This document shows, one piece after another, positions 1-64,000 of a DNA stretch of 64,000 nt (position 1 is the stretch's first letter; every line of letters begins with the position of its first letter). The position numbers and the translations under genes were made by a program. Source of the DNA: Streptomyces davaonensis JCM 4913 (GTDB taxonomy: Bacteria > Actinomycetota > Actinomycetes > Streptomycetales > Streptomycetaceae); the NCBI RefSeq assembly GCF_000349325.1, contig NC_020504.1, positions 5,552,053 through 5,616,052 of the forward strand, given 5' to 3'. Below the pieces are notes generated by a model. It did not search any database and was not told where the DNA came from. It saw nothing but the letters and a program-made list of their open reading frames with translations.

Positions 1-246
1 CCGAAGACCATGGCGTACGTCGTCGCCTACGCCGAACTCGCCCTGGGGCTCGGCCTGATCGCCGGATTCCTCACCCCGGTCGCCCTGGTCGCCGGGCTGC
101 TGCTGAACGGCGTCTACTTCGCGCTGATGATCCACGACTGGGCGGAACAGGGCCAGAACTCGATGATGGCGCTGATCTCGACGGTCGCGCTGTTCGGCAT
201 GTCCTGGCAGACCTGGTCGCTGGACGACGCGCTGGGGCTGTTCTGA
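1..246 (+). CDS. DoxX-like membrane protein, C-terminal part
   Basis: The reading frame is already open at the first base, so the N-terminus lies outside the window. About 81 residues are visible with two or three hydrophobic segments (roughly AELALGLGLIAGFLT, ALVAGLLLNGVYFAL and ALISTVALFGM) and a tail in which an Asn is followed by a short helix and SLDDAL. This ending resembles DoxX/DoxD small membrane proteins. The TGA stop overlaps the ATG of the next gene (TGATG), so the two are probably translationally coupled. Family assignment rests on the hydropathy pattern and C-terminal motif only. Confidence 0.55.
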   Translation, partial: PKTMAYVVAYAELALGLGLIAGFLTPVALVAGLLLNGVYFALMIHDWAEQGQNSMMALISTVALFGMSWQTWSLDDALGLF

Positions 247-716
247 TGACGCGCGGCCCGGAAAACGGCCGTCATCCCGCCCGCTTCGACCTGCCCGAAC
301 CCGACGCTTTCAGCCGCCCCTACTGGGACGCGGCGGCCGAGGGGCGGCTGCTGATCCGCCGCTGCGGGAGCTGCGGCCGGGCGCATCACTACCCGCGGGA
401 GTTCTGCCCGTACTGCTGGAGCGAGGACGTCCGCTGGGAGACCGCGAGCGGCCGGGCCGCGCTCTACACCTGGTCGGTCGTCCACCGCAACGACCTGCCG
501 CCCTTCGGGGAGCGCACCCCGTACGTCGCCGCCGTGGTCGACCTCGCCGAGGGCCCGCGGATGATGACGGAGATCGTTGAGTGGACCGGGGCGGCCGGCG
601 AGGCACCGCTGCGGTCCGGGATGGAACTGGAGGCGGGGTTCCGGGACGGGGTGCCGGTGTTCCGGCCGCGAAGCCGTCGGTCGCCCTCGAGCCGTCAGAT
701 GCCCGCGAACGTGTGA
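246..716 (+). CDS. DUF35 OB-fold protein with N-terminal zinc ribbon
   Basis: A 156-residue protein of the DUF35 family. Near residues 40-56 it has a rubredoxin-like ribbon (CGSCG, then 14 residues on FCPYC), followed by an OB-fold stretch (ALYTWSVVHR, then TPYVAAVVDL and a glycine-rich end). Known DUF35 proteins are partners of thiolase-fold enzymes and help present acyl-CoA substrates, as in the steroid side-chain aldolase ChsH2-Ltp2. No thiolase gene touches this one; the nearest is at 6872-8020, so its partner could lie upstream of the window. The start overlaps the stop of the DoxX-like gene. Confidence 0.8.
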   Translation: MTRGPENGRHPARFDLPEPDAFSRPYWDAAAEGRLLIRRCGSCGRAHHYPREFCPYCWSEDVRWETASGRAALYTWSVVHRNDLPPFGERTPYVAAVVDLAEGPRMMTEIVEWTGAAGEAPLRSGMELEAGFRDGVPVFRPRSRRSPSSRQMPANV

Positions 717-737
717 GCGACCGGTTTCAATGGCCTC

Positions 738-1337
738 ATGGCTCTCGATGATCGGCACCACACGGCCCCCTTTCCCGATCTGCGCGCCCAGGACCTGTGG
801 CTGCGCCCCTGGGACCCGGAGTCGGAGGCGGATGTCGAGGCGTGGCTGCGCGGGCGGACGGACCCGGAGTTCGCCCGCTGGAACACCCCGCTGAGCTTCA
901 CCACCGACGCGGACAGCGCCCGGGAGCAGATCAGAGCGTCGGCGCGGTCCGCGGCGGAGGGAACGGCGGCGCCGTACTGCATCGCGGACGCGGACACCGG
1001 GCGGCCGCTCGGGCATCTCGGCGTCAACGTCACCAACCGTGTGATGAACACAGCGCGCGTCGGATACTGGGTCCTGCCCGAGGAGCGCGGCCGGGGAATC
1101 GCCACCCGCGCACTCCTCCTCGCCGCGCGCTGGGCGCTCACCGATCTGGGCCTGCACCGACTGGAACTCGACCACGCGGTCGGGCACGATTCCTCCTGCC
1201 GCATCGCCGAGCGCTGCGGTTTCCCCTACGAGGGCACCCTCAGGGGCGCGATGTGGGAGGCGGGCCGCCATGACGCGTACCGGGACATGCATCTGCACGC
1301 CCGGCTGGCCGGCGACCCCGAGCCGGACCCGGTGTAG
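738..1337 (+). CDS. GNAT acetyltransferase, RimJ/RimL type
   Basis: A 199-residue GNAT protein. It opens with the usual RimJ/RimL strand (RAQDLWLRPWDPE). The acetyl-CoA motif A sits near residue 115 (GYWVLPEERGRGIATRAL, including the R/GxGxA loop), and the C-terminus has the RIAERCGFPYEGTLR block typical of N-acetyltransferases acting on ribosomal proteins or small amines. The substrate cannot be predicted. It is a single gene, 21 bases after the DUF35 gene and on the same strand, so read-through is possible. Confidence 0.85.
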   Translation: MALDDRHHTAPFPDLRAQDLWLRPWDPESEADVEAWLRGRTDPEFARWNTPLSFTTDADSAREQIRASARSAAEGTAAPYCIADADTGRPLGHLGVNVTNRVMNTARVGYWVLPEERGRGIATRALLLAARWALTDLGLHRLELDHAVGHDSSCRIAERCGFPYEGTLRGAMWEAGRHDAYRDMHLHARLAGDPEPDPV

Positions 1338-1424
1338 AGGAGTTGCCGTCGCGTCGATGTGACGGCCGTGCGTTCACCCCGACAAGGCATGGCCAAGTCC
1401 CGTACAGACGCGGGATCATGAGAC

Positions 1425-2300
1425 ATGCGCTCGGACGACTGGTACGTCACCGAAGACCTCGACCGCTTCCTCTCCCACGCGGGAGGCTTCCTGCGGTCGC
1501 GCCCCGATCTGCACACCGTCGCCCTGACGGTCACCGAGTCCCTGCGGATGCGCGGGCTGAACGCCTACGGCGGTGACGAGCCGCCCGTGTTCGGGGTGAT
1601 GGAACGCGACGGCCAGGTGCGCGGAGCGTACTTCCGCACCCCGCCCTACCGGCTGAACGTCACCCCGCTCACCGCCGACGAGACCGACGCCCTCGCCGCC
1701 CATCTGGTCGCCGTCGGCCACCCGGTGCCCGGCATCATCGGCACCCGCGAGACCTCCGCCGGATTCGTCCGCTCCTGGCAGCGCCACACCGGTGCGACGG
1801 CGGCCCTGCGCCAGCGGCAACGCCTGTACCGGCTCGGCATGCTGATGATGCCGCAGCCGGTGCCGGCGGGCGCCGCGCGGGTGGCGGGCGAGAAGGACCG
1901 GGACCAACTGATCAAGTGGTACGGCGAGTTCGTGGAGAGCGTCGGCGACCACGCGGCCGGTGACCTGGACGCCTGGGCCGACCACCGCATCGGCTACGGC
2001 GGCATCACCTTCTGGGAGGACCCGGACGGCACCCCTGTCTCCATGTGCGGGGTGACCCCGATGGTCGCCGGCCAGGTCCGGATCGCCCCCGTCTACACCC
2101 CCTCCCACCTGCGCGGACGCGGTTACGCCGGAGCGGTGACGGTCGAGGTCAGCCGCGCCGCCGTCCGCTCCGGCGCCGAGGAGGTCCTGCTCTTCACGGA
2201 CCTGTCCAACAACACCAGCAACGTCCTCTACCAGCGGCTCGGCTACCGGGCGGTGGCGGATTTCGAGGTGTACGACTTCTCCGGCGGCGCCGATCGGTGA
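1425..2300 (+). CDS. GNAT family N-acetyltransferase
   Basis: A 291-residue protein with an N-terminal half without clear identity and a GNAT fold in the C-terminal third. Motif A is near residues 220-240 (RIAPVYTPSHLRGRGYAGAV) and the closing block is LYQRLGYRAVADFEVYDF. Two-domain acetyltransferases of this size are common in Streptomyces and act on unknown small molecules. The gene converges with the lipoprotein gene to its right; a short GGGCC/GGCCC hairpin at 2306-2318 lies between their stops. Confidence 0.8.
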   Translation: MRSDDWYVTEDLDRFLSHAGGFLRSRPDLHTVALTVTESLRMRGLNAYGGDEPPVFGVMERDGQVRGAYFRTPPYRLNVTPLTADETDALAAHLVAVGHPVPGIIGTRETSAGFVRSWQRHTGATAALRQRQRLYRLGMLMMPQPVPAGAARVAGEKDRDQLIKWYGEFVESVGDHAAGDLDAWADHRIGYGGITFWEDPDGTPVSMCGVTPMVAGQVRIAPVYTPSHLRGRGYAGAVTVEVSRAAVRSGAEEVLLFTDLSNNTSNVLYQRLGYRAVADFEVYDFSGGADR

Positions 2301-2323
2301 ACGACGGGCCGCCGGCCCTGGGT

Positions 2324-2779
2324 TCACCGGGCGCTGTCGTCGACCTTGAACGTGTAGTTGACCTGCTTGCCGTTGACCGCGGTGGCGGTCACGGTGACAC
2401 CGAGGATGTCGCTTCCCGCAGTGAGCTCGCAGCGGATCGTGGCGCCGACCCGGGCGGGGAGGTGCTCGGGACAGGTGACCTTGTCGGGACGTCGGCCGGT
2501 GTCCGCGGCGAGCTTGTCGGCGATCGTCTGCGCGACGCGCGCCTTGTGGACGGCCCCGCCTTCGTTGACGCCCTCGTTCTCGGGCGCCGAAGGGGCTTCA
2601 CCGGTCGGCTGCTCCTCGGCCGTCGGCTCTTCCTCGGGGGCGGCCGCGCTCTCGGACGCCGTGGGCTCGTCCTTCTCCTCCGCGTTGCCGATGCTGAAGG
2701 AGCATCCGGTGGCGAGAAGCACCGTCAGCGCGCCCATTGCCGCCGTGGCCGCGACCCTGTTGTACCGCGTGCGCAACAT
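2324..2779 (-). CDS. DUF4333 lipoprotein
   Basis: A secreted lipoprotein of 151 residues. An upstream ATG at 2809 is in frame, but the start at 2779 has a ribosome site (GGGAGAG) just before it and gives a clean lipoprotein signal peptide ending LLATGC. After the lipidated Cys comes a Glu/Ala/Pro-rich linker of about 50 residues, then a DUF4333 domain with two cysteines (VTCPEHL and TIRCEL) that probably form a disulfide. The role is unknown. It follows the lipase gene on the same strand but a terminator lies between them. Confidence 0.85.
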   Translation of the reverse strand: MLRTRYNRVAATAAMGALTVLLATGCSFSIGNAEEKDEPTASESAAAPEEEPTAEEQPTGEAPSAPENEGVNEGGAVHKARVAQTIADKLAADTGRRPDKVTCPEHLPARVGATIRCELTAGSDILGVTVTATAVNGKQVNYTFKVDDSAR

Positions 2780-2807
2780 TCTCTCCCTTTGTTCATGACG
2801 GTGAGTC

Positions 2808-2847
2808 AAAAGGGGTGCGGTCGCCCTGTGCTCGACGACCGCACCCC
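2808..2847 (-). terminator. Rho-independent terminator after the lipase gene
   Basis: Inverted repeat GGGGTGCGGTCG (2812-2823) and CGACCGCACCCC (2836-2847), a 12-bp stem with a 12-base loop. On the minus strand it is followed by TTTT. It lies 26 bases after the stop of the lipase gene and ends before the DUF4333 start. Confidence 0.85.
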
Positions 2848-2872
2848 CCTTGTGCCGGGTTGTCCGTGGAGA

Positions 2873-3721
2873 TCAGGTCGTGCTGTGGTAGTACACGGCC
2901 AGGCGAGCCTGCTTCACGGGAGAGATGCGGTCGTGCCAACTGGTCCACGTGGTGGAGTACTTGATCCGGCCGTACCACGATCCGGAGCTGATGGTGCGGA
3001 GTTCGTTGTGGCCGATGCCGTCGTCGTACTGGACCTCGTGATCCGCGGTGCCGGCGATGCCGGACGTCTCGGAGACGATTCCGTCGTCGACCGACGAGAC
3101 GGTGGTCCAGTCGGTGCCGATCTGGGAGTTGGGCATGGTTGACGGGAGGTTGTCCAGGAACGTGCTGCCCGGCTTCATGTCCCGGCACTGCTGCCAGGTG
3201 GCGCAGACGTTGCCCCAGTTGGTTCCGCCGTGCGGGGTGCCGAGCGTGACGACGTCCTCGATGTAGAGCTTGTCCGGGAAGCCCGAAGCGTGCCTGTTGG
3301 TGTAGTAGATCGCGGCGCGGACTACGAGACCGCCCATGGAGTGCGCGACGACGTCGATCTTCTTGTTGTTGTCCGTGTAGTACCTGTTGACCCAGTTCGC
3401 GAACGCCTTGGCCACCGTCTTGAGGTCCGTGGAACGCGTCCCTCGGTACTTGTACGAGCAATTGCTGTTCTGGTCGTAGTAGCCGAACGTGAGCAGGTTC
3501 CCCTCCCACCCGTTGTTCGCGAAGTGCTTACGGGCAGTGCGGAAGTATTCGGCGCAGTCGTGGCTGCCGTCCGGAGCGTATCCGTGAACGAAGACGACCC
3601 GGTTCTCGTCCCCGTTCGACCGGGACGGCGCCGCGCCGGCCGGCGTGACCGTGAACATGGTGATGACCGTGGCCAGCACCACGGAAAGAAGCAGCGTGAG
3701 CCGCCTCCGAAGCCTCTGCAT
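2873..3721 (-). CDS. Secreted alpha/beta-hydrolase lipase
   Basis: A 282-residue secreted lipase/esterase. The frame extends to 3817, but the start at 3721 is preferred: it has a GGGGAA ribosome site and begins a classic signal peptide (MQRLRRRLTLLLSVVLA, cleaved near AGAA). The mature part starts with the oxyanion strand VVFVHGY. The nucleophile elbow is AHSMGGL, followed by TLGTPHGGT; an Asp lies in SSVDDGIVS and a His in GIGHNEL, giving a full catalytic triad. The layout matches class 2 bacterial lipases of the Bacillus LipA type. Substrate specificity is inferred. Confidence 0.88.
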   Translation of the reverse strand: MQRLRRRLTLLLSVVLATVITMFTVTPAGAAPSRSNGDENRVVFVHGYAPDGSHDCAEYFRTARKHFANNGWEGNLLTFGYYDQNSNCSYKYRGTRSTDLKTVAKAFANWVNRYYTDNNKKIDVVAHSMGGLVVRAAIYYTNRHASGFPDKLYIEDVVTLGTPHGGTNWGNVCATWQQCRDMKPGSTFLDNLPSTMPNSQIGTDWTTVSSVDDGIVSETSGIAGTADHEVQYDDGIGHNELRTISSGSWYGRIKYSTTWTSWHDRISPVKQARLAVYYHSTT

Positions 3722-3847
3722 GACGATTCCCCGTGATTGAGTGTGGCCGAGAACGTTCGGCCTCTCGGCACGGTAGTTATGCCTGGCCGCGAGGTGTGCC
3801 GGTCGTTCGACCCACAAAAGTCGTCCGTCAGGAACCCGAACGGAGCA

Positions 3848-4507
3848 TCAGGGCCAGAGCAGCTCCCGGACCCAACCCGGCTCCGCACGCCGGTAGTTCA
3901 GCCGTACGTGCCGGCGCCGTTCCTCGCCCTGGAAGAACTCCACCTCCTCCGGGCGGAGGCGGTAGAGGGTCCAGGTGGGGACGGGGGCGGCCGGTTCGCG
4001 CTGGGCGTGGGCCCAGGACTCGGCCGAGACGCGCTCCAACTCGGCCAGGGAGCCGAGTACTTCGCTCTGGCGGCCGGTCAGGGCCGCCGCCAGCGCGCCG
4101 GTCGAGCGGGCGTGCAGATCGGCCTGGCTCTGCGTGGACGGGGCCGCGGTGACCGGCCCGCGCACCCGCACCTGCCGCCCCAGCACCGGCCAGTAGAAGC
4201 CGAGGGCCGCGTACGGGCGGGCGCTGAGCTGCCTGCCCTTGCGGCTGGTCACATGGGTCGCGAAGGACCAGCCGTCTGCGTCGGCGCCGTGCAGCATCAC
4301 GGTCCGTACGTCCGGCCGGCCCGCCTCGTCCGAGGTCGCCAGCGACATGGTGTGCGGCTCGGTCTGCCCCGCCGCCACCGCGTCCGCGAACCACGCCGTG
4401 AACAGCGGCAACGGTTCGTCGGGCGCCGCCTCGGGGTCGAACGGCGACAGCGCGGTCACCTCCGGAGCCCATACCCGCAGCGACCTCAGCAGCTCATGAA
4501 GTTCCAT
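3848..4507 (-). CDS. Pyridoxamine 5'-phosphate oxidase family protein (PdxH-like)
   Basis: A 219-residue FMN-binding split-barrel protein. It keeps the order seen in PdxH: an N-terminal helix, SLATSDEAGRPDVRTVMLHG for FMN contact, the FATHVTSRKGRQL phosphate-binding stretch, FYWPVLGRQVRVRG, and the C-terminal dimerisation block ending WVRELLWP. PdxH oxidises pyridoxine or pyridoxamine phosphate to pyridoxal phosphate. It could instead be one of the Streptomyces PdxH paralogues used in secondary metabolism. It diverges from the gene at 4637. Confidence 0.8.
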   Translation of the reverse strand: MELHELLRSLRVWAPEVTALSPFDPEAAPDEPLPLFTAWFADAVAAGQTEPHTMSLATSDEAGRPDVRTVMLHGADADGWSFATHVTSRKGRQLSARPYAALGFYWPVLGRQVRVRGPVTAAPSTQSQADLHARSTGALAAALTGRQSEVLGSLAELERVSAESWAHAQREPAAPVPTWTLYRLRPEEVEFFQGEERRRHVRLNYRRAEPGWVRELLWP

Positions 4508-4636
4508 GCACCGATTGTCGGACGCGGCGGGTGCCGGTTCCGGTTCACCACCACGGCGGACGGGTACCCGATCCGCACCGGCCGACGTCGCCTGCCGTTG
4601 TCCGGCGCGTCATCAGGTGTCCCTACCGTGCCCGCC

Positions 4637-5833
4637 ATGAGAAGACTCTCGATCATGCTCAGCGCCGTCGCGCTGACCGCCGGACTCACGGCGCCCGCCG
4701 CCCTCGCCGGTGAGCGCGGGGACGACTTCGGGCAGGCCACCCTCACCGGCTGGGCCGCCCTTCCGGCGGAGACCTTCGTGCCGGGCAGCGAGCCGTCCGG
4801 GGCGGCGATAGGCGCCGGGCCGTTCAACGGCATCGCCGCGCCCTTCGCCGACCAGCCCGTGCAGGGCTTCAGCGGCGTCGTGAACCGGCACGACGGCACC
4901 TATGACGTGCTCTCGGACAACGGCTACGGCGCCAAGGCCAACAGTGCCGACTTCCTGCTGCGCGTGCACCGCGTCAAGTCGGACACCCGCACCGGCCAGG
5001 TCAAGGTGCTCGGCGGCTTCAACCTCACCGACCCTGACCACAAGGTGCCGTTCCCGCTCACCCGCGCCGACCGCACCCTCACCGGCGCCGACTTCGACGT
5101 CGAGTCGATCGTGCGGTCCTACGACGGCACCCTCTGGCTCGGGGACGAGTTCGGCCCGTTCCTGCTGCACTTCTCGCCCACCGGCAAGCTCCTGGAAGCC
5201 CCGATCTCCCTGGAGGGCGTGAAGGCGCCGGAGAACCCGTTCCTCAACGGTGGCACGCCCAACCTCGGTGGCAGCAAGGGCTTCGAGGGCATGGCCCGCT
5301 CCGTGGACGGGCGGTACCTGTACCCGCTGCTGGAGGGCACCGTCTCCGGTGACACCCCCGGTGACCTGCGCTTCAACCAGTTCGACCTGAAGTCGGGCCA
5401 GTACACCGGCAAGCGCTGGACGTACCGCCTGGAGTCCCCGGCGCACGCCATAGGCGACGCCATCGCCGTCGACAAGCACCGTTTCCTCGTCATCGAGCGG
5501 GACGGCGGCCAGGGCGAGACGGCCAAGGTCAAGCGGATCTATCTCGCCGACACCCGCGACCGCGATCACGACGGCGTCATGGACAAGACCCTCGTCGCCG
5601 ACCTCATGAACCTCGCGAACCCCAAGAAGCTCGGCGGCTTCGGCGAGACCTTCACCTTCCCGTTCCAGACGATCGAGGACGTCACGCTCCTGGACGACCG
5701 CACCCTCGCCGTCCTGAACGACAACAACTTCCCCTTCTCCTCCGGCCGTACGGCGGGCAAGGCGGACAACAACGAGTTCATCACCATCCGCCTCGACGAG
5801 CGCCTGCACGCGGACCCGCGCGCGTTCTTCTAG
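4637..5833 (+). CDS. Secreted esterase-like phytase-domain protein
   Basis: The frame is open far upstream, but the real start is the ATG at 4637, which begins a Sec signal peptide (MRRLSIMLSAVALTAGLTA, cleaved after ALA). The mature protein of about 370 residues belongs to the esterase-like activity of phytase family (PF13449), a beta-propeller. Visible hallmarks are DVLSDNGYGAKANSADF, SIVRSYDGTLWLGDEFGP, KGFEGMARSVDGRYL and TIEDVTLLDDRTLAVLNDNN. Members are secreted or periplasmic phosphoesterases of unclear substrate. A strong terminator follows directly. Confidence 0.85.
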   Translation: MRRLSIMLSAVALTAGLTAPAALAGERGDDFGQATLTGWAALPAETFVPGSEPSGAAIGAGPFNGIAAPFADQPVQGFSGVVNRHDGTYDVLSDNGYGAKANSADFLLRVHRVKSDTRTGQVKVLGGFNLTDPDHKVPFPLTRADRTLTGADFDVESIVRSYDGTLWLGDEFGPFLLHFSPTGKLLEAPISLEGVKAPENPFLNGGTPNLGGSKGFEGMARSVDGRYLYPLLEGTVSGDTPGDLRFNQFDLKSGQYTGKRWTYRLESPAHAIGDAIAVDKHRFLVIERDGGQGETAKVKRIYLADTRDRDHDGVMDKTLVADLMNLANPKKLGGFGETFTFPFQTIEDVTLLDDRTLAVLNDNNFPFSSGRTAGKADNNEFITIRLDERLHADPRAFF

Positions 5834-5842
5834 GCCACGGAC

Positions 5843-5876
5843 GGGCCGGCCTCGGCCGAAGAACCGAGGCCGGCCC
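5843..5876. terminator. Bidirectional hairpin terminator
   Basis: Perfect 13-bp inverted repeat GGGCCGGCCTCGG / CCGAGGCCGGCCC with an 8-base loop, in the 62-base gap between two convergent genes (stops at 5833 and 5896). No T tract, as is usual in Streptomyces. Confidence 0.85.
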
Positions 5877-5895
5877 TGCCTGGCTTGCCGCGGTC

Positions 5896-6816
5896 CTAGC
5901 CGATCAGGCGGCGCCGCCAGTCCAGGGGCGTGACGGTGATGGCCTCGTGGGTGTCGCCGTTCCAGTCGGTGCGCAGGCCCGCTGCTTCGAGGGCGGTCAC
6001 GATCTCGTGGCCGATGGCCGCCGTGGTGTCGGGGGAGTTGTCGAAGCCGCCGTAGAGGAGCATCAGGCCCTGGCCCGCCGCGGCGGAATCCGTGCACTGG
6101 CTGTGGAAGTAGACGTAACCGCGGGCGTCGGGCTCGCCGGCGTCGCGGATCTCGGACTGGCCGCAGCTGCGGCAGCAGGTGAAGTTCTCGCGGGCGGTGA
6201 TTCCGGCGGCCCGGAGTGCGGTGAAGGCGCGGGTGAGGCGCTCGGGGTCGGTCTCGCCCTGCCAGGTGACCTGTTCCGCCACGCGCTCCAGCCACAGCCG
6301 GTCGGCCAGGGCCCGCGCCTGCTCCGGCGAGACGGGCCGGCGGCGGCCGGTCACCAGATACTCCTCGGCGAGTTCGGCCAGCTCGGCACGGGTGGCGTAG
6401 CCACCGTCCAGCGCCTCACGGACACGGTCCTCCAGCGCCTCGCGATCGTCGTCGGCGAGGGTGAGCGGCGGCACCTTGGGCTCGGGGCCCAGGTCCAGCG
6501 GGGACCAGCTCAGACCGCCGCCGTCCCATCCGGGCCGATGGTGCGCCCAGCCGGTGATCGCCGCGATCACGGTCTCGGGGTCGTCGGGCGACGTCTGGAA
6601 GTGCCGGTCGGCGGAACCGGCGCGGTGCTCCAGGGTGTAGTCGCCACCGGTCTCGTGCCAGACCTGGATGTAGACGTCGGGGAGGTCCGGTATCTGCTGG
6701 ACCACCAGGAACTGGTCCCCCTTGCCGCCTATGCGCCGGACCAGCCCGGCCAGTTCCTCGGCGGACGGCCGGATGTGCCGCCTCCGGTTCTCTTCCTCGA
6801 CCACGATTTCGAGCAT
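5896..6816 (-). CDS. DUF6891-type protein
   Basis: A 306-residue cytoplasmic protein. The start at 6816 (MLEIVVEEENRRRH) is chosen over upstream in-frame starts because the upstream part is unlike protein. The N-terminal half (LVRRIGGKGDQFLVV, VYIQVWHETGG) reads like a small beta-domain common in actinobacterial proteins. The C-terminal half carries CCRSCGQSEI, a second region ending YFHSQCTDSA and GLMLLYGG, which fits the DUF6891 family. Its cysteines could bind metal. No function is known. Confidence 0.7.
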   Translation of the reverse strand: MLEIVVEEENRRRHIRPSAEELAGLVRRIGGKGDQFLVVQQIPDLPDVYIQVWHETGGDYTLEHRAGSADRHFQTSPDDPETVIAAITGWAHHRPGWDGGGLSWSPLDLGPEPKVPPLTLADDDREALEDRVREALDGGYATRAELAELAEEYLVTGRRRPVSPEQARALADRLWLERVAEQVTWQGETDPERLTRAFTALRAAGITARENFTCCRSCGQSEIRDAGEPDARGYVYFHSQCTDSAAAGQGLMLLYGGFDNSPDTTAAIGHEIVTALEAAGLRTDWNGDTHEAITVTPLDWRRRLIG

Positions 6817-6871
6817 GCGCAGACTGTGGCACACACCTCTGACATTCGGCCCGGGTCGGCTGTGATCGCCT

Positions 6872-8020
6872 CTACCGCCCCAGTACGACGGTCCCCGACG
6901 AGCAGAACCACCCGCCCGTCCCCGACGCCACGGCGAGGTGCGGCAACTCACCGGCACGCGTGAACACCTGCCGCGCCTCGCACTCGCCCCGGAGCTGGCG
7001 GACCGCCTCCACCAGGAGGAACAGGCCCCGCATCCCCGGGTGCTGGGCCGAGAGCCCGCCGCCGTCGGTGTTCATGGGCAGTTCGCGGGACTGGATGAAG
7101 GCGCCGCCCTCGCCCTTCTTGCAGAAGCCCAGGTCCTCCACGGTGACGAGGGGCATGTAGGTGAAGGCGTCGTAGATCTGGGCCAGGTCGATCTCCGCGG
7201 GGCGGATGCCCGCCCGTTCGAAGGCGAGGCGTCCGCTGATGGCCGCCGGGGAGACCGTGAAGTCCTCCCACTCGGACATCGTGGCGTGGGAGACGTGTTC
7301 GCCGGTGCCCAGAATCCATACCGGCGCGGTGCGGCAGTCCCGGGCGTACTCCTCCGCCGCCAGCAGGACGGCTGCGCCGCCGTCTGAGCGAATGCAGCAG
7401 TGCAGCTTGGTGAAGGGGTCGGCGATCATCGGCCCCGACAGGACGTCGTCGACCGTGATCGGGTCGCGGAACATCGCCTCGGGGTTGCGTGCCGCGTGCT
7501 GTCTGGCCTGCACCGCGACCTCGGCCAACTGCTCGACGGTCGTGCCGTGTTCGATCATGTGGCGGCGCGCGGCCATCGCGTACTTGGCGATGAGGGTGTG
7601 GCCGTACGGGACCTCGTACTGGAGGGGCCCGCGGGCGCCGAAGGACAGGTTCCCGGTCCGGCGGCCCGCCCTGATGTCCGCGCGGGCTGTCGAGCCGTAG
7701 GCCAGGAGGACCGCGTTCGCGTGCCCCGCGGATATCGCGTCCGCCGCGTGGGCCGCCATGACCTCCCAGGCCGCGCCGCCGACCGAGGTGGAGTCCACCC
7801 AGGTCGGGCGCAGGCCCAGATACTCGGCGACCTCGACCGGTGCGAGGACGCCGGTGCCGGCCGAGGCGAACCCGTCGATCAGGGCGCGGTCGAGACCGGC
7901 GTCCGCGAGGGCCCGGCGGGCCGCCTGGGCGTGCAGGGTGAAGGGGGTCGCGTCGTCGACCCGGCCACAGTCGGAGAGGGCGACCCCGACCACGGCGACT
8001 TTCCGGCTTCCGGCAGTCAT
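6872..8020 (-). CDS. Thiolase-fold lipid-transfer protein lacking the usual Cys
   Basis: A 382-residue SCP2/lipid-transfer-type thiolase. Family marks are VVGVALSDCGRV at the start, SDGGAAVLLAAEEYA, DLAQIYDAFTYMPL and NTDGGGLSAQHPG. At the position where degradative thiolases have the acyl-accepting Cys (NCxSG), this protein reads DSTSVGG, and the usual His motif is replaced by YDAFT. This matches aldolase-type Ltp2 relatives more than true thiolases; retro-aldol or accessory acyl-CoA chemistry is therefore inferred. It is divergent from an acyl-CoA dehydrogenase gene and shares the palindromic operator at 8077-8091. Confidence 0.82.
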   Translation of the reverse strand: MTAGSRKVAVVGVALSDCGRVDDATPFTLHAQAARRALADAGLDRALIDGFASAGTGVLAPVEVAEYLGLRPTWVDSTSVGGAAWEVMAAHAADAISAGHANAVLLAYGSTARADIRAGRRTGNLSFGARGPLQYEVPYGHTLIAKYAMAARRHMIEHGTTVEQLAEVAVQARQHAARNPEAMFRDPITVDDVLSGPMIADPFTKLHCCIRSDGGAAVLLAAEEYARDCRTAPVWILGTGEHVSHATMSEWEDFTVSPAAISGRLAFERAGIRPAEIDLAQIYDAFTYMPLVTVEDLGFCKKGEGGAFIQSRELPMNTDGGGLSAQHPGMRGLFLLVEAVRQLRGECEARQVFTRAGELPHLAVASGTGGWFCSSGTVVLGR

Positions 8021-8076
8021 GAACGGCCTCTCCCATCAATGCATCCCTCTGTGCATCTGGACCCGACCCTCCTAAT

Positions 8077-8091
8077 ATGACGGACCGTCAG
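8077..8091. promoter_or_regulatory. 15-bp palindromic operator, copy 1
   Basis: ATGACGGACCGTCAG, which fits the window-wide consensus CTGACGG-N-CCGTCAG with one mismatch in the outer base. It is located between the divergent thiolase (start 8020) and acyl-CoA dehydrogenase (start 8113) genes. The odd-length dyad is the size of TetR-family sites. It includes an in-frame ATG at 8077, which is not the likely start. Confidence 0.75.
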
Positions 8092-8112
8092 ATCCGGAGG
8101 GAAGGGGCAGCG

Positions 8113-9291
8113 ATGGATGCCGGTTTCACCGCCGAACAGAACGAGATCCGCCGGACTCTGCGCGAACTGCTGCACAAGCGGTGCGGCCCGGAGGAGTTGC
8201 GCGCCGCCGTCGGCAGTCCCGCCGGACACGACCCGGTCCTGTGGACCGCCCTTTCCGACCAACTCGGCCTGCCGGGTCTTGCCCTGCCCGAGGCGTACGG
8301 CGGAGCAGGCTGCTCGGCGACGGAACTGGCCCTGGCGGCAGAGGAGTTGGGCCGCGCACTCGCCCCCACCCCCTTCCTCGCCACGGCGGCCCTCTCCGCC
8401 CCCCTGATCCTCGCCCTCGGCACCGAAGCCCAGCGCGCCGACCTCCTGCCCCACATCGCCGACGGTCTCCTCACCTGCACCCTGGCCGCCCCCACCCGCT
8501 GCCTGGCGCTGACCGGCGACAACCGCGGGGACTGGGCCGGAGGCGGGCGCGCGGGCGGCGTCCAGGCCCGCCGATCGGGGGACAGCTGGCGCCTGTACGG
8601 CGAGATCGAGCACGTCCTCGACGGCCACACCGCCGGAACCCTCCTGGTGGCCGCCCACACCGGCGGCTACGCCCGCCCCCGCACCGACCTCTTCCTGGTC
8701 CCCGGGGGCGCCACCGGACTCCACCGGGTACGCCGGACCGCCCTCGACGCCACCCGCCCCCTGGCCCGACTCCAACTCCGCGACGTGGAGGCGACGTTGC
8801 TCGGGGAGGGGGACGCCGATGTCCCCGCCACCCTCGCCCGCCTCGGGAACACCACCGCCGCGGTCCTGTCCTGCGAGGCCGTAGGAGCCGCCGACCGAGC
8901 CCTGGAACTGACCGTGGACTACGCGAAACAACGCGAACAGTTCGGCCGCCCGATCGGCTCCTTCCAGGCCGTGAAGCACCGCCTGGCCGACGTCTACGTC
9001 CAGGTCCAGGCAGCGAGATCCGCCGCCTATTACGCGGCGTGGGCCGTTGAGGGTCTCCCTCAAGACCGCATCGGCGCCCTGGCCCTCGCCCAAGCCCTGG
9101 AAGCCCTGCGCTCTGCCGCAGGCGAGGCGATCCAACTGCACGGCGGGATCGGGTTCACCTGGGAGCACGACGTGCAGCTGTACTTCAAGCGGGCCGCAGG
9201 TGATGAGTTGCTGTTCGGGCCCGTGCACCGGCTTCGGGCGTACGCGGCCGATGTGGCACGGCTCTTCGAGGCGAAGGACGTGACGGTGTGA
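8113..9291 (+). CDS. Acyl-CoA dehydrogenase
   Basis: A 392-residue FAD-dependent acyl-CoA dehydrogenase. The start at 8113 follows a GAGGGAAGGGG ribosome site; the in-frame ATG at 8077 is inside the operator. The protein has the N-terminal helical domain (FTAEQNEIRRTLREL), GLPGLALPEAYGGAG, a central beta-domain, and the C-terminal helical block with the signatures YAKQREQFGRPIGSFQAVKH and AIQLHGGIGFTWEHDVQLY. In steroid pathways such proteins often work as heteromers of two subunits; only one is seen here. Its stop overlaps the next start (GTGA), so it forms an operon with the reductase-like gene. Confidence 0.9.
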   Translation: MDAGFTAEQNEIRRTLRELLHKRCGPEELRAAVGSPAGHDPVLWTALSDQLGLPGLALPEAYGGAGCSATELALAAEELGRALAPTPFLATAALSAPLILALGTEAQRADLLPHIADGLLTCTLAAPTRCLALTGDNRGDWAGGGRAGGVQARRSGDSWRLYGEIEHVLDGHTAGTLLVAAHTGGYARPRTDLFLVPGGATGLHRVRRTALDATRPLARLQLRDVEATLLGEGDADVPATLARLGNTTAAVLSCEAVGAADRALELTVDYAKQREQFGRPIGSFQAVKHRLADVYVQVQAARSAAYYAAWAVEGLPQDRIGALALAQALEALRSAAGEAIQLHGGIGFTWEHDVQLYFKRAAGDELLFGPVHRLRAYAADVARLFEAKDVTV

Positions 9292-9767
9292 TCGGCGTGC
9301 GGATGGTGCAGAAGGTGTCCTCGACGCGCGGCTTCGCCAAGGTCGCCCCGCATGTGATCCCGGCGCTCGACCGGGCCGTGCACCGGCTGACCCGGGGCCG
9401 GGTGCTGCTCAGCGCGCAGTTGTTGCCCGGGGTGATCCTCACCTCCACCGGCGCCCGCAGCGGACTGCCCCGGCGGACCCCGCTCGCCTGTATGCCGGAG
9501 CCGGAGAACGGGACCTGGATCCTGATCGGCTCCAACTTCGGCCGGCCGGGACATCCCGCCTGGACCGCCAACCTGCTCGCTCACCCCGACGCCGAGATCA
9601 GCTGGAAGGGCGCCGACATCGCCGTGACCGCGCGGCTCCTCCAGGGCGAGGAACGGGCGGCCGTATGGAAGGCGGCGCTCGCCTTCTGGCCGCCGTACGC
9701 CACCTATCAGGCGCGGGTGGAGCGGGAGATCCGGCTCTTCAGGGTCGTACGGAAGCCTTCGCCGTAG
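9288..9767 (+). CDS. Deazaflavin (F420)-dependent nitroreductase-family protein
   Basis: A 159-residue protein of the Ddn/nitroreductase family (PF04075 type). It has the split-barrel hallmarks GVILTSTGARSGLPRRTPL, WILIGSNFGRPGHPAWTANL and ALAFWPPYATYQARV. Characterised relatives reduce quinones, unsaturated bonds or nitro groups with F420H2. It starts with GTG overlapping the stop of the acyl-CoA dehydrogenase, which argues for a joint role, perhaps reducing or oxidising the same acyl substrate. fbiC for F420 precursor synthesis is in the same window. Confidence 0.85.
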   Translation: MIGVRMVQKVSSTRGFAKVAPHVIPALDRAVHRLTRGRVLLSAQLLPGVILTSTGARSGLPRRTPLACMPEPENGTWILIGSNFGRPGHPAWTANLLAHPDAEISWKGADIAVTARLLQGEERAAVWKAALAFWPPYATYQARVEREIRLFRVVRKPSP

Positions 9768-9770
9768 ACG

Positions 9771-10376
9771 TCACAGCGTGTGCTGGACCAGCAGGAACGC
9801 CCCGATGCCGACCATCGCCGCCCCGGAGGTCCGCGTCACCGCGCGGGCCGCCGCGGGGCGGGCACCGAGCACCCTGCGGGCTCCGACGCCGACCGCCAGG
9901 TACACGGCGGCGCAGCACGCCATGTGGAGCAGGCCGAGGGTGGCCGTCTGGGCGGGTACGGGCAGCCGGCCGGCGCCCGTGACCAGGAACTGCGGCAGGA
10001 CCGACAGATACAGCAGCAGCCCCTTCGGGTTCAGGCCGCTGATCATCGCCCCGCGCAGGAAGACGCGGTCCCCGGCGTCGGCCGCTTCCCCGGGCACCCC
10101 CGGCCGCCGCAGCACACTCCACCCCAGCCACACCAGATACGCCGCCCCGGCCACCGTCAGCCCGGTCAGCAGCGCCGGCCGACTCGCGACCAGCACCGCG
10201 AGCCCCGCCGCCGCGAGCACCGTGTGCAGCGCGTAACCGCTCACCAGACCCCCCACCGCCCGCGCCACCGCACCGCCGCGCAGCCCCGCCGAGATCACAT
10301 ACGCCCAGTCGGCGCCCGGCACACAGACCAGCAGCAGATCCAGCGCGAGGAAGGAGATGAGGGTTCCGAAGTCCAT
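9771..10376 (-). CDS. LysE/RhtB family amino-acid exporter
   Basis: A 201-residue inner-membrane protein with about six hydrophobic helices. The start at 10376 (MDFGTLISFLALDLLLVCVP) gives the typical LysE N-terminus with the GADWAYVISAGLRGG motif; the longer upstream frame crosses the shared promoter. LysE/RhtB proteins export amino acids or similar small solutes. It is divergent from an Lrp/AsnC regulator, the standard arrangement in which the regulator senses the amino acid that is exported. The stop lies four bases from the stop of the convergent reductase gene. Confidence 0.88.
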   Translation of the reverse strand: MDFGTLISFLALDLLLVCVPGADWAYVISAGLRGGAVARAVGGLVSGYALHTVLAAAGLAVLVASRPALLTGLTVAGAAYLVWLGWSVLRRPGVPGEAADAGDRVFLRGAMISGLNPKGLLLYLSVLPQFLVTGAGRLPVPAQTATLGLLHMACCAAVYLAVGVGARRVLGARPAAARAVTRTSGAAMVGIGAFLLVQHTL

Positions 10377-10458
10377 GAAGGGGACATTAGGCGGGAATGG
10401 CCCGAAAGTGTTGTCGAAGTTTGCTCGCTCAGCACCGAAGTGGGGCAAGATTTACCCC

Positions 10459-10911
10459 ATGGACGACGTGGACCGGAAAATTCTTGCCGAGCTTCAGCAG
10501 GATGGGCGGCTGACCGTGACCGAGCTGGCCGGACGGGTGCGGCTGAGCGTCTCGCCCTGCCACCGGCGGCTGAGGGAGCTGGAGCGGTCGGGCGCGATCA
10601 GCGGCTACCGGGCCGTCGTGGAGCCGACCGCCGTGGGGCTGACCTTCGAGGCGCTGGTCTTCGTCTCGATGCGGCAGGAGGACCGGGACACGGTCGTCGA
10701 GTTCGAGCGGGCCATCGGCGAGATCGAGCACGTCCTGGACGCCCAGCGGCTGTTCGGCGAACCGGACTATCTCCTCCGCGTGGCCACCGCCGACCTCGCC
10801 GCCTTCCAGCGCCTCTACGACGAACGCCTGGCCACCCTGCCGGGGGTGCAGCGGCTGACCTCGACGCTGGTGATGAAACACGTCGTACGGGACCGCCCAC
10901 TGCCTGCATAA
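10459..10911 (+). CDS. Lrp/AsnC family transcriptional regulator
   Basis: A 150-residue regulator. The N-terminal helix-turn-helix is clear (MDDVDRKILAELQQDGRLT, VTELAGRVRLSVSPCHRRL, RELERSGAISGYRAVV), followed by the RAM ligand-binding domain (LFGEPDYLLRVATADLAAF). It is divergent from the LysE exporter gene, with 82 bases between the two starts, and most likely controls it. The ligand is probably an amino acid. A start further upstream is open but would place a low-quality leader across the promoter. Confidence 0.92.
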   Translation: MDDVDRKILAELQQDGRLTVTELAGRVRLSVSPCHRRLRELERSGAISGYRAVVEPTAVGLTFEALVFVSMRQEDRDTVVEFERAIGEIEHVLDAQRLFGEPDYLLRVATADLAAFQRLYDERLATLPGVQRLTSTLVMKHVVRDRPLPA

Positions 10912-10936
10912 GGCCGCGCAGCGCCGGACAGCACAG

Positions 10937-10972
10937 CAGGCGGCCGTCCACCCGTACGTGGACAACCGCCTG
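10937..10972. terminator. Bidirectional hairpin terminator
   Basis: Two nested inverted repeats, CAGGCGG...CCGCCTG outside and GTCCAC...GTGGAC inside, separated by a 2-base internal loop on each side, with a 6-base apical loop. It lies between the convergent Lrp and TetR genes. Confidence 0.85.
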
Positions 10973-11011
10973 CCAGACAGGACTTGGGGCCTGGAAATAA
11001 GGTCGGGCGCG

Positions 11012-11659
11012 CTACTTCGTGGGCTTCTTGCCCGTCACGCCCAGATGCACCAACAGCGCCAGGTTCGGCTTGAGTTCGGCCTGCTTGACGCCCCAGGTCT
11101 GGAAGCCCTTCTGGTGCGAGGCCACCGCCGCGAGCATCGCGACGATCGAGCCCGCCACCGCGGCCGGGTTGACGTCCTTGTCGACCTTGCCCTTGGCCTG
11201 AAGCTCGGCGACCGCGTCCGCGAGGGAGTTGTTCACCGAGTTGAGGATCTTCATCCGGAGCTTGTAGAAGCGCTTGTCGCCCTCGGCGGCACCGAGGTCG
11301 ACCACGCGCAGGATCGCGTCGTTCTTCCGCCAGAACTCCAGGAATCCGTCGACGAGTTCCTGCGCGGTCTGCCAGCCGGACTTGCCGACCCAGGAGCGGC
11401 CCTCGAGGAGTTCGGTCAACCCGGCGCCCTCCGCGGCCATTTGCTCGGCGATCTCCAGGACGGCGCCCTCGACGTCCGGGAAGTACTGGTAGAAGGTGGC
11501 GGGCGAAGTGCCCGCCTTCCGGGCGACATCGATGACTTTGACGTCCCGGTAGGGGGAGGAGCTGAGCATCTCGCTGAGGCAGTCGAGCAGCTTCTGCCGG
11601 GTCGCCTGCCCACGCCGGCCGGCCACGCGGCCGTCGACGGTACGCACTTGTCCTGTCAT
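11012..11659 (-). CDS. TetR family transcriptional regulator
   Basis: A 215-residue regulator with an N-terminal TetR helix-turn-helix (residues about 17-65: RQKLLDCLSEML, VKVIDVARKAGTSPATFYQY, FPDVEGAVLEIAEQ) and an all-helical ligand domain. It is a single gene, divergent from kbpA, with 122 bases between starts. It is the only TetR gene close to the cluster of CTGACGG-N-CCGTCAG sites, and an imperfect copy overlaps its own start codon (11653-11667). Control of that regulon is possible but unproven. It could equally control the kbpA promoter. Confidence 0.88.
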   Translation of the reverse strand: MTGQVRTVDGRVAGRRGQATRQKLLDCLSEMLSSSPYRDVKVIDVARKAGTSPATFYQYFPDVEGAVLEIAEQMAAEGAGLTELLEGRSWVGKSGWQTAQELVDGFLEFWRKNDAILRVVDLGAAEGDKRFYKLRMKILNSVNNSLADAVAELQAKGKVDKDVNPAAVAGSIVAMLAAVASHQKGFQTWGVKQAELKPNLALLVHLGVTGKKPTK

Positions 11660-11667
11660 GCCGTCAG
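11653..11667. promoter_or_regulatory. Degenerate copy of the CTGACGG-N-CCGTCAG site
   Basis: CTGTCATGCCGTCAG: the right half-site CCGTCAG is perfect, and the left half keeps CTG-C. The sequence overlaps the start codon of the TetR gene, where binding would block its own expression. Three mismatches in the left arm make this a weak call. Confidence 0.3.
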
Positions 11668-11781
11668 CTTACCGAGGGGTGATCGGAGCGCGATTCGGCC
11701 GACTGCAAATGGGGTGCACGAGTGCCCAGAGGCTGGTGTGCCTGGTCTGCGCGGTGCGTAAGAGGCCGTTACTTTGGCGAC

Positions 11782-12519
11782 ATGGCCGAAAACAGGGCAT
11801 CCGGGGATGCATCCGGGTTTGTGGAGGGCGTCCCCTGCTGGGTGGACGCCCAGCTCCCCGACGTCGAGGCGGGCAAGCGGTTCTACGGTGAACTCTTCGG
11901 GTGGGACTTCCCCGAGGAGGAAGAGCCGTACGCGCTGAAGGACGGGGAGCGGGTCGCCGCGCTGATCCCCAAGGTGGACGGAAGGATGCCGACCGTCTGG
12001 ACCGTCTACTTCGCCACCCCGGACGCCGTGGCCCTGGTCCGGCGGATCCGGGAGGCGGGCGGCCAGATCGTCACCGCGCCCGTGGAGATCGGCGCCGGGG
12101 AAGGGACGACCGCTCTGGTCACCGACGCCGAGGGCGCCGTCTTCGGGCTCTGGCAGGGCGACAGTCACCCCGGCTTCGGCCGCCGCCACGAACCCGGCGC
12201 CTTCGCCTGGGTGCAGCTGTACGCCCGGGACACGGAGGCCGCCAACGACTTCTACGGCCCCCTCTTCCACGAGGCCCTGTTCGGCCCCGACGCCGAGCCC
12301 GACTTCGGCCGCGCCCCCGTCTCCGACGTCTTCCCCGCCGTGATGCCGCCGCACTTCCTCGTCCACTTCGGCGTGGAGGACTGCGCGGAGGCGGTCGGTG
12401 AGGTGCTGCGGCTCGGCGGACGCGTCCAGGCTCCACCCTTTGAGACGTCGTACGGCACTGTGGCCGTCGTCACTGACAATCAGGGGGCCTCGTTCGCGCT
12501 CCTCCAGCGCTCCGACTGA
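11782..12519 (+). CDS. kbpA: Two-domain VOC protein, probable AfsK-binding protein KbpA
   Basis: A 245-residue protein made of two vicinal-oxygen-chelate (glyoxalase-like) domains: CWVDAQLPDVEAGKRFYGEL to AVFGLWQGD (about residues 17-133), and FAWVQLYARDTEAANDFY to the end. This is the Cfp30B type of VOC protein. In Streptomyces coelicolor the gene immediately upstream of afsK encodes KbpA, a protein of about 250 residues that binds unphosphorylated AfsK and restrains its autophosphorylation. Position and length agree, so I call it kbpA. The link between the VOC fold and kinase binding is from memory of the locus, not from the sequence. Confidence 0.65.
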   Translation: MAENRASGDASGFVEGVPCWVDAQLPDVEAGKRFYGELFGWDFPEEEEPYALKDGERVAALIPKVDGRMPTVWTVYFATPDAVALVRRIREAGGQIVTAPVEIGAGEGTTALVTDAEGAVFGLWQGDSHPGFGRRHEPGAFAWVQLYARDTEAANDFYGPLFHEALFGPDAEPDFGRAPVSDVFPAVMPPHFLVHFGVEDCAEAVGEVLRLGGRVQAPPFETSYGTVAVVTDNQGASFALLQRSD

Positions 12520-12702
12520 GAATTCGGCATTCGAACTGGGGTTTTTGTACGGAGACACCCCGATTTGACCCCGGGTTCGCAACCACGCCCGGGTACAGGA
12601 AGAATCGGGGTGCGTGCCGCCATGGCGGTGCGGTGGTGAGACGCTGCACGGGGTCGCGTACATACGTGGGTGACGCGGCCCGTACGGGGAGGTGGCAGGC
12701 AA

Positions 12703-15036
12703 GTGGTGGATCAGCTGACACAGCACGATCCGCGGCGTATCGGGCCGTTCGAGGTGCTGGGACGGCTGGGCGCCGGCGGCATGGGGCTGGTCTATCTCGC
12801 GCGCTCGGCGTCCGGCCGACGGGTGGCGATCAAGACGGTCCGCACGGAGCTCGCCGAGGACCAGCTCTTCCGGGTCCGCTTCACGCGCGAGGTGGAGGCG
12901 GCCCGCGCCGTCTCCGGCTTCTACACCGCGGCCGTCGTCGACGCCGACCCGCGTGCCGCCGTGCCGTGGCTGGCCACCGCCTACGTCCCCGCGCCCTCCC
13001 TCGAAGAGATAGTGAACGAGTGCGGGCCGCTCCCGGCCCAGGCGGTGCGCTGGCTGGCGGCGGGTGTGGCGGAGGCCCTCCAGTCGATCCACGGCGCCGG
13101 ACTCGTCCACCGCGACCTCAAGCCGTCGAACGTCCTGGTCGTCGAGGACGGCCCGCGGGTGATCGACTTCGGTATCGCCTCCGGCGTATCGAACACCCGT
13201 TTGACGATGACGAACGTCGCCGTCGGCACCCCCGCCTACATGTCGCCCGAGCAGGCGAAGGACTCCCGCAGCGTCACCGGCGCCAGCGATGTCTTCTCGC
13301 TCGGCTCGATGCTGGTCTTCGCGGCGACCGGCCACCCGCCCTTCCATGGCGCCAACCCGGTCGAGACGGTCTTCATGCTGCTCCGGGAGGGCCCGGACCT
13401 CGAAGGCCTGCCGGACGAACTGCGCCCGCTCATCGAGTCCTGCATGCAGATGGAGGCGACCGGCCGCCCCAACCCCGCCGACCTCCAGGCCCAGCTCGCC
13501 CCCCACCTCTTCGGCTCCGGCTCCGACGACAGCGGTACGGCGTCGGCGTGGCTGCCCGAGCGTGCGGTCGGCCTGATCGAGGCGCGGCGCAACGGCCGTC
13601 CGCCCGCCAAGACCGGGGCGTCCTCGGGCCGCAGCGCCGGACGGAACATCCCGCCCCCGCCCTCCCACTCCCCGCCGGTACCGGTCGGCGCCCCCGACAC
13701 CGGGCCGGTGCGCCTGGCGGGCGCCCAGGTGCCGATCGGACCCGGACCGCGCGTCGCCGACGCCCGCGCCGCCGCGGTGAAGGCGCCGCCGCCGGAGGCG
13801 GGCCTGGTCGCCTCCTGGTCCAAGCCGCGCCCCGGGGTCAACGGCACCGACTCCGCCGTAGGCCCTGCCGTACCCCCGTCGCCCACCGCACCTCCGGAGA
13901 CGGCGAGCGGCTGGCGCCCCTGGCGGTTCCGGATGTCGAACGACGTGTGGGGCACCCCGGCGGTCTCCGGCGACCTGGTCTACGTCACCTCCTTCGAGGT
14001 GCACGCGCTGGACGTCGGCACCGGCCGCCGCCGCTTCAAGACGAGAGACGTCGCCTGGTCGATGGCGGTCGCGGACGGCCGTATCCACGCCTCCGACGGA
14101 CCCACCCTGTTCGCGCTGGACTGCCGCGAGGGCGGCGATCTGTGGCGGCTGCCGACGGACGCCTGGGTGTACTCGCTCAAGGCCGAGCGCGGCACCGTCG
14201 TCACCGGCACCCGCGGCGGCGGGGTGCAGGCGTGGGAGGCGTCCACCGGCCAGAAGCTGTGGGAGCTGTCCGGCGCCCAGACCGACTTCGAGTCCCCCGA
14301 GGCGGGCCCGGCGCTCCACGAGGGCACGGTCTACGTCTGGCAGGACGCTCGCATCCGCGCCCTGGACGCCCGTACGGGTGACGAGCGCTGGTCGTACCCG
14401 ATCGGCGACGCGGCCTCCTGCGGCGGGGTCCCGGTCCGGATCGCACAGGCACCCGACGGCTATGTCTACGTCTCCGCCGGCACCCGCGTCCTCGCCCTGG
14501 ACGTCGCCTCGGGCCAGGTCCGCTGGCACTTCGAGGCCCCCGCGGTCTTCCTCTGCCCGCCCGCCTTCGTGCCGGGCCCCGCGGTGACGGGCGGCGGCGT
14601 CTACCTCGCCGACTACCTCGGCACGGTCTACGCCCTGGACGCCACCGACGGCCGCGACCGCTGGCGGATCGCCACCGAGTCCCGGTCCTCCATCGAGCCG
14701 GTGCTGGTGGCCGCGGGCCATGTGCACGTGGGAAGCGGCAAGGGCCTGTACACGCTGGACGCGGTCACCGGAACGCCCAAGTGGCGCTTCCAGGCGGGCG
14801 GCGACATCGTGGGCGCGCCCTCGGTCGCGGAGGGCCGAATCCACTTCGGCTCCACCGACCACCTGCTGTACACGCTGAAGGCGGACGACGGCCGACTGCG
14901 CTGGAAGCTCGCCACCGGCGGCGAGATCACCGGCTCGCCGGTCGTCCAGGACGGCGTCGTGTACGCGTGCAGCAAGGACCGCTGTGTGTACGCGCTGGAC
15001 GCGGAGAAGGGCACGGGCACCGCGCGCACCACGTGA
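12703..15036 (+). CDS. afsK: Ser/Thr protein kinase AfsK with PQQ-type propeller
   Basis: A 777-residue membrane-associated kinase. Kinase residues are complete: glycine loop RLGAGGMG, VAIKTV lysine, VHRDLKPSN, DFG and SPEQ in place of APE. The C-terminal half (from about 410) has nine repeats of the form ALDxxTGxxxW, an eight- or nine-bladed PQQ-like propeller. Taking GTG 12703 as start (after GGGGAGGTGG) puts an activation-loop threonine at residue 168, the reported autophosphorylation site of S. coelicolor AfsK, which supports both the name and the start. AfsK phosphorylates AfsR, encoded at 20948-23902. A Pro-rich linker joins the domains. Confidence 0.92.
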   Translation: MVDQLTQHDPRRIGPFEVLGRLGAGGMGLVYLARSASGRRVAIKTVRTELAEDQLFRVRFTREVEAARAVSGFYTAAVVDADPRAAVPWLATAYVPAPSLEEIVNECGPLPAQAVRWLAAGVAEALQSIHGAGLVHRDLKPSNVLVVEDGPRVIDFGIASGVSNTRLTMTNVAVGTPAYMSPEQAKDSRSVTGASDVFSLGSMLVFAATGHPPFHGANPVETVFMLLREGPDLEGLPDELRPLIESCMQMEATGRPNPADLQAQLAPHLFGSGSDDSGTASAWLPERAVGLIEARRNGRPPAKTGASSGRSAGRNIPPPPSHSPPVPVGAPDTGPVRLAGAQVPIGPGPRVADARAAAVKAPPPEAGLVASWSKPRPGVNGTDSAVGPAVPPSPTAPPETASGWRPWRFRMSNDVWGTPAVSGDLVYVTSFEVHALDVGTGRRRFKTRDVAWSMAVADGRIHASDGPTLFALDCREGGDLWRLPTDAWVYSLKAERGTVVTGTRGGGVQAWEASTGQKLWELSGAQTDFESPEAGPALHEGTVYVWQDARIRALDARTGDERWSYPIGDAASCGGVPVRIAQAPDGYVYVSAGTRVLALDVASGQVRWHFEAPAVFLCPPAFVPGPAVTGGGVYLADYLGTVYALDATDGRDRWRIATESRSSIEPVLVAAGHVHVGSGKGLYTLDAVTGTPKWRFQAGGDIVGAPSVAEGRIHFGSTDHLLYTLKADDGRLRWKLATGGEITGSPVVQDGVVYACSKDRCVYALDAEKGTGTARTT

Positions 15037-15204
15037 TGTCAGGGGCGCGGGACGGCCGTCGTACCGGTGCACGGAAGGGGCCGGACGGCGGCCGTCGCTG
15101 CCGGGAGCGGACCTGACGCCGCTCTCACCCCAGACGCTACGCCGGGGACGTCCCGGTCGCCACGCGGTGACATGACCGTGACAGCCCCTCGTTAGAGTGC
15201 CGGT

Positions 15205-15705
15205 ATGGATCTTCGGGGGCGCAAGCTCAAGTTCACAGCAGTAACGGCAATGGTGGTCCTGGCGCTGACGGGCTTCTCGTCCGGCCGCGGCCACGGCAGC
15301 GGCGGAGACGGCGACTCGGGCGGTGGATGCAGCAGCTCCAGCCAGAACCACGACAGTTCGTCGGGCTCGCGCCACGACGATGACGACATCGACACCGACA
15401 ATGACACCGGTTCGGGCTCGGGCGACGCCGGGTCGCTCGCGGAGGAGGCCACGGTGCAGCTGGTGAGCTGCGCGAGCGCGGAGACCCCTTACGCGGTCGT
15501 CGAGGTCACCAACCCGAACAGCACCGCCGACGACGTCACCGTCGTCGTCACCTTCCTGGACGCCCAGGACTCCGTGGTCGACATGCAGACCGTGGACCAG
15601 TCCGTCCCGGCGAACGACACGGTGGAGGTCCAGGTCGACCTCACCAGCACGGCAGCGGCGGCGGACATCTCCCGCTGCGAGGCCGAGCTGATGCCCAAGG
15701 TCTGA
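15205..15705 (+). CDS. Secreted acidic protein of unknown function
   Basis: A 166-residue protein with a signal-peptide-like N-terminus (LKFTAVTAMVVLALTGF), then about 45 residues of low-complexity Gly/Ser/Asp sequence including HDDDDIDTDND, then a beta-rich domain of about 90 residues (ATVQLVSCASAETPYAVVEVTNP to RCEAELMP). The last domain has two cysteines and reads like an Ig-like/FxLYD secreted fold. The acidic stretch may bind cations. It lies 169 bases after afsK on the same strand, and ends 15 bases from the convergent hydratase gene. Function unknown. Confidence 0.75.
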   Translation: MDLRGRKLKFTAVTAMVVLALTGFSSGRGHGSGGDGDSGGGCSSSSQNHDSSSGSRHDDDDIDTDNDTGSGSGDAGSLAEEATVQLVSCASAETPYAVVEVTNPNSTADDVTVVVTFLDAQDSVVDMQTVDQSVPANDTVEVQVDLTSTAAAADISRCEAELMPKV

Positions 15706-15720
15706 CCGACCGACGGGCGA

Positions 15721-16494
15721 TCACCTCACGCGGTACTCCCCGGAGCGGCGGGCGGCGAACAACTCCGCCTGCCGCTCGGCGGCCAGATTCCCCAGGGCGA
15801 TGAGGTGAGGCGCCTGCCCGAGAACCTGGGCACGAGCGGCTTCCTGAGCGGCCCAGAGGGCACGGACGGTGCCCTGCACGGCGGCGGTGGGATACCCGGC
15901 GAGGACGGATGCGCACCGGACGGCCGCCGCCAAGTCCTTTTTGCTATCGGTGAGTTCGGAGACGAGCCCCACCTCATGGGCACGCCGGGCGGAGATCCGC
16001 TCGGCAGTACCCATCAGCATCATCCGCGCGAGCTCACCGGCGGGCATCCGCGTAGCCATGAGCATCGACTCGTAGGCGCTGACCATGCCGTAGGCGGTGT
16101 GCGGATCGAAGAACTCCGCGCTCGGGTCGGCGACGAGGAAATCGCACTCCGCCAGCAGATAGAAGGCCCCGCCGCAGGCCATCCCGTGCACGGCGGCGAC
16201 GACCGGCTTCCACAGATCGTTCGACTTGGGCCCGATGCCCAGCAGCGGATCGTCCTGCATGTACGGCGAGTTCGGCTGCGGCACGACGGCGTCCCGGTCG
16301 ATCCCCGTGCAGAAGGCCCGCGCCTCGGCACCGGTGAGAACGAGCGCACGAACGGAGTCGTCGAACCGGAACGCCCGCCAGGCATCGGTGAGTTCGCGTG
16401 CTGTGCCGAGGTCGATGGCATTGAGTCGGTCGGGCCGGTTGAGGGTGACGACGGCGACGCCACGGTCCTTGTCGATGCCGATCTCCAGGCTCAT
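15721..16494 (-). CDS. Enoyl-CoA hydratase/isomerase family protein
   Basis: A 257-residue crotonase-fold protein. It has VAVVTLNRPDRLNAID, the first oxyanion segment (LTGAEARAFCTGID) and the second (VHGMACGGAFYLLAECDF), with a trimerisation tail. The usual catalytic glutamate pair is not obvious: the region after FLVADPSAEFF reads DPHTAYGMVSAYES. Hydration of an enoyl-CoA or a related crotonase reaction is likely. Its ATG overlaps the stop of the DUF35 gene (ATGA), making it the third gene of a thiolase-DUF35-hydratase operon. Confidence 0.88.
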   Translation of the reverse strand: MSLEIGIDKDRGVAVVTLNRPDRLNAIDLGTARELTDAWRAFRFDDSVRALVLTGAEARAFCTGIDRDAVVPQPNSPYMQDDPLLGIGPKSNDLWKPVVAAVHGMACGGAFYLLAECDFLVADPSAEFFDPHTAYGMVSAYESMLMATRMPAGELARMMLMGTAERISARRAHEVGLVSELTDSKKDLAAAVRCASVLAGYPTAAVQGTVRALWAAQEAARAQVLGQAPHLIALGNLAAERQAELFAARRSGEYRVR

Positions 16495-16907
16495 GGCCGC
16501 TCCAGAACCCACTGCGGAAGCCCTCCCGCCCCGAACACCACCTGCACCCGCGCCCCGATGCGCACCCGGTCAGGCGGCACGGCGTCGAGCGGATCACCGG
16601 CCCGCGTCACGAGATTGCCGACCATCCGGATCCGCGGCGCGTCGACCAGCTCGACGAGCACGACGTTGTACGGCGCCTGCGCCGCGTAGTCGGGCAGCAG
16701 GGGCGGATGGGGGACGACGTAGGACCAGATCCGCCCGTGTCCGCTCACCGCCCGCCACTCCTGCCCGAAGGACTGGCAGTGCGGGCAGCAGGGGCGGGGC
16801 GGGAACCGGAGTTCACCGCAGTCGGCGCAGGCCTGGACGCGGAGTTCGCCCTGGGCGGCGTACCGCCAGAAGGGGGCGCCGTCGGCGTCGGTGACGGGAG
16901 CGAGCAT
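16491..16907 (-). CDS. DUF35 OB-fold partner of the adjacent thiolase-fold protein
   Basis: A 138-residue DUF35 protein. The zinc ribbon is CADCGELRFPPRPCCPHCQ (about residues 27-45) and the OB fold follows (RIWSYVVPHPPLLPDYAAQ, APYNVVLVELVDAPRIRMVG). It lies 15 bases after the thiolase-fold gene and overlaps the hydratase start. In ChsH2-Ltp2 the DUF35 subunit binds the CoA substrate and forms a heteromeric retro-aldolase with the thiolase-fold subunit; the gene order here suggests the same type of complex. The zinc ligands are all present. Confidence 0.9.
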   Translation of the reverse strand: MLAPVTDADGAPFWRYAAQGELRVQACADCGELRFPPRPCCPHCQSFGQEWRAVSGHGRIWSYVVPHPPLLPDYAAQAPYNVVLVELVDAPRIRMVGNLVTRAGDPLDAVPPDRVRIGARVQVVFGAGGLPQWVLERP

Positions 16908-16922
16908 GGCCGGATCAACTCC

Positions 16923-18071
16923 TCAGTTCCGTAGGAGCAGAGCGGAGGTGGGGACTCCCTCGCCCGCGGTGACGAGGCAGGAGGCGGCGCCCGGGACCTG
17001 GGCGGTACTCGTCCCGCGGAGCTGTTTGACGCCTTCGGTGATGAGGTTGAAGCCGTGGACGTACGCCTCGCTGAGCCCGCCGCCCCCGGTGTTCAACGGC
17101 AGCCGCCCGCCGATCTCCAGGGCCCCGCCCTCGGTGAAACTCCCGCCCTCCCCGCGCCCGCAGAAGCCGTAGCCCTCCAGGGAGAGCGGGACGAGCGGGG
17201 TGAAGGCGTCGTAGATCTGGGCGACGTCGATGTCCTGCGGGGTGAGGTCGGAGTGCTTCCACAGATGCCGGGCGGCGGTCCAGGCGGGCCCGGTGAGCGG
17301 GTCGTCGTTCCAGTAGTTGACCATGCCGTGGTGCTGGGCGGGCAGCCCTTGGGCGGCGGAGTGGACGTAGACGGCACGCCGGTCACAGTCCCGGGCCCGC
17401 TCGCGACTGACGACGACACAGGCCAACGCGCCGTCGCTCTCAAGGCAGTTGTCGTAGAGGCAGAGGGGCTCGCTGATCCAGCGGGAGGTCATGTACATCT
17501 CGCGGGTCAGGGGCCGGTCGTACATCACGGCCGCCGGGTTCTGGTTGGCGCGGTTGCGGCAGGCGAGGGCGACGTTGAAGAGATGGTCGCGGGTGGTGCC
17601 GTACTCGTGCATGTGGCGGCGGGCGAGCATGGCTATTTCGTCGACCGGCCGGAGGAGTCCGTAAGGGCGGGTCCACTGGGCGGGAGTGGGGAGTTGGCGG
17701 ACGGTGTCGGTCCAGGGCCGTGGCCCACTGCCCCGCTTGCGGGAGCGCCATGCAACCCCCACGGTGGCCTGCCCCGAGGCAATGGCGGCGGCGAGATGGG
17801 CGACGGTGGCACAGGAACCTCCGCCGCCGTAGCCGACTTTGCTGAAGAAGGTGAGATCACCGAGGCCGACCGCCTTGGCCAGCTCCACCTCATCGGTCTC
17901 TTCCATGGTGTAGGAGGCGAGCGCGTCGACCTCGCCCGGGGAGATCCCGGCGTCGTCCAGCGCGGCGAGGACGGCGCGGCAGGCGAGGGTGCGCTCGTCC
18001 TCGGGGAGTTGCTTGGCGAAGGGTGTCTGCCCGATCCCGACGATGGCGGTGGCGTCCTTGATTCCGGCCAT
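16923..18071 (-). CDS. Ltp2-like thiolase-fold aldolase subunit
   Basis: A 382-residue protein of the lipid-transfer thiolase family. The canonical nucleophile region reads VGYGGGGSCATVAHL with no NC-SG motif, and later motifs are CLESDGALACVVVS, IDVAQIYDAFTPLVPLSLEG, LNTGGGGLSEAYVHGFN and the end GEGVPTSALLLRN. These are features of Ltp2-type enzymes, in which tyrosines, one of them in the YDAFT region, replace thiolase chemistry and cleave a beta-hydroxyacyl-CoA side chain. Its DUF35 partner is directly downstream. It diverges from an acyl-CoA synthetase, with two palindromic operators in the 93-base gap. Confidence 0.88.
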   Translation of the reverse strand: MAGIKDATAIVGIGQTPFAKQLPEDERTLACRAVLAALDDAGISPGEVDALASYTMEETDEVELAKAVGLGDLTFFSKVGYGGGGSCATVAHLAAAIASGQATVGVAWRSRKRGSGPRPWTDTVRQLPTPAQWTRPYGLLRPVDEIAMLARRHMHEYGTTRDHLFNVALACRNRANQNPAAVMYDRPLTREMYMTSRWISEPLCLYDNCLESDGALACVVVSRERARDCDRRAVYVHSAAQGLPAQHHGMVNYWNDDPLTGPAWTAARHLWKHSDLTPQDIDVAQIYDAFTPLVPLSLEGYGFCGRGEGGSFTEGGALEIGGRLPLNTGGGGLSEAYVHGFNLITEGVKQLRGTSTAQVPGAASCLVTAGEGVPTSALLLRN

Positions 18072-18103
18072 GCTGCTGCGCCTCCCGTCTGCCAGCCCGT
18101 CTG

Positions 18104-18118
18104 CTGACAGGGCGTCAG
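18104..18118. promoter_or_regulatory. 15-bp palindromic operator, copy 2
   Basis: CTGACAGGGCGTCAG: perfect outer five bases on each side of the consensus CTGACGG-N-CCGTCAG. It is located 33 bases upstream of the aldolase-subunit start and its centre is 27 bases from the centre of copy 3, so both divergent promoters can be covered. Confidence 0.65.
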
Positions 18119-18130
18119 GTTACAGCTAAT

Positions 18131-18145
18131 CTGACGGACAGTCAG
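18131..18145. promoter_or_regulatory. 15-bp palindromic operator, copy 3
   Basis: CTGACGGACAGTCAG: one mismatch to the consensus palindrome CTGACGG-N-CCGTCAG. It ends 19 bases before the GTG start of the acyl-CoA synthetase gene, where a repressor would occlude the promoter. Confidence 0.75.
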
Positions 18146-18164
18146 CTACTGGTTGGGGGCTGTT

Positions 18165-19727
18165 GTGCGCGGTGACGTGGAGTGGGGCGGCATCCCGGGA
18201 CTGGTCCGCAGTGCGGCCGAACGGTACGCGGACACCGAGGCGGTCGTGGAGGGCCGCACCCGGATCTCGTACGGCGAACTCGGCGCCCGGGTGGAGCGGT
18301 CGACGGCCGCTTGCAGGGCCGCCGGGGTACGTCCGGGCGACCGGGTCGCCATCTGGGCGCCGAACACCCTGGACTGGATCGTGGCGGCGCTGGGCGCGGT
18401 GTCGGCGGGGGCGGTGCTGGTCCCGCTGAACACGCGGTTCAAGGGCACGGAGGCGGCGGATGTGCTGCGCCGCAGCGGGGCGCGGCTGCTGTTCGTGACG
18501 GGAACGTTCCTGGGGACGTCGTATGTGGCCTCGCTGAGGCGGGCGATGGCGGAGGGCGGCCCCGGGCTGCCGGAGCTGGAAAGGGTGGTGGTGCTGGCGG
18601 ACGACGCGCCGGCGGACTTCCAGACCTGGAAGGACTTCCTGGCGGGCGGGGAGGGGCTGACGGGTGCGCCGGTCGAGGTGGGCCCGGATGCGCCCTCGGA
18701 CATCGTCTACACGTCCGGGACGACGGGCCGCCCCAAGGGAGCGGTGATCACGCACGGGCAGACGCTGCGGGCGTACGAGGTGTGGAGCGACCTGGCGGGA
18801 CTGCGGACGGGGGACCGCTATCTGATCGTGAACCCCTTCTTCCACACCTTCGGCTACAAGGCCGGGGTGATCGCCTGCCTGATGCGCGGGGCGACGATGA
18901 TCCCGCAACCGGTGTTCAACGTGGACACGGTGCTGGCGAACGTGGCGGCGGAGGGGGTGACGGTGCTGCCGGGCCCACCGACGCTGCTGCAATCGGTGTT
19001 GGACCACCCTTCCCGCCGAGCCTTCGACCTCTCGGCGCTGCGGCTGGTGGTGACGGGGGCGGCGGTGGTGCCGTTGCGGCTGGTGGAACGGCTGCGCTCG
19101 GAGCTGGGGGTGGCGACGGTCCTGACGGCGTACGGCCTCTCGGAGGCGAGCGGCATCGTGACGATGTGCCGTCGCGGGGACGACCCGTCGGTGATCGCGT
19201 CGACGTCGGGTCGGGCGATTCCGGGGACGGAGGTCCGGGTGGACGCGCCTGCCGGCTCGCCGGGCGAGGTCCTGGTCCGGGGCTTCAACGTGATGCGCGG
19301 CTACTGGCAGGACGAGGCGGCGACGGCGGAGGCGGTGACGCCGGAGGGCTGGCTGCGGACGGGTGATGTGGGCGTCCTGGACGAGCAGGGCTGTCTGCGC
19401 GTGACGGACCGGATCAAGGACATGTACATCGTCGGCGGCTTCAACGCCTACCCGGCGGAGATAGAGGGGTTGTTGGGCCTGCATCCGGACGTGGCGGACG
19501 TGGCGGTGATCGGGGTGCCGGACGGTCGGCTGGGCGAGGTGGGGAAGGCGTACGTGGTCCGCCGGCCGGGCGCGGTACTCACGTCCGACGACTTGATGGC
19601 CTGGTCCCGACGGGAGATGGCGAACTACAAGGTGCCGAGGTCGGTGGAGTTCGTGGCGGAGCTGCCGCGGAATGCGAGCGGGAAGGTGGTGAAGGGGGAG
19701 CTGCGCGTGCGGGGCACCGGCGGGTGA
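18165..19727 (+). CDS. Acyl-CoA synthetase, FadD3-like AMP-dependent ligase
   Basis: A 520-residue acid-CoA ligase. GTG 18165 follows GGGGG at the right distance; a TTG at 18153 is also in frame. The AMP-binding motif YTSGTTGRPKGAV is at about residue 180, followed by TAYGLSEASG, WLRTGDVGVLDEQG and the C-terminal lysine motif NASGKVVKGELR. Such enzymes activate a carboxylic acid to its CoA thioester, the entry step of side-chain or ring degradation. The acid is unknown. It is divergent from the aldolase operon under shared operators and converges with the phospholipase gene. Confidence 0.92.
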   Translation: MRGDVEWGGIPGLVRSAAERYADTEAVVEGRTRISYGELGARVERSTAACRAAGVRPGDRVAIWAPNTLDWIVAALGAVSAGAVLVPLNTRFKGTEAADVLRRSGARLLFVTGTFLGTSYVASLRRAMAEGGPGLPELERVVVLADDAPADFQTWKDFLAGGEGLTGAPVEVGPDAPSDIVYTSGTTGRPKGAVITHGQTLRAYEVWSDLAGLRTGDRYLIVNPFFHTFGYKAGVIACLMRGATMIPQPVFNVDTVLANVAAEGVTVLPGPPTLLQSVLDHPSRRAFDLSALRLVVTGAAVVPLRLVERLRSELGVATVLTAYGLSEASGIVTMCRRGDDPSVIASTSGRAIPGTEVRVDAPAGSPGEVLVRGFNVMRGYWQDEAATAEAVTPEGWLRTGDVGVLDEQGCLRVTDRIKDMYIVGGFNAYPAEIEGLLGLHPDVADVAVIGVPDGRLGEVGKAYVVRRPGAVLTSDDLMAWSRREMANYKVPRSVEFVAELPRNASGKVVKGELRVRGTGG

Positions 19728-19756
19728 GGCCGATGCCCCGGCGTACCGCTTCGGGC

Positions 19757-20209
19757 TCAGCCGAAGGCGCGAACGGCCTGGTAGTAGGTCCAGGCGGTGC
19801 TGTTGCAGGCGGTCTTGGTGGCGCCGCCGTAGTTGTTGCAGACGCGCTTGAGGTCCTCGTAGAAGGCGCTGTCGAGGCGGGACTTGTTGGCGCTGAAGGT
19901 GCCGGCGGCCTTGTAGTTGCGGTAGCCGAAGTCGTGGCGGGCGCAGGACATGGCGAACGGGAAGCCGAACGGGTTGTCCGGCGAGGAGGAGCAGTAGTCC
20001 GTGGACCAGTCGAACCCGTATGCGGCCCAGGCGCCCTGGTTGGCCCGGGCGGCGGCCCAGAGGTTGTAGCTGTACGCGCTGGTCTGGGTCCAACTGGCCA
20101 GCACCTGCGGCTTGTCGGCGGGGGCGGCGTCGGCCGCGGTCGCGGTGGCGACGACGGTGACGATCGCGAGGGTCGAGGTGGCAAGTGCGGTACCGAATCT
20201 GCGGTTCAT
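19757..20209 (-). CDS. Secreted prokaryotic phospholipase A2
   Basis: A 150-residue secreted enzyme. Start 20209 (MNRRFGTALATS) has a GGAGG ribosome site and a signal peptide cleaved near ADA-APADKP. The mature part has the catalytic His-Asp pair in CARHDFGYRNYKAAG, four cysteines and the ending STAWTYYQAVRAFG. This closely matches the Streptomyces violaceoruber phospholipase A2, which releases fatty acids from the sn-2 position of phospholipids and needs calcium. The convergent acyl-CoA synthetase stop is 29 bases away. The liberated fatty acids could feed the neighbouring catabolic genes, but that is inference. Confidence 0.95.
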   Translation of the reverse strand: MNRRFGTALATSTLAIVTVVATATAADAAPADKPQVLASWTQTSAYSYNLWAAARANQGAWAAYGFDWSTDYCSSSPDNPFGFPFAMSCARHDFGYRNYKAAGTFSANKSRLDSAFYEDLKRVCNNYGGATKTACNSTAWTYYQAVRAFG

Positions 20210-20364
20210 CGCATACCTCCATGAGGCTGCCCGCCCGCTCATCGGGGGGCAGGTTCATGTCATGAGGATGCGCGAGGTCTATGCGCGTTGAAAGCGATCG
20301 GCACCAAATTGCCGGTGAATCAAGGGGGGTGATGGGTGATCAGGTGGTGAAAAGGGGTGTGGTT

Positions 20365-20389
20365 GGGTTTGGGGGGCGTTGGGTTCGGG
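20365..20389 (+). other. Possible G-quadruplex motif
   Basis: Four runs of at least three G separated by TTT, CGTT and TTC, inside a 70-base stretch that is strongly G-rich on the plus strand. It is located about 150 bases upstream of the phospholipase start. Sequence alone shows the motif, not that it folds. Confidence 0.4.
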
Positions 20390-20482
20390 TGAGCGTGGGG
20401 CGTTGAGACTGCCGAGGGGGCGAGCACCGCGCCTGGACGCGACAGAGGGGGGCAGGTGCCCGAATGGGCCCCTTGGCATGCC

Positions 20483-20521
20483 TCGGCCGCGACGGCTCCC
20501 CCTCCGCGCCGCCGCGGCCGA
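20483..20521 (-). terminator. afsS terminator hairpin
   Basis: Inverted repeat TCGGCCGCGACGGC / GCCGCCGCGGCCGA, 14 bp with one mismatch and an 11-base loop, starting 17 bases beyond the afsS stop codon on the minus strand. Confidence 0.8.
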
Positions 20522-20538
20522 TCCCCGTGGGATGAGGC

Positions 20539-20730
20539 TTACTTGTTGCCGTCCAGGTCCAGCGCGGGCGGGGCCGGCATGGAGTTGTTGAGCGTGGTGA
20601 TCGTCTCGCTCTTGGCCGGCTCGCTCGGCATGGAGTTGTTCAGCGTGGTGATCGTCTCCTCCGAGACGGCCTCGCTGGACGTGGAGTTGGTGTCCGGAGA
20701 GACGGTCTCGTCCTTCTTCTTCTCGCTCAT
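20539..20730 (-). CDS. afsS: AfsS, small repeat protein activated by AfsR
   Basis: A 63-residue acidic, Ser/Thr-rich protein starting MSEKKKDETVSPDT. A motif ETITTLNNSMP occurs twice in full (around residues 25-35 and 42-52). Size, repeats and place directly downstream of afsR identify it as AfsS, the small protein of the AfsK-AfsR cascade whose transcription AfsR turns on and which stimulates antibiotic production. It has no known fold or catalytic motif; how it works is not settled. A short AGAGGA ribosome site precedes the ATG. It ends with TAA and a strong hairpin. Confidence 0.88.
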   Translation of the reverse strand: MSEKKKDETVSPDTNSTSSEAVSEETITTLNNSMPSEPAKSETITTLNNSMPAPPALDLDGNK

Positions 20731-20768
20731 GGGCTCTTGATCCTCTTCTGTGATGACGAGTGAGGAAC

Positions 20769-20806
20769 GCCCGCCCGGAAACTCCCCCGAGGGTTTCCGG
20801 ACGGGC
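20769..20806 (-). other. Hairpin in the afsS leader
   Basis: Inverted repeat GCCCG-C-CCGGAAAC / GTTTCCGG-A-CGGGC: 13 paired bases with one mismatch and a 10-base loop. It lies 39 bases upstream of the afsS start and 142 bases after the afsR stop. If transcription of afsS begins upstream of it, the hairpin is in the leader; otherwise it may terminate afsR transcripts. There is no T tract. Confidence 0.6.
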
Positions 20807-20901
20807 ATTCGGAGCCGCACACTAACCGGTCTGGCTCCGGGTCGAACCGCCTGCCCCCCGTGGCGACGGTTCGACTGAGCATGAGTCTGCCGGGTGGAGA
20901 T

Positions 20902-20920
20902 AAACGAACGCTGAACGTCA
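20902..20920 (-). promoter_or_regulatory. Candidate AfsR/PhoP-type repeat upstream of afsS
   Basis: On the minus strand the sequence reads TGACGTTCAGCGTTCGTTT, containing two GTTCR units seven bases apart. SARP proteins and PhoP bind GTTC-type direct repeats in the afsS promoter of S. coelicolor. The place, just beyond the afsR stop, is right, but the spacing is shorter than the 11-base period usually described. Confidence 0.4.
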
Positions 20921-20947
20921 TTAATCCCCAGGTGAGAGGCATGCTCG

Positions 20948-23902
20948 CTACGCTGCCGCAGCTGACGTGAGCAGTGCACGCGCCTCCTCGGCCTCCGGCG
21001 CGCTGTTCTGCTCGTAGAGGTTGAGCGCCTCACGCCAGCACGCCCGCGCCCTGTCCGCCTGACCGAGTGCGGACAGCGAACGCCCCAGCAGGGTCAGGAC
21101 GTTGCCCCGCATGCGGTCGCCGCCGATGCAGCCCAGCGCGAGAGCCTGCTCGGCATGCTGGGCAGCGTGCGCTGCGCGGTGCTCGGCCGCGTGCACCTCG
21201 GCGGTGCGGAAGTGGGTGACGCCTTCCCAGAGCCGCTGCCGATGGTCGTTGAAGAGGCCCAGTGCGTCGGAGAACTGGCTCAGAGCCTCCGTGTAACGGC
21301 CCGCCCGGGTCAGTGCGACGCCCAGCTGGAAGTGGCCGTTGGCGAGGCGCACGGTTCGGCCTACCTCGGTGTGCACGGCGAGACCGCTCTGGGCGATCTC
21401 CACGGCCTTCGCGATGTTGCCCAAGCCGAGGTGAGCACGGGACAGGTTGCCCAGGACGGTCGCCTCGAAGGGCCGGTTCCCCGTCGCGCGCAGACCTTCC
21501 AGGGCCTGGTCGAAGAAGACCTTGCCGTCGGCGAACCGGCTCTCGTGCAGGCAGATGAGACCTCGGTTGTTCGCGACCCAGCTGACGGCGATGGAATCGC
21601 GCGCGCTCGCCGCGAGCTCCATGGCGACGCGCGCCTCCTGTTCCGCCTCCCGGACACGGCCGGAGACCAGCAGCACATCGCTGAGCACCGTGCGGGCCCT
21701 GCCCTCCGCCCGTTCGTGACCCGCGACCCGGGTTGCCTCACAGGTGGCCTTGGCCGTCATCTCGTACTGATGCGAGTTGGCGCCCGACTCGGTCAGGTCC
21801 TTCGCCGCCCACAGCAGATCGACGGCGCGCCGCAGCCGCTCCGTCCCCGCTGCCTGACGTACGCAGGCCAACAGTTGTCCGGCCTCGGTATACAGCCAGT
21901 CGAGGGCCGTGGGTGCCTCGGTGAAGCGCAGCCCCGGATACCGGGTTGGCTCCAGGTGGTCGATCAGCCGGTCCTCGCCGTGCTCGATCGCATATACCTG
22001 CGCGGTCGTCGCCAAATAGAAGTCCAGCAACCGCGACAGAGCCGCCCCCCGCTCACTAGGCGGCCACTCATCCCTCTCCGCACAAGCACGCGCGTAGAGC
22101 CGAACAAGGTCATGGAACCGATACCGCCCCGGCGCCGCGGATTCCAGCAGCGAGGTGTCCACCAGGGACTCCAGGAGCTCCTCCGTCTCCTCCACCCCGA
22201 GATCGAGCAGCGCCGCAGCCGCAGCCAAAGAAATATCCGGCCCGTCCGCCAGCCCCAGCAACCGGAACGCCCGTGCCTGCGCCGGCTCCAGCTGGCCATA
22301 CCCCAGCTCGATCGTCGCCTTGACCGCCAAGTCCCCGGCCTGCAACTCGTCCAGTCGCCGTCGCTCGTCCCCGAGCTTCGCCGCCAGTACCGAGACCGTC
22401 CACGTGCGGCGGGCCGCGAGCCGTGACGCGGCGATGCGGATCGCCAGCGGCAGGAAGCCGCATGCCGCCACCACATCCAGCGCCGCCTCCCGCTCCGACG
22501 CCACCCGCTCCTCGCCCACGATCTTCGTGAACAAGGACAGCGCCTCGTCGGGGGACATCACATCCAGGTCCACCAGATGCGCCCCGGCCAGATCCACCAT
22601 CCGCACCCGCGACGTCACCAGCGCCGCGCACCCCGACGTCCCCGGCAGCAGGGGGCGTACCTGCGCCGCGTCCCTTGCGTTGTCCAGCAGCACCAGGACC
22701 CGCCGGCCGTCCAGCACCGAGCGGTACAGGGCCGCCCGCTCCTCCAAGGAGTCCGGGATCGCCGAGTCCGCCGTTCCCAAGGCCCGCAAGAAGGAGCCCA
22801 GTACCGTCTCCGGGTCCGCCGCCCTCGATCCCGCACCCTGCAAGTCCACGTACAGCTGGCCGTCGGGGAAGGCAGACCGTGCCTGGTGGGCCACGTGCAC
22901 CGCCAGCGTCGTCTTGCCCACACCCCCGATTCCCGCCAGCGCCGACACCGCCATCACCCGGCCCTCCGCCGACGCCAGCACATCGCTCAGCTCCGTGACG
23001 AAGGACGAGCGGCCCGTGAAGTCTGGGACTGTGGCAGGCAATTGCGCTGGGCGGACCGGGACCACCGCAGGTTCCGCCAGCGGAGCTGACGGTTCCGCCA
23101 AGCCCGGGTCCGCCTGCAAGATTCTCTGCTGGAGTTCCCGCAGCCCCGGCCGCGGGTCCACGCCCAACTCGTCCGCCAGCAGGCGCCGCGTGTCCGCGTA
23201 CACCGCAAGCGCCTCCGCCTGGCGGCCGGACCGGTACAGCGCCAGCATCAGCAGCTCACGCAACCGCTCCCGCAGCGGGTGCGCCGCCGTCAGTGCCGTC
23301 AGTTCCGAGACCGCCTCCGCGTGGCAGCCCTGTTCCAGGTCCATGTCCAGGCGGGACTCCAGCAATTGGAGTCGCCATTCCTCCAGGCGGACCCGTTGCG
23401 CCTCGGCGTAGGGGCCCGGTACGCCCGCCAGTGCCTCGCCGTCCCACAGGGACAGGACTCGGTTCAGTACGTCACGGGCGTGGCAGAGATCGCCCGTCCC
23501 GCGCGCCTTCTCCGCCTCCGTCGCCAGCTCCTGCGCCACCGAAAGGTCCAGCGCGCCCTCGCCCAGCGAACGCACCGCGTATCCGCCGGACTCGCTCGCC
23601 AGCACCCCGGGGTCCAGGACCTTGCGCAACCTCGACGCGTACGTCCGCAGCGCCGCCAGCGCCTGGGACGGTGGCTCCTCGCCCCACAGCGCGTCGATCA
23701 GCTCGGCCGCCGTGGCCGTACGGCCCTCCCGCAGCAGCAGGGCCGCGAGCAGGGCGCGTTGCTGGGGGGAGCCGGTGTTGAGTGCTTCCTCCCCGCGCCA
23801 GGCGCGCACCGGGCCGAGCACGCTGAAGCGCAGCGCCGTCGGCTCGGTTGAGCCGTCCCGGCCGCCACGCCGCTGCTCCGGCACCCGCGGTACACCGTCC
23901 AT
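20948..23902 (-). CDS. afsR: AfsR, SARP-type global regulator with NB-ARC and TPR domains
   Basis: A 984-residue regulator. The order is: winged-helix OmpR-like DNA-binding domain (about 25-115, LRFSVLGPVRAWR), BTAD domain (120-270), linker, NB-ARC ATPase with Walker A GIGGVGKTT near 324-332 and LVLLDNARDA, then a TPR-rich C-terminus. Start 23902 has a GGGGGA ribosome site and begins MDGVPRVPEQRR. AfsR is phosphorylated by AfsK and activates afsS, which lies directly downstream. Length matches the S. coelicolor protein (about 993). Confidence 0.95.
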   Translation of the reverse strand: MDGVPRVPEQRRGGRDGSTEPTALRFSVLGPVRAWRGEEALNTGSPQQRALLAALLLREGRTATAAELIDALWGEEPPSQALAALRTYASRLRKVLDPGVLASESGGYAVRSLGEGALDLSVAQELATEAEKARGTGDLCHARDVLNRVLSLWDGEALAGVPGPYAEAQRVRLEEWRLQLLESRLDMDLEQGCHAEAVSELTALTAAHPLRERLRELLMLALYRSGRQAEALAVYADTRRLLADELGVDPRPGLRELQQRILQADPGLAEPSAPLAEPAVVPVRPAQLPATVPDFTGRSSFVTELSDVLASAEGRVMAVSALAGIGGVGKTTLAVHVAHQARSAFPDGQLYVDLQGAGSRAADPETVLGSFLRALGTADSAIPDSLEERAALYRSVLDGRRVLVLLDNARDAAQVRPLLPGTSGCAALVTSRVRMVDLAGAHLVDLDVMSPDEALSLFTKIVGEERVASEREAALDVVAACGFLPLAIRIAASRLAARRTWTVSVLAAKLGDERRRLDELQAGDLAVKATIELGYGQLEPAQARAFRLLGLADGPDISLAAAAALLDLGVEETEELLESLVDTSLLESAAPGRYRFHDLVRLYARACAERDEWPPSERGAALSRLLDFYLATTAQVYAIEHGEDRLIDHLEPTRYPGLRFTEAPTALDWLYTEAGQLLACVRQAAGTERLRRAVDLLWAAKDLTESGANSHQYEMTAKATCEATRVAGHERAEGRARTVLSDVLLVSGRVREAEQEARVAMELAASARDSIAVSWVANNRGLICLHESRFADGKVFFDQALEGLRATGNRPFEATVLGNLSRAHLGLGNIAKAVEIAQSGLAVHTEVGRTVRLANGHFQLGVALTRAGRYTEALSQFSDALGLFNDHRQRLWEGVTHFRTAEVHAAEHRAAHAAQHAEQALALGCIGGDRMRGNVLTLLGRSLSALGQADRARACWREALNLYEQNSAPEAEEARALLTSAAAA

Positions 23903-24058
23903 CGCCGTCCCCCTGCGCAGAACGTCATGACAACCAGGCCAGTTTGCCTTGTTCATGGCGGATGCGTCAGCCGTGCGAGACCGCACTCACAGCCAGACGT
24001 GCCACACACCACAAGGTCCTCACAACCCCTTCGCACAGTTCCGCACAGAACCCGATAG

Positions 24059-24073
24059 CTGACGGACCGTCAG
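24059..24073. promoter_or_regulatory. 15-bp palindromic operator, copy 4 (perfect)
   Basis: CTGACGGACCGTCAG, a perfect dyad around the central A. It ends only 21 bases before the ATG at 24095, so a bound repressor would cover the core promoter or first transcribed bases. Confidence 0.8.
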
Positions 24074-24094
24074 ATCGGCGCTACCGTGACGCCC

Positions 24095-25360
24095 ATGGAG
24101 ACCAAACCGACCGTGGAGGCCAAACCGACCACGGACACCCGACAGTCCCTTCCACTCATCATCTCCGTCGACGACCACACGGTGGAGCCCCCGCAGGTGT
24201 GGCAGGACCGGCTCCCGAAGAAGTACCTCGACATCGGGCCCCGTATCGTCCGCGCGCCCCTCAAGGAGATGACCTTCCTCGGCGGCCGCTTCAAGCCCGT
24301 CATGGGTGAGCGGGGCGGCGACGGGCCGATCGGCGACTGGTGGGTCTACGAAGATCTGCATCGGCCGCTCACCCGGCTCGACACCGCTGTCGGCTACGAC
24401 CGCGACGAGATCAAGCTGGAGGTCATCACCTACGAGCAGATGCGCAAGGGCTCGTACGACGTCCCGGCCCGCCTCGCCGACATGGACGTCAACCACGTCC
24501 AGTCCGCCCTCTGCTTCCCGACCTTCCCGCGCTTCTGCGGCCAGACCTTCACCGAGGCCACAGACCACGAACTCGGACTCCTCTGCATCCGCGCCTACAA
24601 CGACTGGATGGTGGAGGAGTGGTGCGGGCCCAGCGCCCGAGGGCGGCTCATACCCCTCACCCTCATTCCTCTCTGGGACGCCGAACTCGCCGCGGCCGAG
24701 GTGCGCCGCAACGCCGCCCGCGGCGTCCGTGCCGTCGCCTTCTCCGAGATACCCCCGCACCTCGGGCTCCCCTCCGTCCACACCGACGCCTGGGACCCCT
24801 TCCTCGCCGCCTGCGACGAGACCGGCACGGTCGTCGCCATGCACATCGGCTCCAGCAGCCGGATGCCCTCCACCTCCGCCGACGCCCCGCCCGCCGTCGG
24901 CTCCACCATCACCTTCGCCAACTGCTGCTTCTCGATGGTGGACTGGCTGATGAGCGGCAAGTTCGAGCGCTTCCCGAACCTCAAGGTGATGTACGCGGAA
25001 GGGCAGATCGGATGGATTCCGTACATCCTTGAGCGCGCCGATGTCGTCTGGGAGGAGAACCGGGGGTGGGGCGGGGTCGCCGACAAGGTGCACCGGCCGC
25101 CGTCCGAGCTCTTCGCCGATCATGTCTACGGCTGTTTCTTCGACGATGCCTTCGGGCTGAAGAACCTGGACGCCATCGGTCTGAACAACGTCCTCTACGA
25201 GACCGACTACCCGCACTCCGACTCCACCTGGCCCAAGTCCCGCGAGGTCGGCGAGGCCCAGATGGGGCACCTGGACGCGGATGTGGTCGAGAAGATCGTC
25301 CGGGGCAACGCCATCGAGCTGCTCCAGCTCACCCCCGAGGGCCTGTGGAGCGGCACGTGA
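24095..25360 (+). CDS. Amidohydrolase family 2 (ACMSD-like) metal-dependent hydrolase
   Basis: A 421-residue TIM-barrel amidohydrolase (PF04909 type). The first metal motif is SVDDHTVEPPQVWQDR instead of the classical HxH. Later motifs are SALCFPTFPRFCG, VVAMHIGSS for a metal-binding His, VMYAEGQIGWIPYILERAD, and VLYETDYPHSDSTWP with the closing Asp and His. Relatives decarboxylate or hydrolyse ring-cleavage products. ATG 24095 is used; a GTG nine bases upstream is also in frame. No good ribosome site is present, so translation may be leaderless. The stop overlaps the next start (GTGA). Confidence 0.88.
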   Translation: METKPTVEAKPTTDTRQSLPLIISVDDHTVEPPQVWQDRLPKKYLDIGPRIVRAPLKEMTFLGGRFKPVMGERGGDGPIGDWWVYEDLHRPLTRLDTAVGYDRDEIKLEVITYEQMRKGSYDVPARLADMDVNHVQSALCFPTFPRFCGQTFTEATDHELGLLCIRAYNDWMVEEWCGPSARGRLIPLTLIPLWDAELAAAEVRRNAARGVRAVAFSEIPPHLGLPSVHTDAWDPFLAACDETGTVVAMHIGSSSRMPSTSADAPPAVGSTITFANCCFSMVDWLMSGKFERFPNLKVMYAEGQIGWIPYILERADVVWEENRGWGGVADKVHRPPSELFADHVYGCFFDDAFGLKNLDAIGLNNVLYETDYPHSDSTWPKSREVGEAQMGHLDADVVEKIVRGNAIELLQLTPEGLWSGT

Positions 25361-26271
25361 AGTACGGCATCCAGCTCCCGATCCAGTCCCAGAGCACCCT
25401 CTACGCCGAGCCCTGGGAGGCCGCCGCCGGCCCCGAGGACCTGCTCGCCATCGCCCGGGCCGCCGACCGCGCGGGCTTCTCCTACGTCGCCTCCTGCGAC
25501 CACGTAGCCATCCCGCGCCGCCTCGCCTCCGCGATGAGCACGATCTGGTACGACCCCGTCGCCACCCTCGCCTTCCTGGCCGCGGCCACCGAGCGCGTAC
25601 GGCTGCTCAGCCATGTCGCCGTGGTCGGCCTCCGCCACCCCCTGCTCACCGCCAAGCAGTACGCCACCCTCGACCACCTCTCCGGCGGACGGCTGGTCCT
25701 GGGCGTGGGCGCCGGTCATGTGGAGGAGGAGTTCAGCGCGCTGGGCGTGGACTTCGCGCATCGGGGCGCCGTACTGGACGAGTGCATGGACGCGTTGCGC
25801 GCCGCGCTCGGGCCGGAGGAGTTTCCCGAACACCACGGCAAGCTCTACGACTTCGAGGGGCTCGGGCAGTTGCCGAGGCCCGCGCAGGAGCACGTCCCGT
25901 TGTGGGTCGGTGGCTCCTCGCCCGCCGCCGTGCGCCGGGCCGCCCTCAAGGGGGACGGCTGGCTGCCGCAGGGCGACCCACGGGACCGCTTGCCGCAGCA
26001 GATCGCCCGTATCCGGGAACTTCGTGAACAGGCCGGACGGCAGGGCCCCTTCACCATCGGCGCCATCGCCGAACCCCTCTACATCGGTACCCCGTCGTGG
26101 CACGTCGGCCGCCGCACGCTCACCGGCGCCCCGGCCGAACTCGCCGAGTCGCTGCGGGCGTACCGCGCGATGGGCGTGGACCAGATCCAGGTGCGGTTCC
26201 GCAGCCGGAACCGGGACGAACTCATCGACCAGATCGCGGCGTTCGGCGCCGACGTGGGATCCCAGCTGTAA
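25357..26271 (+). CDS. LLM-class F420-dependent oxidoreductase
   Basis: A 304-residue bacterial luciferase-like protein starting at GTG 25357, overlapping the upstream stop. The barrel motifs are present: YVASCDHVAIPRR, RVRLLSHVAVVGLRHPLL, KQYATLDHLSGGRLVLGVG and a C-terminal GAPAELAESLRAYRAMGVDQIQ. The TIGR03619-like pattern points to F420 rather than FMN as cofactor, though this cannot be proved from the sequence. Second gene of an amidohydrolase-LLM-SDR operon. Confidence 0.88.
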   Translation: MKYGIQLPIQSQSTLYAEPWEAAAGPEDLLAIARAADRAGFSYVASCDHVAIPRRLASAMSTIWYDPVATLAFLAAATERVRLLSHVAVVGLRHPLLTAKQYATLDHLSGGRLVLGVGAGHVEEEFSALGVDFAHRGAVLDECMDALRAALGPEEFPEHHGKLYDFEGLGQLPRPAQEHVPLWVGGSSPAAVRRAALKGDGWLPQGDPRDRLPQQIARIRELREQAGRQGPFTIGAIAEPLYIGTPSWHVGRRTLTGAPAELAESLRAYRAMGVDQIQVRFRSRNRDELIDQIAAFGADVGSQL

Positions 26272-26282
26272 GGAGTCAACGC

Positions 26283-27053
26283 ATGGGCAAACTCGACGGA
26301 CGCGTCGTCATCGTCACCGGCGCGGCGCGCGGACAGGGGGAACAGGAGGCCCGGCTGTTCCGGGAGGAGGGCGCCGAGGTGGTCGTCGCCGACGTCCTCG
26401 ACGAGCCGGGCGAGGCCCTCGCCAAGGAGATCGGGGCGCGGTACGTCCATCTGGACGTGGGGGAGGAGGGCGCGTGGCGGGCCGTCGTGGGCGCCGCGAA
26501 GGACGCCTACGGGCGGATCGACGGGCTCGTCAACAACGCCGGCATCCTGCGCTTCAACTCTCTCGTCGACACCCCCCTCGACGAGTTCATGCGGATCGTC
26601 CGGGTCAACCAGGTCGGCTGCTTCCTCGGGATCAGGACCGTCGCGCCCGAGCTGGAGGACGGCGGCACGATCGTCAACACCGCCTCCTACACGGGGCTGA
26701 CCGGAATGGCGGCCGTCGGGGCCTACGCCGCCTCCAAGCACGCGATCGTCGGGCTGACCCGGGTCGCCGCGCTGGAGCTGGCCCCCCGGGGCATCCGCGT
26801 CAACGCCATGTGCCCCGGCGCCATCGACACCGCCATGTCCAACCCGGCCCAGCTGGACCCGGCGGCGGACGCGGAGGAGACGGCACGGGCCCTGGACGGG
26901 CTGTACCGCAAGCTCGTACCGCTCGGCCGGATCGGGCGCCCGGAGGAGGTCGCCCGGCTCGCCCTGTTCCTGACCTCGCAGGACTCGTCCTACATCACCG
27001 GGCAGCCGTTCGTGATCGATGGGGGGTGGCTGGCGGGGGTGTCGGTCATCTGA
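26283..27053 (+). CDS. SDR family NAD(P)-dependent oxidoreductase
   Basis: A 256-residue short-chain dehydrogenase with a strong AAGGAG ribosome site. Cofactor motif TGAARGQG near residue 12, NNAG at 84-87, Ser in NTASYTG, YAASK catalytic pair and PGAIDTAM. An Asp-containing second strand (VVADVLDEPGE) suggests NAD(H) preference. Alcohol/ketone oxidoreduction of a pathway intermediate is likely. It is the last gene of the operon that begins at 24095, 11 bases after the LLM gene. Confidence 0.92.
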   Translation: MGKLDGRVVIVTGAARGQGEQEARLFREEGAEVVVADVLDEPGEALAKEIGARYVHLDVGEEGAWRAVVGAAKDAYGRIDGLVNNAGILRFNSLVDTPLDEFMRIVRVNQVGCFLGIRTVAPELEDGGTIVNTASYTGLTGMAAVGAYAASKHAIVGLTRVAALELAPRGIRVNAMCPGAIDTAMSNPAQLDPAADAEETARALDGLYRKLVPLGRIGRPEEVARLALFLTSQDSSYITGQPFVIDGGWLAGVSVI

Positions 27054-27072
27054 ACCCGCCCTACCCGACCAC

Positions 27073-27087
27073 CTGACTACCCGTCAG
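27073..27087. promoter_or_regulatory. 15-bp palindromic operator, copy 5 (imperfect)
   Basis: CTGACTACCCGTCAG: the right arm CCGTCAG and the outer CTGAC match the consensus, with two changes in the left arm. It lies 19 bases after the SDR stop and 57 bases before copy 6 (start to start), upstream of the LLM gene at 27185. Confidence 0.55.
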
Positions 27088-27129
27088 GTATTGACGCCTC
27101 ATGCCCGCGGTGCCACAGTCAGCAGGAAT

Positions 27130-27144
27130 CTGACGGACCATCAG
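27130..27144. promoter_or_regulatory. 15-bp palindromic operator, copy 6
   Basis: CTGACGGACCATCAG: one mismatch to the consensus palindrome. It ends 40 bases before the TTG start of the LLM gene at 27185. Confidence 0.75.
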
Positions 27145-27184
27145 AAACTCAGTGGACACTCCAGACCGGGGACGGTGAACCGCC

Positions 27185-28303
27185 TTGGAATTCGGGCTCT
27201 TTGTACAGGGATACGTCGGCAAGCGCGCAGAGACCGACCCGCTCGCCGAGCACAAGGCGCTGATGGAGGAGACCGAGTACGTCATCCAGGCGGACAAGTC
27301 CGGTTTCAAGTACGCCTGGGCCTCCGAGCACCACTTCCTGGAGGAGTACTCCCACCTCTCCGCCAACGACGTCTTCCTCGGCTACCTCGCGCACGCCACC
27401 GAGCGGATCCATCTCGGCTCCGGGATCTTCAACCCGCTCGCCCAGGTCAACCATCCCGTCAAGGTCGCCGAGAAGGTCGCCATGCTCGACCATCTCTCCG
27501 GCAACCGCTTCGAGTTCGGCAGCGGACGCGGCGCCGGGTCGCACGAGATCCTCGGGTTCCTGCCCGGCATCACGGACATGAACCACACCAAGGAGATCTG
27601 GGAAGAGACCATCGCCGAGTTCCCGAAGATGTGGCTCCAGGACGAGTACGTCGGCTTCCAGGGCAAGCACTGGTCACTGCCGCCGCGGAAGGTCCTGCCG
27701 AAGCCGTACGGGAAGTCCCACCCCGCGATGTGGTACGCCGCCGGATCGCCTCCCTCGTACTCCATGGCCGCGAAGAAGGGGCTCGGGGTGCTGGGGTTCA
27801 GCGTGCAGAAGGTCTCCGACATGGAGTGGGTGCTGGAGCAGTACAAGACGGCGATCGTGGATGCGGAGCCGATCGGTGCCTTCGTCAACGACAACGTGAT
27901 GGTGACGACGACCGCTATCTGTGCGCCTACGCATGAGGAGGCGGTGCGGATCGCGGTGAGCGGGGGGTTGCACTATCTGCCCTCGCTGGTCTTCCGGTAT
28001 CACGACACGTTTCCTCGGCCTGAGGGGTTCCCGGTGTGGCCGGAGACCTTGCCCGAGTACACCGAGGAGTTCGTCGAGGTGCTCATCGAGGAGGAGCTCG
28101 TCATCTGCGGGGACCCGGACGAGGTGCTTCGGCAGTGCAAGCGGTGGGAGCAGGCGGGGGCGGACCAGTTGAGCTTCGGGTTGCCTGTCGGGGTGCCCAA
28201 GGAGGAGACGCTCCAGACCATCCGGCTCATCGGGGAGCACGTGATTCCGAAGATCGATACGGATCCTGTGCATCGGACCACGCGGTTCCGGCAGTCGGCC
28301 TGA
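27185..28303 (+). CDS. LLM-class flavin/F420-dependent oxidoreductase
   Basis: A 372-residue luciferase-like oxidoreductase starting with TTG after GGGGACGG. It begins with the typical strand EFGLFVQGYVGK, then YAWASEHHFLEEYSHLS, RIHLGSGIFNPLAQVNHPVKVAEKVA split over a helix, SGNRFEFGSGRGAGS, and a C-terminal GDPDEVLRQCKRWEQAGAD. The EHH motif and overall layout resemble LuxA-like monooxygenases, so an FMNH2- or F420H2-using oxidation is expected. First gene of a second catabolic operon; preceded by two operator copies. Confidence 0.88.
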   Translation: MEFGLFVQGYVGKRAETDPLAEHKALMEETEYVIQADKSGFKYAWASEHHFLEEYSHLSANDVFLGYLAHATERIHLGSGIFNPLAQVNHPVKVAEKVAMLDHLSGNRFEFGSGRGAGSHEILGFLPGITDMNHTKEIWEETIAEFPKMWLQDEYVGFQGKHWSLPPRKVLPKPYGKSHPAMWYAAGSPPSYSMAAKKGLGVLGFSVQKVSDMEWVLEQYKTAIVDAEPIGAFVNDNVMVTTTAICAPTHEEAVRIAVSGGLHYLPSLVFRYHDTFPRPEGFPVWPETLPEYTEEFVEVLIEEELVICGDPDEVLRQCKRWEQAGADQLSFGLPVGVPKEETLQTIRLIGEHVIPKIDTDPVHRTTRFRQSA

Positions 28304-28317
28304 AGGGTTACCGGACG

Positions 28318-30051
28318 ATGCTCGATCACGTCATCAAGGGTGCGTCCGTCGTCGATGGGACCGGCGCTCCCGCCTACACCGCCGACGTCGGCATTCGGGA
28401 CGGGCGTATCGACGTCATCGCGCCCCGCGTCACCGAACCCGCCCGGTCCACCGACGACGCCGGAGGGCTTGTTCTCGCCCCGGGCTTCGTCGATCCCCAC
28501 ACCCACTACGACGCCCAGCTCTTCTGGGATCCGTACGCCACCCCCTCCCTCAACCACGGAGTGACGACGGTCGCCGCCGGCAACTGCGGCTTCACGCTCG
28601 CGCCGCTCAACCCCGACCGCCCCGACGACGCCGACTACACGCGGCGCATGATGTCCAAGGTCGAGGGGATGTCGCTGGTCGCGCTGGAGGAGGGGGTGCC
28701 CTGGAGTTGGCACTCCTTCGGCGAGTATCTGGACGCGTTGGAGGGGCGGATCGCCGTCAACGCGGGGTTCATGGTGGGGCATTGCGCGTTGCGCAGGTAC
28801 GTCATGGGCGCGGACGCCGCCGGAGGACGGCCCACCCCCGACCAACTCGACCACATGGTCCGCCTGCTGCGGGCCGCCATGGAGGCCGGGGCCTGGGGGC
28901 TGTCCACCACCCAGTCGTCCACGCACTCCGACGGCGACGGGCAGCCGGTGGCGTCCCGGCATGCGTTGCCCGAGGAACTGCTCGCGCTTTCCAGGGCTGT
29001 TGGCGAACACGAGGGGACGCAGATCGAGGCGATCGTCGCCGGGTGTCTCGATCAGTTCAGTGACGCCGAGATCGACCTGTTCGCGGAGATGAGCGCGGCG
29101 GCCGGGCGGCCCCTGAACTGGAATGTGCTGACCATCGACGCCGCCGTGCCCGAGCGGGTGCCCCGGCAGTTGCTGGCCAGTGAGCGGGCCCGGAAGGCGG
29201 GCGGGCGGGTCGTGGCCCTCACCATGCCGATCCTGACTCCGATGAACATGTCCCTGGGCACCTTCTGCGCGCTGAACCTGATACCGGGCTGGGGGCCGAT
29301 CCTCGGGCTGCCCGTCCCGGAGCGGATCGCGCGGCTCCGTGATCCGGACGTCCGGGCGGAGATGCTGAGGCACGCGTCCTCCAAGGAGGCCGGCGTCTTC
29401 CGGCGGCTCGCGGACTTCGGTCGGTACGTCATCGGCGACACCTACAGCGAGGCGAACCGCGGGCTCACCGGCCGCGTGGTGCGGGACATCGCGGCCGAGC
29501 GCGGACTCGACCCCTTCGCCTGCCTCGTCGAGATCTGCGCGAACGACGAGCTGCGGACCGTCCTGTGGCCCATGCCGCCCGACAACGACCCCGCCTCCTG
29601 GGCGCTGCGGGCCCAGACCTGGCAGCACGAGGACGTACTGCTCGGCGGCTCGGACGCGGGGGCGCATCTGGACCGGATGTGCGGGGCGCCGTACACGACG
29701 AGGTTCCTCGGGGACTGTCTGCGCGGGCGGAAGCTGGTGCCGCTGGAGCAGGCGGTGCGGATGCTGACCGATGACCCCGCGCGGCTCTTCGGGCTGCGCG
29801 AGCGGGGGAGGGTGCAGGAGGGGTTCCATGCCGATCTGGTCCTGTTCGACCCGGAACGCATCGACGCGGGTACGGCCACCCTGGTGCACGACCTGCCGGG
29901 TGACAGCCCGCGGCTCGACTCCAGGGCGATCGGGGTGCGCGCCGTCTGGGTCAACGGCGTCGAGGCGATCCGGGACGACGTGGTGACCGGCGCGGTGCCG
30001 GGGAAGGTGCTGCGGTCCGGACGGGACACGCGCACGGTGAGCACCCGGTGA
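28318..30051 (+). CDS. N-acyl-D-amino-acid deacylase-like amidohydrolase
   Basis: A 577-residue amidohydrolase of the D-aminoacylase family. The start of the barrel is VVDGTGAPAYTADVGI with LAPGFVDPHTHYDAQ (HxH metal ligands), then AAGNCGF, where D-aminoacylases use a Cys as zinc ligand, and LGGSDAGAHLDRM near the end. The C-terminal beta-domain reads GFHADLVLFDPE. In this context it may open an amide, lactam or cyclic ring. The stop overlaps the aldehyde dehydrogenase start (GTGA). Confidence 0.88.
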   Translation: MLDHVIKGASVVDGTGAPAYTADVGIRDGRIDVIAPRVTEPARSTDDAGGLVLAPGFVDPHTHYDAQLFWDPYATPSLNHGVTTVAAGNCGFTLAPLNPDRPDDADYTRRMMSKVEGMSLVALEEGVPWSWHSFGEYLDALEGRIAVNAGFMVGHCALRRYVMGADAAGGRPTPDQLDHMVRLLRAAMEAGAWGLSTTQSSTHSDGDGQPVASRHALPEELLALSRAVGEHEGTQIEAIVAGCLDQFSDAEIDLFAEMSAAAGRPLNWNVLTIDAAVPERVPRQLLASERARKAGGRVVALTMPILTPMNMSLGTFCALNLIPGWGPILGLPVPERIARLRDPDVRAEMLRHASSKEAGVFRRLADFGRYVIGDTYSEANRGLTGRVVRDIAAERGLDPFACLVEICANDELRTVLWPMPPDNDPASWALRAQTWQHEDVLLGGSDAGAHLDRMCGAPYTTRFLGDCLRGRKLVPLEQAVRMLTDDPARLFGLRERGRVQEGFHADLVLFDPERIDAGTATLVHDLPGDSPRLDSRAIGVRAVWVNGVEAIRDDVVTGAVPGKVLRSGRDTRTVSTR

Positions 30052-31493
30052 GCCGGGGTCTGTTCATCGGCGGGGCCTGGGTCGAGCCCGAGGGCGGCTT
30101 CTACGACGTCCTCGACCCGGCGACCGAGGGGACCGTCGGCCCGGCTCCCGAGGCCTCGCAGGATCAGGTGCAGGCGGCCTGTGCAGCGGCCCGCGAGGCG
30201 CTCGGGTCCTGGTCGCGGACGGCGCCCGAAGAGCGGGCCGCGATCCTCGGCCGAGCCGCGGACCTGATCCGGGACCGGCTCGTGCCGTACGTCGAACTGG
30301 CGCAGGCGGAGACGGGGGCGACCACCGGCACCGCTCGCGCGATGCAGGTCGGAGTGGCCGCGGCCCGGTTCCGGCGGTACTCGCGGGTGGAGCCCGCCGA
30401 GTGGGCGATCGCGCCGCAGATCAACGAGGCGGGGCCGATGGGGAAGGCCGGGGTGATGGGCGCGCTGGCCGTACGGCAGCCGGTCGGGGTCGTCGCCTGC
30501 ATCTCCTCGTACAACAACCCGTGGGCCAACGCCGCCGGGAAGATCGCGCCCGCGCTGGCCATGGGCAACACGGTCGTGGTGAAGCCCGCCCCGCAGGACC
30601 CGCTGTCCGTCTACCGCATGGCGGAGGCGCTGGCGGAGGCCGGGGTGCCGCCGGGCGTGGTGAACGTGGTCTCCGGCGCCTCGGCGGAGGTCGGGGAGGC
30701 CGTCGTCGCCGCCCCGGACGTCGACATGGTCAGCTTCACCGGCTCCACGGCCGTGGGCCGCCGTATCGCGGAGGTGTGCGGCCGAGAGATGAAACGCCAG
30801 TTGATGGAGCTGGGAGGGAAGGGCGCGGCACTGGTCCTGGGCGACGCCGACATCGCCTCGGCCGTGTCCGGGATCGGCACGACCTTCTCCTTCTACAGCG
30901 GCCAGATCTGCACCGCACCGACCCGTGTGCTTGCCCACCGGTCGGTGTACGACCGACTGGTCGAGCAACTGGCCGCCTACGCGAGCCGGTTGAAGGTCGG
31001 TAACCCCCGGGAGCCGGACACGGTGGTCGGCCCGGTGATCTCGGCGGCACACCGGGACCGGGTGGAGTCGTACGTCGAACTGGGGCGGAAGGAGGGAGCG
31101 GTGGTGGTGGCAGGAGGCGAACGCCCGGGAGCGGACGTGGGCTTCTACATCACCCCCACCCTGCTCGCCGACTGCACGAACGACATGAGGGTCGCACGGG
31201 AGGAGATCTTCGGCCCGGTCGTCTGCGTGATCCCCTTCGAGGAGGAGGAAGAGGGCATCGCCCTCGCCAATGACACGGACTACGGCCTGATCGACTACGT
31301 CTGGTCCCGCGACGTCGCACGGGCCTTCCGTATCGCCCGACGCCTCCGCGCCGGAGGCGTCGGCGTCAACACGGTGGGCCGCAACATGGAGGCGCCCTTC
31401 GGCGGCTTCAAGAAGAGCGGGGTCGGCCGGGACGTCGGCTCCTACGCCCTGCACGCCTACAGCGAGGTGCAGTCGATCGTCTGGCCGGGGTAG
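30048..31493 (+). CDS. Aldehyde dehydrogenase
   Basis: A 481-residue NAD(P)-dependent aldehyde dehydrogenase with a GTG start overlapping the upstream stop. It has VACISSYNNPW for cofactor contact, FTGSTAVGRRI, the general base in MELGGKG, and the nucleophile in YSGQICTAPTR. The end is FGGFKKSGVGRD. It oxidises an aldehyde to the acid, which a ligase such as the one at 18165 could then activate. That link is an inference from shared operators. Confidence 0.93.
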   Translation: MSRGLFIGGAWVEPEGGFYDVLDPATEGTVGPAPEASQDQVQAACAAAREALGSWSRTAPEERAAILGRAADLIRDRLVPYVELAQAETGATTGTARAMQVGVAAARFRRYSRVEPAEWAIAPQINEAGPMGKAGVMGALAVRQPVGVVACISSYNNPWANAAGKIAPALAMGNTVVVKPAPQDPLSVYRMAEALAEAGVPPGVVNVVSGASAEVGEAVVAAPDVDMVSFTGSTAVGRRIAEVCGREMKRQLMELGGKGAALVLGDADIASAVSGIGTTFSFYSGQICTAPTRVLAHRSVYDRLVEQLAAYASRLKVGNPREPDTVVGPVISAAHRDRVESYVELGRKEGAVVVAGGERPGADVGFYITPTLLADCTNDMRVAREEIFGPVVCVIPFEEEEEGIALANDTDYGLIDYVWSRDVARAFRIARRLRAGGVGVNTVGRNMEAPFGGFKKSGVGRDVGSYALHAYSEVQSIVWPG

Positions 31494-31509
31494 GCGCCCG
31501 CTGCCCGGC

Positions 31510-31902
31510 TCAGGTGTCCAGGTCCACGCGTACGGTCAGCAGCTGTGCGCCGATCGCCCGGACCGCCGCGCTGTTGAAGCGAGGCAGGGTCCGCAGCCGT
31601 GCCACCGGGTCGTCGTCCGGCATCAGATGGGCCGTGCCCGTGTGCCAGCGGCCGTGGATGCGGACCCGCACCTTCGGGTCGGCCACGATGTTGCGCACGT
31701 ACTGCGAACGCTCGCCGAACTCCGAGACCAGCCAGAAGGAGTCGCCCACGCGCCGCCCGCCGACCGGGGTGCGGCGCGGCAGGCCCGAGGTGCGGCCCGT
31801 GGTCTCCAGCAGGGTGTGGTTCGGCAGTCGGCGCATGACGGCGTTGAGCCGGCGCTGAAAGGCCGTGACGGCCCGGTACTTGCGCTCGATGCTGCGGGGC
31901 AT
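31510..31902 (-). CDS. Ddn-type deazaflavin-dependent nitroreductase family protein
   Basis: A 130-residue protein of the same F420/quinone-reductase family as the one at 9288. Hallmarks: LLETTGRTSGLPRRTPVGGRR split as two strands, SFWLVSEFGERSQYVRNI and VRVRIHGRWHTGTAHL. Start 31902 (MPRSIERKYR) has an AGGAGC ribosome site; longer frames cross the promoter of the divergent gene. It converges with the aldehyde dehydrogenase (16 bases between stops). Confidence 0.85.
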   Translation of the reverse strand: MPRSIERKYRAVTAFQRRLNAVMRRLPNHTLLETTGRTSGLPRRTPVGGRRVGDSFWLVSEFGERSQYVRNIVADPKVRVRIHGRWHTGTAHLMPDDDPVARLRTLPRFNSAAVRAIGAQLLTVRVDLDT

Positions 31903-31974
31903 GGTCGGTCGGGCTCCTGTGGTCGTCCGGTGGTTGTCATCTGCGTCCCTTTTAATGGTGCCCTTGACGGTGTC

Positions 31975-32760
31975 ATGACCGAGGGGCGGGTGGCCGTGCG
32001 CGTGATGACCTGGAACCTGTGGTGGCGGTTCGGGCCTTGGCGCGAACGGCAGAAGGCGATCCTCTCCGTACTGCGCGACCTGCGCCCCGACCTCGTCGGC
32101 CTCCAGGAGGTCTGGTCCGCCGACGGCGAGAACCTGGCGGAGTGGCTCGCCACCGAACTGGACCTCCACTGGACCTGGGCCCCCTCCCCGGCCCCCGACC
32201 GCTGGCGCCGCCGCATCGACGACCCGTCGATCGACATCGGCAACGCGATCCTGAGCCGCTGGCCGGTGGAGGAGAGGGAAGTCCTACGGCTGCCGGTCCC
32301 GCCCGACCTGGACGACGGGCGGCTCGGTCTGTACGCCCGAACCGGCCCCGTCTCCTTCATCACCGCCCACCTGACCTCGGCCCCGGACACGACCGCCGTC
32401 CGCACCGAACAGGCCGCCGCCCTGGCGGAGTTCGCCCGCCGAGAAGGCACCGTCATCGTCACCGGCGACTTCAACGCCGAGTCGGACTCCGAGGAACTGA
32501 GCCAGTTCCGAGGCCACTTCAGAGACGCCTGGACAGAGGCGGCGGCCCCGGCAGCCCCGTCGGCAACCTGGGACTGGGACCCGGCGCTCCCGTACCGCAT
32601 GGGCCGGACGCGGCAGGAAGCGCGGATCGACTACGTCTATCTGGGCGGTCCGGGGTCAGTGCGGGACGTGAGCCGGGCCGGGGACCATCCGGTGGACGGT
32701 ATCTGGCCGTCCGACCACGCGGCCGTCGTAGTCGAACTGACGGTCACCGATCCCACCTGA
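31975..32760 (+). CDS. Endonuclease/exonuclease/phosphatase family protein
   Basis: A 261-residue cytoplasmic EEP-fold hydrolase. Conserved residues are all there: the N-terminal MTWNLWW (metal-contacting Asn), DLVGLQEVW (catalytic Glu), GNAILSRWPV, FITAHL, VTGDFNAE and the closing PSDHAAVV (Asp-His pair). EEP enzymes cut phosphodiester bonds in nucleic acids, phosphoinositides or sphingomyelin; the substrate cannot be told here. Lack of a signal peptide argues for an internal role. Confidence 0.87.
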   Translation: MTEGRVAVRVMTWNLWWRFGPWRERQKAILSVLRDLRPDLVGLQEVWSADGENLAEWLATELDLHWTWAPSPAPDRWRRRIDDPSIDIGNAILSRWPVEEREVLRLPVPPDLDDGRLGLYARTGPVSFITAHLTSAPDTTAVRTEQAAALAEFARREGTVIVTGDFNAESDSEELSQFRGHFRDAWTEAAAPAAPSATWDWDPALPYRMGRTRQEARIDYVYLGGPGSVRDVSRAGDHPVDGIWPSDHAAVVVELTVTDPT

Positions 32761-32836
32761 GGGGCGCGGGGCTGTATCGATTTGCGGCTCCGCCGCGTGG
32801 GCGCGACCAGCCCCCACCGGCCCGCAGCCAAAAGAC

Positions 32837-34348
32837 CTAATCCCGCCCCAGGAAGATCGGATTGGTAAACGCCGCCAACGCCCCCGGCAACGGCCCCACC
32901 ACAGCCTCATGCCGCAACTCCGCCCGCACATAAGCCGCATAAGACGGAGAAGTCACCCACTCCACAACCCCCGCCCCCGACACCGGCAGCGGCCCACTCG
33001 TGAACAGCACCCCCTGATCCGTCACCAACCGCACATGACACCGAGGCCCACCCGCTACCTCCACCCGCACAGTCACCGGAGTATCGCGCCCGACCCGAAG
33101 CCGCTCCCCGATCCCCGCGTGCGAACCCCTCCCACCCGAGGCCGTGAAGGACAGCGACACATTCCGGGACTCGGCGACATACGACCGCCCCGCCCGAATC
33201 CCCTCCAACACGGCCTCCCGAGTCAAGTCATCGGCGAGAACCACGGTCTGCGGCGACCCCACAGGGTCAGGCGACCGATGCGCGTCGGAGTTACCCATGG
33301 CCGGGATCCAGGACCGCCCTTCCCGCACCGACGCCACCAGCATCCCGTCCCAGTCGGCCAGCGCCACCTCGTCGTCGGGCGTGTACGGCCCGTTCCACAC
33401 CTCGACCGCGTCCGCCTCCCCGAACCCGAACTTCCAGTTGCACCCGATGCAGGTGGCGTGCGGATGGGCCGGTACGACCAGCCCCCCGGCCTTGCGGATC
33501 TGCCGGGCGAACTTGCCGAACCGGTTGTCGCGGGCCCGATAGCGCCAGTCGACGAAGGTGCCGGGATCCGTGCCAAGGGCCAGGACGTGACCGTTGCGGG
33601 TGGTGACCTCCTCGCCGAGCAGCACCAGCAGATCGTCCCCGGCCGCCTCCGCCCAGTGCGCGTGCGCGGAGTGCGTGTTGTGCTCCGAGCTGTTGATGAA
33701 GTCCAGGCCCGCGGCACGCGCCAGCGAGGCGATCTCGGCGGGCGTGCGGCGGCCGTCGGAGTACCAGGAGTGCAGATGGCAGTCGCCGCGGTACCAGTCC
33801 CGGCCGCGGCCCCGGGCCCGCTCCGGCGGGTACACGGGCTCGGCGACGGGGCCGGGCTCGCCGTAGGAGAGGGTGATCGTGAGCTCGTAGGCGAGGCCCT
33901 GCGGGGCGACCGTGTAGGGGCCGAGGGCGATGTGCCAGGTGCCCTCGTTCACCGGGCCGGGGAGATACGCCGGGGTCGCGTCGTCGGCGCGGATGAAGAA
34001 CTCCGTGCGGGCGCCGCCCGACCAGCCCCGGAAGCCCTTGCCGCCGAGGTCGGTGCCGCGTTCGTCGAAGATGCCGATGTCCAGGGCGTTGCCGGGGGTT
34101 CCGGCGGGGACCGCGGGGCGGTCGTAGGTGTAGGAGACCTTGATCTCCCGTACCCCGTCCGGTACTTCGACGGGGACGTACACGAAATCGGGCGAGCCGG
34201 GCGGCAGAGTCCCGCTCACCGTGCGGGTCTCGGTGTGGTGCATGTCGTCCGCCCCTCTCGCGAAGGTCACGCTCCCCAACGTAAGCGCCGCCGCGGCGCC
34301 CGTCACGAACAGGGCGCGTCTTCCGAGCCTTGCGTCGTCATCACACAT
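32837..34348 (-). CDS. Exported PHP-domain (CehA/McbA-type) metallohydrolase
   Basis: A 503-residue protein with a twin-arginine-like N-terminus (LGRRALFVTGAAAALTLG). A beta-rich domain of about 130 residues comes first, then the PHP domain: DCHLHSWYSDG (HxH), SSEHNTHSAHAHW, HPHATCIGCNW, and GNSDAHRSPDPV. A small beta-domain ends the protein. The metal-binding set is complete, so it is an active phosphoesterase- or esterase-type hydrolase. CehA/McbA relatives hydrolyse carbamates; substrate here unknown. The gene diverges from the LLM gene at 34432. Confidence 0.85.
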   Translation of the reverse strand: MCDDDARLGRRALFVTGAAAALTLGSVTFARGADDMHHTETRTVSGTLPPGSPDFVYVPVEVPDGVREIKVSYTYDRPAVPAGTPGNALDIGIFDERGTDLGGKGFRGWSGGARTEFFIRADDATPAYLPGPVNEGTWHIALGPYTVAPQGLAYELTITLSYGEPGPVAEPVYPPERARGRGRDWYRGDCHLHSWYSDGRRTPAEIASLARAAGLDFINSSEHNTHSAHAHWAEAAGDDLLVLLGEEVTTRNGHVLALGTDPGTFVDWRYRARDNRFGKFARQIRKAGGLVVPAHPHATCIGCNWKFGFGEADAVEVWNGPYTPDDEVALADWDGMLVASVREGRSWIPAMGNSDAHRSPDPVGSPQTVVLADDLTREAVLEGIRAGRSYVAESRNVSLSFTASGGRGSHAGIGERLRVGRDTPVTVRVEVAGGPRCHVRLVTDQGVLFTSGPLPVSGAGVVEWVTSPSYAAYVRAELRHEAVVGPLPGALAAFTNPIFLGRD

Positions 34349-34431
34349 GTCCCGGAGTGTTCCCCGCCGGCATGAACTCGTAAGGAAGGGCCGGTATCGA
34401 CTTCTTACGCCACCGCCGGTACAGATGGGCC

Positions 34432-35280
34432 ATGAGAATCGCCGTCACGATCTTCCTGACCGACGAGACGATCACCCCGACCCGGCTCGCCCGAGAGCTG
34501 GAGCAGCGTGGGTTCGCGGGGCTGTATCTGCCCGAGCACACCCACATCCCCGTCGAGCGCACCACGCCGTACCCGGCGGGCGGTGAACTGCCGCCCGAGT
34601 ACGGCCGTACCCTCGACCCCTTCGTCGCGCTCGGCCAGGCCGCCGCCGTGACCGAGCGGCTGGGCCTCGGCACCGGGATCACGCTGGTCGCCCAGCACGA
34701 CCCGATCGCCCTGGCCAAGCAGATCGCCACCGTCGACCACCTCTCCGACGGCCGGCTGACCCTCGGCCTCGGCTTCGGCTGGAACGTCGAGGAGGCCGCC
34801 GATCACGGCGTCGACTGGCGCACCCGACGTGACCTGGTCCGCGACCGGATGGCCCTGATGCGCGCGCTGTGGTCGGAGGAACCGACGGCCTACGAGGGCG
34901 AGTTCGGCGGAGTCCGCGCCTCCCACGCCTACCCCAAGCCGGTGCAGAAGCCGCGCGGCCCGGTCATCGGCCCCCGCACGCTGGTAGGCGGCGCCGCGGG
35001 CCCCAAACTCTTCTCCCACGTCTGCGACTACGCCGACGGCTGGATGCCCATCGGCGGCCGAGGCCTGACCGAGACCCTCCCGGTGCTGCGCGAAGCCTGG
35101 ACGGACGCCGGCCGCGACCCCGCCGCGCTCCAGGTGGTGCCGTACGCCATCTACCCCAGCGCCGGGAAGCTGGCGCACTACGCGGACCTTGGCATCGAGG
35201 AGGTCGTGGCGCAACTGCCGCCGGCGGGGGAGGCGGAAGTGCTCCGGGTGCTGGACGACTACGCCGCCTACCTCGGCTGA
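34432..35280 (+). CDS. LLM-class F420-dependent oxidoreductase
   Basis: A 282-residue luciferase-like oxidoreductase. Visible motifs are GLYLPEHTHIPVERTTPYP, RLGLGTGITLVAQHDPI, KQIATVDHLSDGRLTLGLGFGWNVEE and GWMPIGGRGLTETLPVLRE. The EHTHIP and GFGWN motifs are typical of TIGR03619 F420 enzymes of actinobacteria. It ends 30 bases before the FO synthase gene on the same strand, so both may be transcribed together, although many genes that use F420 are not linked to its synthesis. Confidence 0.88.
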   Translation: MRIAVTIFLTDETITPTRLARELEQRGFAGLYLPEHTHIPVERTTPYPAGGELPPEYGRTLDPFVALGQAAAVTERLGLGTGITLVAQHDPIALAKQIATVDHLSDGRLTLGLGFGWNVEEAADHGVDWRTRRDLVRDRMALMRALWSEEPTAYEGEFGGVRASHAYPKPVQKPRGPVIGPRTLVGGAAGPKLFSHVCDYADGWMPIGGRGLTETLPVLREAWTDAGRDPAALQVVPYAIYPSAGKLAHYADLGIEEVVAQLPPAGEAEVLRVLDDYAAYLG

Positions 35281-35309
35281 CCTGATCACCTCGACCGTAT
35301 GCTCGAAGG

Positions 35310-37922
35310 ATGACGACTTCGGCGACGAACGGAACCGGCCCCACCGACCGCCCCGGCGGCAGCGGTCCGACCGAGAACTCCATGCGTCGCGCCCTGAAAC
35401 GAGCAAGGGACGGCGTCGCCCTCGACGTCACCGAGGCGGCCGTGCTGCTCCAAGCACGGGGCGAGGCCCTCACCGACCTCACCGCGTCCGCCGCCCGAGT
35501 ACGCGACGCCGGTCTCGAACAAGCAGGCCGCCCCGGCGTCATCACGTACTCCAAGAGCGTCTTCATCCCCCTCACCCGGCTCTGCCGTGACAAGTGCCAC
35601 TACTGCACCTTCGTCACGGTCCCCGGCAAGCTGCGCCGCGCAGGGCACGGGATGTTCATGTCCCCGGACGAGGTGCTGGACATCGCCCGCAAGGGCGCCG
35701 CCCTCGGCTGCAAGGAAGCCCTCATCACCCTCGGCGACAAGCCCGAGGACCGCTGGCCCGAGGCCAGGGAGTGGCTGGACGCCCACGGGTACGACGACAC
35801 CATCGCCTACGTCCGCGCGATCTCCATCCGGATCCTGGAGGAGACGGGACTGCTCCCGCACCTCAACCCGGGCGTCATGAGCTGGACCGACTTCCAGCGG
35901 CTCAAGCCCGTCGCACCCTCCATGGGCATGATGCTGGAGACCACCGCCACCCGCCTGTGGTCGGAGCCCGGCGGCCCCCACCACGGCTCCCCGGACAAGG
36001 AACCGGCCGTCCGCCTGCGCGTCCTGGAGGACGCCGGCCGTTCGTCCGTGCCCTTCACCTCGGGAATCCTGATCGGCATCGGCGAGACGTACGAGGAGCG
36101 TGCCGAGTCCCTCTTCGCCCTCCGCAAGATCTCCCGCGCCTACCACGGCATCCAGGAACTGATCATCCAGAACTTCCGGGCCAAGCCGGACACGGCGATG
36201 CGCGGCATGCCGGACGCGGAACTGGACGAGCTGGTCGCGACCGTGGCCGTCGCCCGGCACCTCATGGGTCCGAGTGCCTGCCTTCAGGCCCCGCCGAACC
36301 TCGTGGACTCCGAGTACGAGCGGCTCATCGGCGCCGGGATCGACGACTGGGGCGGGGTCTCCCCGCTGACCATCGACCATGTGAACCCCGAGCGGCCCTG
36401 GCCGCAGATCGAGGAGCTGGCCGAGCGTTCCCGCACCGCCGGGTTCGAGCTGCGTGAACGGCTGTGCGTGTACCCGGAGTTCGTGCGCCGCGGAGAGCCC
36501 TGGCTGGACCCGCGGCTGCGCCCGCACGTGGCGGCGCTGGCGGACCCGGAGACGGGCCTCGCCCTGGAGAGTGCCGTCGTGGAGGGGCGCCCCTGGCAGG
36601 AGCCCGAGGAGGCGTTCGAGGCGAGCGGCCGTACGGATCTGCACGCCACGATCGACACCGAGGGCCGTACGTCCGACCGGCGCGACGACTTCGACGAGGT
36701 GTACGGCGACTGGGGCGCCCTGCGCGAGGCCGCCGCGCCCGGCATGGTCCCGGAGCGCATCGACACCGACGTCCGGGCTGCCCTGGCGACGGCGGCCGAC
36801 GACCCGACGAAGCTGACGGACGCCGAGGCCCTCGCGCTGCTGCACGCCGACGGACCGGCACTGGACGCGCTGACCCGGATCGCCGACGACGTCCGCAGGG
36901 CGGCGGTCGGCGACGATGTGACGTACATCGTCACGCGGAACATCAACTTCACGAACGTCTGCTACACCGGCTGCCGCTTCTGCGCCTTCGCCCAGCGCCG
37001 CACGGACGCCGACGCCTACACGCTCTCCTTGGAGCAGGTCGCCGACCGGGCCCAGCAGGCCTGGGACGTGGGCGCGGTGGAGGTCTGCATGCAGGGCGGG
37101 ATCCATCCCGACCTGCCGGGGACGGCGTACTTCGACATCGCGCGGGCGGTGAAGGCCCGGGTCCCCGGGATGCATGTGCACGCCTTCTCGCCGATGGAGG
37201 TCGTCAACGGCGCCACCCGCACCGGCATGCCGATCCGCGAGTGGCTGACCGCGGCCAAGGAGGCGGGCCTGGACTCGATCCCCGGCACGGCGGCGGAGAT
37301 CCTGGACGACGAGGTCCGCTGGGTGCTCACCAAGGGCAAGCTGCCCACGGCGACCTGGATCGAGGTGATCACCACGGCGCACGAGCTGGGCATCCGCTCC
37401 TCCTCGACGATGATGTACGGCCATGTCGACCAGCCGCGCCACTGGCTCGCCCACTTCCGCACCCTGGCCCGCATCCAGCAACAGACAGGCGGCTTCACGG
37501 AGTTCGTGACGCTCCCCTTCATCCACACCAACGCGCCGGTGTACCTCGCCGGCATCGCACGCCCCGGCCCGACCATCCGCGACAACCGCGCGGTGACGGC
37601 GATGGCCCGCCTCCTCCTGCACCCGCACATCCCCAACATCCAGACGAGCTGGGTGAAGCTCGGCGCGGAGGGCGCGGCGGAGATGCTCCGCTCGGGCGCC
37701 AACGACCTCGGCGGCACGTTGATGGAGGAGACGATCTCCCGGATGGCGGGTTCCTCGTACGGCTCCTACAAGTCGGTCAAGGATCTTGTCGCGGTGGCCG
37801 AGGCGGCAGGCCGCCCCGCTCGCCCGCGCACCACGCTGTACGGCGAGGTCCCGGAGGAACGGCAGCGGGCGGCGGTGGCCTCGGACGGGCACCTGCCGGA
37901 GCTGCTGCCGGTGCTGGACTGA
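35310..37922 (+). CDS. fbiC: FO synthase, bifunctional CofG/CofH radical SAM enzyme
   Basis: An 870-residue fused radical SAM enzyme that makes FO (7,8-didemethyl-8-hydroxy-5-deazariboflavin), the chromophore of coenzyme F420, from a flavin precursor and tyrosine. The two iron-sulfur motifs are CX3CX2C at residues 92-99 (CRDKCHYC) and 551-558 (CYTGCRFC), one in each half. The CofG half has [13 protein letters not shown]; the CofH half has [13 protein letters not shown] and [13 protein letters not shown]. Fusion in a single chain is the actinobacterial form. Cofactor supply for the five F420-family enzymes in this window is a natural role. Confidence 0.96.
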
Positions 37923-37990
37923 GGGCGGGGGGCCGGACGGCTGGCAGTACGATGATCCGACCCTGTCGGTGAGCTGAGGAGATCCGTGCC

Positions 37991-38548
37991 GTGCCTTCCC
38001 CGAAGGTCTGGGTGACCGGTCTGACGGTAGGGGCGACAGCAGTGGTCGTCGCCCTCGCCGTACAGGCGGACCGGGGCCCGAAGCCCACCGCCACGGCCAC
38101 CCCGCCGAGCGCCTCCGCCACCGCCGAGCCCGCGCCCAAGGAGACCGAGTCCGCCAAGCCGACCCGGGTGCCGGACGGCTCCGGCACGGGCCGCCGGATC
38201 GTGTACTCGCTCGGCCAGAAGCGGGTGTGGCTGGTGGACGAGAGCGAGGCCACGCGCCGGACGTTCACCGTGTGGCCGGGTACCGTCGACCCCGATCCGG
38301 GCAAGTACACGGTCGGTCAGCGCACCGAGGACCCGATCACCGGGTCGGACGGCGTGAAGATCGAGCACGTGGTGTACTTCGCCGTCGCGTCCGGCGTGAA
38401 CGTCGCCTTCTCCAACGCGGTGGACGGCTCCTCGCCGCCCCCGCCCGAGTCCGGGACCCGGACCGGCGGGATCCGGATGAAGACGGGGGACGGCTCGGCG
38501 CTGTGGAAGTTCGGGACGGCGGGGACGACCGTGACGGTCGTCGAGTAG
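37991..38548 (+). CDS. YkuD-like (L,D-transpeptidase fold) exported protein without catalytic residues
   Basis: A 185-residue protein. GTG 37991 has a GAGGAG site. It starts with a membrane anchor (VWVTGLTVGATAVVVALAV), a 35-residue Thr/Ala/Pro/Lys linker, then a beta-rich domain of about 115 residues. The end, RTGGIRMKTGDGSALWKF and GTTVTVVE, aligns with the L,D-transpeptidase motif SHGC(I/V)R..DA..LW, but His and Cys are replaced by Thr and Gly, and the upstream catalytic His is also absent. It is probably a non-enzymatic wall-binding or scaffold relative. The fold call is my reading of the motif. Confidence 0.72.
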   Translation: MPSPKVWVTGLTVGATAVVVALAVQADRGPKPTATATPPSASATAEPAPKETESAKPTRVPDGSGTGRRIVYSLGQKRVWLVDESEATRRTFTVWPGTVDPDPGKYTVGQRTEDPITGSDGVKIEHVVYFAVASGVNVAFSNAVDGSSPPPPESGTRTGGIRMKTGDGSALWKFGTAGTTVTVVE

Positions 38549-38566
38549 AGAGCGGGGGTACTGGCA

Positions 38567-38764
38567 GTGGGCGTATTGATCCTTGCCCTGATTCTGGCGC
38601 TGGTCATTGGTGGCTGCGTCTGTGTCGTGTGGACGAGCCGGGGTACGGCCCCGCGCTGGGCGCGCATGGTGGCCGCCGTGACGCGGGGCCTCGGTGAGCT
38701 GCTGACGGTGCTGATGAAGTCCAACAAGGGGTCGAGCAGGAGCAGTAACAGCTCGGACGACTGA
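38567..38764 (+). CDS. Small single-pass membrane protein
   Basis: A 65-residue protein starting at GTG, 18 bases after the YkuD-like gene, preceded by GCGGGGGTACT. One hydrophobic segment at the N-terminus (LILALILALVIGGCVCVVW) is followed by a basic, amphipathic middle and a Ser/Asp tail (SSRSSNSSDD). No family was recognised. It probably shares a transcript with the gene before it. Its stop directly abuts the stop of the convergent DUF2165 gene. Confidence 0.65.
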   Translation: MGVLILALILALVIGGCVCVVWTSRGTAPRWARMVAAVTRGLGELLTVLMKSNKGSSRSSNSSDD

Positions 38765-39262
38765 TTACGTGTCGGATGCGGTCGGCAGGTGGTTGACGAT
38801 CAGCACGATGCCGCTGAACACGAAGACCCGGGTCGCGGCGTCCAGTCCGTTCCAGTCCCCGGACTGCCACATGGCGAACCACTCACCGCCGATCGCGATG
38901 AACCCGGCTCCGAACAGCAGCATGACCATGAGCAGCCCGTAGGTGGACCAGCGCCGGGCGGCCCGGTCGCCCTGCCGGAACCAGAGCCAGGTGCCGTATA
39001 TCAGGACGAGGGCGGCGAGGGTCTCCCAGACGATGATGGCGACGTACGCCGTGTCCTGAAGTCCCTTGCTGGTGATGGCTCTCCACATCAGATCGTCGTC
39101 CTTGAACGTGGTGTCCATCGCCAGGACGTGCTGCACGAACTGCTGGTTCGTCCCGAAGTCCGTGATGTTCCCGAAGGCGACGAGGGCCATGTAGAGGGCG
39201 ACGCTCGCGGTGAGCAGGGTGGCGGTGAGACGGAGGGCGTTGCGTGGGGGTGTCGATGCCAT
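38765..39262 (-). CDS. DUF2165 integral membrane protein
   Basis: A 165-residue membrane protein with four predicted helices (LRLTATLLTASVALYMALVAF; YVAIIVWETLAALVLIYGTW; STYGLLMVMLLFGAGFIAI; VFVFSGIVLIVNHL). The polar signatures FGNITDFGTNQQFVQHVL and MDTTFKDDDLMWRAI match the DUF2165 family. Function unknown. Two in-frame ATG codons (39271 and 39262) are possible; the second has better spacing from GGGGGA. It is divergent from the STAND ATPase gene. Confidence 0.85.
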   Translation of the reverse strand: MASTPPRNALRLTATLLTASVALYMALVAFGNITDFGTNQQFVQHVLAMDTTFKDDDLMWRAITSKGLQDTAYVAIIVWETLAALVLIYGTWLWFRQGDRAARRWSTYGLLMVMLLFGAGFIAIGGEWFAMWQSGDWNGLDAATRVFVFSGIVLIVNHLPTASDT

Positions 39263-39322
39263 GACGGCCATCTTCCCCCGGCGCGGCGGTGTGATCCACG
39301 GCCACTGAGCAAGAATGGCCGC

Positions 39323-42300
39323 ATGGCGCAGGCGGAACCGTCGATGCAGGAACTGATCGGCCGGCGTAAGCGGGCGGGATTCGTCGGGCGGGGTGCGGAG
39401 TTGGCCCGCTTCCGGGAGAACCTCGACCTGCCGCCGGACGACGACCGACACAGCTTCCTCTTCCATGTCCACGGCACGGGAGGCGTCGGAAAGTCTTCGC
39501 TGCTGGGGAAGTTGGCCGAGATCGCGACGGCTGCCGGGGCGCTGACGGCCACGCTGGACGAGACGGTGCAGGGCGTGCCGGAGGTGCTGGGGGCAATCAG
39601 CGCCCAATTCGCCGTGCAGGGCGCAGAGTTGCCGGAACTCGACAAGAAGCTGGCCGCCTACCGTCAGCGCCGCCAGGAGGCGGAGTCCGCCTGGGCGGAG
39701 CCGGACGCGGACCCCGACGCGCGCTTTCGTACCGGCGACGACGTCCAACTGGCCCTGGAGCCACTGAAGGTACTGACCCCGGTGCTGGTCTCGGAACTGA
39801 ATCGCATCGCCGAACGCCGGTCCTGGATCGCCCTGTTCTTCGACACGTACGAGCGCACGGGCCCCTTCCTGGACGCCTGGCTGTTGGACCTGACGATGAC
39901 CGGCCGCTACGGCACGCTTCCCGCGAACACCGTCGTCACGCTCGCCGGCAGGGAAGGCCCGGACCCCGCCCGCTGGGGCGACTACGCGGGCTTCGTGACC
40001 GAGTTCCCCCTGGAGCCCTTCACCGAGCCGGAGGCCCGCGAACTCCTTTCGGCCAAAGGGCTGGTGGAGGAGGGGGCGGTGCGGGAGGTGTTGCGGCTGT
40101 CCCACCGGCTGCCGTTGTTGGTGTCGATCCTTGCGGAGCAGCCGGGCGGGGCGGTCGGCGAGGCGGACGATCCCACGGCCACGGCGGTGGAGCGGTTCCT
40201 GAAGTGGGAGCGGGATCCGGGGCGTAGGGAGGCGGCACTGGCGTGCGCGTTCCCGCGTCGGCTCGACGGGGACGTGTTCGAGGTCGCGGTCCAGGACGCG
40301 GGGGAGGGGTCGTACGGCTGGTTGTGCGAGCTGTCGTTCGTGAGCGAGCGGGCGGGCGGGGCCCGCTACCACGACGTCGTGCGTACGGCGATGCTCCGAC
40401 TCCAGCGGTCGCGCGCGCCGCGCCTTTGGGCCGGGCGGCATGCGCGGCTGGCGGAGGCGTATGGGCGGTGGCGGGCGGATGCGGGGGACGGGATCGCCGA
40501 GGAGAGGCTGTGGTTCGACGGGACGTGGCGAGAGCTACGGGCGGAGGAGCTGTACCACCTGCTGTGCGCCCGGCCCCGTGCGGCCCTGAGCCAGGCTCTC
40601 GCGGACGTGGTGGAGGCGTGTCGCGAGGACTTGGCTGCCGCGGGAGCGTGTGCGCGGGCGTTGGCTGACGCGGGCGCGGACGCCGGGGCGAATGAACTGT
40701 CGGTCTGGGGGCGGGAACTCCTGGACGCTCTCTCGGGGGAGTCGGGCGGCATCCTGGCAACAGCGGACCTGGTGCTGAACCGTCCAGGGCCCGACACGCG
40801 GACGCGAGCGGCGGCACATGCCTTGCGGGGGAGGGAACTCACGAAGGAGGGGGAGTTCGCGCGGGCCATCGACGAGTGCAACCGGGCCCTGGCCCTGGAT
40901 CCGCAGTCCGCATGGGTCTTTCACGACCGAGGCGTCGCCCTTGCGGCACAGGGCGATGTCACGGCGGCACTCGCTGACCTCGAACAGGCCGAAGCGCTCC
41001 GGCCCGACGACGTACGAATCCTGATCAACCAACAGCCGATCCTTCAGATGCTGGGACGGCACGAAGACGTGGTGGCGGGCTGCGACCGTGTGATCGCGCT
41101 CGATCCGATGCAAGCGCGCGCTTGGGCAAACCGGGGGCAGAGCAGACATGCCCTGGGTGATTCCACCGGAGCACTGAGCGACTTCGACCGGGCGCTGAGC
41201 ATCGAGGGCGACTATCTGTGGGCCTTGGTGCGCCGGTCCAGGGTGTACCGATCCCAAGGGCGGCTGGACGAGTCGTTCGCTGATCTGGACCGCGCGGTGG
41301 ACCTGGCTCCGGCCAGCGCATGGCTGGCGTCAGAGCGCGGGGACGCCTATCGGCTGGTGGACCGGTTCGAGGAAGCGGTGCGGGAACTCGGGCGGGCCTG
41401 TGAACTCGTTCCCGACTACGCCTCGGCGCACGCGGGGCGCGGCTACGCGCTGGCGGAACTGGGCCGTCATGAGGAAGCGCGGGCGGCGTACGACCGGGCG
41501 ATCGAGTTGAACGCCGACTACCCCTGGGCGCTCGTGCACCGTGCCTCCCTCAAGGGTGAACTGGGCGACCAGGAAGGGATGTTCACTGACCTGGACCGGG
41601 CAGTGGCGATCGATGGCTCCGGTTGGGCCATCGTGAGGCGCGCGGCGGCCCACCAAGGCGTCGGTCACCACGCGGAGGCATTGGCGGACGTCGGCAGGGC
41701 GGAAGAGCTGGGGCGGAGCGACCCGGAGCTGCTGGTCCTACGGGCGGGCATTCTGTACAGACTGGGCCGGACCGTAGAGGCGGTGACTCTGCTCGACCAG
41801 GCATGGCCACAGCCGGACCGGACCGTGGCTCTGAACCCCCGCGACGTGGCCCTGTACGCCTTGCGGATAGGGATGTGCCTCACGCTCGGCCGGCTTCCCC
41901 AAGCCTTGGCCGATGCCGAGCAGTTCGATCCGCGGGATCTGGAGAACCCGGGCATGGTTCAGCTCAGCGCACTTGTCTTCATCCTGTCCGGTCGGCATGA
42001 CGAGGCACGCCGTCTGTTGGACGGGCTGTGGGAGGACGCGGCACGGGAGGAGAACTGGCCCATCGCTCAACTGTGTTGGCTCTCGGCCGCTGTGGCGGGG
42101 CGGTGGGACCAGGCATCCGGCATTGCCACGTGGATGCGGGACCACGCGGACCCCGTCTCGGTTCCGCCGTTCGCGGAAACGGAGGAGTTCCGCCCCTTCG
42201 AGCCGTTGTTCCGGTCGCACCCGCAGAGGACAGACAACGCCGACATGATGATCGCTTACGCCCGTGGCGAGTGGGCGGCCGCCGACAGCGCGCTCGCCGA

Positions 42301-42460
42301 CATCCTGGCCCGCACCAGCGAATGGCTTCCGCTCGCCCAACTGGCCAACTACCTCCGCATCCTGGCCCACTGCCCTGGCGTCGACTGGACCCAACTCGCC
42401 TCCCGCGTCAGGGAGGTCGAGAACGCCCGCGACGCCGTTCAGGCGCGTTACGCGGAGTAG
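39323..42460 (+). CDS. STAND-type NTPase with C-terminal TPR repeats
   Basis: A 1045-residue protein. A short N-terminus (MQELIGRRKRAGFVGRGAEL) leads straight into the ATPase domain with Walker A GTGGVGKSSL at residues 51-60 and a Walker B-like LFFDTYERTG near 172-181. A helical region follows to about 500, then at least eight TPR-like repeats (for example AFARAIDECNRALALDP type and AALADLEQAEALRPDD type) up to 860. No effector, DNA-binding or toxin domain is seen at the N-terminus, unlike AfsR. It may be a signalling scaffold. A weak ribosome site precedes ATG 39323. It converges with the DUF397 gene, overlapping by 13 bases. Confidence 0.85.
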   Translation: MAQAEPSMQELIGRRKRAGFVGRGAELARFRENLDLPPDDDRHSFLFHVHGTGGVGKSSLLGKLAEIATAAGALTATLDETVQGVPEVLGAISAQFAVQGAELPELDKKLAAYRQRRQEAESAWAEPDADPDARFRTGDDVQLALEPLKVLTPVLVSELNRIAERRSWIALFFDTYERTGPFLDAWLLDLTMTGRYGTLPANTVVTLAGREGPDPARWGDYAGFVTEFPLEPFTEPEARELLSAKGLVEEGAVREVLRLSHRLPLLVSILAEQPGGAVGEADDPTATAVERFLKWERDPGRREAALACAFPRRLDGDVFEVAVQDAGEGSYGWLCELSFVSERAGGARYHDVVRTAMLRLQRSRAPRLWAGRHARLAEAYGRWRADAGDGIAEERLWFDGTWRELRAEELYHLLCARPRAALSQALADVVEACREDLAAAGACARALADAGADAGANELSVWGRELLDALSGESGGILATADLVLNRPGPDTRTRAAAHALRGRELTKEGEFARAIDECNRALALDPQSAWVFHDRGVALAAQGDVTAALADLEQAEALRPDDVRILINQQPILQMLGRHEDVVAGCDRVIALDPMQARAWANRGQSRHALGDSTGALSDFDRALSIEGDYLWALVRRSRVYRSQGRLDESFADLDRAVDLAPASAWLASERGDAYRLVDRFEEAVRELGRACELVPDYASAHAGRGYALAELGRHEEARAAYDRAIELNADYPWALVHRASLKGELGDQEGMFTDLDRAVAIDGSGWAIVRRAAAHQGVGHHAEALADVGRAEELGRSDPELLVLRAGILYRLGRTVEAVTLLDQAWPQPDRTVALNPRDVALYALRIGMCLTLGRLPQALADAEQFDPRDLENPGMVQLSALVFILSGRHDEARRLLDGLWEDAAREENWPIAQLCWLSAAVAGRWDQASGIATWMRDHADPVSVPPFAETEEFRPFEPLFRSHPQRTDNADMMIAYARGEWAAADSALADILARTSEWLPLAQLANYLRILAHCPGVDWTQLASRVREVENARDAVQARYAE

Positions 42461-42636
42461 GTGTTGACGAAGGTCGACCAGGCGTCGTTGCCGAAGGCGA
42501 GTTGGGCGCCGTCTCGGTTCTTGGAGTCGCGTATGTGGATGGTGGGGGCGGCGGGGGATACGGCGACCTCGACGCAGTCGGGGCCGTCGGCGCTGCTGTA
42601 GCTGCTCTTGAACCACGTCAGCGGGGTGGGGGTCAT
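42448..42636 (-). CDS. DUF397 small protein
   Basis: A 62-residue DUF397 protein: WFKSSYSSADGPDCVEVAV, then IHIRDSKNRDGAQLAF and a WSTFV end, all family hallmarks. Such proteins are found almost only in actinomycetes next to XRE/DUF5753 regulators, and some pairs behave as regulator/co-regulator or toxin-antitoxin-like modules. Its ATG overlaps the stop of the XRE gene (ATGA), so the two are translated together. Confidence 0.92.
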   Translation of the reverse strand: MTPTPLTWFKSSYSSADGPDCVEVAVSPAAPTIHIRDSKNRDGAQLAFGNDAWSTFVNTYSA

Positions 42637-43442
42637 GTCTCCTCCAGCACCTTTTCGATGAAGGCCAGTGACTCGCGAGGTGAGAGAGCCTGCGCTCGGA
42701 TCATTCCATAGCGCGACTCCAGGACCCGGACCTCCCGTGGATCACTCAGCACGCGGCTGTGCAGCTGAACCTCCAAGTGCCCCAGTGTCTTGCCGTTCTG
42801 GAGTTTCAGCAGTCGGAACGGGCCGCTCAGACCGGCGTGATCCTCGAGATCCGTCGGCATCACCTGGATCGTCACGTGGCTCAACCGGCTGATCTCCAAC
42901 AGGTGTTCGAGCTGGCGTCGCAGAACCATTCTGCCCCCGACCGGCCTTCGCAGTGTCACCTCTTCCTGGACAAAGGTGATCTCCGGGCGGGGCGTGCGAT
43001 CGAAGACGGTCTTTCGCGCCATGCGTGCGGCGACATGACGCTCGATCTCCTCTTCCGTGTACGCCGGACGCCGCAGCGCGTACACGGCCTGGGCGTACTC
43101 CGCCGTCTGGAGCAGGCCATGGATGTGAAGGGCGGTATAGGCACCCAGCTCAACCGCGTCATCCTCCAGCTTCGCCAGATCCCGAACGTTCTTCGGATAC
43201 CGCGCCTCCTCCACATCCCCCTTCATCGCCGAGATCTTCCCGCCCGCCCCGAGCTTCTCGTCCGCCTTGTCCAAGAAGTCCGGCCTCGGGATCCGCTTGC
43301 CGCGCTCCACCGCCGAGACCATGTCCTCGCCGTACCCGACCGCGTCCCCGAGTTCCGTCTGCTTCAGTCCCGCGGCCTCTCGCCACAGCTTGATCTGGCG
43401 TCCCACCGCCCTGAGTACGGCCGCTGCTTCCTCGTCCTCCAC
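42633..43442 (-). CDS. XRE-family regulator with DUF5753 domain
   Basis: A 269-residue regulator. GTG 43442 is preferred because AGGGAGG sits just upstream; a frame to 43484 is open. The helix-turn-helix is at about residues 12-70 (VGRQIKLWREAAGLKQTEL, GYGEDMVSAVERGKRIP). The DUF5753 sensor domain follows (TALHIHGLLQTAEYAQAVY, VQEEVTLRRPVGGRMVLR, SHVTIQVMP). Forms an operon with the DUF397 gene. A degenerate ADP-ribosylglycohydrolase lies divergently upstream. Confidence 0.92.
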   Translation of the reverse strand: MEDEEAAAVLRAVGRQIKLWREAAGLKQTELGDAVGYGEDMVSAVERGKRIPRPDFLDKADEKLGAGGKISAMKGDVEEARYPKNVRDLAKLEDDAVELGAYTALHIHGLLQTAEYAQAVYALRRPAYTEEEIERHVAARMARKTVFDRTPRPEITFVQEEVTLRRPVGGRMVLRRQLEHLLEISRLSHVTIQVMPTDLEDHAGLSGPFRLLKLQNGKTLGHLEVQLHSRVLSDPREVRVLESRYGMIRAQALSPRESLAFIEKVLEET

Positions 43443-43563
43443 ACCGCCACCTCCCTTGCTGCTCAGCGTAGATGGATCAACCACGCTCAGTTACATGACC
43501 AGGGAAACAGGATCACCTTGGTTCACTTGGTGCACCTGAACCGACCGTTCCTGGTCGATTACA

Positions 43564-44688
43564 GTGCTGAACGTGGGTGCGACAGGAGGCGCCGTCTGGG
43601 GCCGCTCCGAGCAGCAGGACTTCCGTAGCCGGGTGCGCGGGACGATGCTCGGTGCTGCCGTGGGCGATGCGCTGGGCGCGCCTGTGGATGCCATGGGGCT
43701 CGCGGAGATCCGGGAGGCGTACGGCGCCGAGGGGCTGGTCGATCTCGGGGTCGGGTATGGCCGACGCGGTGCGGTGACCCACCTCACCCAGCTCGCTTTG
43801 TTCACGGTGGACGGGTTGATACGGGCGCAGGTCCGCCGGGACACCGGCGCCTGGCATCCGCCGACGGATCTGCACCGGGCGTATCTGCGGTGGGCGGCGA
43901 CCCAGCGGGACTGGGGTCCCGACGAGCGGCGTAAGGAAGACGGCTGGCTGGCCCGCGAGGAGTGGCTGTACGCGCGGAGGGACCCCGCGAGATCCCTGAT
44001 CGTCGGGTTCGGCGACGAGATGATGGGCACCCTGGACGCGCCCAAGAATCCAGGGGAGGCGGGTCCGGAGGCGGCGGCGCGGTCGGGGCCCTTCGGGCTG
44101 TTGGTCGGCTGGGAGCCTCAGCTGGTGGCGCAGTTGGCGATCGAGTGCGCGGCCCAGACCCACGGCCACCCCGTGGGGTACCTGTCGGCGGGCGCGTACG
44201 CGGTGATCGTGCACGCGCTGGCCTGCGGCGACAGCCTGGACGGTGCCGTACAGCGCGCGCTGGCGCTGCTGGCCGCCCGGCCGGGCCACGAAACGGTTTC
44301 TCAGGCCCTCCAGCACGCGCTCGGCGCGGTGCGCCAGGGCATGCCCGCCCCGGGGCGGGTGGAGGAGCTGATGGGTGCGGCCACGGCGGACGGGGTGCTG
44401 GCGGCGGCGGTGTACTGCGCCCTGGTGGGTGAGGACGTACGCCATGGTCTGTGTCTGTCGGTCAACCACGACGGTCCGTCGGGGGCCACCGCGGCGCTGA
44501 CCGGTGGTCTTCTGGGGGCCCTGCACGGCGAGACGGCCCTCCCGCCGGCCTGGCTGGCCGAGCTGGAGGGCCGTCCCACGATTCTGGAACTGGCCGACGA
44601 CTTCGCGATGGAGATGACCCAGGGCCCGGCCCTGCACGGCCCGGCGGGCTCGGCCCCGGGCTGGCTCGCCCGCTATCCGCGGGGCTGA
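43564..44688 (+). CDS. ADP-ribosylglycohydrolase-family protein with degenerate metal site
   Basis: A 374-residue protein of the ADP-ribosylglycohydrolase (DraG/ARH) family. The N-terminal motif GTMLGAAVGDALGAPVDAM is intact. The first magnesium motif (normally DDT before Q) reads THLTQLALFT near residue 75, and the second (normally GGDTD) reads NHDGPSGATAALTGG near 301-315. Both Asp-rich metal sites are therefore lost, so it may bind ADP-ribose without hydrolysing it. GTG 43564 has a poor ribosome site; the start is uncertain. Divergent from the XRE gene, converging with the symporter by a 16-base overlap. Confidence 0.8.
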   Translation: MLNVGATGGAVWGRSEQQDFRSRVRGTMLGAAVGDALGAPVDAMGLAEIREAYGAEGLVDLGVGYGRRGAVTHLTQLALFTVDGLIRAQVRRDTGAWHPPTDLHRAYLRWAATQRDWGPDERRKEDGWLAREEWLYARRDPARSLIVGFGDEMMGTLDAPKNPGEAGPEAAARSGPFGLLVGWEPQLVAQLAIECAAQTHGHPVGYLSAGAYAVIVHALACGDSLDGAVQRALALLAARPGHETVSQALQHALGAVRQGMPAPGRVEELMGAATADGVLAAAVYCALVGEDVRHGLCLSVNHDGPSGATAALTGGLLGALHGETALPPAWLAELEGRPTILELADDFAMEMTQGPALHGPAGSAPGWLARYPRG

Positions 44689-46241
44689 GCCACCTCGTCC
44701 ACGGGTCCGGCCGGAGTCGGGACGGCCGCGGCCGCCGCCCCGTCCCCGTCCGTGTTCACCTTGTCGATGATGGCCAGCCGCTCCGGGGTGTCCTCCGGCT
44801 TGATGTAGCCGATCAGGATGTACAGGACCAGGGAGACGGCGAGCGGGATCGAGACCTGGTACTGGAGCGGCACGCCGCCGTCGACGTTCCAGTGGATCGG
44901 GTAGTTGACCAGCCAGAAGGCCAGCAAGCCCATCGACCAGCTGGTCAGCGCCGCGGTGGGACCGGAGCGGCGGAACGGGCGCAGCAGGCCCAGCATCATC
45001 GGGATCGCCATCGGGCCCATCAGTCCGGCCACCCACTTGATCACGACCGTGATGATGTCCCCGAACGTCGGCGAGTTGACCTGCGTGGCCGCCGCCATGG
45101 ACAGGCCCAGGAAGACCACCGTCGTCACACGGGCCACCTTGAGGCCCTGACCCTCGCTCCAGCTACGCGCCCGGCGCCAGATCACCGGCGCGCAGTCCCG
45201 GGTGAACACCGCCGCGATGGCGTTGGCGTCGGACGAGCACATCGCCATGGTGTGGGAGAAGAAGCCGACGATCACCAGGCCCAACAGGCCGTGCGGCAGG
45301 AGCTGTTCGGTCATCAGGCCGTAGGAGTCGGAGCCGTCCGGCTTCTGCGACTCCACCAGCAGCGGCGACATCCACATCGGGAAGAACAGCACCAGCGGCC
45401 AGATCAGCCACAGCGCCGCCGACAGCCGGGCCGAACGCTCCGCCTCACGCGCGCTCGGCGTGGCCATGTACCGCTGGGCCTGGTTGAGCATGCCGCCGTT
45501 GTACTCGAACAGCTTGATGAAGAGGAACGCGAGCAGGAAGACCGTTCCGTACGGCCCGACCAGCGGTTTGTCGTGGCCCTGGAGCGCCGGCTCGTCCCAG
45601 GCCCCGAAGAACCCGATGCCCTTGTCGTCCAGTTCGACGACGACGGCCACGAACATCGCGACACCGGCGAGGAGTTGGATGACGAACTGCCCCAACTCGG
45701 TGAGCGCGTCCGCCCACAGGCCGCCGATCGTGCAGTACACGGCCGTGATGCAACCCGTGATCAGGATGCCCTGGTTGAGCGAGATCCCGGTGAACACGGA
45801 GAGCAGGGTGGCGATCGCCGCCCACTTCGCGCCGACGTCCACGATCTTCAGCAGCATCCCGGACCAGGCCAGCGCCTGCTGGGTCTTCAGGTCGTACCGG
45901 CTCTTCAAGTACTCCAGCGGGGAGGCCACATGGAGGCGGGACCGGAGCCGGTTGATCCGCGGGGCGAAGAGTTTCGACCCGATGGCGATGCCCAGGGCGA
46001 TCGGGAAGGACCAGGTGACGAAGGATGTGACGCCGTAGGTATAGGCGATGCCCGCATAACCCGTGAACATCACCGCGCTGTAGCCGGACATATGGTGCGA
46101 GATCCCGGAGAGCCACCACGGCATCTTCCCGCCGGCCGTGAAGAAGTCGCTCACGTTGTCCACGCGTTTGTGCGACCAGATGCCGATCGCCACCATCACG
46201 CCGAAATAGCCGATGAGCACGGCCCAGTCGAGACCGTTCAT
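44673..46241 (-). CDS. Sodium:solute symporter family transporter
   Basis: A 522-residue membrane protein of the SSS family with about 13 helices. Start 46241 (MNGLDWAVLIGYFGVMV) has a GGGAGGG site. Family marks are FFTAGGKMPWWLSGISHHMS, the fifth-helix block GGLWADALTELGQFVIQL and KLFEYNGGMLNQAQRYMA. SSS proteins use the sodium gradient to import sugars, amino acids, vitamins or carboxylates; the substrate is not visible. The C-terminus has a soluble Ala/Asp/Pro tail. Confidence 0.9.
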   Translation of the reverse strand: MNGLDWAVLIGYFGVMVAIGIWSHKRVDNVSDFFTAGGKMPWWLSGISHHMSGYSAVMFTGYAGIAYTYGVTSFVTWSFPIALGIAIGSKLFAPRINRLRSRLHVASPLEYLKSRYDLKTQQALAWSGMLLKIVDVGAKWAAIATLLSVFTGISLNQGILITGCITAVYCTIGGLWADALTELGQFVIQLLAGVAMFVAVVVELDDKGIGFFGAWDEPALQGHDKPLVGPYGTVFLLAFLFIKLFEYNGGMLNQAQRYMATPSAREAERSARLSAALWLIWPLVLFFPMWMSPLLVESQKPDGSDSYGLMTEQLLPHGLLGLVIVGFFSHTMAMCSSDANAIAAVFTRDCAPVIWRRARSWSEGQGLKVARVTTVVFLGLSMAAATQVNSPTFGDIITVVIKWVAGLMGPMAIPMMLGLLRPFRRSGPTAALTSWSMGLLAFWLVNYPIHWNVDGGVPLQYQVSIPLAVSLVLYILIGYIKPEDTPERLAIIDKVNTDGDGAAAAAVPTPAGPVDEVAQPRG

Positions 46242-46367
46242 GTGCGCCCTCCCAGGGTTCGACCCGGCGCTCATCGTGGGCGCTGCCTCGTGAACACGAC
46301 AAGTGAGCGTAAGGTCAAGGGGAGGTAAAAGTATTCGCGATGGTGGTTCCGGTTTATGTATGTGAAC

Positions 46368-47156
46368 TCAACGCATCAGCTCCCCCGCGTTGACCAGCAA
46401 CGATTGTCCGGTGATCGCTCGCGCCCGATCCGACACCAGGAACACCGCCGCATCCGCCACATCACCGTCCGTGGCCAGCTCCGGCAGTGCCATCCGGTCC
46501 GTCAGCCGCTTCAGCACGGCAGGCTCCCCGACCCCTTCCGTCTGCGCGGTGAATTGGACGTACGCCTGCACCGGCGGCCCCCACATCCAGCCCGGCAGCA
46601 CGGTGTTGACCCGGATCCGCTCCGGGCCCAGCTCCCGCGCCAGCGAGTACATCGCGCTGGTCAACGCTCCCTTGGACGCGGCGTACGCGGCCTGCCGCAC
46701 TTGTGAGGGCGCCGCCACCGCCGACTGCGTCCCGATGAACACCACCGAGCCGCCGCCGCCCGACTTCAGCGCCGGAAGGCACGCCCGCGTCATCCGCAGC
46801 GAGCCGAGCAGGTTCACGTCGAGCACCGACTGCCAGGTGGTGAAGTCCGCGTCCGCCAGGCCGCCGAAGTAGCTGTCCCAGGCGGCCACATGGACGACCC
46901 CGTCGATCCGCCCGAACCGCTCCAGCGCCAGCCCCGCCAGCGCCTCGCACTGCCGCTCGTCGGTGATGTCCGTCGTCCGGTACGCGGTGTGCGCCCCGCC
47001 CGGATCGATCTCCGCCGCGCTCTTGGCGAGGTTGGCCTCCGTCCGCGCCCCGAGGACCGCGTTCCCGCCGTCCCGTACGACCGCCGCCGCGATCTGATGG
47101 CCGAGTCCGGGCCCGACCCCCGACACGACCACGGTCCTGTCCGCGAGCAGTGCCAT
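46368..47156 (-). CDS. SDR family oxidoreductase
   Basis: A 262-residue short-chain dehydrogenase starting MALLADRTVVVSGVGPGLG with a GGAGGGG ribosome site. The cofactor loop is the GxGxGxG variant SGVGPGLG; the catalytic region is SVVFIGTQSA then YAASKGAL, with a C-terminal PGWMWGPPVQAYVQF. Divergent from the EthD-like gene at 47238, with a palindromic operator (47186-47200) in the 81-base gap, so it likely belongs to the same regulon as the catabolic genes at 8-31 kb. Confidence 0.9.
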   Translation of the reverse strand: MALLADRTVVVSGVGPGLGHQIAAAVVRDGGNAVLGARTEANLAKSAAEIDPGGAHTAYRTTDITDERQCEALAGLALERFGRIDGVVHVAAWDSYFGGLADADFTTWQSVLDVNLLGSLRMTRACLPALKSGGGGSVVFIGTQSAVAAPSQVRQAAYAASKGALTSAMYSLARELGPERIRVNTVLPGWMWGPPVQAYVQFTAQTEGVGEPAVLKRLTDRMALPELATDGDVADAAVFLVSDRARAITGQSLLVNAGELMR

Positions 47157-47185
47157 TTCGTCCCCTCCTGTCCCTGGACCTCTAT

Positions 47186-47200
47186 CTGACGGAGCGTCAG
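47186..47200. promoter_or_regulatory. 15-bp palindromic operator, copy 7
   Basis: CTGACGGAGCGTCAG: one mismatch to the consensus dyad. It is located between the divergent SDR (start 47156) and EthD-like (start 47238) genes, 20 kb away from the other copies. Confidence 0.75.
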
Positions 47201-47237
47201 AGTATGGGCGACCGCTGGAACAGGAAAGGGGAACCGC

Positions 47238-48080
47238 ATGAGCGACGACACCCGCGGCGACGACACCCGCAGCGACGTCTACGCCGAACTGGCCGCCGTC
47301 GGCCCGTACGGAGTCCGCCCGGGCCACGCCCTGATCACCATGGTCGAACCGCACCCGGGCCATGAGTACGCCTACAACCGCTGGTACGAGGACGATCACT
47401 ACTACGCCGGCGCCATGGCCATGCCCTGGATGTACTCGGGCCGCCGCTGGGTCGCCACCCGGGATCTCCAGCTCCTGCGCGAGCCCGAGAAGTCGGCCGT
47501 GGCCCAGCCCGTCACCGCGGGCTGCTACCTCTCGACGTACTGGATCACCGCGGGCCGCTACGCCGACCACATGAAGTGGACCGTCGCCATCAACAAGCGC
47601 CTCAACCGCGACGCCCGCGTCTACCAGGACCGCACCCACGTCTTCACCGCGTTCCAGGACCACGAGGCCACGGTGTACCGCGACGGCGCCGCCGGACCCC
47701 GGGACTTCCACGCGCTGGACCACCCGTACGCGGGCCTGGTCCTGGAGGTGATCGACGCCGAGTCGGCCGAGCAGCGCGCCGAACTTCTGGAGTGGCTGCG
47801 CGCCCGCCACCTCCCCAAGCGCCTCGCGGGCTCCCCGGCCGCCATGGTGACGATCTTCCGGCCCACCCCGCTCCCCGGCGACCGGATGACCTACGTCAAG
47901 CAGGTCGAGGGCGTGGACACGCGGCTGACGCTGCTGTGGTTCCTGGAAGCGGATCCGCGGGAGTGCTGGGAGCCGTACTTCACGGGCCTGAGCGCGGAAG
48001 GGCTCGGGCGGATCGAGTTGCTGGCCCCCTTCGTCCCGACGGTCCCCGGCACCGACAAGTACGTGGACCGACTGCGGTGA
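47238..48080 (+). CDS. EthD-like dimeric alpha/beta-barrel protein
   Basis: A 280-residue protein with two stretches that look like ferredoxin-fold barrel domains: GHALITMVEPHPGHEYAYNRWYEDDHYYAG, split over a strand and helix, and a second from about residue 130 onward. The motif NRWYEDDHY matches EthD/ABM-type proteins, which act in ether, steroid or polyketide metabolism, often as small monooxygenase-like or cyclase-like enzymes. It starts 16 bases after a GAACAGGAAAGGGG ribosome site. Function is inferred from fold and shared operator with the SDR gene. Confidence 0.68.
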   Translation: MSDDTRGDDTRSDVYAELAAVGPYGVRPGHALITMVEPHPGHEYAYNRWYEDDHYYAGAMAMPWMYSGRRWVATRDLQLLREPEKSAVAQPVTAGCYLSTYWITAGRYADHMKWTVAINKRLNRDARVYQDRTHVFTAFQDHEATVYRDGAAGPRDFHALDHPYAGLVLEVIDAESAEQRAELLEWLRARHLPKRLAGSPAAMVTIFRPTPLPGDRMTYVKQVEGVDTRLTLLWFLEADPRECWEPYFTGLSAEGLGRIELLAPFVPTVPGTDKYVDRLR

Positions 48081-48084
48081 AGGA

Positions 48085-49938
48085 CTACTTCAGCTCGTCC
48101 GGACACGGGGTGCCCCGCTGCACGTCGTAGGGCGCCGCCAGCCGGTAGACGCCCGCCTTCGGGGCCACCAGCATCGTCCACTGGTCCCCGAGCGCGTCCT
48201 CCTCGGTCTCCAGCAGGCAGCCGTTGACGTTGTCGTACGTCTTCGGCTCGCCGTCCGGGCGGTCCTTGGACGCCTCCGTCTCCTGGGGCGGATCGAGCTT
48301 CTTGCCCTCGGCGTCGACGAGGCTCAGCCACGGCGAGTACGGGATCCGGATCAGCACCCGGCCCGGCTCGCTCACCCGCATCGTCCACTCGCCCTGCTCG
48401 GCCCGTTCCACCACGGTGTTCGGCTCGGCCAGCGGCGCCGGGTCGATCACCTGGAACAGCTGCCAGTTGGCGTCGCCCCACACCTGCTTCAGATACGGCA
48501 TCCCGCGCTGCACCAGCTGCCGCTCGCGCTTGCCGCCGTCCCCGTCCGGCTCGTCCTTCGGCACCACCACGAAGTGCACCGCCCAGCGGTTCAGCCACTC
48601 CAGATAGTTCGCCGAGTTCAGGGTGTCGTCGTAGAAGAGCGGGTTGCGCTCCATGTCGGCCTGGCGGTTCCAGCCGCGGGCGAGATTGACGTACGGCGCG
48701 AGCGCGGACGCCTCGCGGTGCGAGCGGGCCGGGACGACCTCCACCCGGCCCTTCTCGGCGCCGACCTCCTGGAGCTCGTTGACCAGCGGCGCCAGCTCGC
48801 GGGCCCAGGAGGCGGCCGGGGTGGTGTGCACGATGTCGACGACCGTCTTCGCGCCGATCCACACCGTGAACCCGACGACGGCCAGCACGGTGGCGTACCA
48901 CTTGCGCGAGCGCGGCACCGTGAACGGCAGCGCGGCCACCAGCGCGACGCCCGCGAACAGCATGGACAGGCGGGTGATGTTGGAGCCGATCTGCGAGCTG
49001 ATCAGCCACACCAGCAGCACCGACAGCGCGTAGACCGCCGAGGTGAGCCGGACCGTCGTCCACTCCTTGGGGACGAGGAAGAGCACCAGCACCGCGGAGG
49101 CGAACGGCAGCAGCACCGAGGCGACGTTCATCGGCTGCGTCCCGGAGAAGGGGAACAGCAGCGCCGACACGGCCACCACCGCGGCCGGCGCGAGCCCCAG
49201 CGCCCAGGCGCCGGGCCGCCGCTTCTGGAGGAACAGCGCCACCGCGACCAAACCGACGAACAGTCCGGCGACCGGCGAGGCCATCGTCGCGAGCGCGGCC
49301 AGCGGGGCCGCGGCGAGCGCCTTCGCCCAGCGCTTGTAGCGCCAGCGGTACGGCCAGCAGAACACGACCGCCACCGCGCCGAGCGCGAACATCGTGCCGA
49401 GCCCGTAGGTGACCCGGCCCGAGGCCGCGTTGCACAGGAGCGCGAACACCCCGGCCAGCGCGGCCCACAGGGGATTGCGCACGGAGCGGCTGCGGATGAG
49501 GACGAGCGTGAGGAGCCCGGCGGAGACGGTCCCGGCGATCATCATCGTCGTCCGGACGCCCAGCACGGACATCAGATACGGCGAGACGACGCTGTACGAC
49601 ACCGGATGCATGCCGCCGTACCAGGCCAGGTTGTACGCGGAGTCCGGGTGGCGGCCGACGAACTCGGCCCAGGCGTCCTGGGCGGCGAGGTCGCCGCCGC
49701 TGTTGGCGAAGGTGAAGAACCAGACGATGTGCAGGACACCGGCGAGGGCGGTGACGGAGAGGACGGGGTGGCGGAGGAGTCGCTCACGGAGGGTGAGGAA
49801 GGCGGCCCTCGGGCCGGTCTTCTCCGGCTCCCCGGCCGGCTCCTCTGCCGGGGGTGCGGGCACGCGTATTCGCGGGCCGGTTCCCGGGCCCGTCTCGGCG
49901 GCGTCGTTGTCGGCGCGCGTCGGCTCAGCGGTGGCCAC
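48085..49938 (-). CDS. Polytopic membrane protein with extracytoplasmic C-terminal domain
   Basis: A 617-residue membrane protein. A cytoplasmic Glu/Pro-rich N-terminus of about 45 residues is followed by 10-12 hydrophobic helices up to about residue 370, then a soluble domain of about 240 residues. Visible segments include LSVTALAGVLHIVWFFTFAN, WYGGMHPVSYSVVSPYLMS and, in the soluble part, RVSEPGRVLIRIPYSPWLSL. The GGMHPVSYSVVSP loop and helix count are like those of lipid-linked glycosyltransferases (GT-C). No family name can be given with certainty. Confidence 0.72.
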   Translation of the reverse strand: MATAEPTRADNDAAETGPGTGPRIRVPAPPAEEPAGEPEKTGPRAAFLTLRERLLRHPVLSVTALAGVLHIVWFFTFANSGGDLAAQDAWAEFVGRHPDSAYNLAWYGGMHPVSYSVVSPYLMSVLGVRTTMMIAGTVSAGLLTLVLIRSRSVRNPLWAALAGVFALLCNAASGRVTYGLGTMFALGAVAVVFCWPYRWRYKRWAKALAAAPLAALATMASPVAGLFVGLVAVALFLQKRRPGAWALGLAPAAVVAVSALLFPFSGTQPMNVASVLLPFASAVLVLFLVPKEWTTVRLTSAVYALSVLLVWLISSQIGSNITRLSMLFAGVALVAALPFTVPRSRKWYATVLAVVGFTVWIGAKTVVDIVHTTPAASWARELAPLVNELQEVGAEKGRVEVVPARSHREASALAPYVNLARGWNRQADMERNPLFYDDTLNSANYLEWLNRWAVHFVVVPKDEPDGDGGKRERQLVQRGMPYLKQVWGDANWQLFQVIDPAPLAEPNTVVERAEQGEWTMRVSEPGRVLIRIPYSPWLSLVDAEGKKLDPPQETEASKDRPDGEPKTYDNVNGCLLETEEDALGDQWTMLVAPKAGVYRLAAPYDVQRGTPCPDELK

Positions 49939-50075
49939 CGTTAAGGCACTCCCCGTGGTGTCCTGTGTTCTGTTCTGGCCGCGTCGAGTTTCCCGCGTGT
50001 TGTCGGCCCTGTCCCTGAGGTTTTCCCGGTCGTGCCTTGTGGGCGGCGACCTGACCCGTTTCGTGACGCTAGCAC

Positions 50076-50121
50076 GCAGCCCGCCGAGCGGCTCCCGGGG
50101 TGGGGGCGGCCGACGGGCTGC
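50076..50121 (-). terminator. Hairpin terminator after the carboxypeptidase gene
   Basis: Inverted repeat GCAGCCCG...CGGGCTGC with further partial pairing inside, 14 bases after the stop of the carboxypeptidase gene (minus strand), and in the promoter region of the gene starting at 49938. Confidence 0.6.
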
Positions 50122-50135
50122 GGTGCTTTTGTCTT

Positions 50136-52823
50136 CTAGAGGATGCGAGTGAGCTTCGCCATGAACCCGGGCTCGACGAGGTCGGTCCGGAGCGCCACCG
50201 GCACCTTGACCGCGCCCGCGGTACCGCCGTCGCCGACGGTGAGCGTGCCGACCTTGGTACCGGCCTTCGCCTCGTGCGGTACCTCGTCGGCGGCGAAGTC
50301 CAGCTCCACCTTCAGGCCCGACCAGCCGGCCGCCTTGACGTCCTTCGTCGCGACGACGGCGGTACGGCCGCCGAGGCCGTCGTCGACGTATCCGACGACG
50401 TCGCCCTTCTTCAGCAGCGTCGCCGACTCCAGGGCGTTCTGTGCCGCGGTGATCAGCTTGTCGCCGGAGTCGAGCGCGGCGGCGAGGATGCCACCGCCCG
50501 CGTCCGGCTGCCGCACGACGGCGCCGACGATGGTCCGCGTCTCGCCACCGACGTCCTGCTTCGCGGCGAACACGAGGTTGCCGAGGGCGGAGGTGGTGGT
50601 GCCGGTCTTGATGCCGACGACGTTGTTCTTCCCCACCAACTGATTCCAGTTGCCGTGGTTCTGCCCCTTGTAGTCGTCGTAGGACATCATCGCGGCGACT
50701 TCGCGGAAGGCGGGGGACTCCATGGCAGCCTTGGCGAGCTTGACCTGGTCGACGGCGGTGGAGACGGTGGTGTCGTTGAGCCCGGAGGGATCGGTGTAGG
50801 TCGTGTTGCTCATCCCGAGGTCCTCGGCGGCGGAGTTCATCTTCTCCACGAAGGCCTTCTCGGAACCGGCGTCCCAGCGGGCAAGCAGCCGGGCGACATT
50901 GTTCGCGGACGCGATGAGAATGCTCTCCAGGGCCTCGCGCTGAGTGATGGAGTCACCGGCGAAGACGTCCACGGTGGATTCCTGCCCGGCGTCCGACTGC
51001 TCCTCGGCAGCCTGATCAATCTCGATCTTGGGGCCCTCTTCCCCACTCTTGAGAGGGTGATCGCGAAGGATGACGTAGGCGGTCATGACCTTGGCGACAC
51101 TGGCGATCGGCACGGGCTTCTGCTCCCCGGAGGAGCCGAAGGTGCCGATGCCCTGGACATCGAGCGCGGCCTGTCCGTCGGCGGGCCAGGGGATGTCGAC
51201 CTTGGACCCCTCGAAGGTGTAGGAGGACTCCGCGGTGAGGTCGAGGGTGGGGGTGGGTACGGGCCGCACGGACTGCACGATCGCGAACACGATGACGAGC
51301 AGCAGTACGAGCGGGGTCCAGATCTTCACCCGCCGCACCAGGGTCCGCACCGGCGTCTCCGGCGGCGGCGGGGTGTTGGTCAGCTCGGCCAACAGGTCGA
51401 GCGGCGGCTTGGGCGGCAGCGGCTGCTGCGTCGTCCGCTCCGGGCCGACCTGGGGGATGGCGGTGGTGATGTCCGACTTGAGCGGCACGAACCGCAGCGC
51501 GGTGGTCGGCTGATCAACGGCCTTGGCTCCGCCATCGCCCGTCTTCTTCCCACCCGCACCATCCCTGCGGCTTGCGTCGCCGGGTGCGGGTGGCCCCTGC
51601 GGGGCGGACTCGCCGTCGGCGGGCGCGGGTGGGGTGGTCTTGGGTTGGGTGGGGGCGGGGGTGGCCTTGCCGGCGGCGGGCGCGGGCGCGGCGGACTCGG
51701 CATCGGCCGGCGCGGCCGGGGTGGCCTTGCCTTCGGCGGGGGCCGAGGTGGCTTTGTCGGCGGCGGATGCGGGCGCGGGCCGGGCGGACTCGTCGTCGGC
51801 GGTGGCGGGCGGGGTGGTCTTGCCCTGGGTGGGCGCCGGGGCGGCTTTGCCGTCGACGCGTGCGAGCAGGGTGGTCTTGGCGTCCACGGGCGTGGAGGCG
51901 TCGCGCGGGGCGCCCTTGGCGGCGTCGGGCTCGGCCGTGGGCCGGGCGTCGCCGGTGGCGGGCGCGGCTGCGGTCCGGGGGTCGCCGGTGGCGGCGGTGG
52001 TGTCTCGTTCGGTGGTCTTGGCGCCGCTGGTGGGTGCGGGGGCGTCGGCCGACGGGCTCTTGTCGGCTGTGTGGGCGGGCTGGGCGTCCTGGGCTGGGGC
52101 CCTGTCGTCCGTGGCGTCCGGCGCCTCGTCGGCGGCTTCCGGCTGCTCCTCGGTGGACGTGGCGGCTTCCGGCTCGGTGTCCGCGTCGGCGTCCGAGTCG
52201 TCGGCGGTGGCCTCCGACTCGGGCTTTGCATCCTGGGGCGCCTCGTCCTTCGCGGCGGGGTCGGTGTCGTCGTCCGACTCATCCCCGGCAGGGGCGTCTT
52301 CGCTGTCAACCTCAGCCCCGGGCTTCGCGTCCTCGGGGTCGGTGGCAACCCGCTCTGCCTCCCCGGCGCGGGTGACATCGCTGTCGGCGTCAGCCTCGGC
52401 GGCAGCGTCAGCGTCGGTGTCGGCTTCCGCCGTACCCGCCGCCTCGGGCTCCGCCGCCTCCGGCGTCTCCGTGCCCCCGGTCGCGCGCTCGTCGCCGCTT
52501 GCCACCCAGGCCGCTACGGCGGCGCGCAGGCGGTCGTTGGCGGGCGGGGTGGCGGCCTCCGCCTCGGGCTGGGTCGGTTCCTCGGAGGCTTCGGAGGTCT
52601 CGGACGACTCGGACGGCTCCGAGGGGTCCGGGGTCGACTTCCTGGCCTCTGCCAGGTCCTGGGCCGACAACACTCGGGTTGCCGTGTCCACGCCTCCGCG
52701 GGACATCGCGAGGCGGGGGTCGGTGGAATTGTTCCGGGGTTCCGGAACCGCACCCGCGCTCCCCGACGTCGGTTCTGCCGACGACTCGCGCTGCTTCGAA
52801 CTGTCGGGGGACTCGCCCGCCAC
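50136..52823 (-). CDS. D-alanyl-D-alanine carboxypeptidase with long disordered N-terminus
   Basis: An 895-residue penicillin-binding protein (class C low-molecular-weight, DD-CPase). GTG 52823 follows a perfect AGGAGG site. The first 490 or so residues are Ala/Pro/Thr/Glu-rich and disordered, with repeats of the kind KATPAPADGESAP. One transmembrane helix (about 498-518) precedes the peptidase domain. Catalytic motifs: SVAK (about 573), SANN (about 639), KTGT (about 735). It removes the terminal D-Ala of peptidoglycan. The homologous S. coelicolor gene SCO4439 affects spore wall maturation (from memory). Confidence 0.92.
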   Translation of the reverse strand: MAGESPDSSKQRESSAEPTSGSAGAVPEPRNNSTDPRLAMSRGGVDTATRVLSAQDLAEARKSTPDPSEPSESSETSEASEEPTQPEAEAATPPANDRLRAAVAAWVASGDERATGGTETPEAAEPEAAGTAEADTDADAAAEADADSDVTRAGEAERVATDPEDAKPGAEVDSEDAPAGDESDDDTDPAAKDEAPQDAKPESEATADDSDADADTEPEAATSTEEQPEAADEAPDATDDRAPAQDAQPAHTADKSPSADAPAPTSGAKTTERDTTAATGDPRTAAAPATGDARPTAEPDAAKGAPRDASTPVDAKTTLLARVDGKAAPAPTQGKTTPPATADDESARPAPASAADKATSAPAEGKATPAAPADAESAAPAPAAGKATPAPTQPKTTPPAPADGESAPQGPPAPGDASRRDGAGGKKTGDGGAKAVDQPTTALRFVPLKSDITTAIPQVGPERTTQQPLPPKPPLDLLAELTNTPPPPETPVRTLVRRVKIWTPLVLLLVIVFAIVQSVRPVPTPTLDLTAESSYTFEGSKVDIPWPADGQAALDVQGIGTFGSSGEQKPVPIASVAKVMTAYVILRDHPLKSGEEGPKIEIDQAAEEQSDAGQESTVDVFAGDSITQREALESILIASANNVARLLARWDAGSEKAFVEKMNSAAEDLGMSNTTYTDPSGLNDTTVSTAVDQVKLAKAAMESPAFREVAAMMSYDDYKGQNHGNWNQLVGKNNVVGIKTGTTTSALGNLVFAAKQDVGGETRTIVGAVVRQPDAGGGILAAALDSGDKLITAAQNALESATLLKKGDVVGYVDDGLGGRTAVVATKDVKAAGWSGLKVELDFAADEVPHEAKAGTKVGTLTVGDGGTAGAVKVPVALRTDLVEPGFMAKLTRIL

Positions 52824-53041
52824 CGATGCCTCCTAAACCGTGCTAAGTCTGAACCGTCGCCGCCCTGGACACCGCTCCGCAGCGCTGTCCGAACCATGTA
52901 CCAGTGTCCTGTGTGCGGGCTTGCCTGACGCTGAAGACGAGAACGACATACCTACTGGTTCCCTTACAAACAGGTCACGCACCCTCGACAGACCAATGTG
53001 AGAGGGGTCACCCTGTCTTTCATCCACGCGGGGAGGCATGG

Positions 53042-53797
53042 ATGGGCAGGAGCCGCAGAACAATTCCGGAGGAGCTTCTGCTGCTGGCACTGGACCCGGC
53101 CACGGGTACCACTGCACAGCCGCAGTCGCTCGACCTCGGTCTGGCCGGAGCACAGCTAGTGGAGCTGGCGCTGGCCGGACGGATAGCCCCTGACGGGGAT
53201 CGTATCGCCGTGGTGGCACCACGGCCGACTGGAGATCCGACTTTGGACTGTGCGTTGGAGTTGCTGCGCAGGCGTGGCGCTCCCGTACGTGCCGTCCACT
53301 GGATCGGCGGGCCCCGCCTGGGGCTGCGCCAGACCTACCTCTCGCATCTGGAGCGGTGCGGCATGGTCGCCGCCGTACCGGGACAGATGTGCGGGGTGCT
53401 GCCGACGACTCGCTACCAAGCGACGGACACCGAAATCAGCCGGGAGATCAGGGCCCGGCTGGACTCCGCGATCCGCACCGGCGTACCGCCGGACCCGCGG
53501 ACCGCGGCGCTCGCCGCACTGGCACACGCGGTCGGCCTCGGCAAACACCTGTACCCGGGCAACGAGGGGCGTTCCTCTCGATCCCGGTTGCGGGACCTGA
53601 TCAGGCACGACCCCATGGGCGGTCTCGTCGCGCACGCCGTGATGGACGTCCAGAACGGCGTCGCGGCCCAGCCGCGCCGCAGCCCCGCTCCGGCGGGCCG
53701 CCAGCCGGCCCCAGGAGGCAGGGCGGCACCGGAACCCGCTCGTGGCGTTCCGATGCAACCGCGCCGAGGCTCGATGGCACGCGTCGTGGCTCACTGA
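53042..53797 (+). CDS. GPP34 (GOLPH3-like) family protein
   Basis: A 251-residue protein of the GPP34 family (bacterial relatives of the Golgi phosphoprotein GOLPH3). Marks are IPEELLLLALDPATG, AGAQLVELALAGRIA, DPTLDCALELLRRR, and a helical region ending LGKHLYPGNEGRSSRSRLRD. Eukaryotic members bind phosphatidylinositol 4-phosphate at membranes; bacterial ones are uncharacterised or act in vesicle-like sorting. The start at 53042 has a GGGGAGG site. The C-terminal 50 residues are Pro/Ala/Gly/Arg-rich. Divergent from the carboxypeptidase gene. Confidence 0.88.
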   Translation: MGRSRRTIPEELLLLALDPATGTTAQPQSLDLGLAGAQLVELALAGRIAPDGDRIAVVAPRPTGDPTLDCALELLRRRGAPVRAVHWIGGPRLGLRQTYLSHLERCGMVAAVPGQMCGVLPTTRYQATDTEISREIRARLDSAIRTGVPPDPRTAALAALAHAVGLGKHLYPGNEGRSSRSRLRDLIRHDPMGGLVAHAVMDVQNGVAAQPRRSPAPAGRQPAPGGRAAPEPARGVPMQPRRGSMARVVAH

Positions 53798-54131
53798 GCC
53801 GCAGTTCCACGACGTAAGCCCGCACGTCAGCACCGTCCCCCAGACCGGTACGGGAGCCGCTGGTCCGCGCGGGGCGACGGGACCGTTGTGTCCGGACGGC
53901 GACACGGTCCCGCCGCCCCGCGCGGCCGCATGTCCGGGCAGGGTTGGGCAAGTCCGGGGAGGGCCGAGCAAGTCCGGGGGTGCCCCGGCAACTTGGCGCC
54001 GTGCCCCGAACTGGCGCGTATGCAGCGCATATCCACCGTTTCCCAGCGGTAGAAAGCACCTTGGTGGCAGTCTGCTCAACAGCAGATACGCAAAGTCGCA
54101 AGCAGTACTTGCAGCCGGAGGTGCACGTCCC
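53798..54131. other. Gene-free stretch with a large hairpin
   Basis: 334 bases between the GPP34 gene and an XRE gene. It contains the 22-bp hairpin at 53865-53925 and a repeated CAAGTCCGGGG unit (at about 53948 and 53969). No supportable gene is seen; some short open frames overlap here but have no ribosome site. Confidence 0.65.
53865..53925 (+). terminator. Long hairpin terminator after the GPP34 gene
   Basis: Inverted repeat of 22 bp with one mismatch (CCGCGCGGGGCGACGGGACC start, mirrored arm ACGGTCCCGCCGCCCCGCGC end) and a 17-base loop, beginning 68 bases after the GPP34 stop. No T tract. Confidence 0.75.
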
Positions 54132-54989
54132 GTGGCGTCCAATGTCAATCCCACTGTCAGGCGCCGCCGGCTGGGTCAGGAGTTGCGCCGGCTCCGCGAA
54201 CTCAAGGGCATGACCGCCGAAGAGGTGGCCGAGCGGCTGCTGGTCTCCCAGTCGAAGATCAGCCGCCTGGAGAACGGCCGCCGCAGCATCAGCCAGCGCG
54301 ACGTGCGTGACCTGTGCGGGGTCTACGAGGTCGAGGACGTCCGGATCGTCGACTCCCTGATGCAGATGGCCAAGGACTCCCGCCAGCAGGGCTGGTGGCA
54401 CTCGTTCGGCGACATCCCGTACAGCGTCTACATCGGCCTGGAGACCGACGCGGCGAGCCTTCGCGTGTACGACCCCCAGGTCGTCCCCGGTCTGCTCCAG
54501 ACGAAGAGCTACGCGGAGTCGCTGATCGCGGGCGCGCTGCCGGAGGTCACACCGACCGACATCGACAAGCGCGTCCAGGTGCGGCTGCGCCGACAGGAAC
54601 GTATCTCTGCCCCGGAGAACCCGCTGCGCCTGTGGGCCGTCCTGGACGAGGCGGCGCTGCGCCGCGAGGTCGGCAGCCGGCACGTGATGATCGAGCAGCT
54701 GGAGCACCTCATCGAGATGTCCCGGCTGCCCCATGTCACCGTGCAGTGCATCCCGTTCAGCATGGGCGCCCACCCCGGCGTGAGCGGCCAGTACGCGATC
54801 CTGGAGTTCCCGGACGCCGCCGACTCCAGCGTGGTCTACATCGAGGGCGTGACCAGCGCCCTCTACCTGGAGAAGGCGCAGGACGTCCAGAAGTACAGCG
54901 TGATGTACGAGCACTTGCGGGCCCAGGCTCTCAACGCCGACCAGAGCCGGGAGTTCATCGCGAAGGTGGCCAAGGACTACGCCTCCTGA
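54132..54989 (+). CDS. XRE-family regulator with DUF5753 domain
   Basis: A 285-residue regulator. GTG 54132 is preferred: GGAGG precedes it, and the preceding open frame is non-coding in character. The helix-turn-helix spans about residues 10-68 (RRRRLGQELRRLRELKGM, TAEEVAERLLVSQSKISRLE, NGRRSISQRDV). The DUF5753 domain follows (PYSVYIGLETDAASLRVYDP, RRQERISAPENPLRLWAVLDE). This is the second XRE/DUF397 pair in the window; the DUF397 gene starts 217 bases downstream. Confidence 0.92.
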   Translation: MASNVNPTVRRRRLGQELRRLRELKGMTAEEVAERLLVSQSKISRLENGRRSISQRDVRDLCGVYEVEDVRIVDSLMQMAKDSRQQGWWHSFGDIPYSVYIGLETDAASLRVYDPQVVPGLLQTKSYAESLIAGALPEVTPTDIDKRVQVRLRRQERISAPENPLRLWAVLDEAALRREVGSRHVMIEQLEHLIEMSRLPHVTVQCIPFSMGAHPGVSGQYAILEFPDAADSSVVYIEGVTSALYLEKAQDVQKYSVMYEHLRAQALNADQSREFIAKVAKDYAS

Positions 54990-55206
54990 GGCGCGGCGCC
55001 GGAGGATACAGGTTCGCCCGGCCGCGGCGGAAGTCCCCACTGGAATATGCCATCCAGTCGAGTGAATAGTCGCTCCGCACATCGATGTTGGCGAGTAGCG
55101 TCGATCACGCCATCGAGGAACACCGATTGGCGCAAACGTGCCGTGCGGACAGCACATCCCGTACGGCACGCGGACAGCAACTCAGCAACTGGTTACCGGA
55201 GCGAAC

Positions 55207-55398
55207 ATGGCAATCAAGCAGGGTGTCACGGACACGTGGGTCAAGTCCTCGTACTCGCAGGGCAATGGCGCATGCGTCGAGATCAAGTCCCCTGTCGTGT
55301 CGGCAATGGCCGTACGGGACTCCAAGGTCACCGAGGGTCCCGTCCTGGCGTTTCCCGCGAGCGCGTGGAACGCCTTCGTGGCCTCGGTCAAGGCGTAA
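55207..55398 (+). CDS. DUF397 small protein
   Basis: A 63-residue DUF397 protein: TWVKSSYSQGNGACVEIKS, VRDSKVTEGPVLAF and SAWNAFV. A GGAG site precedes ATG 55207. It follows the XRE gene on the same strand but is not overlapped with it, unlike the pair at 42.4-43.4 kb. A 7-bp inverted repeat GTGCCGT/ACGGCAC lies in its leader at 55138-55169. Confidence 0.9.
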   Translation: MAIKQGVTDTWVKSSYSQGNGACVEIKSPVVSAMAVRDSKVTEGPVLAFPASAWNAFVASVKA

Positions 55399-55592
55399 GG
55401 GGGCTGCTCCCCTGAGCCTCGACCGATGACGATCGACAGACGATCGACAACTGCACAAGCACCACCCAAGAGCCCTCTCGACCAGCCCGCCGTCCTTGCC
55501 GAGGGGGCTCGGCTTGTGCCCGGCAGCGCAGCACAACGCGCCTGCCGGGCACGGCCGTTCATCACGCGGCGGCAACTACCTTATGGCGCCGG

Positions 55593-56465
55593 TCACTTCA
55601 CCGGGAAGGCCACGTCGCACACCGCGTCCTCGGGGCCCGCGGCGTCCCAGTCGGCGAAGTAGATCTCCCGGCACGGGCCCGCCATCCGCAGCCCCTGCCG
55701 CGGGATCCACTCCTCCACCGCCTCGAAGGCGGTCAGGATCTGCGGATGGGCCACCTGGGCCTTGGTGATCCTGGTGTACGCCAGCCGCTGGGCGGGCTCC
55801 ACCCGCACCTTGACCGCATGGGTACGGCCCTGCTTCTCGACCCACGCGCGGGCAGCGGCCTCGTCGGCGACGGGCACACAGGACTCGGCGGGTCCGTCAC
55901 TCTCCATGGACACATCGGAGTGATAGACGACGAAGGGCGCGCCGGTCATGCCCCCGCACTCCCGTGACCCCTCCTCCAGCCGGCCCAGCGACGAGCCGAT
56001 CCACGCGGGCAGCTCGCCCGCGAGGACATGCCGCGTCTCGGTGATCAGCACCTGCTCGGGCGCGTCCACCGTCTCGACCACGAACTTCTCGTACATCTCG
56101 GAGTTCCTCCCCGACAGTCGTCCACGGAGGTACTCGGCCAGCGTCCGCTGCCCCGCCACCCGCGCCTCGACTTCCGTCCAGAACGCGTCGAGCCGGGTCA
56201 CGGCCGTGGCCCCGTCCGGCGCCTCGACGACCTCGGCGATCCGCGCGAGCGGCATGTCGAGCTGGCGCAGGAGTGCCACGAGGCGGGCGCCCTCGATCTG
56301 GTCGGTGCGGTAGTAGCGGTAGCCGCTGACCTCGTCGACCTGGGCGGGAGCGAGCAGTCCCAGCCGGTCGTAGAGCCGCAGGGCCTTGGCCGACAGCCGC
56401 GCCCTTGCGGCAAACACACCGATGGTGAGCAGTTCGTCCTCGTCCACGGCCTCATCCTCCGTCAC
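55593..56465 (-). CDS. MerR family regulator with GyrI-like effector domain
   Basis: A 290-residue regulator. The MerR winged helix is LTIGVFAARARLSAKALRLYD, GLLAPAQVDEVSGYRYY, then QIEGARLVALLRQLDM and a coiled-coil (AVTRLDAFWTEVEARVAGQR). The C-terminal part (from about 130) is a GyrI-like/AraC-ligand domain (QVLITETRHVLAGEL, EWIPRQGLRMAGPCREIYF). Such proteins sense drugs or small organic compounds and usually control an efflux or stress gene. The GTG start has a weak ribosome site. Its stop lies 195 bases from the convergent DUF397 gene. Confidence 0.88.
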   Translation of the reverse strand: MTEDEAVDEDELLTIGVFAARARLSAKALRLYDRLGLLAPAQVDEVSGYRYYRTDQIEGARLVALLRQLDMPLARIAEVVEAPDGATAVTRLDAFWTEVEARVAGQRTLAEYLRGRLSGRNSEMYEKFVVETVDAPEQVLITETRHVLAGELPAWIGSSLGRLEEGSRECGGMTGAPFVVYHSDVSMESDGPAESCVPVADEAAARAWVEKQGRTHAVKVRVEPAQRLAYTRITKAQVAHPQILTAFEAVEEWIPRQGLRMAGPCREIYFADWDAAGPEDAVCDVAFPVK

Positions 56466-56520
56466 CGGGCGGCACTTCCGCCCGGTGCCAAGGAGGCTCG
56501 GCTCTGCCCCAGGGGCAAGG

Positions 56521-57030
56521 TCAACCAGCGATGCGCGCCTCGACCGCGGCCACGAGCTCCGCGGCCTCGGGTTCGGTCTGCGGCGAGAACCGCCCGACGA
56601 CGCGCCCGTCCCGCCCGATCAGAAACTTCTCGAAGTTCCACCGGATGTCGCCGCTGTGCCCGTCTCCATCGGCAAAGGGCGCCAGCCGCTCATAGAGGGC
56701 ATGCCGCCCCTCCCCATTGACCTCCACCTTCTCGGTCATAGGGAAGGTGACGCCATACGTCGCCGAACAGAACTCGGCGATCTCCTCAGCACTCCCGGGC
56801 TCCTGCCCAAGAAACTGATTACAGGGCACACCGAGCACGGTGAACCCCTGCCCGGAGTACCGCTCGTGAAGCTTCTCCAGCCCCGAGTACTGCGGCGTAA
56901 GCCCACAGCGAGAGGCCACATTCACAACGAGCACAACCTGCCCGACGTACTGCTTGAGCTCCGCGCCCCCACCACCAAGCGCACCGATCTCAACATCCAG
57001 AGGGCTGCCATTGCTGCTGTCTACAGTCAT
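56521..57030 (-). CDS. Glutathione peroxidase
   Basis: A 169-residue thiol-dependent peroxidase. The family marks are VLVVNVASRCGLTPQYSGLE with the catalytic Cys, LGVPCNQFLGQEPG (Gln of the tetrad is in NQF), and WNFEKFLIGRDGRVVGRF (Trp and Asn). This is the Cys-type bacterial enzyme, which in organisms lacking glutathione uses thioredoxin or mycothiol-linked reductants. It reduces peroxides. The gene is upstream of MerR on the same strand (55 bases gap to the MerR start), so both may be in one transcript. Confidence 0.93.
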   Translation of the reverse strand: MTVDSSNGSPLDVEIGALGGGGAELKQYVGQVVLVVNVASRCGLTPQYSGLEKLHERYSGQGFTVLGVPCNQFLGQEPGSAEEIAEFCSATYGVTFPMTEKVEVNGEGRHALYERLAPFADGDGHSGDIRWNFEKFLIGRDGRVVGRFSPQTEPEAAELVAAVEARIAG

Positions 57031-57161
57031 GCCCCGGATGCTAGCCCCGCCCGGCAAGGCCCGCCGAGCCGCCCAGCTGCGGGCAGTCGTGCCGCTGGGG
57101 CGGCGCCCGTCCCAAAGCAAGGCGGCACCCCGCCAGCCCGGGCGAGCGCACCCACCCCGGG

Positions 57162-58130
57162 TCACCCCCGACCGGCCTCCACCAGCACATCCCCCGCCGC
57201 CGTCCGCACATACAGCACCGACCGCCCCGCCCGCCGCCGCTCCACCAGCCCCGCATCCAACAGCACCCGCAGATGCCGCCCGACCGACCCGAGCCCCTGC
57301 CCGGTCACGGCAACCAACTGCGTCGTACTCATAGGCGGCCCGAGCAGCACCAGCAACCCAGCCCGCGCAGCCCCGAGCAGCGGCCCGAGAGCCGACGGCA
57401 CCGCCCGCCGCCCATGCTGCTCGGCCAGCACCCCGGTGCAGGGATACACGACGGCGTAACGCTCCCGCCCCTCCTCCCACGACACCCACCCCGTCTTGGG
57501 CGTCACCGGCACGAACACCAGCTCCGCACCGGAGATCTCCCGAGGCGGATACTCATGCCGGTTCACCTGGAACCGACTCTCCCCGAGCCACCGCGTCCCC
57601 GGCCGCAGCGAATCCAGCACCGCCGCCCACCCACGCCGACTCACCTGCACGGTCCGCGCGACCACATCCGCCTCCAGCACCCGCCGACGCCGGTCCCAGT
57701 CCGGCCGTACGGCCTCCTCCCAGACGTACCGCAAGAGCCCAGCCGCCCGTTCCGGCAGATCGTCGCGCTCCAGCTCCGCGGGCAGCGGTCCGGCGAGGGA
57801 GAGGGCGAGATGGGCCCGGGCGTCCTCGGGGCGTACAGAACCCACCCGGGCGACCCCCTCCTCGAAGGACTCCCCGTCACGCGGCGTGGGCGTCAGGAAG
57901 TCCGCGATCCAGTCCCGCCCCAGCCCGGCCCGTACCAACAGCGCGGTCACCGGATCGGCGGCCAGCAGCGCCCGGTATCCGGGCCGATGTACCCGCAGCC
58001 AGTCCCGCTCCCCGGGATGCGCCCCCACCCCCGCGTGCAGCAGCTTCAGACTCGCGAAGGTCTCCGCGAGCGGCGAGAGCACGAACCGACTCCGCGCAAG
58101 CGTGTCCGCATTGACCTGCCACCACCCCAT
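57162..58130 (-). CDS. ArsR-type regulator with N-terminal DUF5937-like domain
   Basis: A 322-residue protein. The last 85 residues form an ArsR winged helix (LLGAARAGLLVLLGPPMSTT, QLVAVTGQGLGSVGRHLRVL, AGLVERRRAGRSVLYV). The N-terminal 230 residues (FVLSPLAETFASLKLLHAG, DFLTPTPRDGESFEEGVAR, WLGESRFQVNRHEYPPREI) match the DUF5937 domain that precedes ArsR helices in actinobacteria. Divergent from the MFS gene, with a TTTCGC/GCGAAA dyad (58140-58157) next to its own start. It probably controls the transporter. The ligand is unknown. Confidence 0.88.
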   Translation of the reverse strand: MGWWQVNADTLARSRFVLSPLAETFASLKLLHAGVGAHPGERDWLRVHRPGYRALLAADPVTALLVRAGLGRDWIADFLTPTPRDGESFEEGVARVGSVRPEDARAHLALSLAGPLPAELERDDLPERAAGLLRYVWEEAVRPDWDRRRRVLEADVVARTVQVSRRGWAAVLDSLRPGTRWLGESRFQVNRHEYPPREISGAELVFVPVTPKTGWVSWEEGRERYAVVYPCTGVLAEQHGRRAVPSALGPLLGAARAGLLVLLGPPMSTTQLVAVTGQGLGSVGRHLRVLLDAGLVERRRAGRSVLYVRTAAGDVLVEAGRG

Positions 58131-58139
58131 GCCCCCACC

Positions 58140-58157
58140 TTTCGCACCTGCGCGAAA
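58140..58157. promoter_or_regulatory. Dyad operator TTTCGC-N6-GCGAAA
   Basis: Perfect 6-bp arms around ACCTGC, ten bases upstream of the ArsR-type gene start and 40 bases from the MFS start. Symmetry and position suggest it is the ArsR-type regulator's binding site. Confidence 0.65.
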
Positions 58158-58196
58158 CATTAACGGCACCCACCAGAGCCCCCCGAGACTCCGCCC

Positions 58197-59417
58197 ATGC
58201 CCGCCAACAACGCCAACAGCACCAACAGCTACCAATCCCTCTTCCGCACCCCTGAGTTCACCCCCCTCTTCCTCACCTCCTCCGCCCACGTCGCCGCCCA
58301 GACGATGGCCGGCCTCGCCCTCGCCACCCTGGTGTACCGGGCCACCGACTCCCCGCTCCTCTCCGCGGTGAGCATGTTCGGCCCGTCCCTGGCCCAGGTG
58401 CTCGGCGCGACCCTGTTCCTCTCCGGCGCCGACCGCCTGCCCCCGAGGGCGACCCTGACGTACCTCTCCCTGGCCTTCGCGGCGGCCACGACCCTCCTCG
58501 CGGCCCCCGGCCTGCCGATCTGGGCGGTGTTCGTCGTCCTCCTGGCCCAGGGTCTGATCGCCTCCCTGGGCGGGGGAGTCCGCTGGGGCCTGCTGAACGA
58601 GATCCTCACCAAGGACGGCTACCTGCTGGGGCGTTCGGTCTTCAACATGATGAGCGGCATCACCCAGATCACCGGCTACGCGGCAGGCGGCGCCCTGCTC
58701 ACCCTCCTCTCCCCCCGAACCTGCCTCCTCCTCTCCGCCCTCCTCTACGCCCTGGCCGCGGCCGGAGTCCGCCTCCACCTCACCGCCCGCCCACCCCGCG
58801 CCACCGGCCGCCCGTCGATCGCCACCACCTGGCGCACCAACGCCCTCCTGTGGTCCTCCCGCCCCCGCCGCACCGTCTACCTCGCCCTGTGGCTCCCCAA
58901 CGGCCTGATCGTGGGCTGCGAATCGCTCTACGTCTCCTACGCCCCCGAATCCGCCGGCACCCTCTTCGCCTGCGCGGCACTGGGCATGCTGATCGGTGAT
59001 GTGACGGTGGGCCGCCTGATCCCACCCGCGCGGCGCGCCCGGCTCGGGGTCCCGCTACTGGCCCTGCTGGCAACGCCGTACGCCTTCTTCGCGCTCGGCC
59101 CGCCCGTACCGCTCGCCGCGCTCGCCGTGGCGCTGGCGTCGGTGGGGTTCGGGGCGAGCCTGGTCCAGCAGGAGCGGCTGATGGCGCTGACCCCGGACGA
59201 ACTGAGCGGGCACGCCGTGGGGTTGCACTCGGCGGGGATGCTGACCTTGCAGGGAGTGAGCGCGACGCTGGCGGGCTCCGTGGCTCAACTGACCTCTCCC
59301 GCGACGGCGATGACCGTACTGGCGGTGGCGTCACTGACGGTGACGGCGGGACTGGCGAGAGGACTGCGCGTACCGGTGTCCGTGTCGAAGGCAGTCGAAC
59401 AACGCCCAGCGTCTTGA
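58197..59417 (+). CDS. MFS transporter
   Basis: A 406-residue membrane protein with about 12 helices and a cytoplasmic start (MPANNANSTNSYQSLFRTPE). Visible features are LFLTSSAHVAAQTMAGLALAT, VYRATDSPLLSAVSMFGPSL, the loop SGADRLPPRATLTYLSL and LLNEILTKDGYLLGRSVFNM. This is the drug/efflux type of MFS transporter, not a sugar importer. Divergent from an ArsR-type regulator with a shared dyad. A cognate effector is not visible in the sequence. Confidence 0.88.
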   Translation: MPANNANSTNSYQSLFRTPEFTPLFLTSSAHVAAQTMAGLALATLVYRATDSPLLSAVSMFGPSLAQVLGATLFLSGADRLPPRATLTYLSLAFAAATTLLAAPGLPIWAVFVVLLAQGLIASLGGGVRWGLLNEILTKDGYLLGRSVFNMMSGITQITGYAAGGALLTLLSPRTCLLLSALLYALAAAGVRLHLTARPPRATGRPSIATTWRTNALLWSSRPRRTVYLALWLPNGLIVGCESLYVSYAPESAGTLFACAALGMLIGDVTVGRLIPPARRARLGVPLLALLATPYAFFALGPPVPLAALAVALASVGFGASLVQQERLMALTPDELSGHAVGLHSAGMLTLQGVSATLAGSVAQLTSPATAMTVLAVASLTVTAGLARGLRVPVSVSKAVEQRPAS

Positions 59418-59445
59418 CGTGTTCCTGGCGACCCGGATACATGTG

Positions 59446-59459
59446 TGGGAGCGCTCCCA
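59446..59459. promoter_or_regulatory. CebR box
   Basis: TGGGAGCGCTCCCA, a perfect 14-bp palindrome identical to the known CebR operator of Streptomyces cellulose/cellobiose genes. It lies 71 bases upstream of the mannanase GTG start. CebR releases the site when cello-oligosaccharides are present. Confidence 0.92.
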
Positions 59460-59529
59460 TATCTCCTCTCTCGTGCCCCTCCCATGTTCCTTCTGATGCT
59501 TTCCGGTGCTCACTTCCTCAGGAGTCGCA

Positions 59530-61176
59530 GTGAGAACACACAAAAGCGCGCCGACGGCGAGACTCTTAACCGCCCTGGCCACCCTTCTCGGCCTGCTGAT
59601 CCTCGGGGCGACCCCCGCCCAGGCCGCGCCCGCCCCCGTCACCCTCCGGGCCACCGGCCTGCACATCGGCGACGGCCGCCTGCTCGAGTCCAACGGCAAC
59701 GACTTCGTGATGCGCGGCGTGAACCACGCGCACACCTGGTACCCCGGCGAGCCCCAGTCCCTCGCCGACATCAAGGCGCTCGGCGCGAACAGCGTCCGGG
59801 TGGTCCTGTCCAACGGCCACCGCTGGACCGAGAGCACCCCCGAGGACGTGGCCGCGGTCATCGCGAACTGCAAGGCCAACCGCCTGATCTGCGTACTGGA
59901 GGTGCACGACACCACCGGCTACGGCGAGGAGGCGGCGGCCGCCACGCTCGACTCGGCGGCCGACTACTGGATCGGTCTGAAGGACGTCCTGGCCGGCCAG
60001 GAGAACTACGTCATCGTCAACATCGGCAACGAGCCCTGGGGCAACACCGACCCCGCGGGCTGGACGGCCCCGACGATCGCCGCAGTGCAGAAACTGCGGT
60101 CGGCGGGCCTGGAGCACACGATCATGGTGGACGCCCCGAACTGGGGCCAGGACTGGCAGAACGTCATGCGCACCAACGCCCAGTCGGTGTACGCGGCGGA
60201 CCCGACCGGCAACCTGATCTTCTCCGTCCACATGTACAGCGTGTACGACACGGCGGCGGAGATCACCGACTACCTGAACGCCTTCGTGGCGGCGAGGCTC
60301 CCCATCCTGATCGGCGAGTTCGGGGGCCCCGCGGACCAGTGGGGCGACCCGGACGAGGACACGATGATGGCCGCGGCCCAGAACCTCGACCTCGGCTATC
60401 TGGCCTGGTCCTGGAGCGGCAACACGGACCCGATCCTCGACCTCTCGCTCGGCTTCGACCCCAGCCGGCTCAGCGGCTGGGGCCAGCGCGTCTTCCACGG
60501 CGCGAACGGCATAGCCCAGACGTCGAAGGAGGCGACGATCTTCGCCGGCTCCGGTTCCGACACCCAGCCCCCGACGGCACCCGGAACCCCGACCGCCCCC
60601 GCGAAGACGGCGACGTCGGTGACGCTGACCTGGCCGGCCGCCACGGACGACGTGGGCGTAACCGCGTACGACGTCGTACGCGTCACCGGCAGCTCGGAGA
60701 CCCCTGCGGCCTCCTCCACCACCGGCACGGCGACGATCACCAGCCTCACCGCGAACACGTCGTACACCTTCGCGGTCTACGCCCGTGACGCGGCGGGCAA
60801 CCGCTCACCACGCTCCACCACGGTGACGGTCACCACCGATGACACCCCCGCCGGCAACTGCTCCGTCGGCTACCGCGTGACCGGCGAATGGCCAGGCGGC
60901 TTCCAGGGCGAACTCACGATCCGCAACACCGGCACGACGCCCGTGAACGGCTGGACCCTGGCCTTCGCCTTCCCCGACGGCCAGACCGTCACGAACATGT
61001 GGGGCGGCACCCCGACCCAGAACGGCAGCGCGGTATCGGTCGCCTCGGTCTCCTGGACGAGCACGATCCCGGCGTCCGGTTCGGTCACGGTCGGCTTCAC
61101 CGGCACGAAGGGCACGGCGAACGGCTCCCCGACGACCTTCACCCTGAACGGCACGACCTGCACGACGACAGCCTGA
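59530..61176 (+). CDS. Secreted endo-beta-1,4-mannanase (GH5) with FN3 and CBM2
   Basis: A 548-residue secreted hydrolase. GTG 59530 follows AGGAG. Signal peptide residues about 1-33 (cleaved near AQA-AP). The GH5_8 catalytic domain (about 37-345) has FVMRGVNHAHTWYPG, LEVHDTTGYGEE, acid/base Glu in NIGNEPWGN and nucleophile in ILIGEFGG. An FN3 domain (about 350-440) and a family 2 cellulose-binding module with end cysteines (445-545) follow. Cuts mannan in plant cell walls. Codon 13 is TTA (59566-59568), a rare leucine codon read only by bldA tRNA, and the promoter has a CebR box. Confidence 0.93.
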   Translation: MRTHKSAPTARLLTALATLLGLLILGATPAQAAPAPVTLRATGLHIGDGRLLESNGNDFVMRGVNHAHTWYPGEPQSLADIKALGANSVRVVLSNGHRWTESTPEDVAAVIANCKANRLICVLEVHDTTGYGEEAAAATLDSAADYWIGLKDVLAGQENYVIVNIGNEPWGNTDPAGWTAPTIAAVQKLRSAGLEHTIMVDAPNWGQDWQNVMRTNAQSVYAADPTGNLIFSVHMYSVYDTAAEITDYLNAFVAARLPILIGEFGGPADQWGDPDEDTMMAAAQNLDLGYLAWSWSGNTDPILDLSLGFDPSRLSGWGQRVFHGANGIAQTSKEATIFAGSGSDTQPPTAPGTPTAPAKTATSVTLTWPAATDDVGVTAYDVVRVTGSSETPAASSTTGTATITSLTANTSYTFAVYARDAAGNRSPRSTTVTVTTDDTPAGNCSVGYRVTGEWPGGFQGELTIRNTGTTPVNGWTLAFAFPDGQTVTNMWGGTPTQNGSAVSVASVSWTSTIPASGSVTVGFTGTKGTANGSPTTFTLNGTTCTTTA

Positions 61177-61181
61177 CCGCA

Positions 61182-61208
61182 GGCCGGAGGCCCCCGGGGC
61201 CTCCGGCC
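61182..61208. terminator. Bidirectional hairpin terminator
   Basis: GGCCGGAGGCCCC / GGGGCCTCCGGCC around a single C: a 13-bp perfect stem that in practice opens to a short loop. Between the convergent mannanase and small membrane gene. Confidence 0.85.
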
Positions 61209-61210
61209 CG

Positions 61211-61381
61211 CTACTTACTGAGGGCCTCGACGAGGAGCACGAACACACCGACCCCGAGCAGCCAGGCGACCACGAGCCCCACCACGACCACCGAGCAGCA
61301 CCCGGCGACCCCCGTGGCGACCCACCCCCGCCGCACCACCTGCCGGTACTCGGCGTCGTCGTCCCACCCCTGCCCGCTCAT
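61211..61381 (-). CDS. Small single-pass membrane protein
   Basis: A 56-residue protein starting MSGQGWDDDAEYRQVVRRG, with one hydrophobic helix of about 28 residues (VATGVAGCCSVVVVGLVVAW and onward) and a short tail ending LVEALSK. Charged residues on the N-side suggest that end is inside. No family was recognised. The reading frame is longer upstream (61408), but the ATG at 61381 has a GGGCGGGGGCG leader. Convergent with the mannanase gene. Confidence 0.6.
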   Translation of the reverse strand: MSGQGWDDDAEYRQVVRRGWVATGVAGCCSVVVVGLVVAWLLGVGVFVLLVEALSK

Positions 61382-61614
61382 CCCGCGCCCCCGCCCTTCA
61401 TCGCGCACCGTTGTCAGTGCCTGAGGTTAAGGTCCCCAGTGCGCGGCCGGCTTCCGGGGGTTCCAGCTCTGTAGGGAGTGGTTGCATCCCCGGTCTGTAC
61501 GGGGGCGGCCCGGAGAAGTCGTCCGGGACCCAACCGACGACCGGGCTTCGCCGATGGCCAGGCAGAGACCTGCCAGCGCCGGCCGCGCACACCATCGTGG
61601 TGCGTCCCCGGCTA

Positions 61615-61636
61615 GACTATGACGGTTGTCATAGTC
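61615..61636. promoter_or_regulatory. 22-bp palindrome before the TetR gene
   Basis: GACTATGAC-GGTT-GTCATAGTC: perfect 9-bp arms. It lies 38 bases upstream of the first possible start of the TetR gene; typical of TetR self-regulation. The upstream stretch 61382-61614 shows no convincing gene. Confidence 0.8.
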
Positions 61637-61673
61637 GATCGGTGGTTGGTCGGCCGGGGAAGCGCACAGGTGG

Positions 61674-62267
61674 GTGGTGTCGGTGTCCAAGGAAAGCGCG
61701 CCGTCGCGGGAGCGGATCGTGGCCGGTGCCGCGGACATGATCAGCCGCCGCGGTCTGAGCGCCACGAGCATCCGGGAGATGGCCAAGCACGCGAAGGCGC
61801 CGCTGGGTTCGACGTACCACTACTTCCCCGAGGGCAAGCAGCAGCTGGCCACGGAGGCGGTCCGCTACACGGGCGAGTGGGTGGCCCGGCGCCTGCGCAA
61901 GGAGCTGGAGGCGGGCCCGGTAGAGGGACTGGTCGCTTTTCTTTCCCTGTGGCGCACGATCGTCGTGGAGAGCGACTTCCATGCGGGCTGCCCCGTCCTG
62001 GCCGTAGCCATCGAGGAACCCCCCACCGAAGAGATCCCACCCGCCCTGACGGCAGCGGCGGAGGTCTTCGCCGAGTGGGAGTCCTTGCTGGCAGCGTCCC
62101 TCCGGGCCCACGGCACCGAGCCCGACCGAGCGAGACAACTGGCGACGCTGGTCGTGGCGGCGGTGGAGGGCACGGTGGCCATGTGCCGAGCGCAGCGGAG
62201 CGTGCGCCCGCTGGACGATACGGCGGAGCAGTTGCGGTCGCTGATCGCCGGGGCGATCGACCACTGA
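61674..62267 (+). CDS. TetR/AcrR regulator, LmrA/YxaF type
   Basis: A 197-residue regulator. HTH residues about 12-58 (RERIVAGAADMISRRGLSAT, SIREMAKHAKAPLGSTYHYF, PEGKQQLATEA). The C-terminal domain has the SDFHAGCPVLAVA motif characteristic of the LmrA/YxaF subgroup. GTG codons at 61674, 61677 and 61683 are all possible; spacing from AGGTGG favours 61683. A 22-bp palindrome lies upstream. No obvious target gene is next to it other than itself. The ligand is unknown, often a flavonoid or drug-like compound in this subgroup. Confidence 0.9.
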   Translation: MVSVSKESAPSRERIVAGAADMISRRGLSATSIREMAKHAKAPLGSTYHYFPEGKQQLATEAVRYTGEWVARRLRKELEAGPVEGLVAFLSLWRTIVVESDFHAGCPVLAVAIEEPPTEEIPPALTAAAEVFAEWESLLAASLRAHGTEPDRARQLATLVVAAVEGTVAMCRAQRSVRPLDDTAEQLRSLIAGAIDH

Positions 62268-62381
62268 CCGACACGGTCACGCCGTCCCCGCCAGCGGTGT
62301 GAGGGCGGCGCAACTGAAGTCCCCACGGGGTCTAACAGCACGGAAACCGCCCGCAGTTGGCGTCGGGCTAGCGTCGTTGCC

Positions 62382-64000
62382 ATGAGGGTGTGGATGCCAT
62401 TACGGCCGCTGCCCGGCAGGCTCGGCGCAATCGGCAAGGGTGGTTCGGGGCGCCGCCCCGTACCGGGCTGGGGCAGCATCAAAGGCCGGGTGGCGGTGGT
62501 CATCACGGTCCCGATCTGCCTGCTGCTGGCGGTGGCGGGCCTGGCCGTACACGGCCGTGCCGAGGCCCTGGGCGACGCGCGAGCGACCCGCGCCGAGGTC
62601 GGCCTGAGCCTGCGGGTCCAGGCGCTGGTGCACCAGCTGCAACGCGAACGCGGCCTGACGAACGGCCTGTTGGGCGGCGAGGACCGATTCCGCACACCAC
62701 TGGCCACCACGCGCGAACGCGTAGACACCGCACTGCGAGCAATGCGCCCCGAGCAGGCCGTCGAGGGGGTCGTCCAACGGCACCTGTCGCGCCTCGCGGC
62801 CGTCCGAGCCGCTGCCGACGAGGAAGCCGCGGGCACAGGCAAGGCCTCCCGGACCGCCACACTCACCTTCTACACGACAGCGGTCGACGCCCTGAACGCC
62901 GTAGACCCGGTGGCGGGGACTGCGACGCGCGCCGACCGTCAACTGAGCGACGGCCTGATGGCGTTGCGGGAGCTGGCCGTGGCCAAGGAATCGGTGGCCC
63001 TCGAACGAGGCCTGCTCAACGGTGTGTTCGCCGAAGGCGCCTTCCAGGGCGGCGAGTACATCGCCTTCACCGAGGAGCGCGCCACCCGAGAAGCCGCCCT
63101 CACCCGCTTCCGCCAGGTCGCCACGGCACCCCAACGGGCCTCTCTGAAGAAGACCTTCGGCACCGAAAACGCCCAACGCGCCACGGCCTACGAGAACCAA
63201 GCGCACGACGCAGCCGACGGCTCCGCGCTCCGGGCCGACGCCGGCGCATGGTGGGACGCGATGACGGCACTCGTGGACGATCTGTACGCGGTCCAGCAAT
63301 CGGTCGGCGACGACGTGCGGAACCGGGCGGACCGCCTGAGTCACGACGCGGAGCTGGCCCTCGCCGCCTATCTCATCGCGGGAACGCTGATAGCCGCCCT
63401 GGTCGCGGGCCTGGCCGCGTTCGCCTCCCGCTCCCTCACCCGCCCGCTGGGCGCACTGGCCGAGGCGGCTCACGAAGTGGCGAGGCACCGACTGCCCGCA
63501 GCGGTTGCCCGCATCCAACAGTCCCCGGAGACGGACGTCCCGGACGCCCCCGAGTTGCGGATGCCGGGCGGCGCGGCGGAGATCGCCGAGGTGGCGGAAT
63601 CCCTGCGCCAGGTGGAGCAGACGGCCCTCCGCCTGGCAGCCCAACAGGCGGGCCTACGCCGCAACACCACCGAATCCCTCGCCAACCTGGGCCGCCGCAA
63701 CCAGAACCTCGTACGCCGCCAACTCGCCCTGATCACCCGCCTGGAACGCCAGGAGCTCGACCCTGACGCCCTGGCTGAACTCTTCGAACTCGACCACCTG
63801 GCCACGCGCATGCGCCGCAACGCCGAAAGCCTGCTGGTGCTGACCGCTCAGAACCCGCCCCGGCCGACAGCCGCCCCCGCCGAGGGCCTGGAGGTAGTCC
63901 AGTCCGCGGTGGCAGAGGTGGAGCAGTACCAGCGGGTCGTGATCGCGCCGGTGGAGCCGGTGCGGGTACGCGGACACGCCGTGGCCGACGTGGCCCACCT
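62382..64000 (+). CDS. Nitrate/nitrite-sensing sensor kinase, CvnA-like, N-terminal part
   Basis: A 539-codon open frame running out of the window. Start MRVWMPLRPLPGRLG; first membrane helix about 38-55 (VAVVITVPICLLLAVAGLAV), an extracytoplasmic NIT-like domain to about 325, second helix (LALAAYLIAGTLIAALVAGL) and HAMP (LTRPLGALAEAAHEV), then the dimerisation segment NLVRRQLALITRLERQELDP with ELDHLATRMRRNAESLLVL. This is the pattern of CvnA, the kinase-like first protein of Streptomyces conservons; the ATPase domain lies outside. Codon 7 is TTA (62400-62402). Confidence 0.88.
   Translation, partial: MRVWMPLRPLPGRLGAIGKGGSGRRPVPGWGSIKGRVAVVITVPICLLLAVAGLAVHGRAEALGDARATRAEVGLSLRVQALVHQLQRERGLTNGLLGGEDRFRTPLATTRERVDTALRAMRPEQAVEGVVQRHLSRLAAVRAAADEEAAGTGKASRTATLTFYTTAVDALNAVDPVAGTATRADRQLSDGLMALRELAVAKESVALERGLLNGVFAEGAFQGGEYIAFTEERATREAALTRFRQVATAPQRASLKKTFGTENAQRATAYENQAHDAADGSALRADAGAWWDAMTALVDDLYAVQQSVGDDVRNRADRLSHDAELALAAYLIAGTLIAALVAGLAAFASRSLTRPLGALAEAAHEVARHRLPAAVARIQQSPETDVPDAPELRMPGGAAEIAEVAESLRQVEQTALRLAAQQAGLRRNTTESLANLGRRNQNLVRRQLALITRLERQELDPDALAELFELDHLATRMRRNAESLLVLTAQNPPRPTAAPAEGLEVVQSAVAEVEQYQRVVIAPVEPVRVRGHAVADVAH

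Follow-up and report, generated by a model that had tools for sequence, protein, structure and literature searches.

A dispersed palindrome at catabolic promoters of Streptomyces davaonensis and a TetR protein as its likely reader

Palindromic sites and neighbouring genes

The window considered here is a stretch of 64,000 nucleotides from Streptomyces davaonensis JCM 4913 (contig NC_020504.1, positions 5,552,053 to 5,616,052). The original prediction had placed seven copies of a 15-bp palindrome, CTGACGG-N-CCGTCAG, in this window and had read them as marking one dispersed catabolic regulon; our scan recovered all seven at their positions and with the mismatches given for them. The candidate operators, to which no strand is assigned, are:

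8077..8091, 1 mismatch, between the thiolase-like gene 6872-8020 (-) and the acyl-CoA dehydrogenase gene 8113-9291 (+)
18104..18118, 2 mismatches, core perfect, TAATCT at 17-bp spacing towards the acyl-CoA ligase gene
18131..18145, 1 mismatch, core perfect, TAACCT at 17-bp spacing on the minus strand towards the Ltp2-like operon
24059..24073, perfect, between the afsR-like (-) and amidohydrolase (+) genes, TACCGT 17 bp after CTGACG
27073..27087, 2 mismatches, core perfect, preceding an LLM gene
27130..27144, 1 mismatch, preceding the same LLM gene
47186..47200, 1 mismatch, core perfect, between an SDR gene (-) and the gene at 47238 (+)

The genes around them are:

246..716, +, second ChsH2-like DUF35 protein, downstream of an operator about 219 bp upstream of the window
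6872..8020, -, thiolase-like protein (Thiolase_C_1)
8113..9291, +, acyl-CoA dehydrogenase; top PDB match Tcur3481, top NCBIfam match IpdE2, under its cut-off
9288..9767, +, F420H2-dependent quinone reductase-like protein
15721..16494, -, crotonase (ECH_1)
16491..16907, -, ChsH2-like DUF35 protein
16923..18071, -, Ltp2-like aldolase/thiolase; top PDB match 6ok1 'lipid-transfer protein' (333 bits), which we take to be Ltp2
18165..19727, +, acyl-CoA ligase (AMP-binding)
20948..23902, -, AfsR-like regulator (BTAD, NB-ARC, TPR), divergent from the amidohydrolase gene
24095..25360, +, amidohydrolase_2; first PDB match DitZ (8uyr), second PtmU3 (6omp)
25345..26271, +, F420-dependent LLM oxidoreductase (TIGR03619, above cut-off)
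26283..27053, +, SDR
27185..28303, +, LLM oxidoreductase
28318..30051, +, amidohydrolase_3
30048..31493, +, aldehyde dehydrogenase
46368..47156, -, SDR (NF005909 subfamily, above cut-off)
47238..48080, +, protein without a recognised family

The quinone reductase-like gene probably lies in the operon of the acyl-CoA dehydrogenase gene, and the amidohydrolase_3 and aldehyde dehydrogenase genes are probably in one transcription unit with the LLM gene at 27185..28303. Taken as a set, the target enzymes resemble those of steroid side-chain or diterpenoid CoA catabolism. The label 'EthD-like' given earlier to 47238..48080 is unsupported because its product has no sequence match in Pfam, NCBIfam or PDB; compared with a 305-aa gene upstream of the window, it shows no relation beyond a short stretch (E 0.009). 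The pairing of an SDR gene with a 47238-type gene, with a site between them, recurs in other Streptomyces loci.

All seven sites are intergenic and, as had been claimed, no other promoter type in the window has the palindrome, these being the only intergenic places with at most two mismatches. The claim that each precedes a catabolic gene or a divergent pair holds less fully, as the divergent partner at 24059 is afsR-like and not catabolic. With at most one mismatch the window contains five places; 300 palindromes of matching half-site composition give 0.05 on average and never more than 1. All five fall between genes, in a window with an intergenic fraction of 0.115 (p 2e-5). With two mismatches allowed, seven of eight are intergenic (p 1.9e-6), 4067 being the single coding match, and across 144 kb of window and flanks the count is 13 of 14 (p 1.6e-11). 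Allowing three mismatches gave 15 places in the window against 11.7 expected, a number reached by 21 of 100 shuffles and thus not above chance; it is the good matches that carry the signal.

Spread, consensus and conservation of the site

On the genome scale, CTGACNNNNNGTCAG occurs at 41 places, compared with 8 for the reversed control, and 11 of these 41 core sites fall within one 66-kb stretch. The regulon is not bounded by the coordinates first assigned to it: further sites lie in the approximately 19 kb preceding the window, where it begins, and there are distant members too. A simple purpose-made gene caller puts 25 of the 32 genome-wide places that we fetched (at most one mismatch, A/T centre) between genes and 7 in coding sequence, and outside the 66-kb stretch 16 of 23 good matches are intergenic (p 2.5e-10). 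The genome-wide scan suggested earlier reveals a promoter bias and not a random scatter. At least two good matches (L002 and L003) lie between convergent genes.

The half-site CTGACGG as originally written is too narrow. Because the inner bases vary in the orthologous footprint, we dropped the strict 15-mer as the consensus in favour of a core, CTGAC-N5-GTCAG, with A/T flanks (consensus A-T-CTGACGG-W-CCGTCAG-A-T). A site is present at 29 of 30 orthologous Streptomyces promoters, at loci picked by the amidohydrolase protein and not by the motif; the shuffle controls for this comparison, and for the TetR-upstream sites described below, kept base content but not dinucleotides. In the open-licence literature that we searched, we found no account of a CTGAC-N5-GTCAG operator. 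The promoter bias, the conserved orthologous promoters and the fact that part of the distant sites precede enzyme types like those of the window together support the idea of one dispersed catabolic regulon.

The candidate regulator and the direction of control

Two further features bear on the question of which protein reads the site:

11012..11659, -, proposed regulator, TetR protein with a PF19352 C-terminal domain, positioned near afsK as described for SCO4421
11653..11667, -, at the start codon of the TetR gene and reading CTGACGGCATGACAG on its strand, an imperfect operator with 3 mismatches, a perfect left half and a weak right half

The protein matches the N-terminal HTH family PF00440 at 26.8 bits (curated cut-off 24) and the TetR_C_38 ligand domain PF19352 at 242.5 bits (cut-off 23.9). 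Its AlphaFold2 model (pLDDT 91.8, ten helices) has the two-domain, all-helical TetR fold, with EthR and other TetR-type regulators as the best matches listed. Neighbouring genes are of the AsnC and LysE types, and one is glyoxalase-like. We consider it likely that the palindrome is the operator of this SCO4421-like TetR, which would control the catabolic transcription units as a ligand-released repressor. The original prediction had named the same gene as one to test, and its role as regulator, while short of proof, is supported by its co-occurrence with the motif, by conservation of the recognition helix and, outside Streptomyces, by sites next to the gene.

Across the phylum, a motif excess is seen in 13 of 17 genomes carrying the PF19352 TetR and in 10 of 229 non-carriers, at a threshold (4 or more) picked after the counts were seen and with at most 16 candidates scored per genome, such that carriers may have been missed. 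The association holds with the genus left out. The recognition helix is conserved outside Streptomycetaceae at 34-52% identity, and 4 of 20 TetR genes there are directly preceded by a site, against 0.02-0.3 expected; the other 16 loci have no near upstream site with at most two mismatches.

Alternatively, the operator may be real but read by a regulator encoded elsewhere, with the PF19352 TetR merely travelling with the catabolic genes. We regard this as unlikely. Several observations fit it or weigh against the TetR as reader. Of 150 Streptomyces searched, 149 have the PF19352 TetR, irrespective of the amidohydrolase, which is missing in 18 of 61 genomes including some that have the TetR. Several non-carriers show a motif excess, and 3 of 22 genomes picked by the motif are without PF19352. 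One carrier (G088) has almost no excess (8 vs 5). Within Streptomyces the site at the TetR gene's own promoter is weak: a search for a strong autoregulatory site in the 30 best-scoring loci found only the half-perfect start-codon site, with 3 or 4 mismatches, its CTGACG being kept at all 30 Streptomyces loci that we fetched and at all 5 from Kitasatospora and Yinghuangia. Scoring 150 of 360 candidates in the genome also gave at least 126 TetR_N matches with E no higher than 0.01. Against this reading stand the co-occurrence, the conserved helix and the four upstream sites; in addition, the 126 listed matches all keep a distance of more than about 700 bp from every core-perfect place and every listed place with at most one mismatch (coordinates compared by eye), the nearest, at 7380420, being about 710 bp from a place rated coding.

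A TetR_C_38 profile search of the ten motif-rich non-carriers and five other genomes found weak relatives in four of the ten (G307, G199, G268 and G234) and none in six; the recognition helices in the first three are different. A nearer relative (96 bits) in G212 also has another recognition helix, and G393 (Nocardia) gave weak matches while G397 and G399 gave none. A within-class contrast around G173 covered 5 genomes and added nothing to the sample.

As to the direction of control, 184 pairs of site and gene, among them orthologous ones, give a median distance of 49.5 bp from operator to gene start. Orthologs of the amidohydrolase had raised the uncorrected +23 peak of -10-like sites; re-counted per target group, TANNNT peaks at +16 and +23, and operators with these spacings cover the -35 box or the spacer. 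Because several operators overlap core promoters in this way, as seen for part of the transcription units, their position suggests repression by the bound regulator. That the regulator is instead an activator, or dual-acting, with the palindrome as an upstream activating site, seems improbable to us: some operators lie 90-160 bp from the gene start and SAV3818 has been named, in the part of the source available, a positive regulator of avermectin production (PMC3742746), yet an activator would clash at the -35 box or spacer, and the median distance is short of that range. That the sites are chance palindromes of GC-rich DNA, or structural ones such as terminators and repeat elements, would account for the uninformative three-mismatch scan and for the coding and convergent placements. 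It is very improbable given the reversed control, the intergenic bias outside the 66-kb stretch and the 29 retained orthologous sites, and is refuted for the main set while applying to a minority of the individual matches across the genome.

Under ligand-released repression, we infer that a TetR dimer would bind operators on or close to the core promoters of the acyl-CoA ligase, acyl-CoA dehydrogenase, Ltp2/ChsH2-like, crotonase, amidohydrolase, LLM and SDR units and would keep RNA polymerase out. A hydrophobic pathway intermediate, most likely a steroid- or terpenoid-like CoA thioester, would then fill the EthR-like pocket and release the protein.

Known systems and biological meaning

KstR and KstR2 are TetR repressors of the cholesterol regulons of mycobacteria and rhodococci. 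The regulon described here is like theirs in its dispersed palindromic operator, its proposed TetR repressor and its acyl-CoA dehydrogenase, Ltp2/ChsH-type and ligase genes, which in those regulons serve to break down steroids, but differs, probably, in operator sequence, and further in a TetR with PF19352, in its Streptomyces and Acidimicrobiales-type hosts and in a gene set rich in LLM and amidohydrolase genes. In Mycobacterium tuberculosis, the gene for the repressor EthR is divergent from the ethA monooxygenase gene. Here sequence identity to EthR is low, no ethA monooxygenase gene is next to the TetR gene, and the regulon is dispersed. We rejected orthology with EthR, whose match covers only residues 15-99 or so (E 3.7e-6) and is no better than that of another TetR, 6srn (2.8e-6).

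By position and gene order, and not by sequence comparison, we take the protein to be the ortholog of S. coelicolor SCO4421, likewise near afsK; SAV3818, also near afsK, is presumably the S. avermitilis counterpart. Expression of SAV3818 is said, in the part of the source available, to stimulate antibiotic production. SCO4421, for which a deletion mutant (K319) exists, is described as expressed in spores and lower in a whiA mutant, and the portion of that account available to us gives no target, operator or regulon (PMC3878966), which are proposed here.

Our findings thus propose a role, an operator and a set of targets for a TetR gene of nearly every Streptomyces searched, whose S. coelicolor counterpart by position is reported, in the same partial source, to show no phenotype on deletion (PMC3878966). 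They also expose a catabolic gene set that is scattered along the genome and not recognisable as one cluster. A working PF19352 regulon is predicted in actinobacteria that have seldom been cultured, and its operator could help to place genes in the pathway there. The site next to afsR also allows a direct test of whether lipid breakdown is linked to antibiotic control. More tentatively, a regulon predating the split between Streptomycetaceae and Acidimicrobiales-type lineages may degrade steroid- or terpenoid-like lipids under one PF19352 TetR and may have joined the afsK-afsR antibiotic-control locus in Streptomyces, where the operator between afsR and the amidohydrolase gene could feed the state of lipid breakdown into antibiotic regulation.

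Extent of the palindrome sites

The original prediction placed seven copies of a palindrome (CTGACGG-N-CCGTCAG) in the window, at 8077, 18104, 18131, 24059, 27073, 27130 and 47186; their positions and mismatch counts were borne out, and all seven are intergenic on the window's gene map. A loose scan of the window, allowing up to three mismatches, returned 15 matches against 11.7 expected and alone would have led us to discard the palindromes. With at most one mismatch the window holds 5 matches, whereas 300 palindromes with an equal half-site composition gave a mean of 0.05 and never more than 1. Of the 8 matches with up to two mismatches, 7 are intergenic. Good palindrome matches are far from chance. 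The sites go on upstream of the window start (negative coordinates):

-18837 and -18761, between an acyl-CoA ligase gene and two acyl-CoA dehydrogenase genes
-14380, between cyclase and SDR genes
-6385, between a flavin reductase gene and a gene without known function
-2313, upstream of an ADP-forming-type acyl-CoA synthetase gene
-219, between a gene without known function and a DoxX-like/DUF35 gene pair

Across 13 sites of this 66-kb stretch the consensus reads A (-2), T (-1), then CTGAC, in most cases GG, and a centre rich in A/T. Genome-wide, the core CTGAC-N5-GTCAG occurs at 41 places, against 8 for its reversed control, and 11 of the 41 fall in the stretch (p 4.5e-15, with the stretch limits set by its own outermost sites). 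Among fetched places with at most one mismatch and an A/T centre, 25 of 32 are intergenic, as are 16 of the 23 outside the stretch (p 2.5e-10). Six of these 16, those heading the list below, flank enzymes fitting catabolic pathways of this kind; the other ten have mixed or unannotated neighbours, and some of them are probably chance matches.

Loci with sites outside the stretch, and their neighbours
L013, amidohydrolase
L014, MaoC-DUF35
L026, P450
L027, LLM-like
L035, Ltp-type thiolase
L036, nitronate monooxygenase
L002 and L003, convergent genes on either side
L006, universal stress protein
L011, ABC-type gene
L015, sigma factor gene ending at the site
L029, phosphodiesterase
L034, DUF7064
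L024, gene without a Pfam family
L007 and L009, neighbours without annotation
L044, an additional core site, upstream of an LLM gene

Two core palindromes each occur twice, far apart and with identical inner bases (G000:C1:2237315 and 8127412; 2753316 and 7803627, contig 1 of this genome).

Conservation and the afsK-afsR setting

The amidohydrolase is found in 43 of 61 Streptomyces genomes. In the 30 best-scoring loci, which were fetched, a site lies just 5' of the gene in 29 (L318 being the sole exception), compared with an average of 0.05 in 30 for shuffled upstream regions; across these 29 sites the outer CTGAC/GTCAG is invariant and the inner bases vary. Loci found by the motif repeat the promoter pairs afsR/amidohydrolase, LLM/SDR, SDR/gene 47238 and flavin reductase/gene without known function, and three whose records name Acidimicrobiales, Acidimicrobiaceae or Microthrixaceae (L098, L099, L084) carry dehydrogenase, amidohydrolase, crotonase and ligase genes. 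The motif-found loci that were kept contain 135 sites, 88 of them between genes and 47 in coding sequence. In 20 oriented sites from this genome and its relatives, the operator between the afsR-like and amidohydrolase genes (window 20948-25360) also has an AfsR-like start no more than 250 bp away, so afsR may respond to the same regulator.

The two contigs of the genome add up to 9.56 Mb, and the window spans 5552053-5616052 of contig 1. Its gene content fits the Streptomyces afsK-afsR region, with the S. coelicolor gene order as background:

12703, Pkinase/PQQ protein
20948, BTAD/NB-ARC/TPR protein (AfsR-like)
35310-37922, FbiC-like protein

Proteins near-identical to the window's TetR bear Streptomyces names, and its gene adjoins the kinase gene, matching the place described for SCO4421, which is said to lie near afsK (PMC3878966). 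F420 genes sit amid the LLM genes, namely the FbiC-like gene and F420H2 quinone-reductase-like genes at 9288-9767 and 31510-31902; the FbiC-like gene is not preceded by an operator. A prokaryotic phospholipase A2 gene (19757-20209) separates the ligase gene from the afsR side. Two TetR_N matches with equal E-values, at G000:C1:32243-32377 and 9434243-9434377, lie exactly equally far from opposite ends of the contig, an arrangement expected of a linear chromosome whose terminal inverted repeats span at least 32 kb.

A TetR protein as candidate reader

The TetR protein at 11012-11659 contains PF19352, a family present in 17 of 246 genomes drawn across the phylum. Motif excess, defined as forward minus reversed-control counts of at least 4 (a threshold set after the hand-copied counts were known), was seen in 13 of 17 carriers vs 10 of 229 non-carriers (Fisher 1.6e-12), and without the genus in 6 of 9 vs 10 of 229 (2.5e-6). 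PF19352 is present in 19 of 22 genomes chosen for holding the motif, those of L116, L147 and L151 lacking it; once nine genomes with a TetR sharing 66-89% identity with the window's protein are set aside, the count is 10 of 13, compared with 9 of 238 in the general draw outside the genus. The recognition helix SPATFYQYF is invariant in 23 family members, including some at 34-52% identity, except for its proline, which is kept in at least 90%.

A site lies 58-84 bp 5' of the alignable TetR start in 4 of 20 loci outside Streptomycetaceae (L266, L269, L284, L289), against 0.019 for shuffled upstream regions and 14 of 1065 120-bp windows of the same loci, about 0.3 per 20. In L265 a site lies between an LLM gene and the TetR gene pair. 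The TetR genes of these loci have LLM, ligase, SDR, DUF35/Ltp2-like and crotonase genes among their neighbours. The start codon of the TetR gene is embedded in CTGACG[G/A/T]C-ATGACAG in 30 Streptomyces loci and in 5 from Kitasatospora or Yinghuangia; the left half of this site is perfect or near-perfect and the right half is weak. GTAA-n-CTGACG at this promoter is kept as far as Yinghuangia while its surroundings diverge. In fetched Streptomyces loci (window 11640-11700) TAAGCT stands 6 bases 5' of the ATG, which suggests a leaderless transcript.

Other observations speak against this reader. The TetR is found in 149 of 150 Streptomyces, yet the amidohydrolase is absent from 18 of 61; genome G088 shows hardly any motif excess (8 vs 5); and ten non-carriers show an excess. 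When these ten were searched with a profile, four yielded weak TetR relatives and the other six none; the three recognition helices that could be read differ. Thus, the TetR family may act on additional targets, and similar words may be recognised by other proteins. In G307, G338, G248 and G199, which hold 7-12 matches (at most one mismatch) vs 0 controls and have no PF19352 match at E 1e-8, the palindrome may have a different regulator.

Predicted targets and significance

The closest solved relative of the Ltp2-like protein is the lipid-transfer protein 6ok1 (Ltp2). The first acyl-CoA dehydrogenase at -18837/-18761 best matches 4x28 (FadE26-FadE27) and Tcur3483, that at 8113 is closest to Tcur3481, and the amidohydrolase is closest to DitZ and PtmU3, both enzymes of diterpenoid pathways. 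Judged by these relatives, the predicted targets point to side-chain or ring CoA chemistry on a steroid- or terpenoid-like compound. Searches of Pfam, NCBIfam and PDB sequences matched neither of the predicted regulon genes 47238-48080 and L032:13680-14597, and BLASTP between the two showed no clear relationship.

Lipid catabolism under TetR control is a known kind of system. The operator sequence was not found in the literature searched, and the portion of PMC3878966 that describes SCO4421 gives no targets for it. The interest of the system lies in a near-universal regulator without an assigned role and in the location of that regulator at afsK-afsR.
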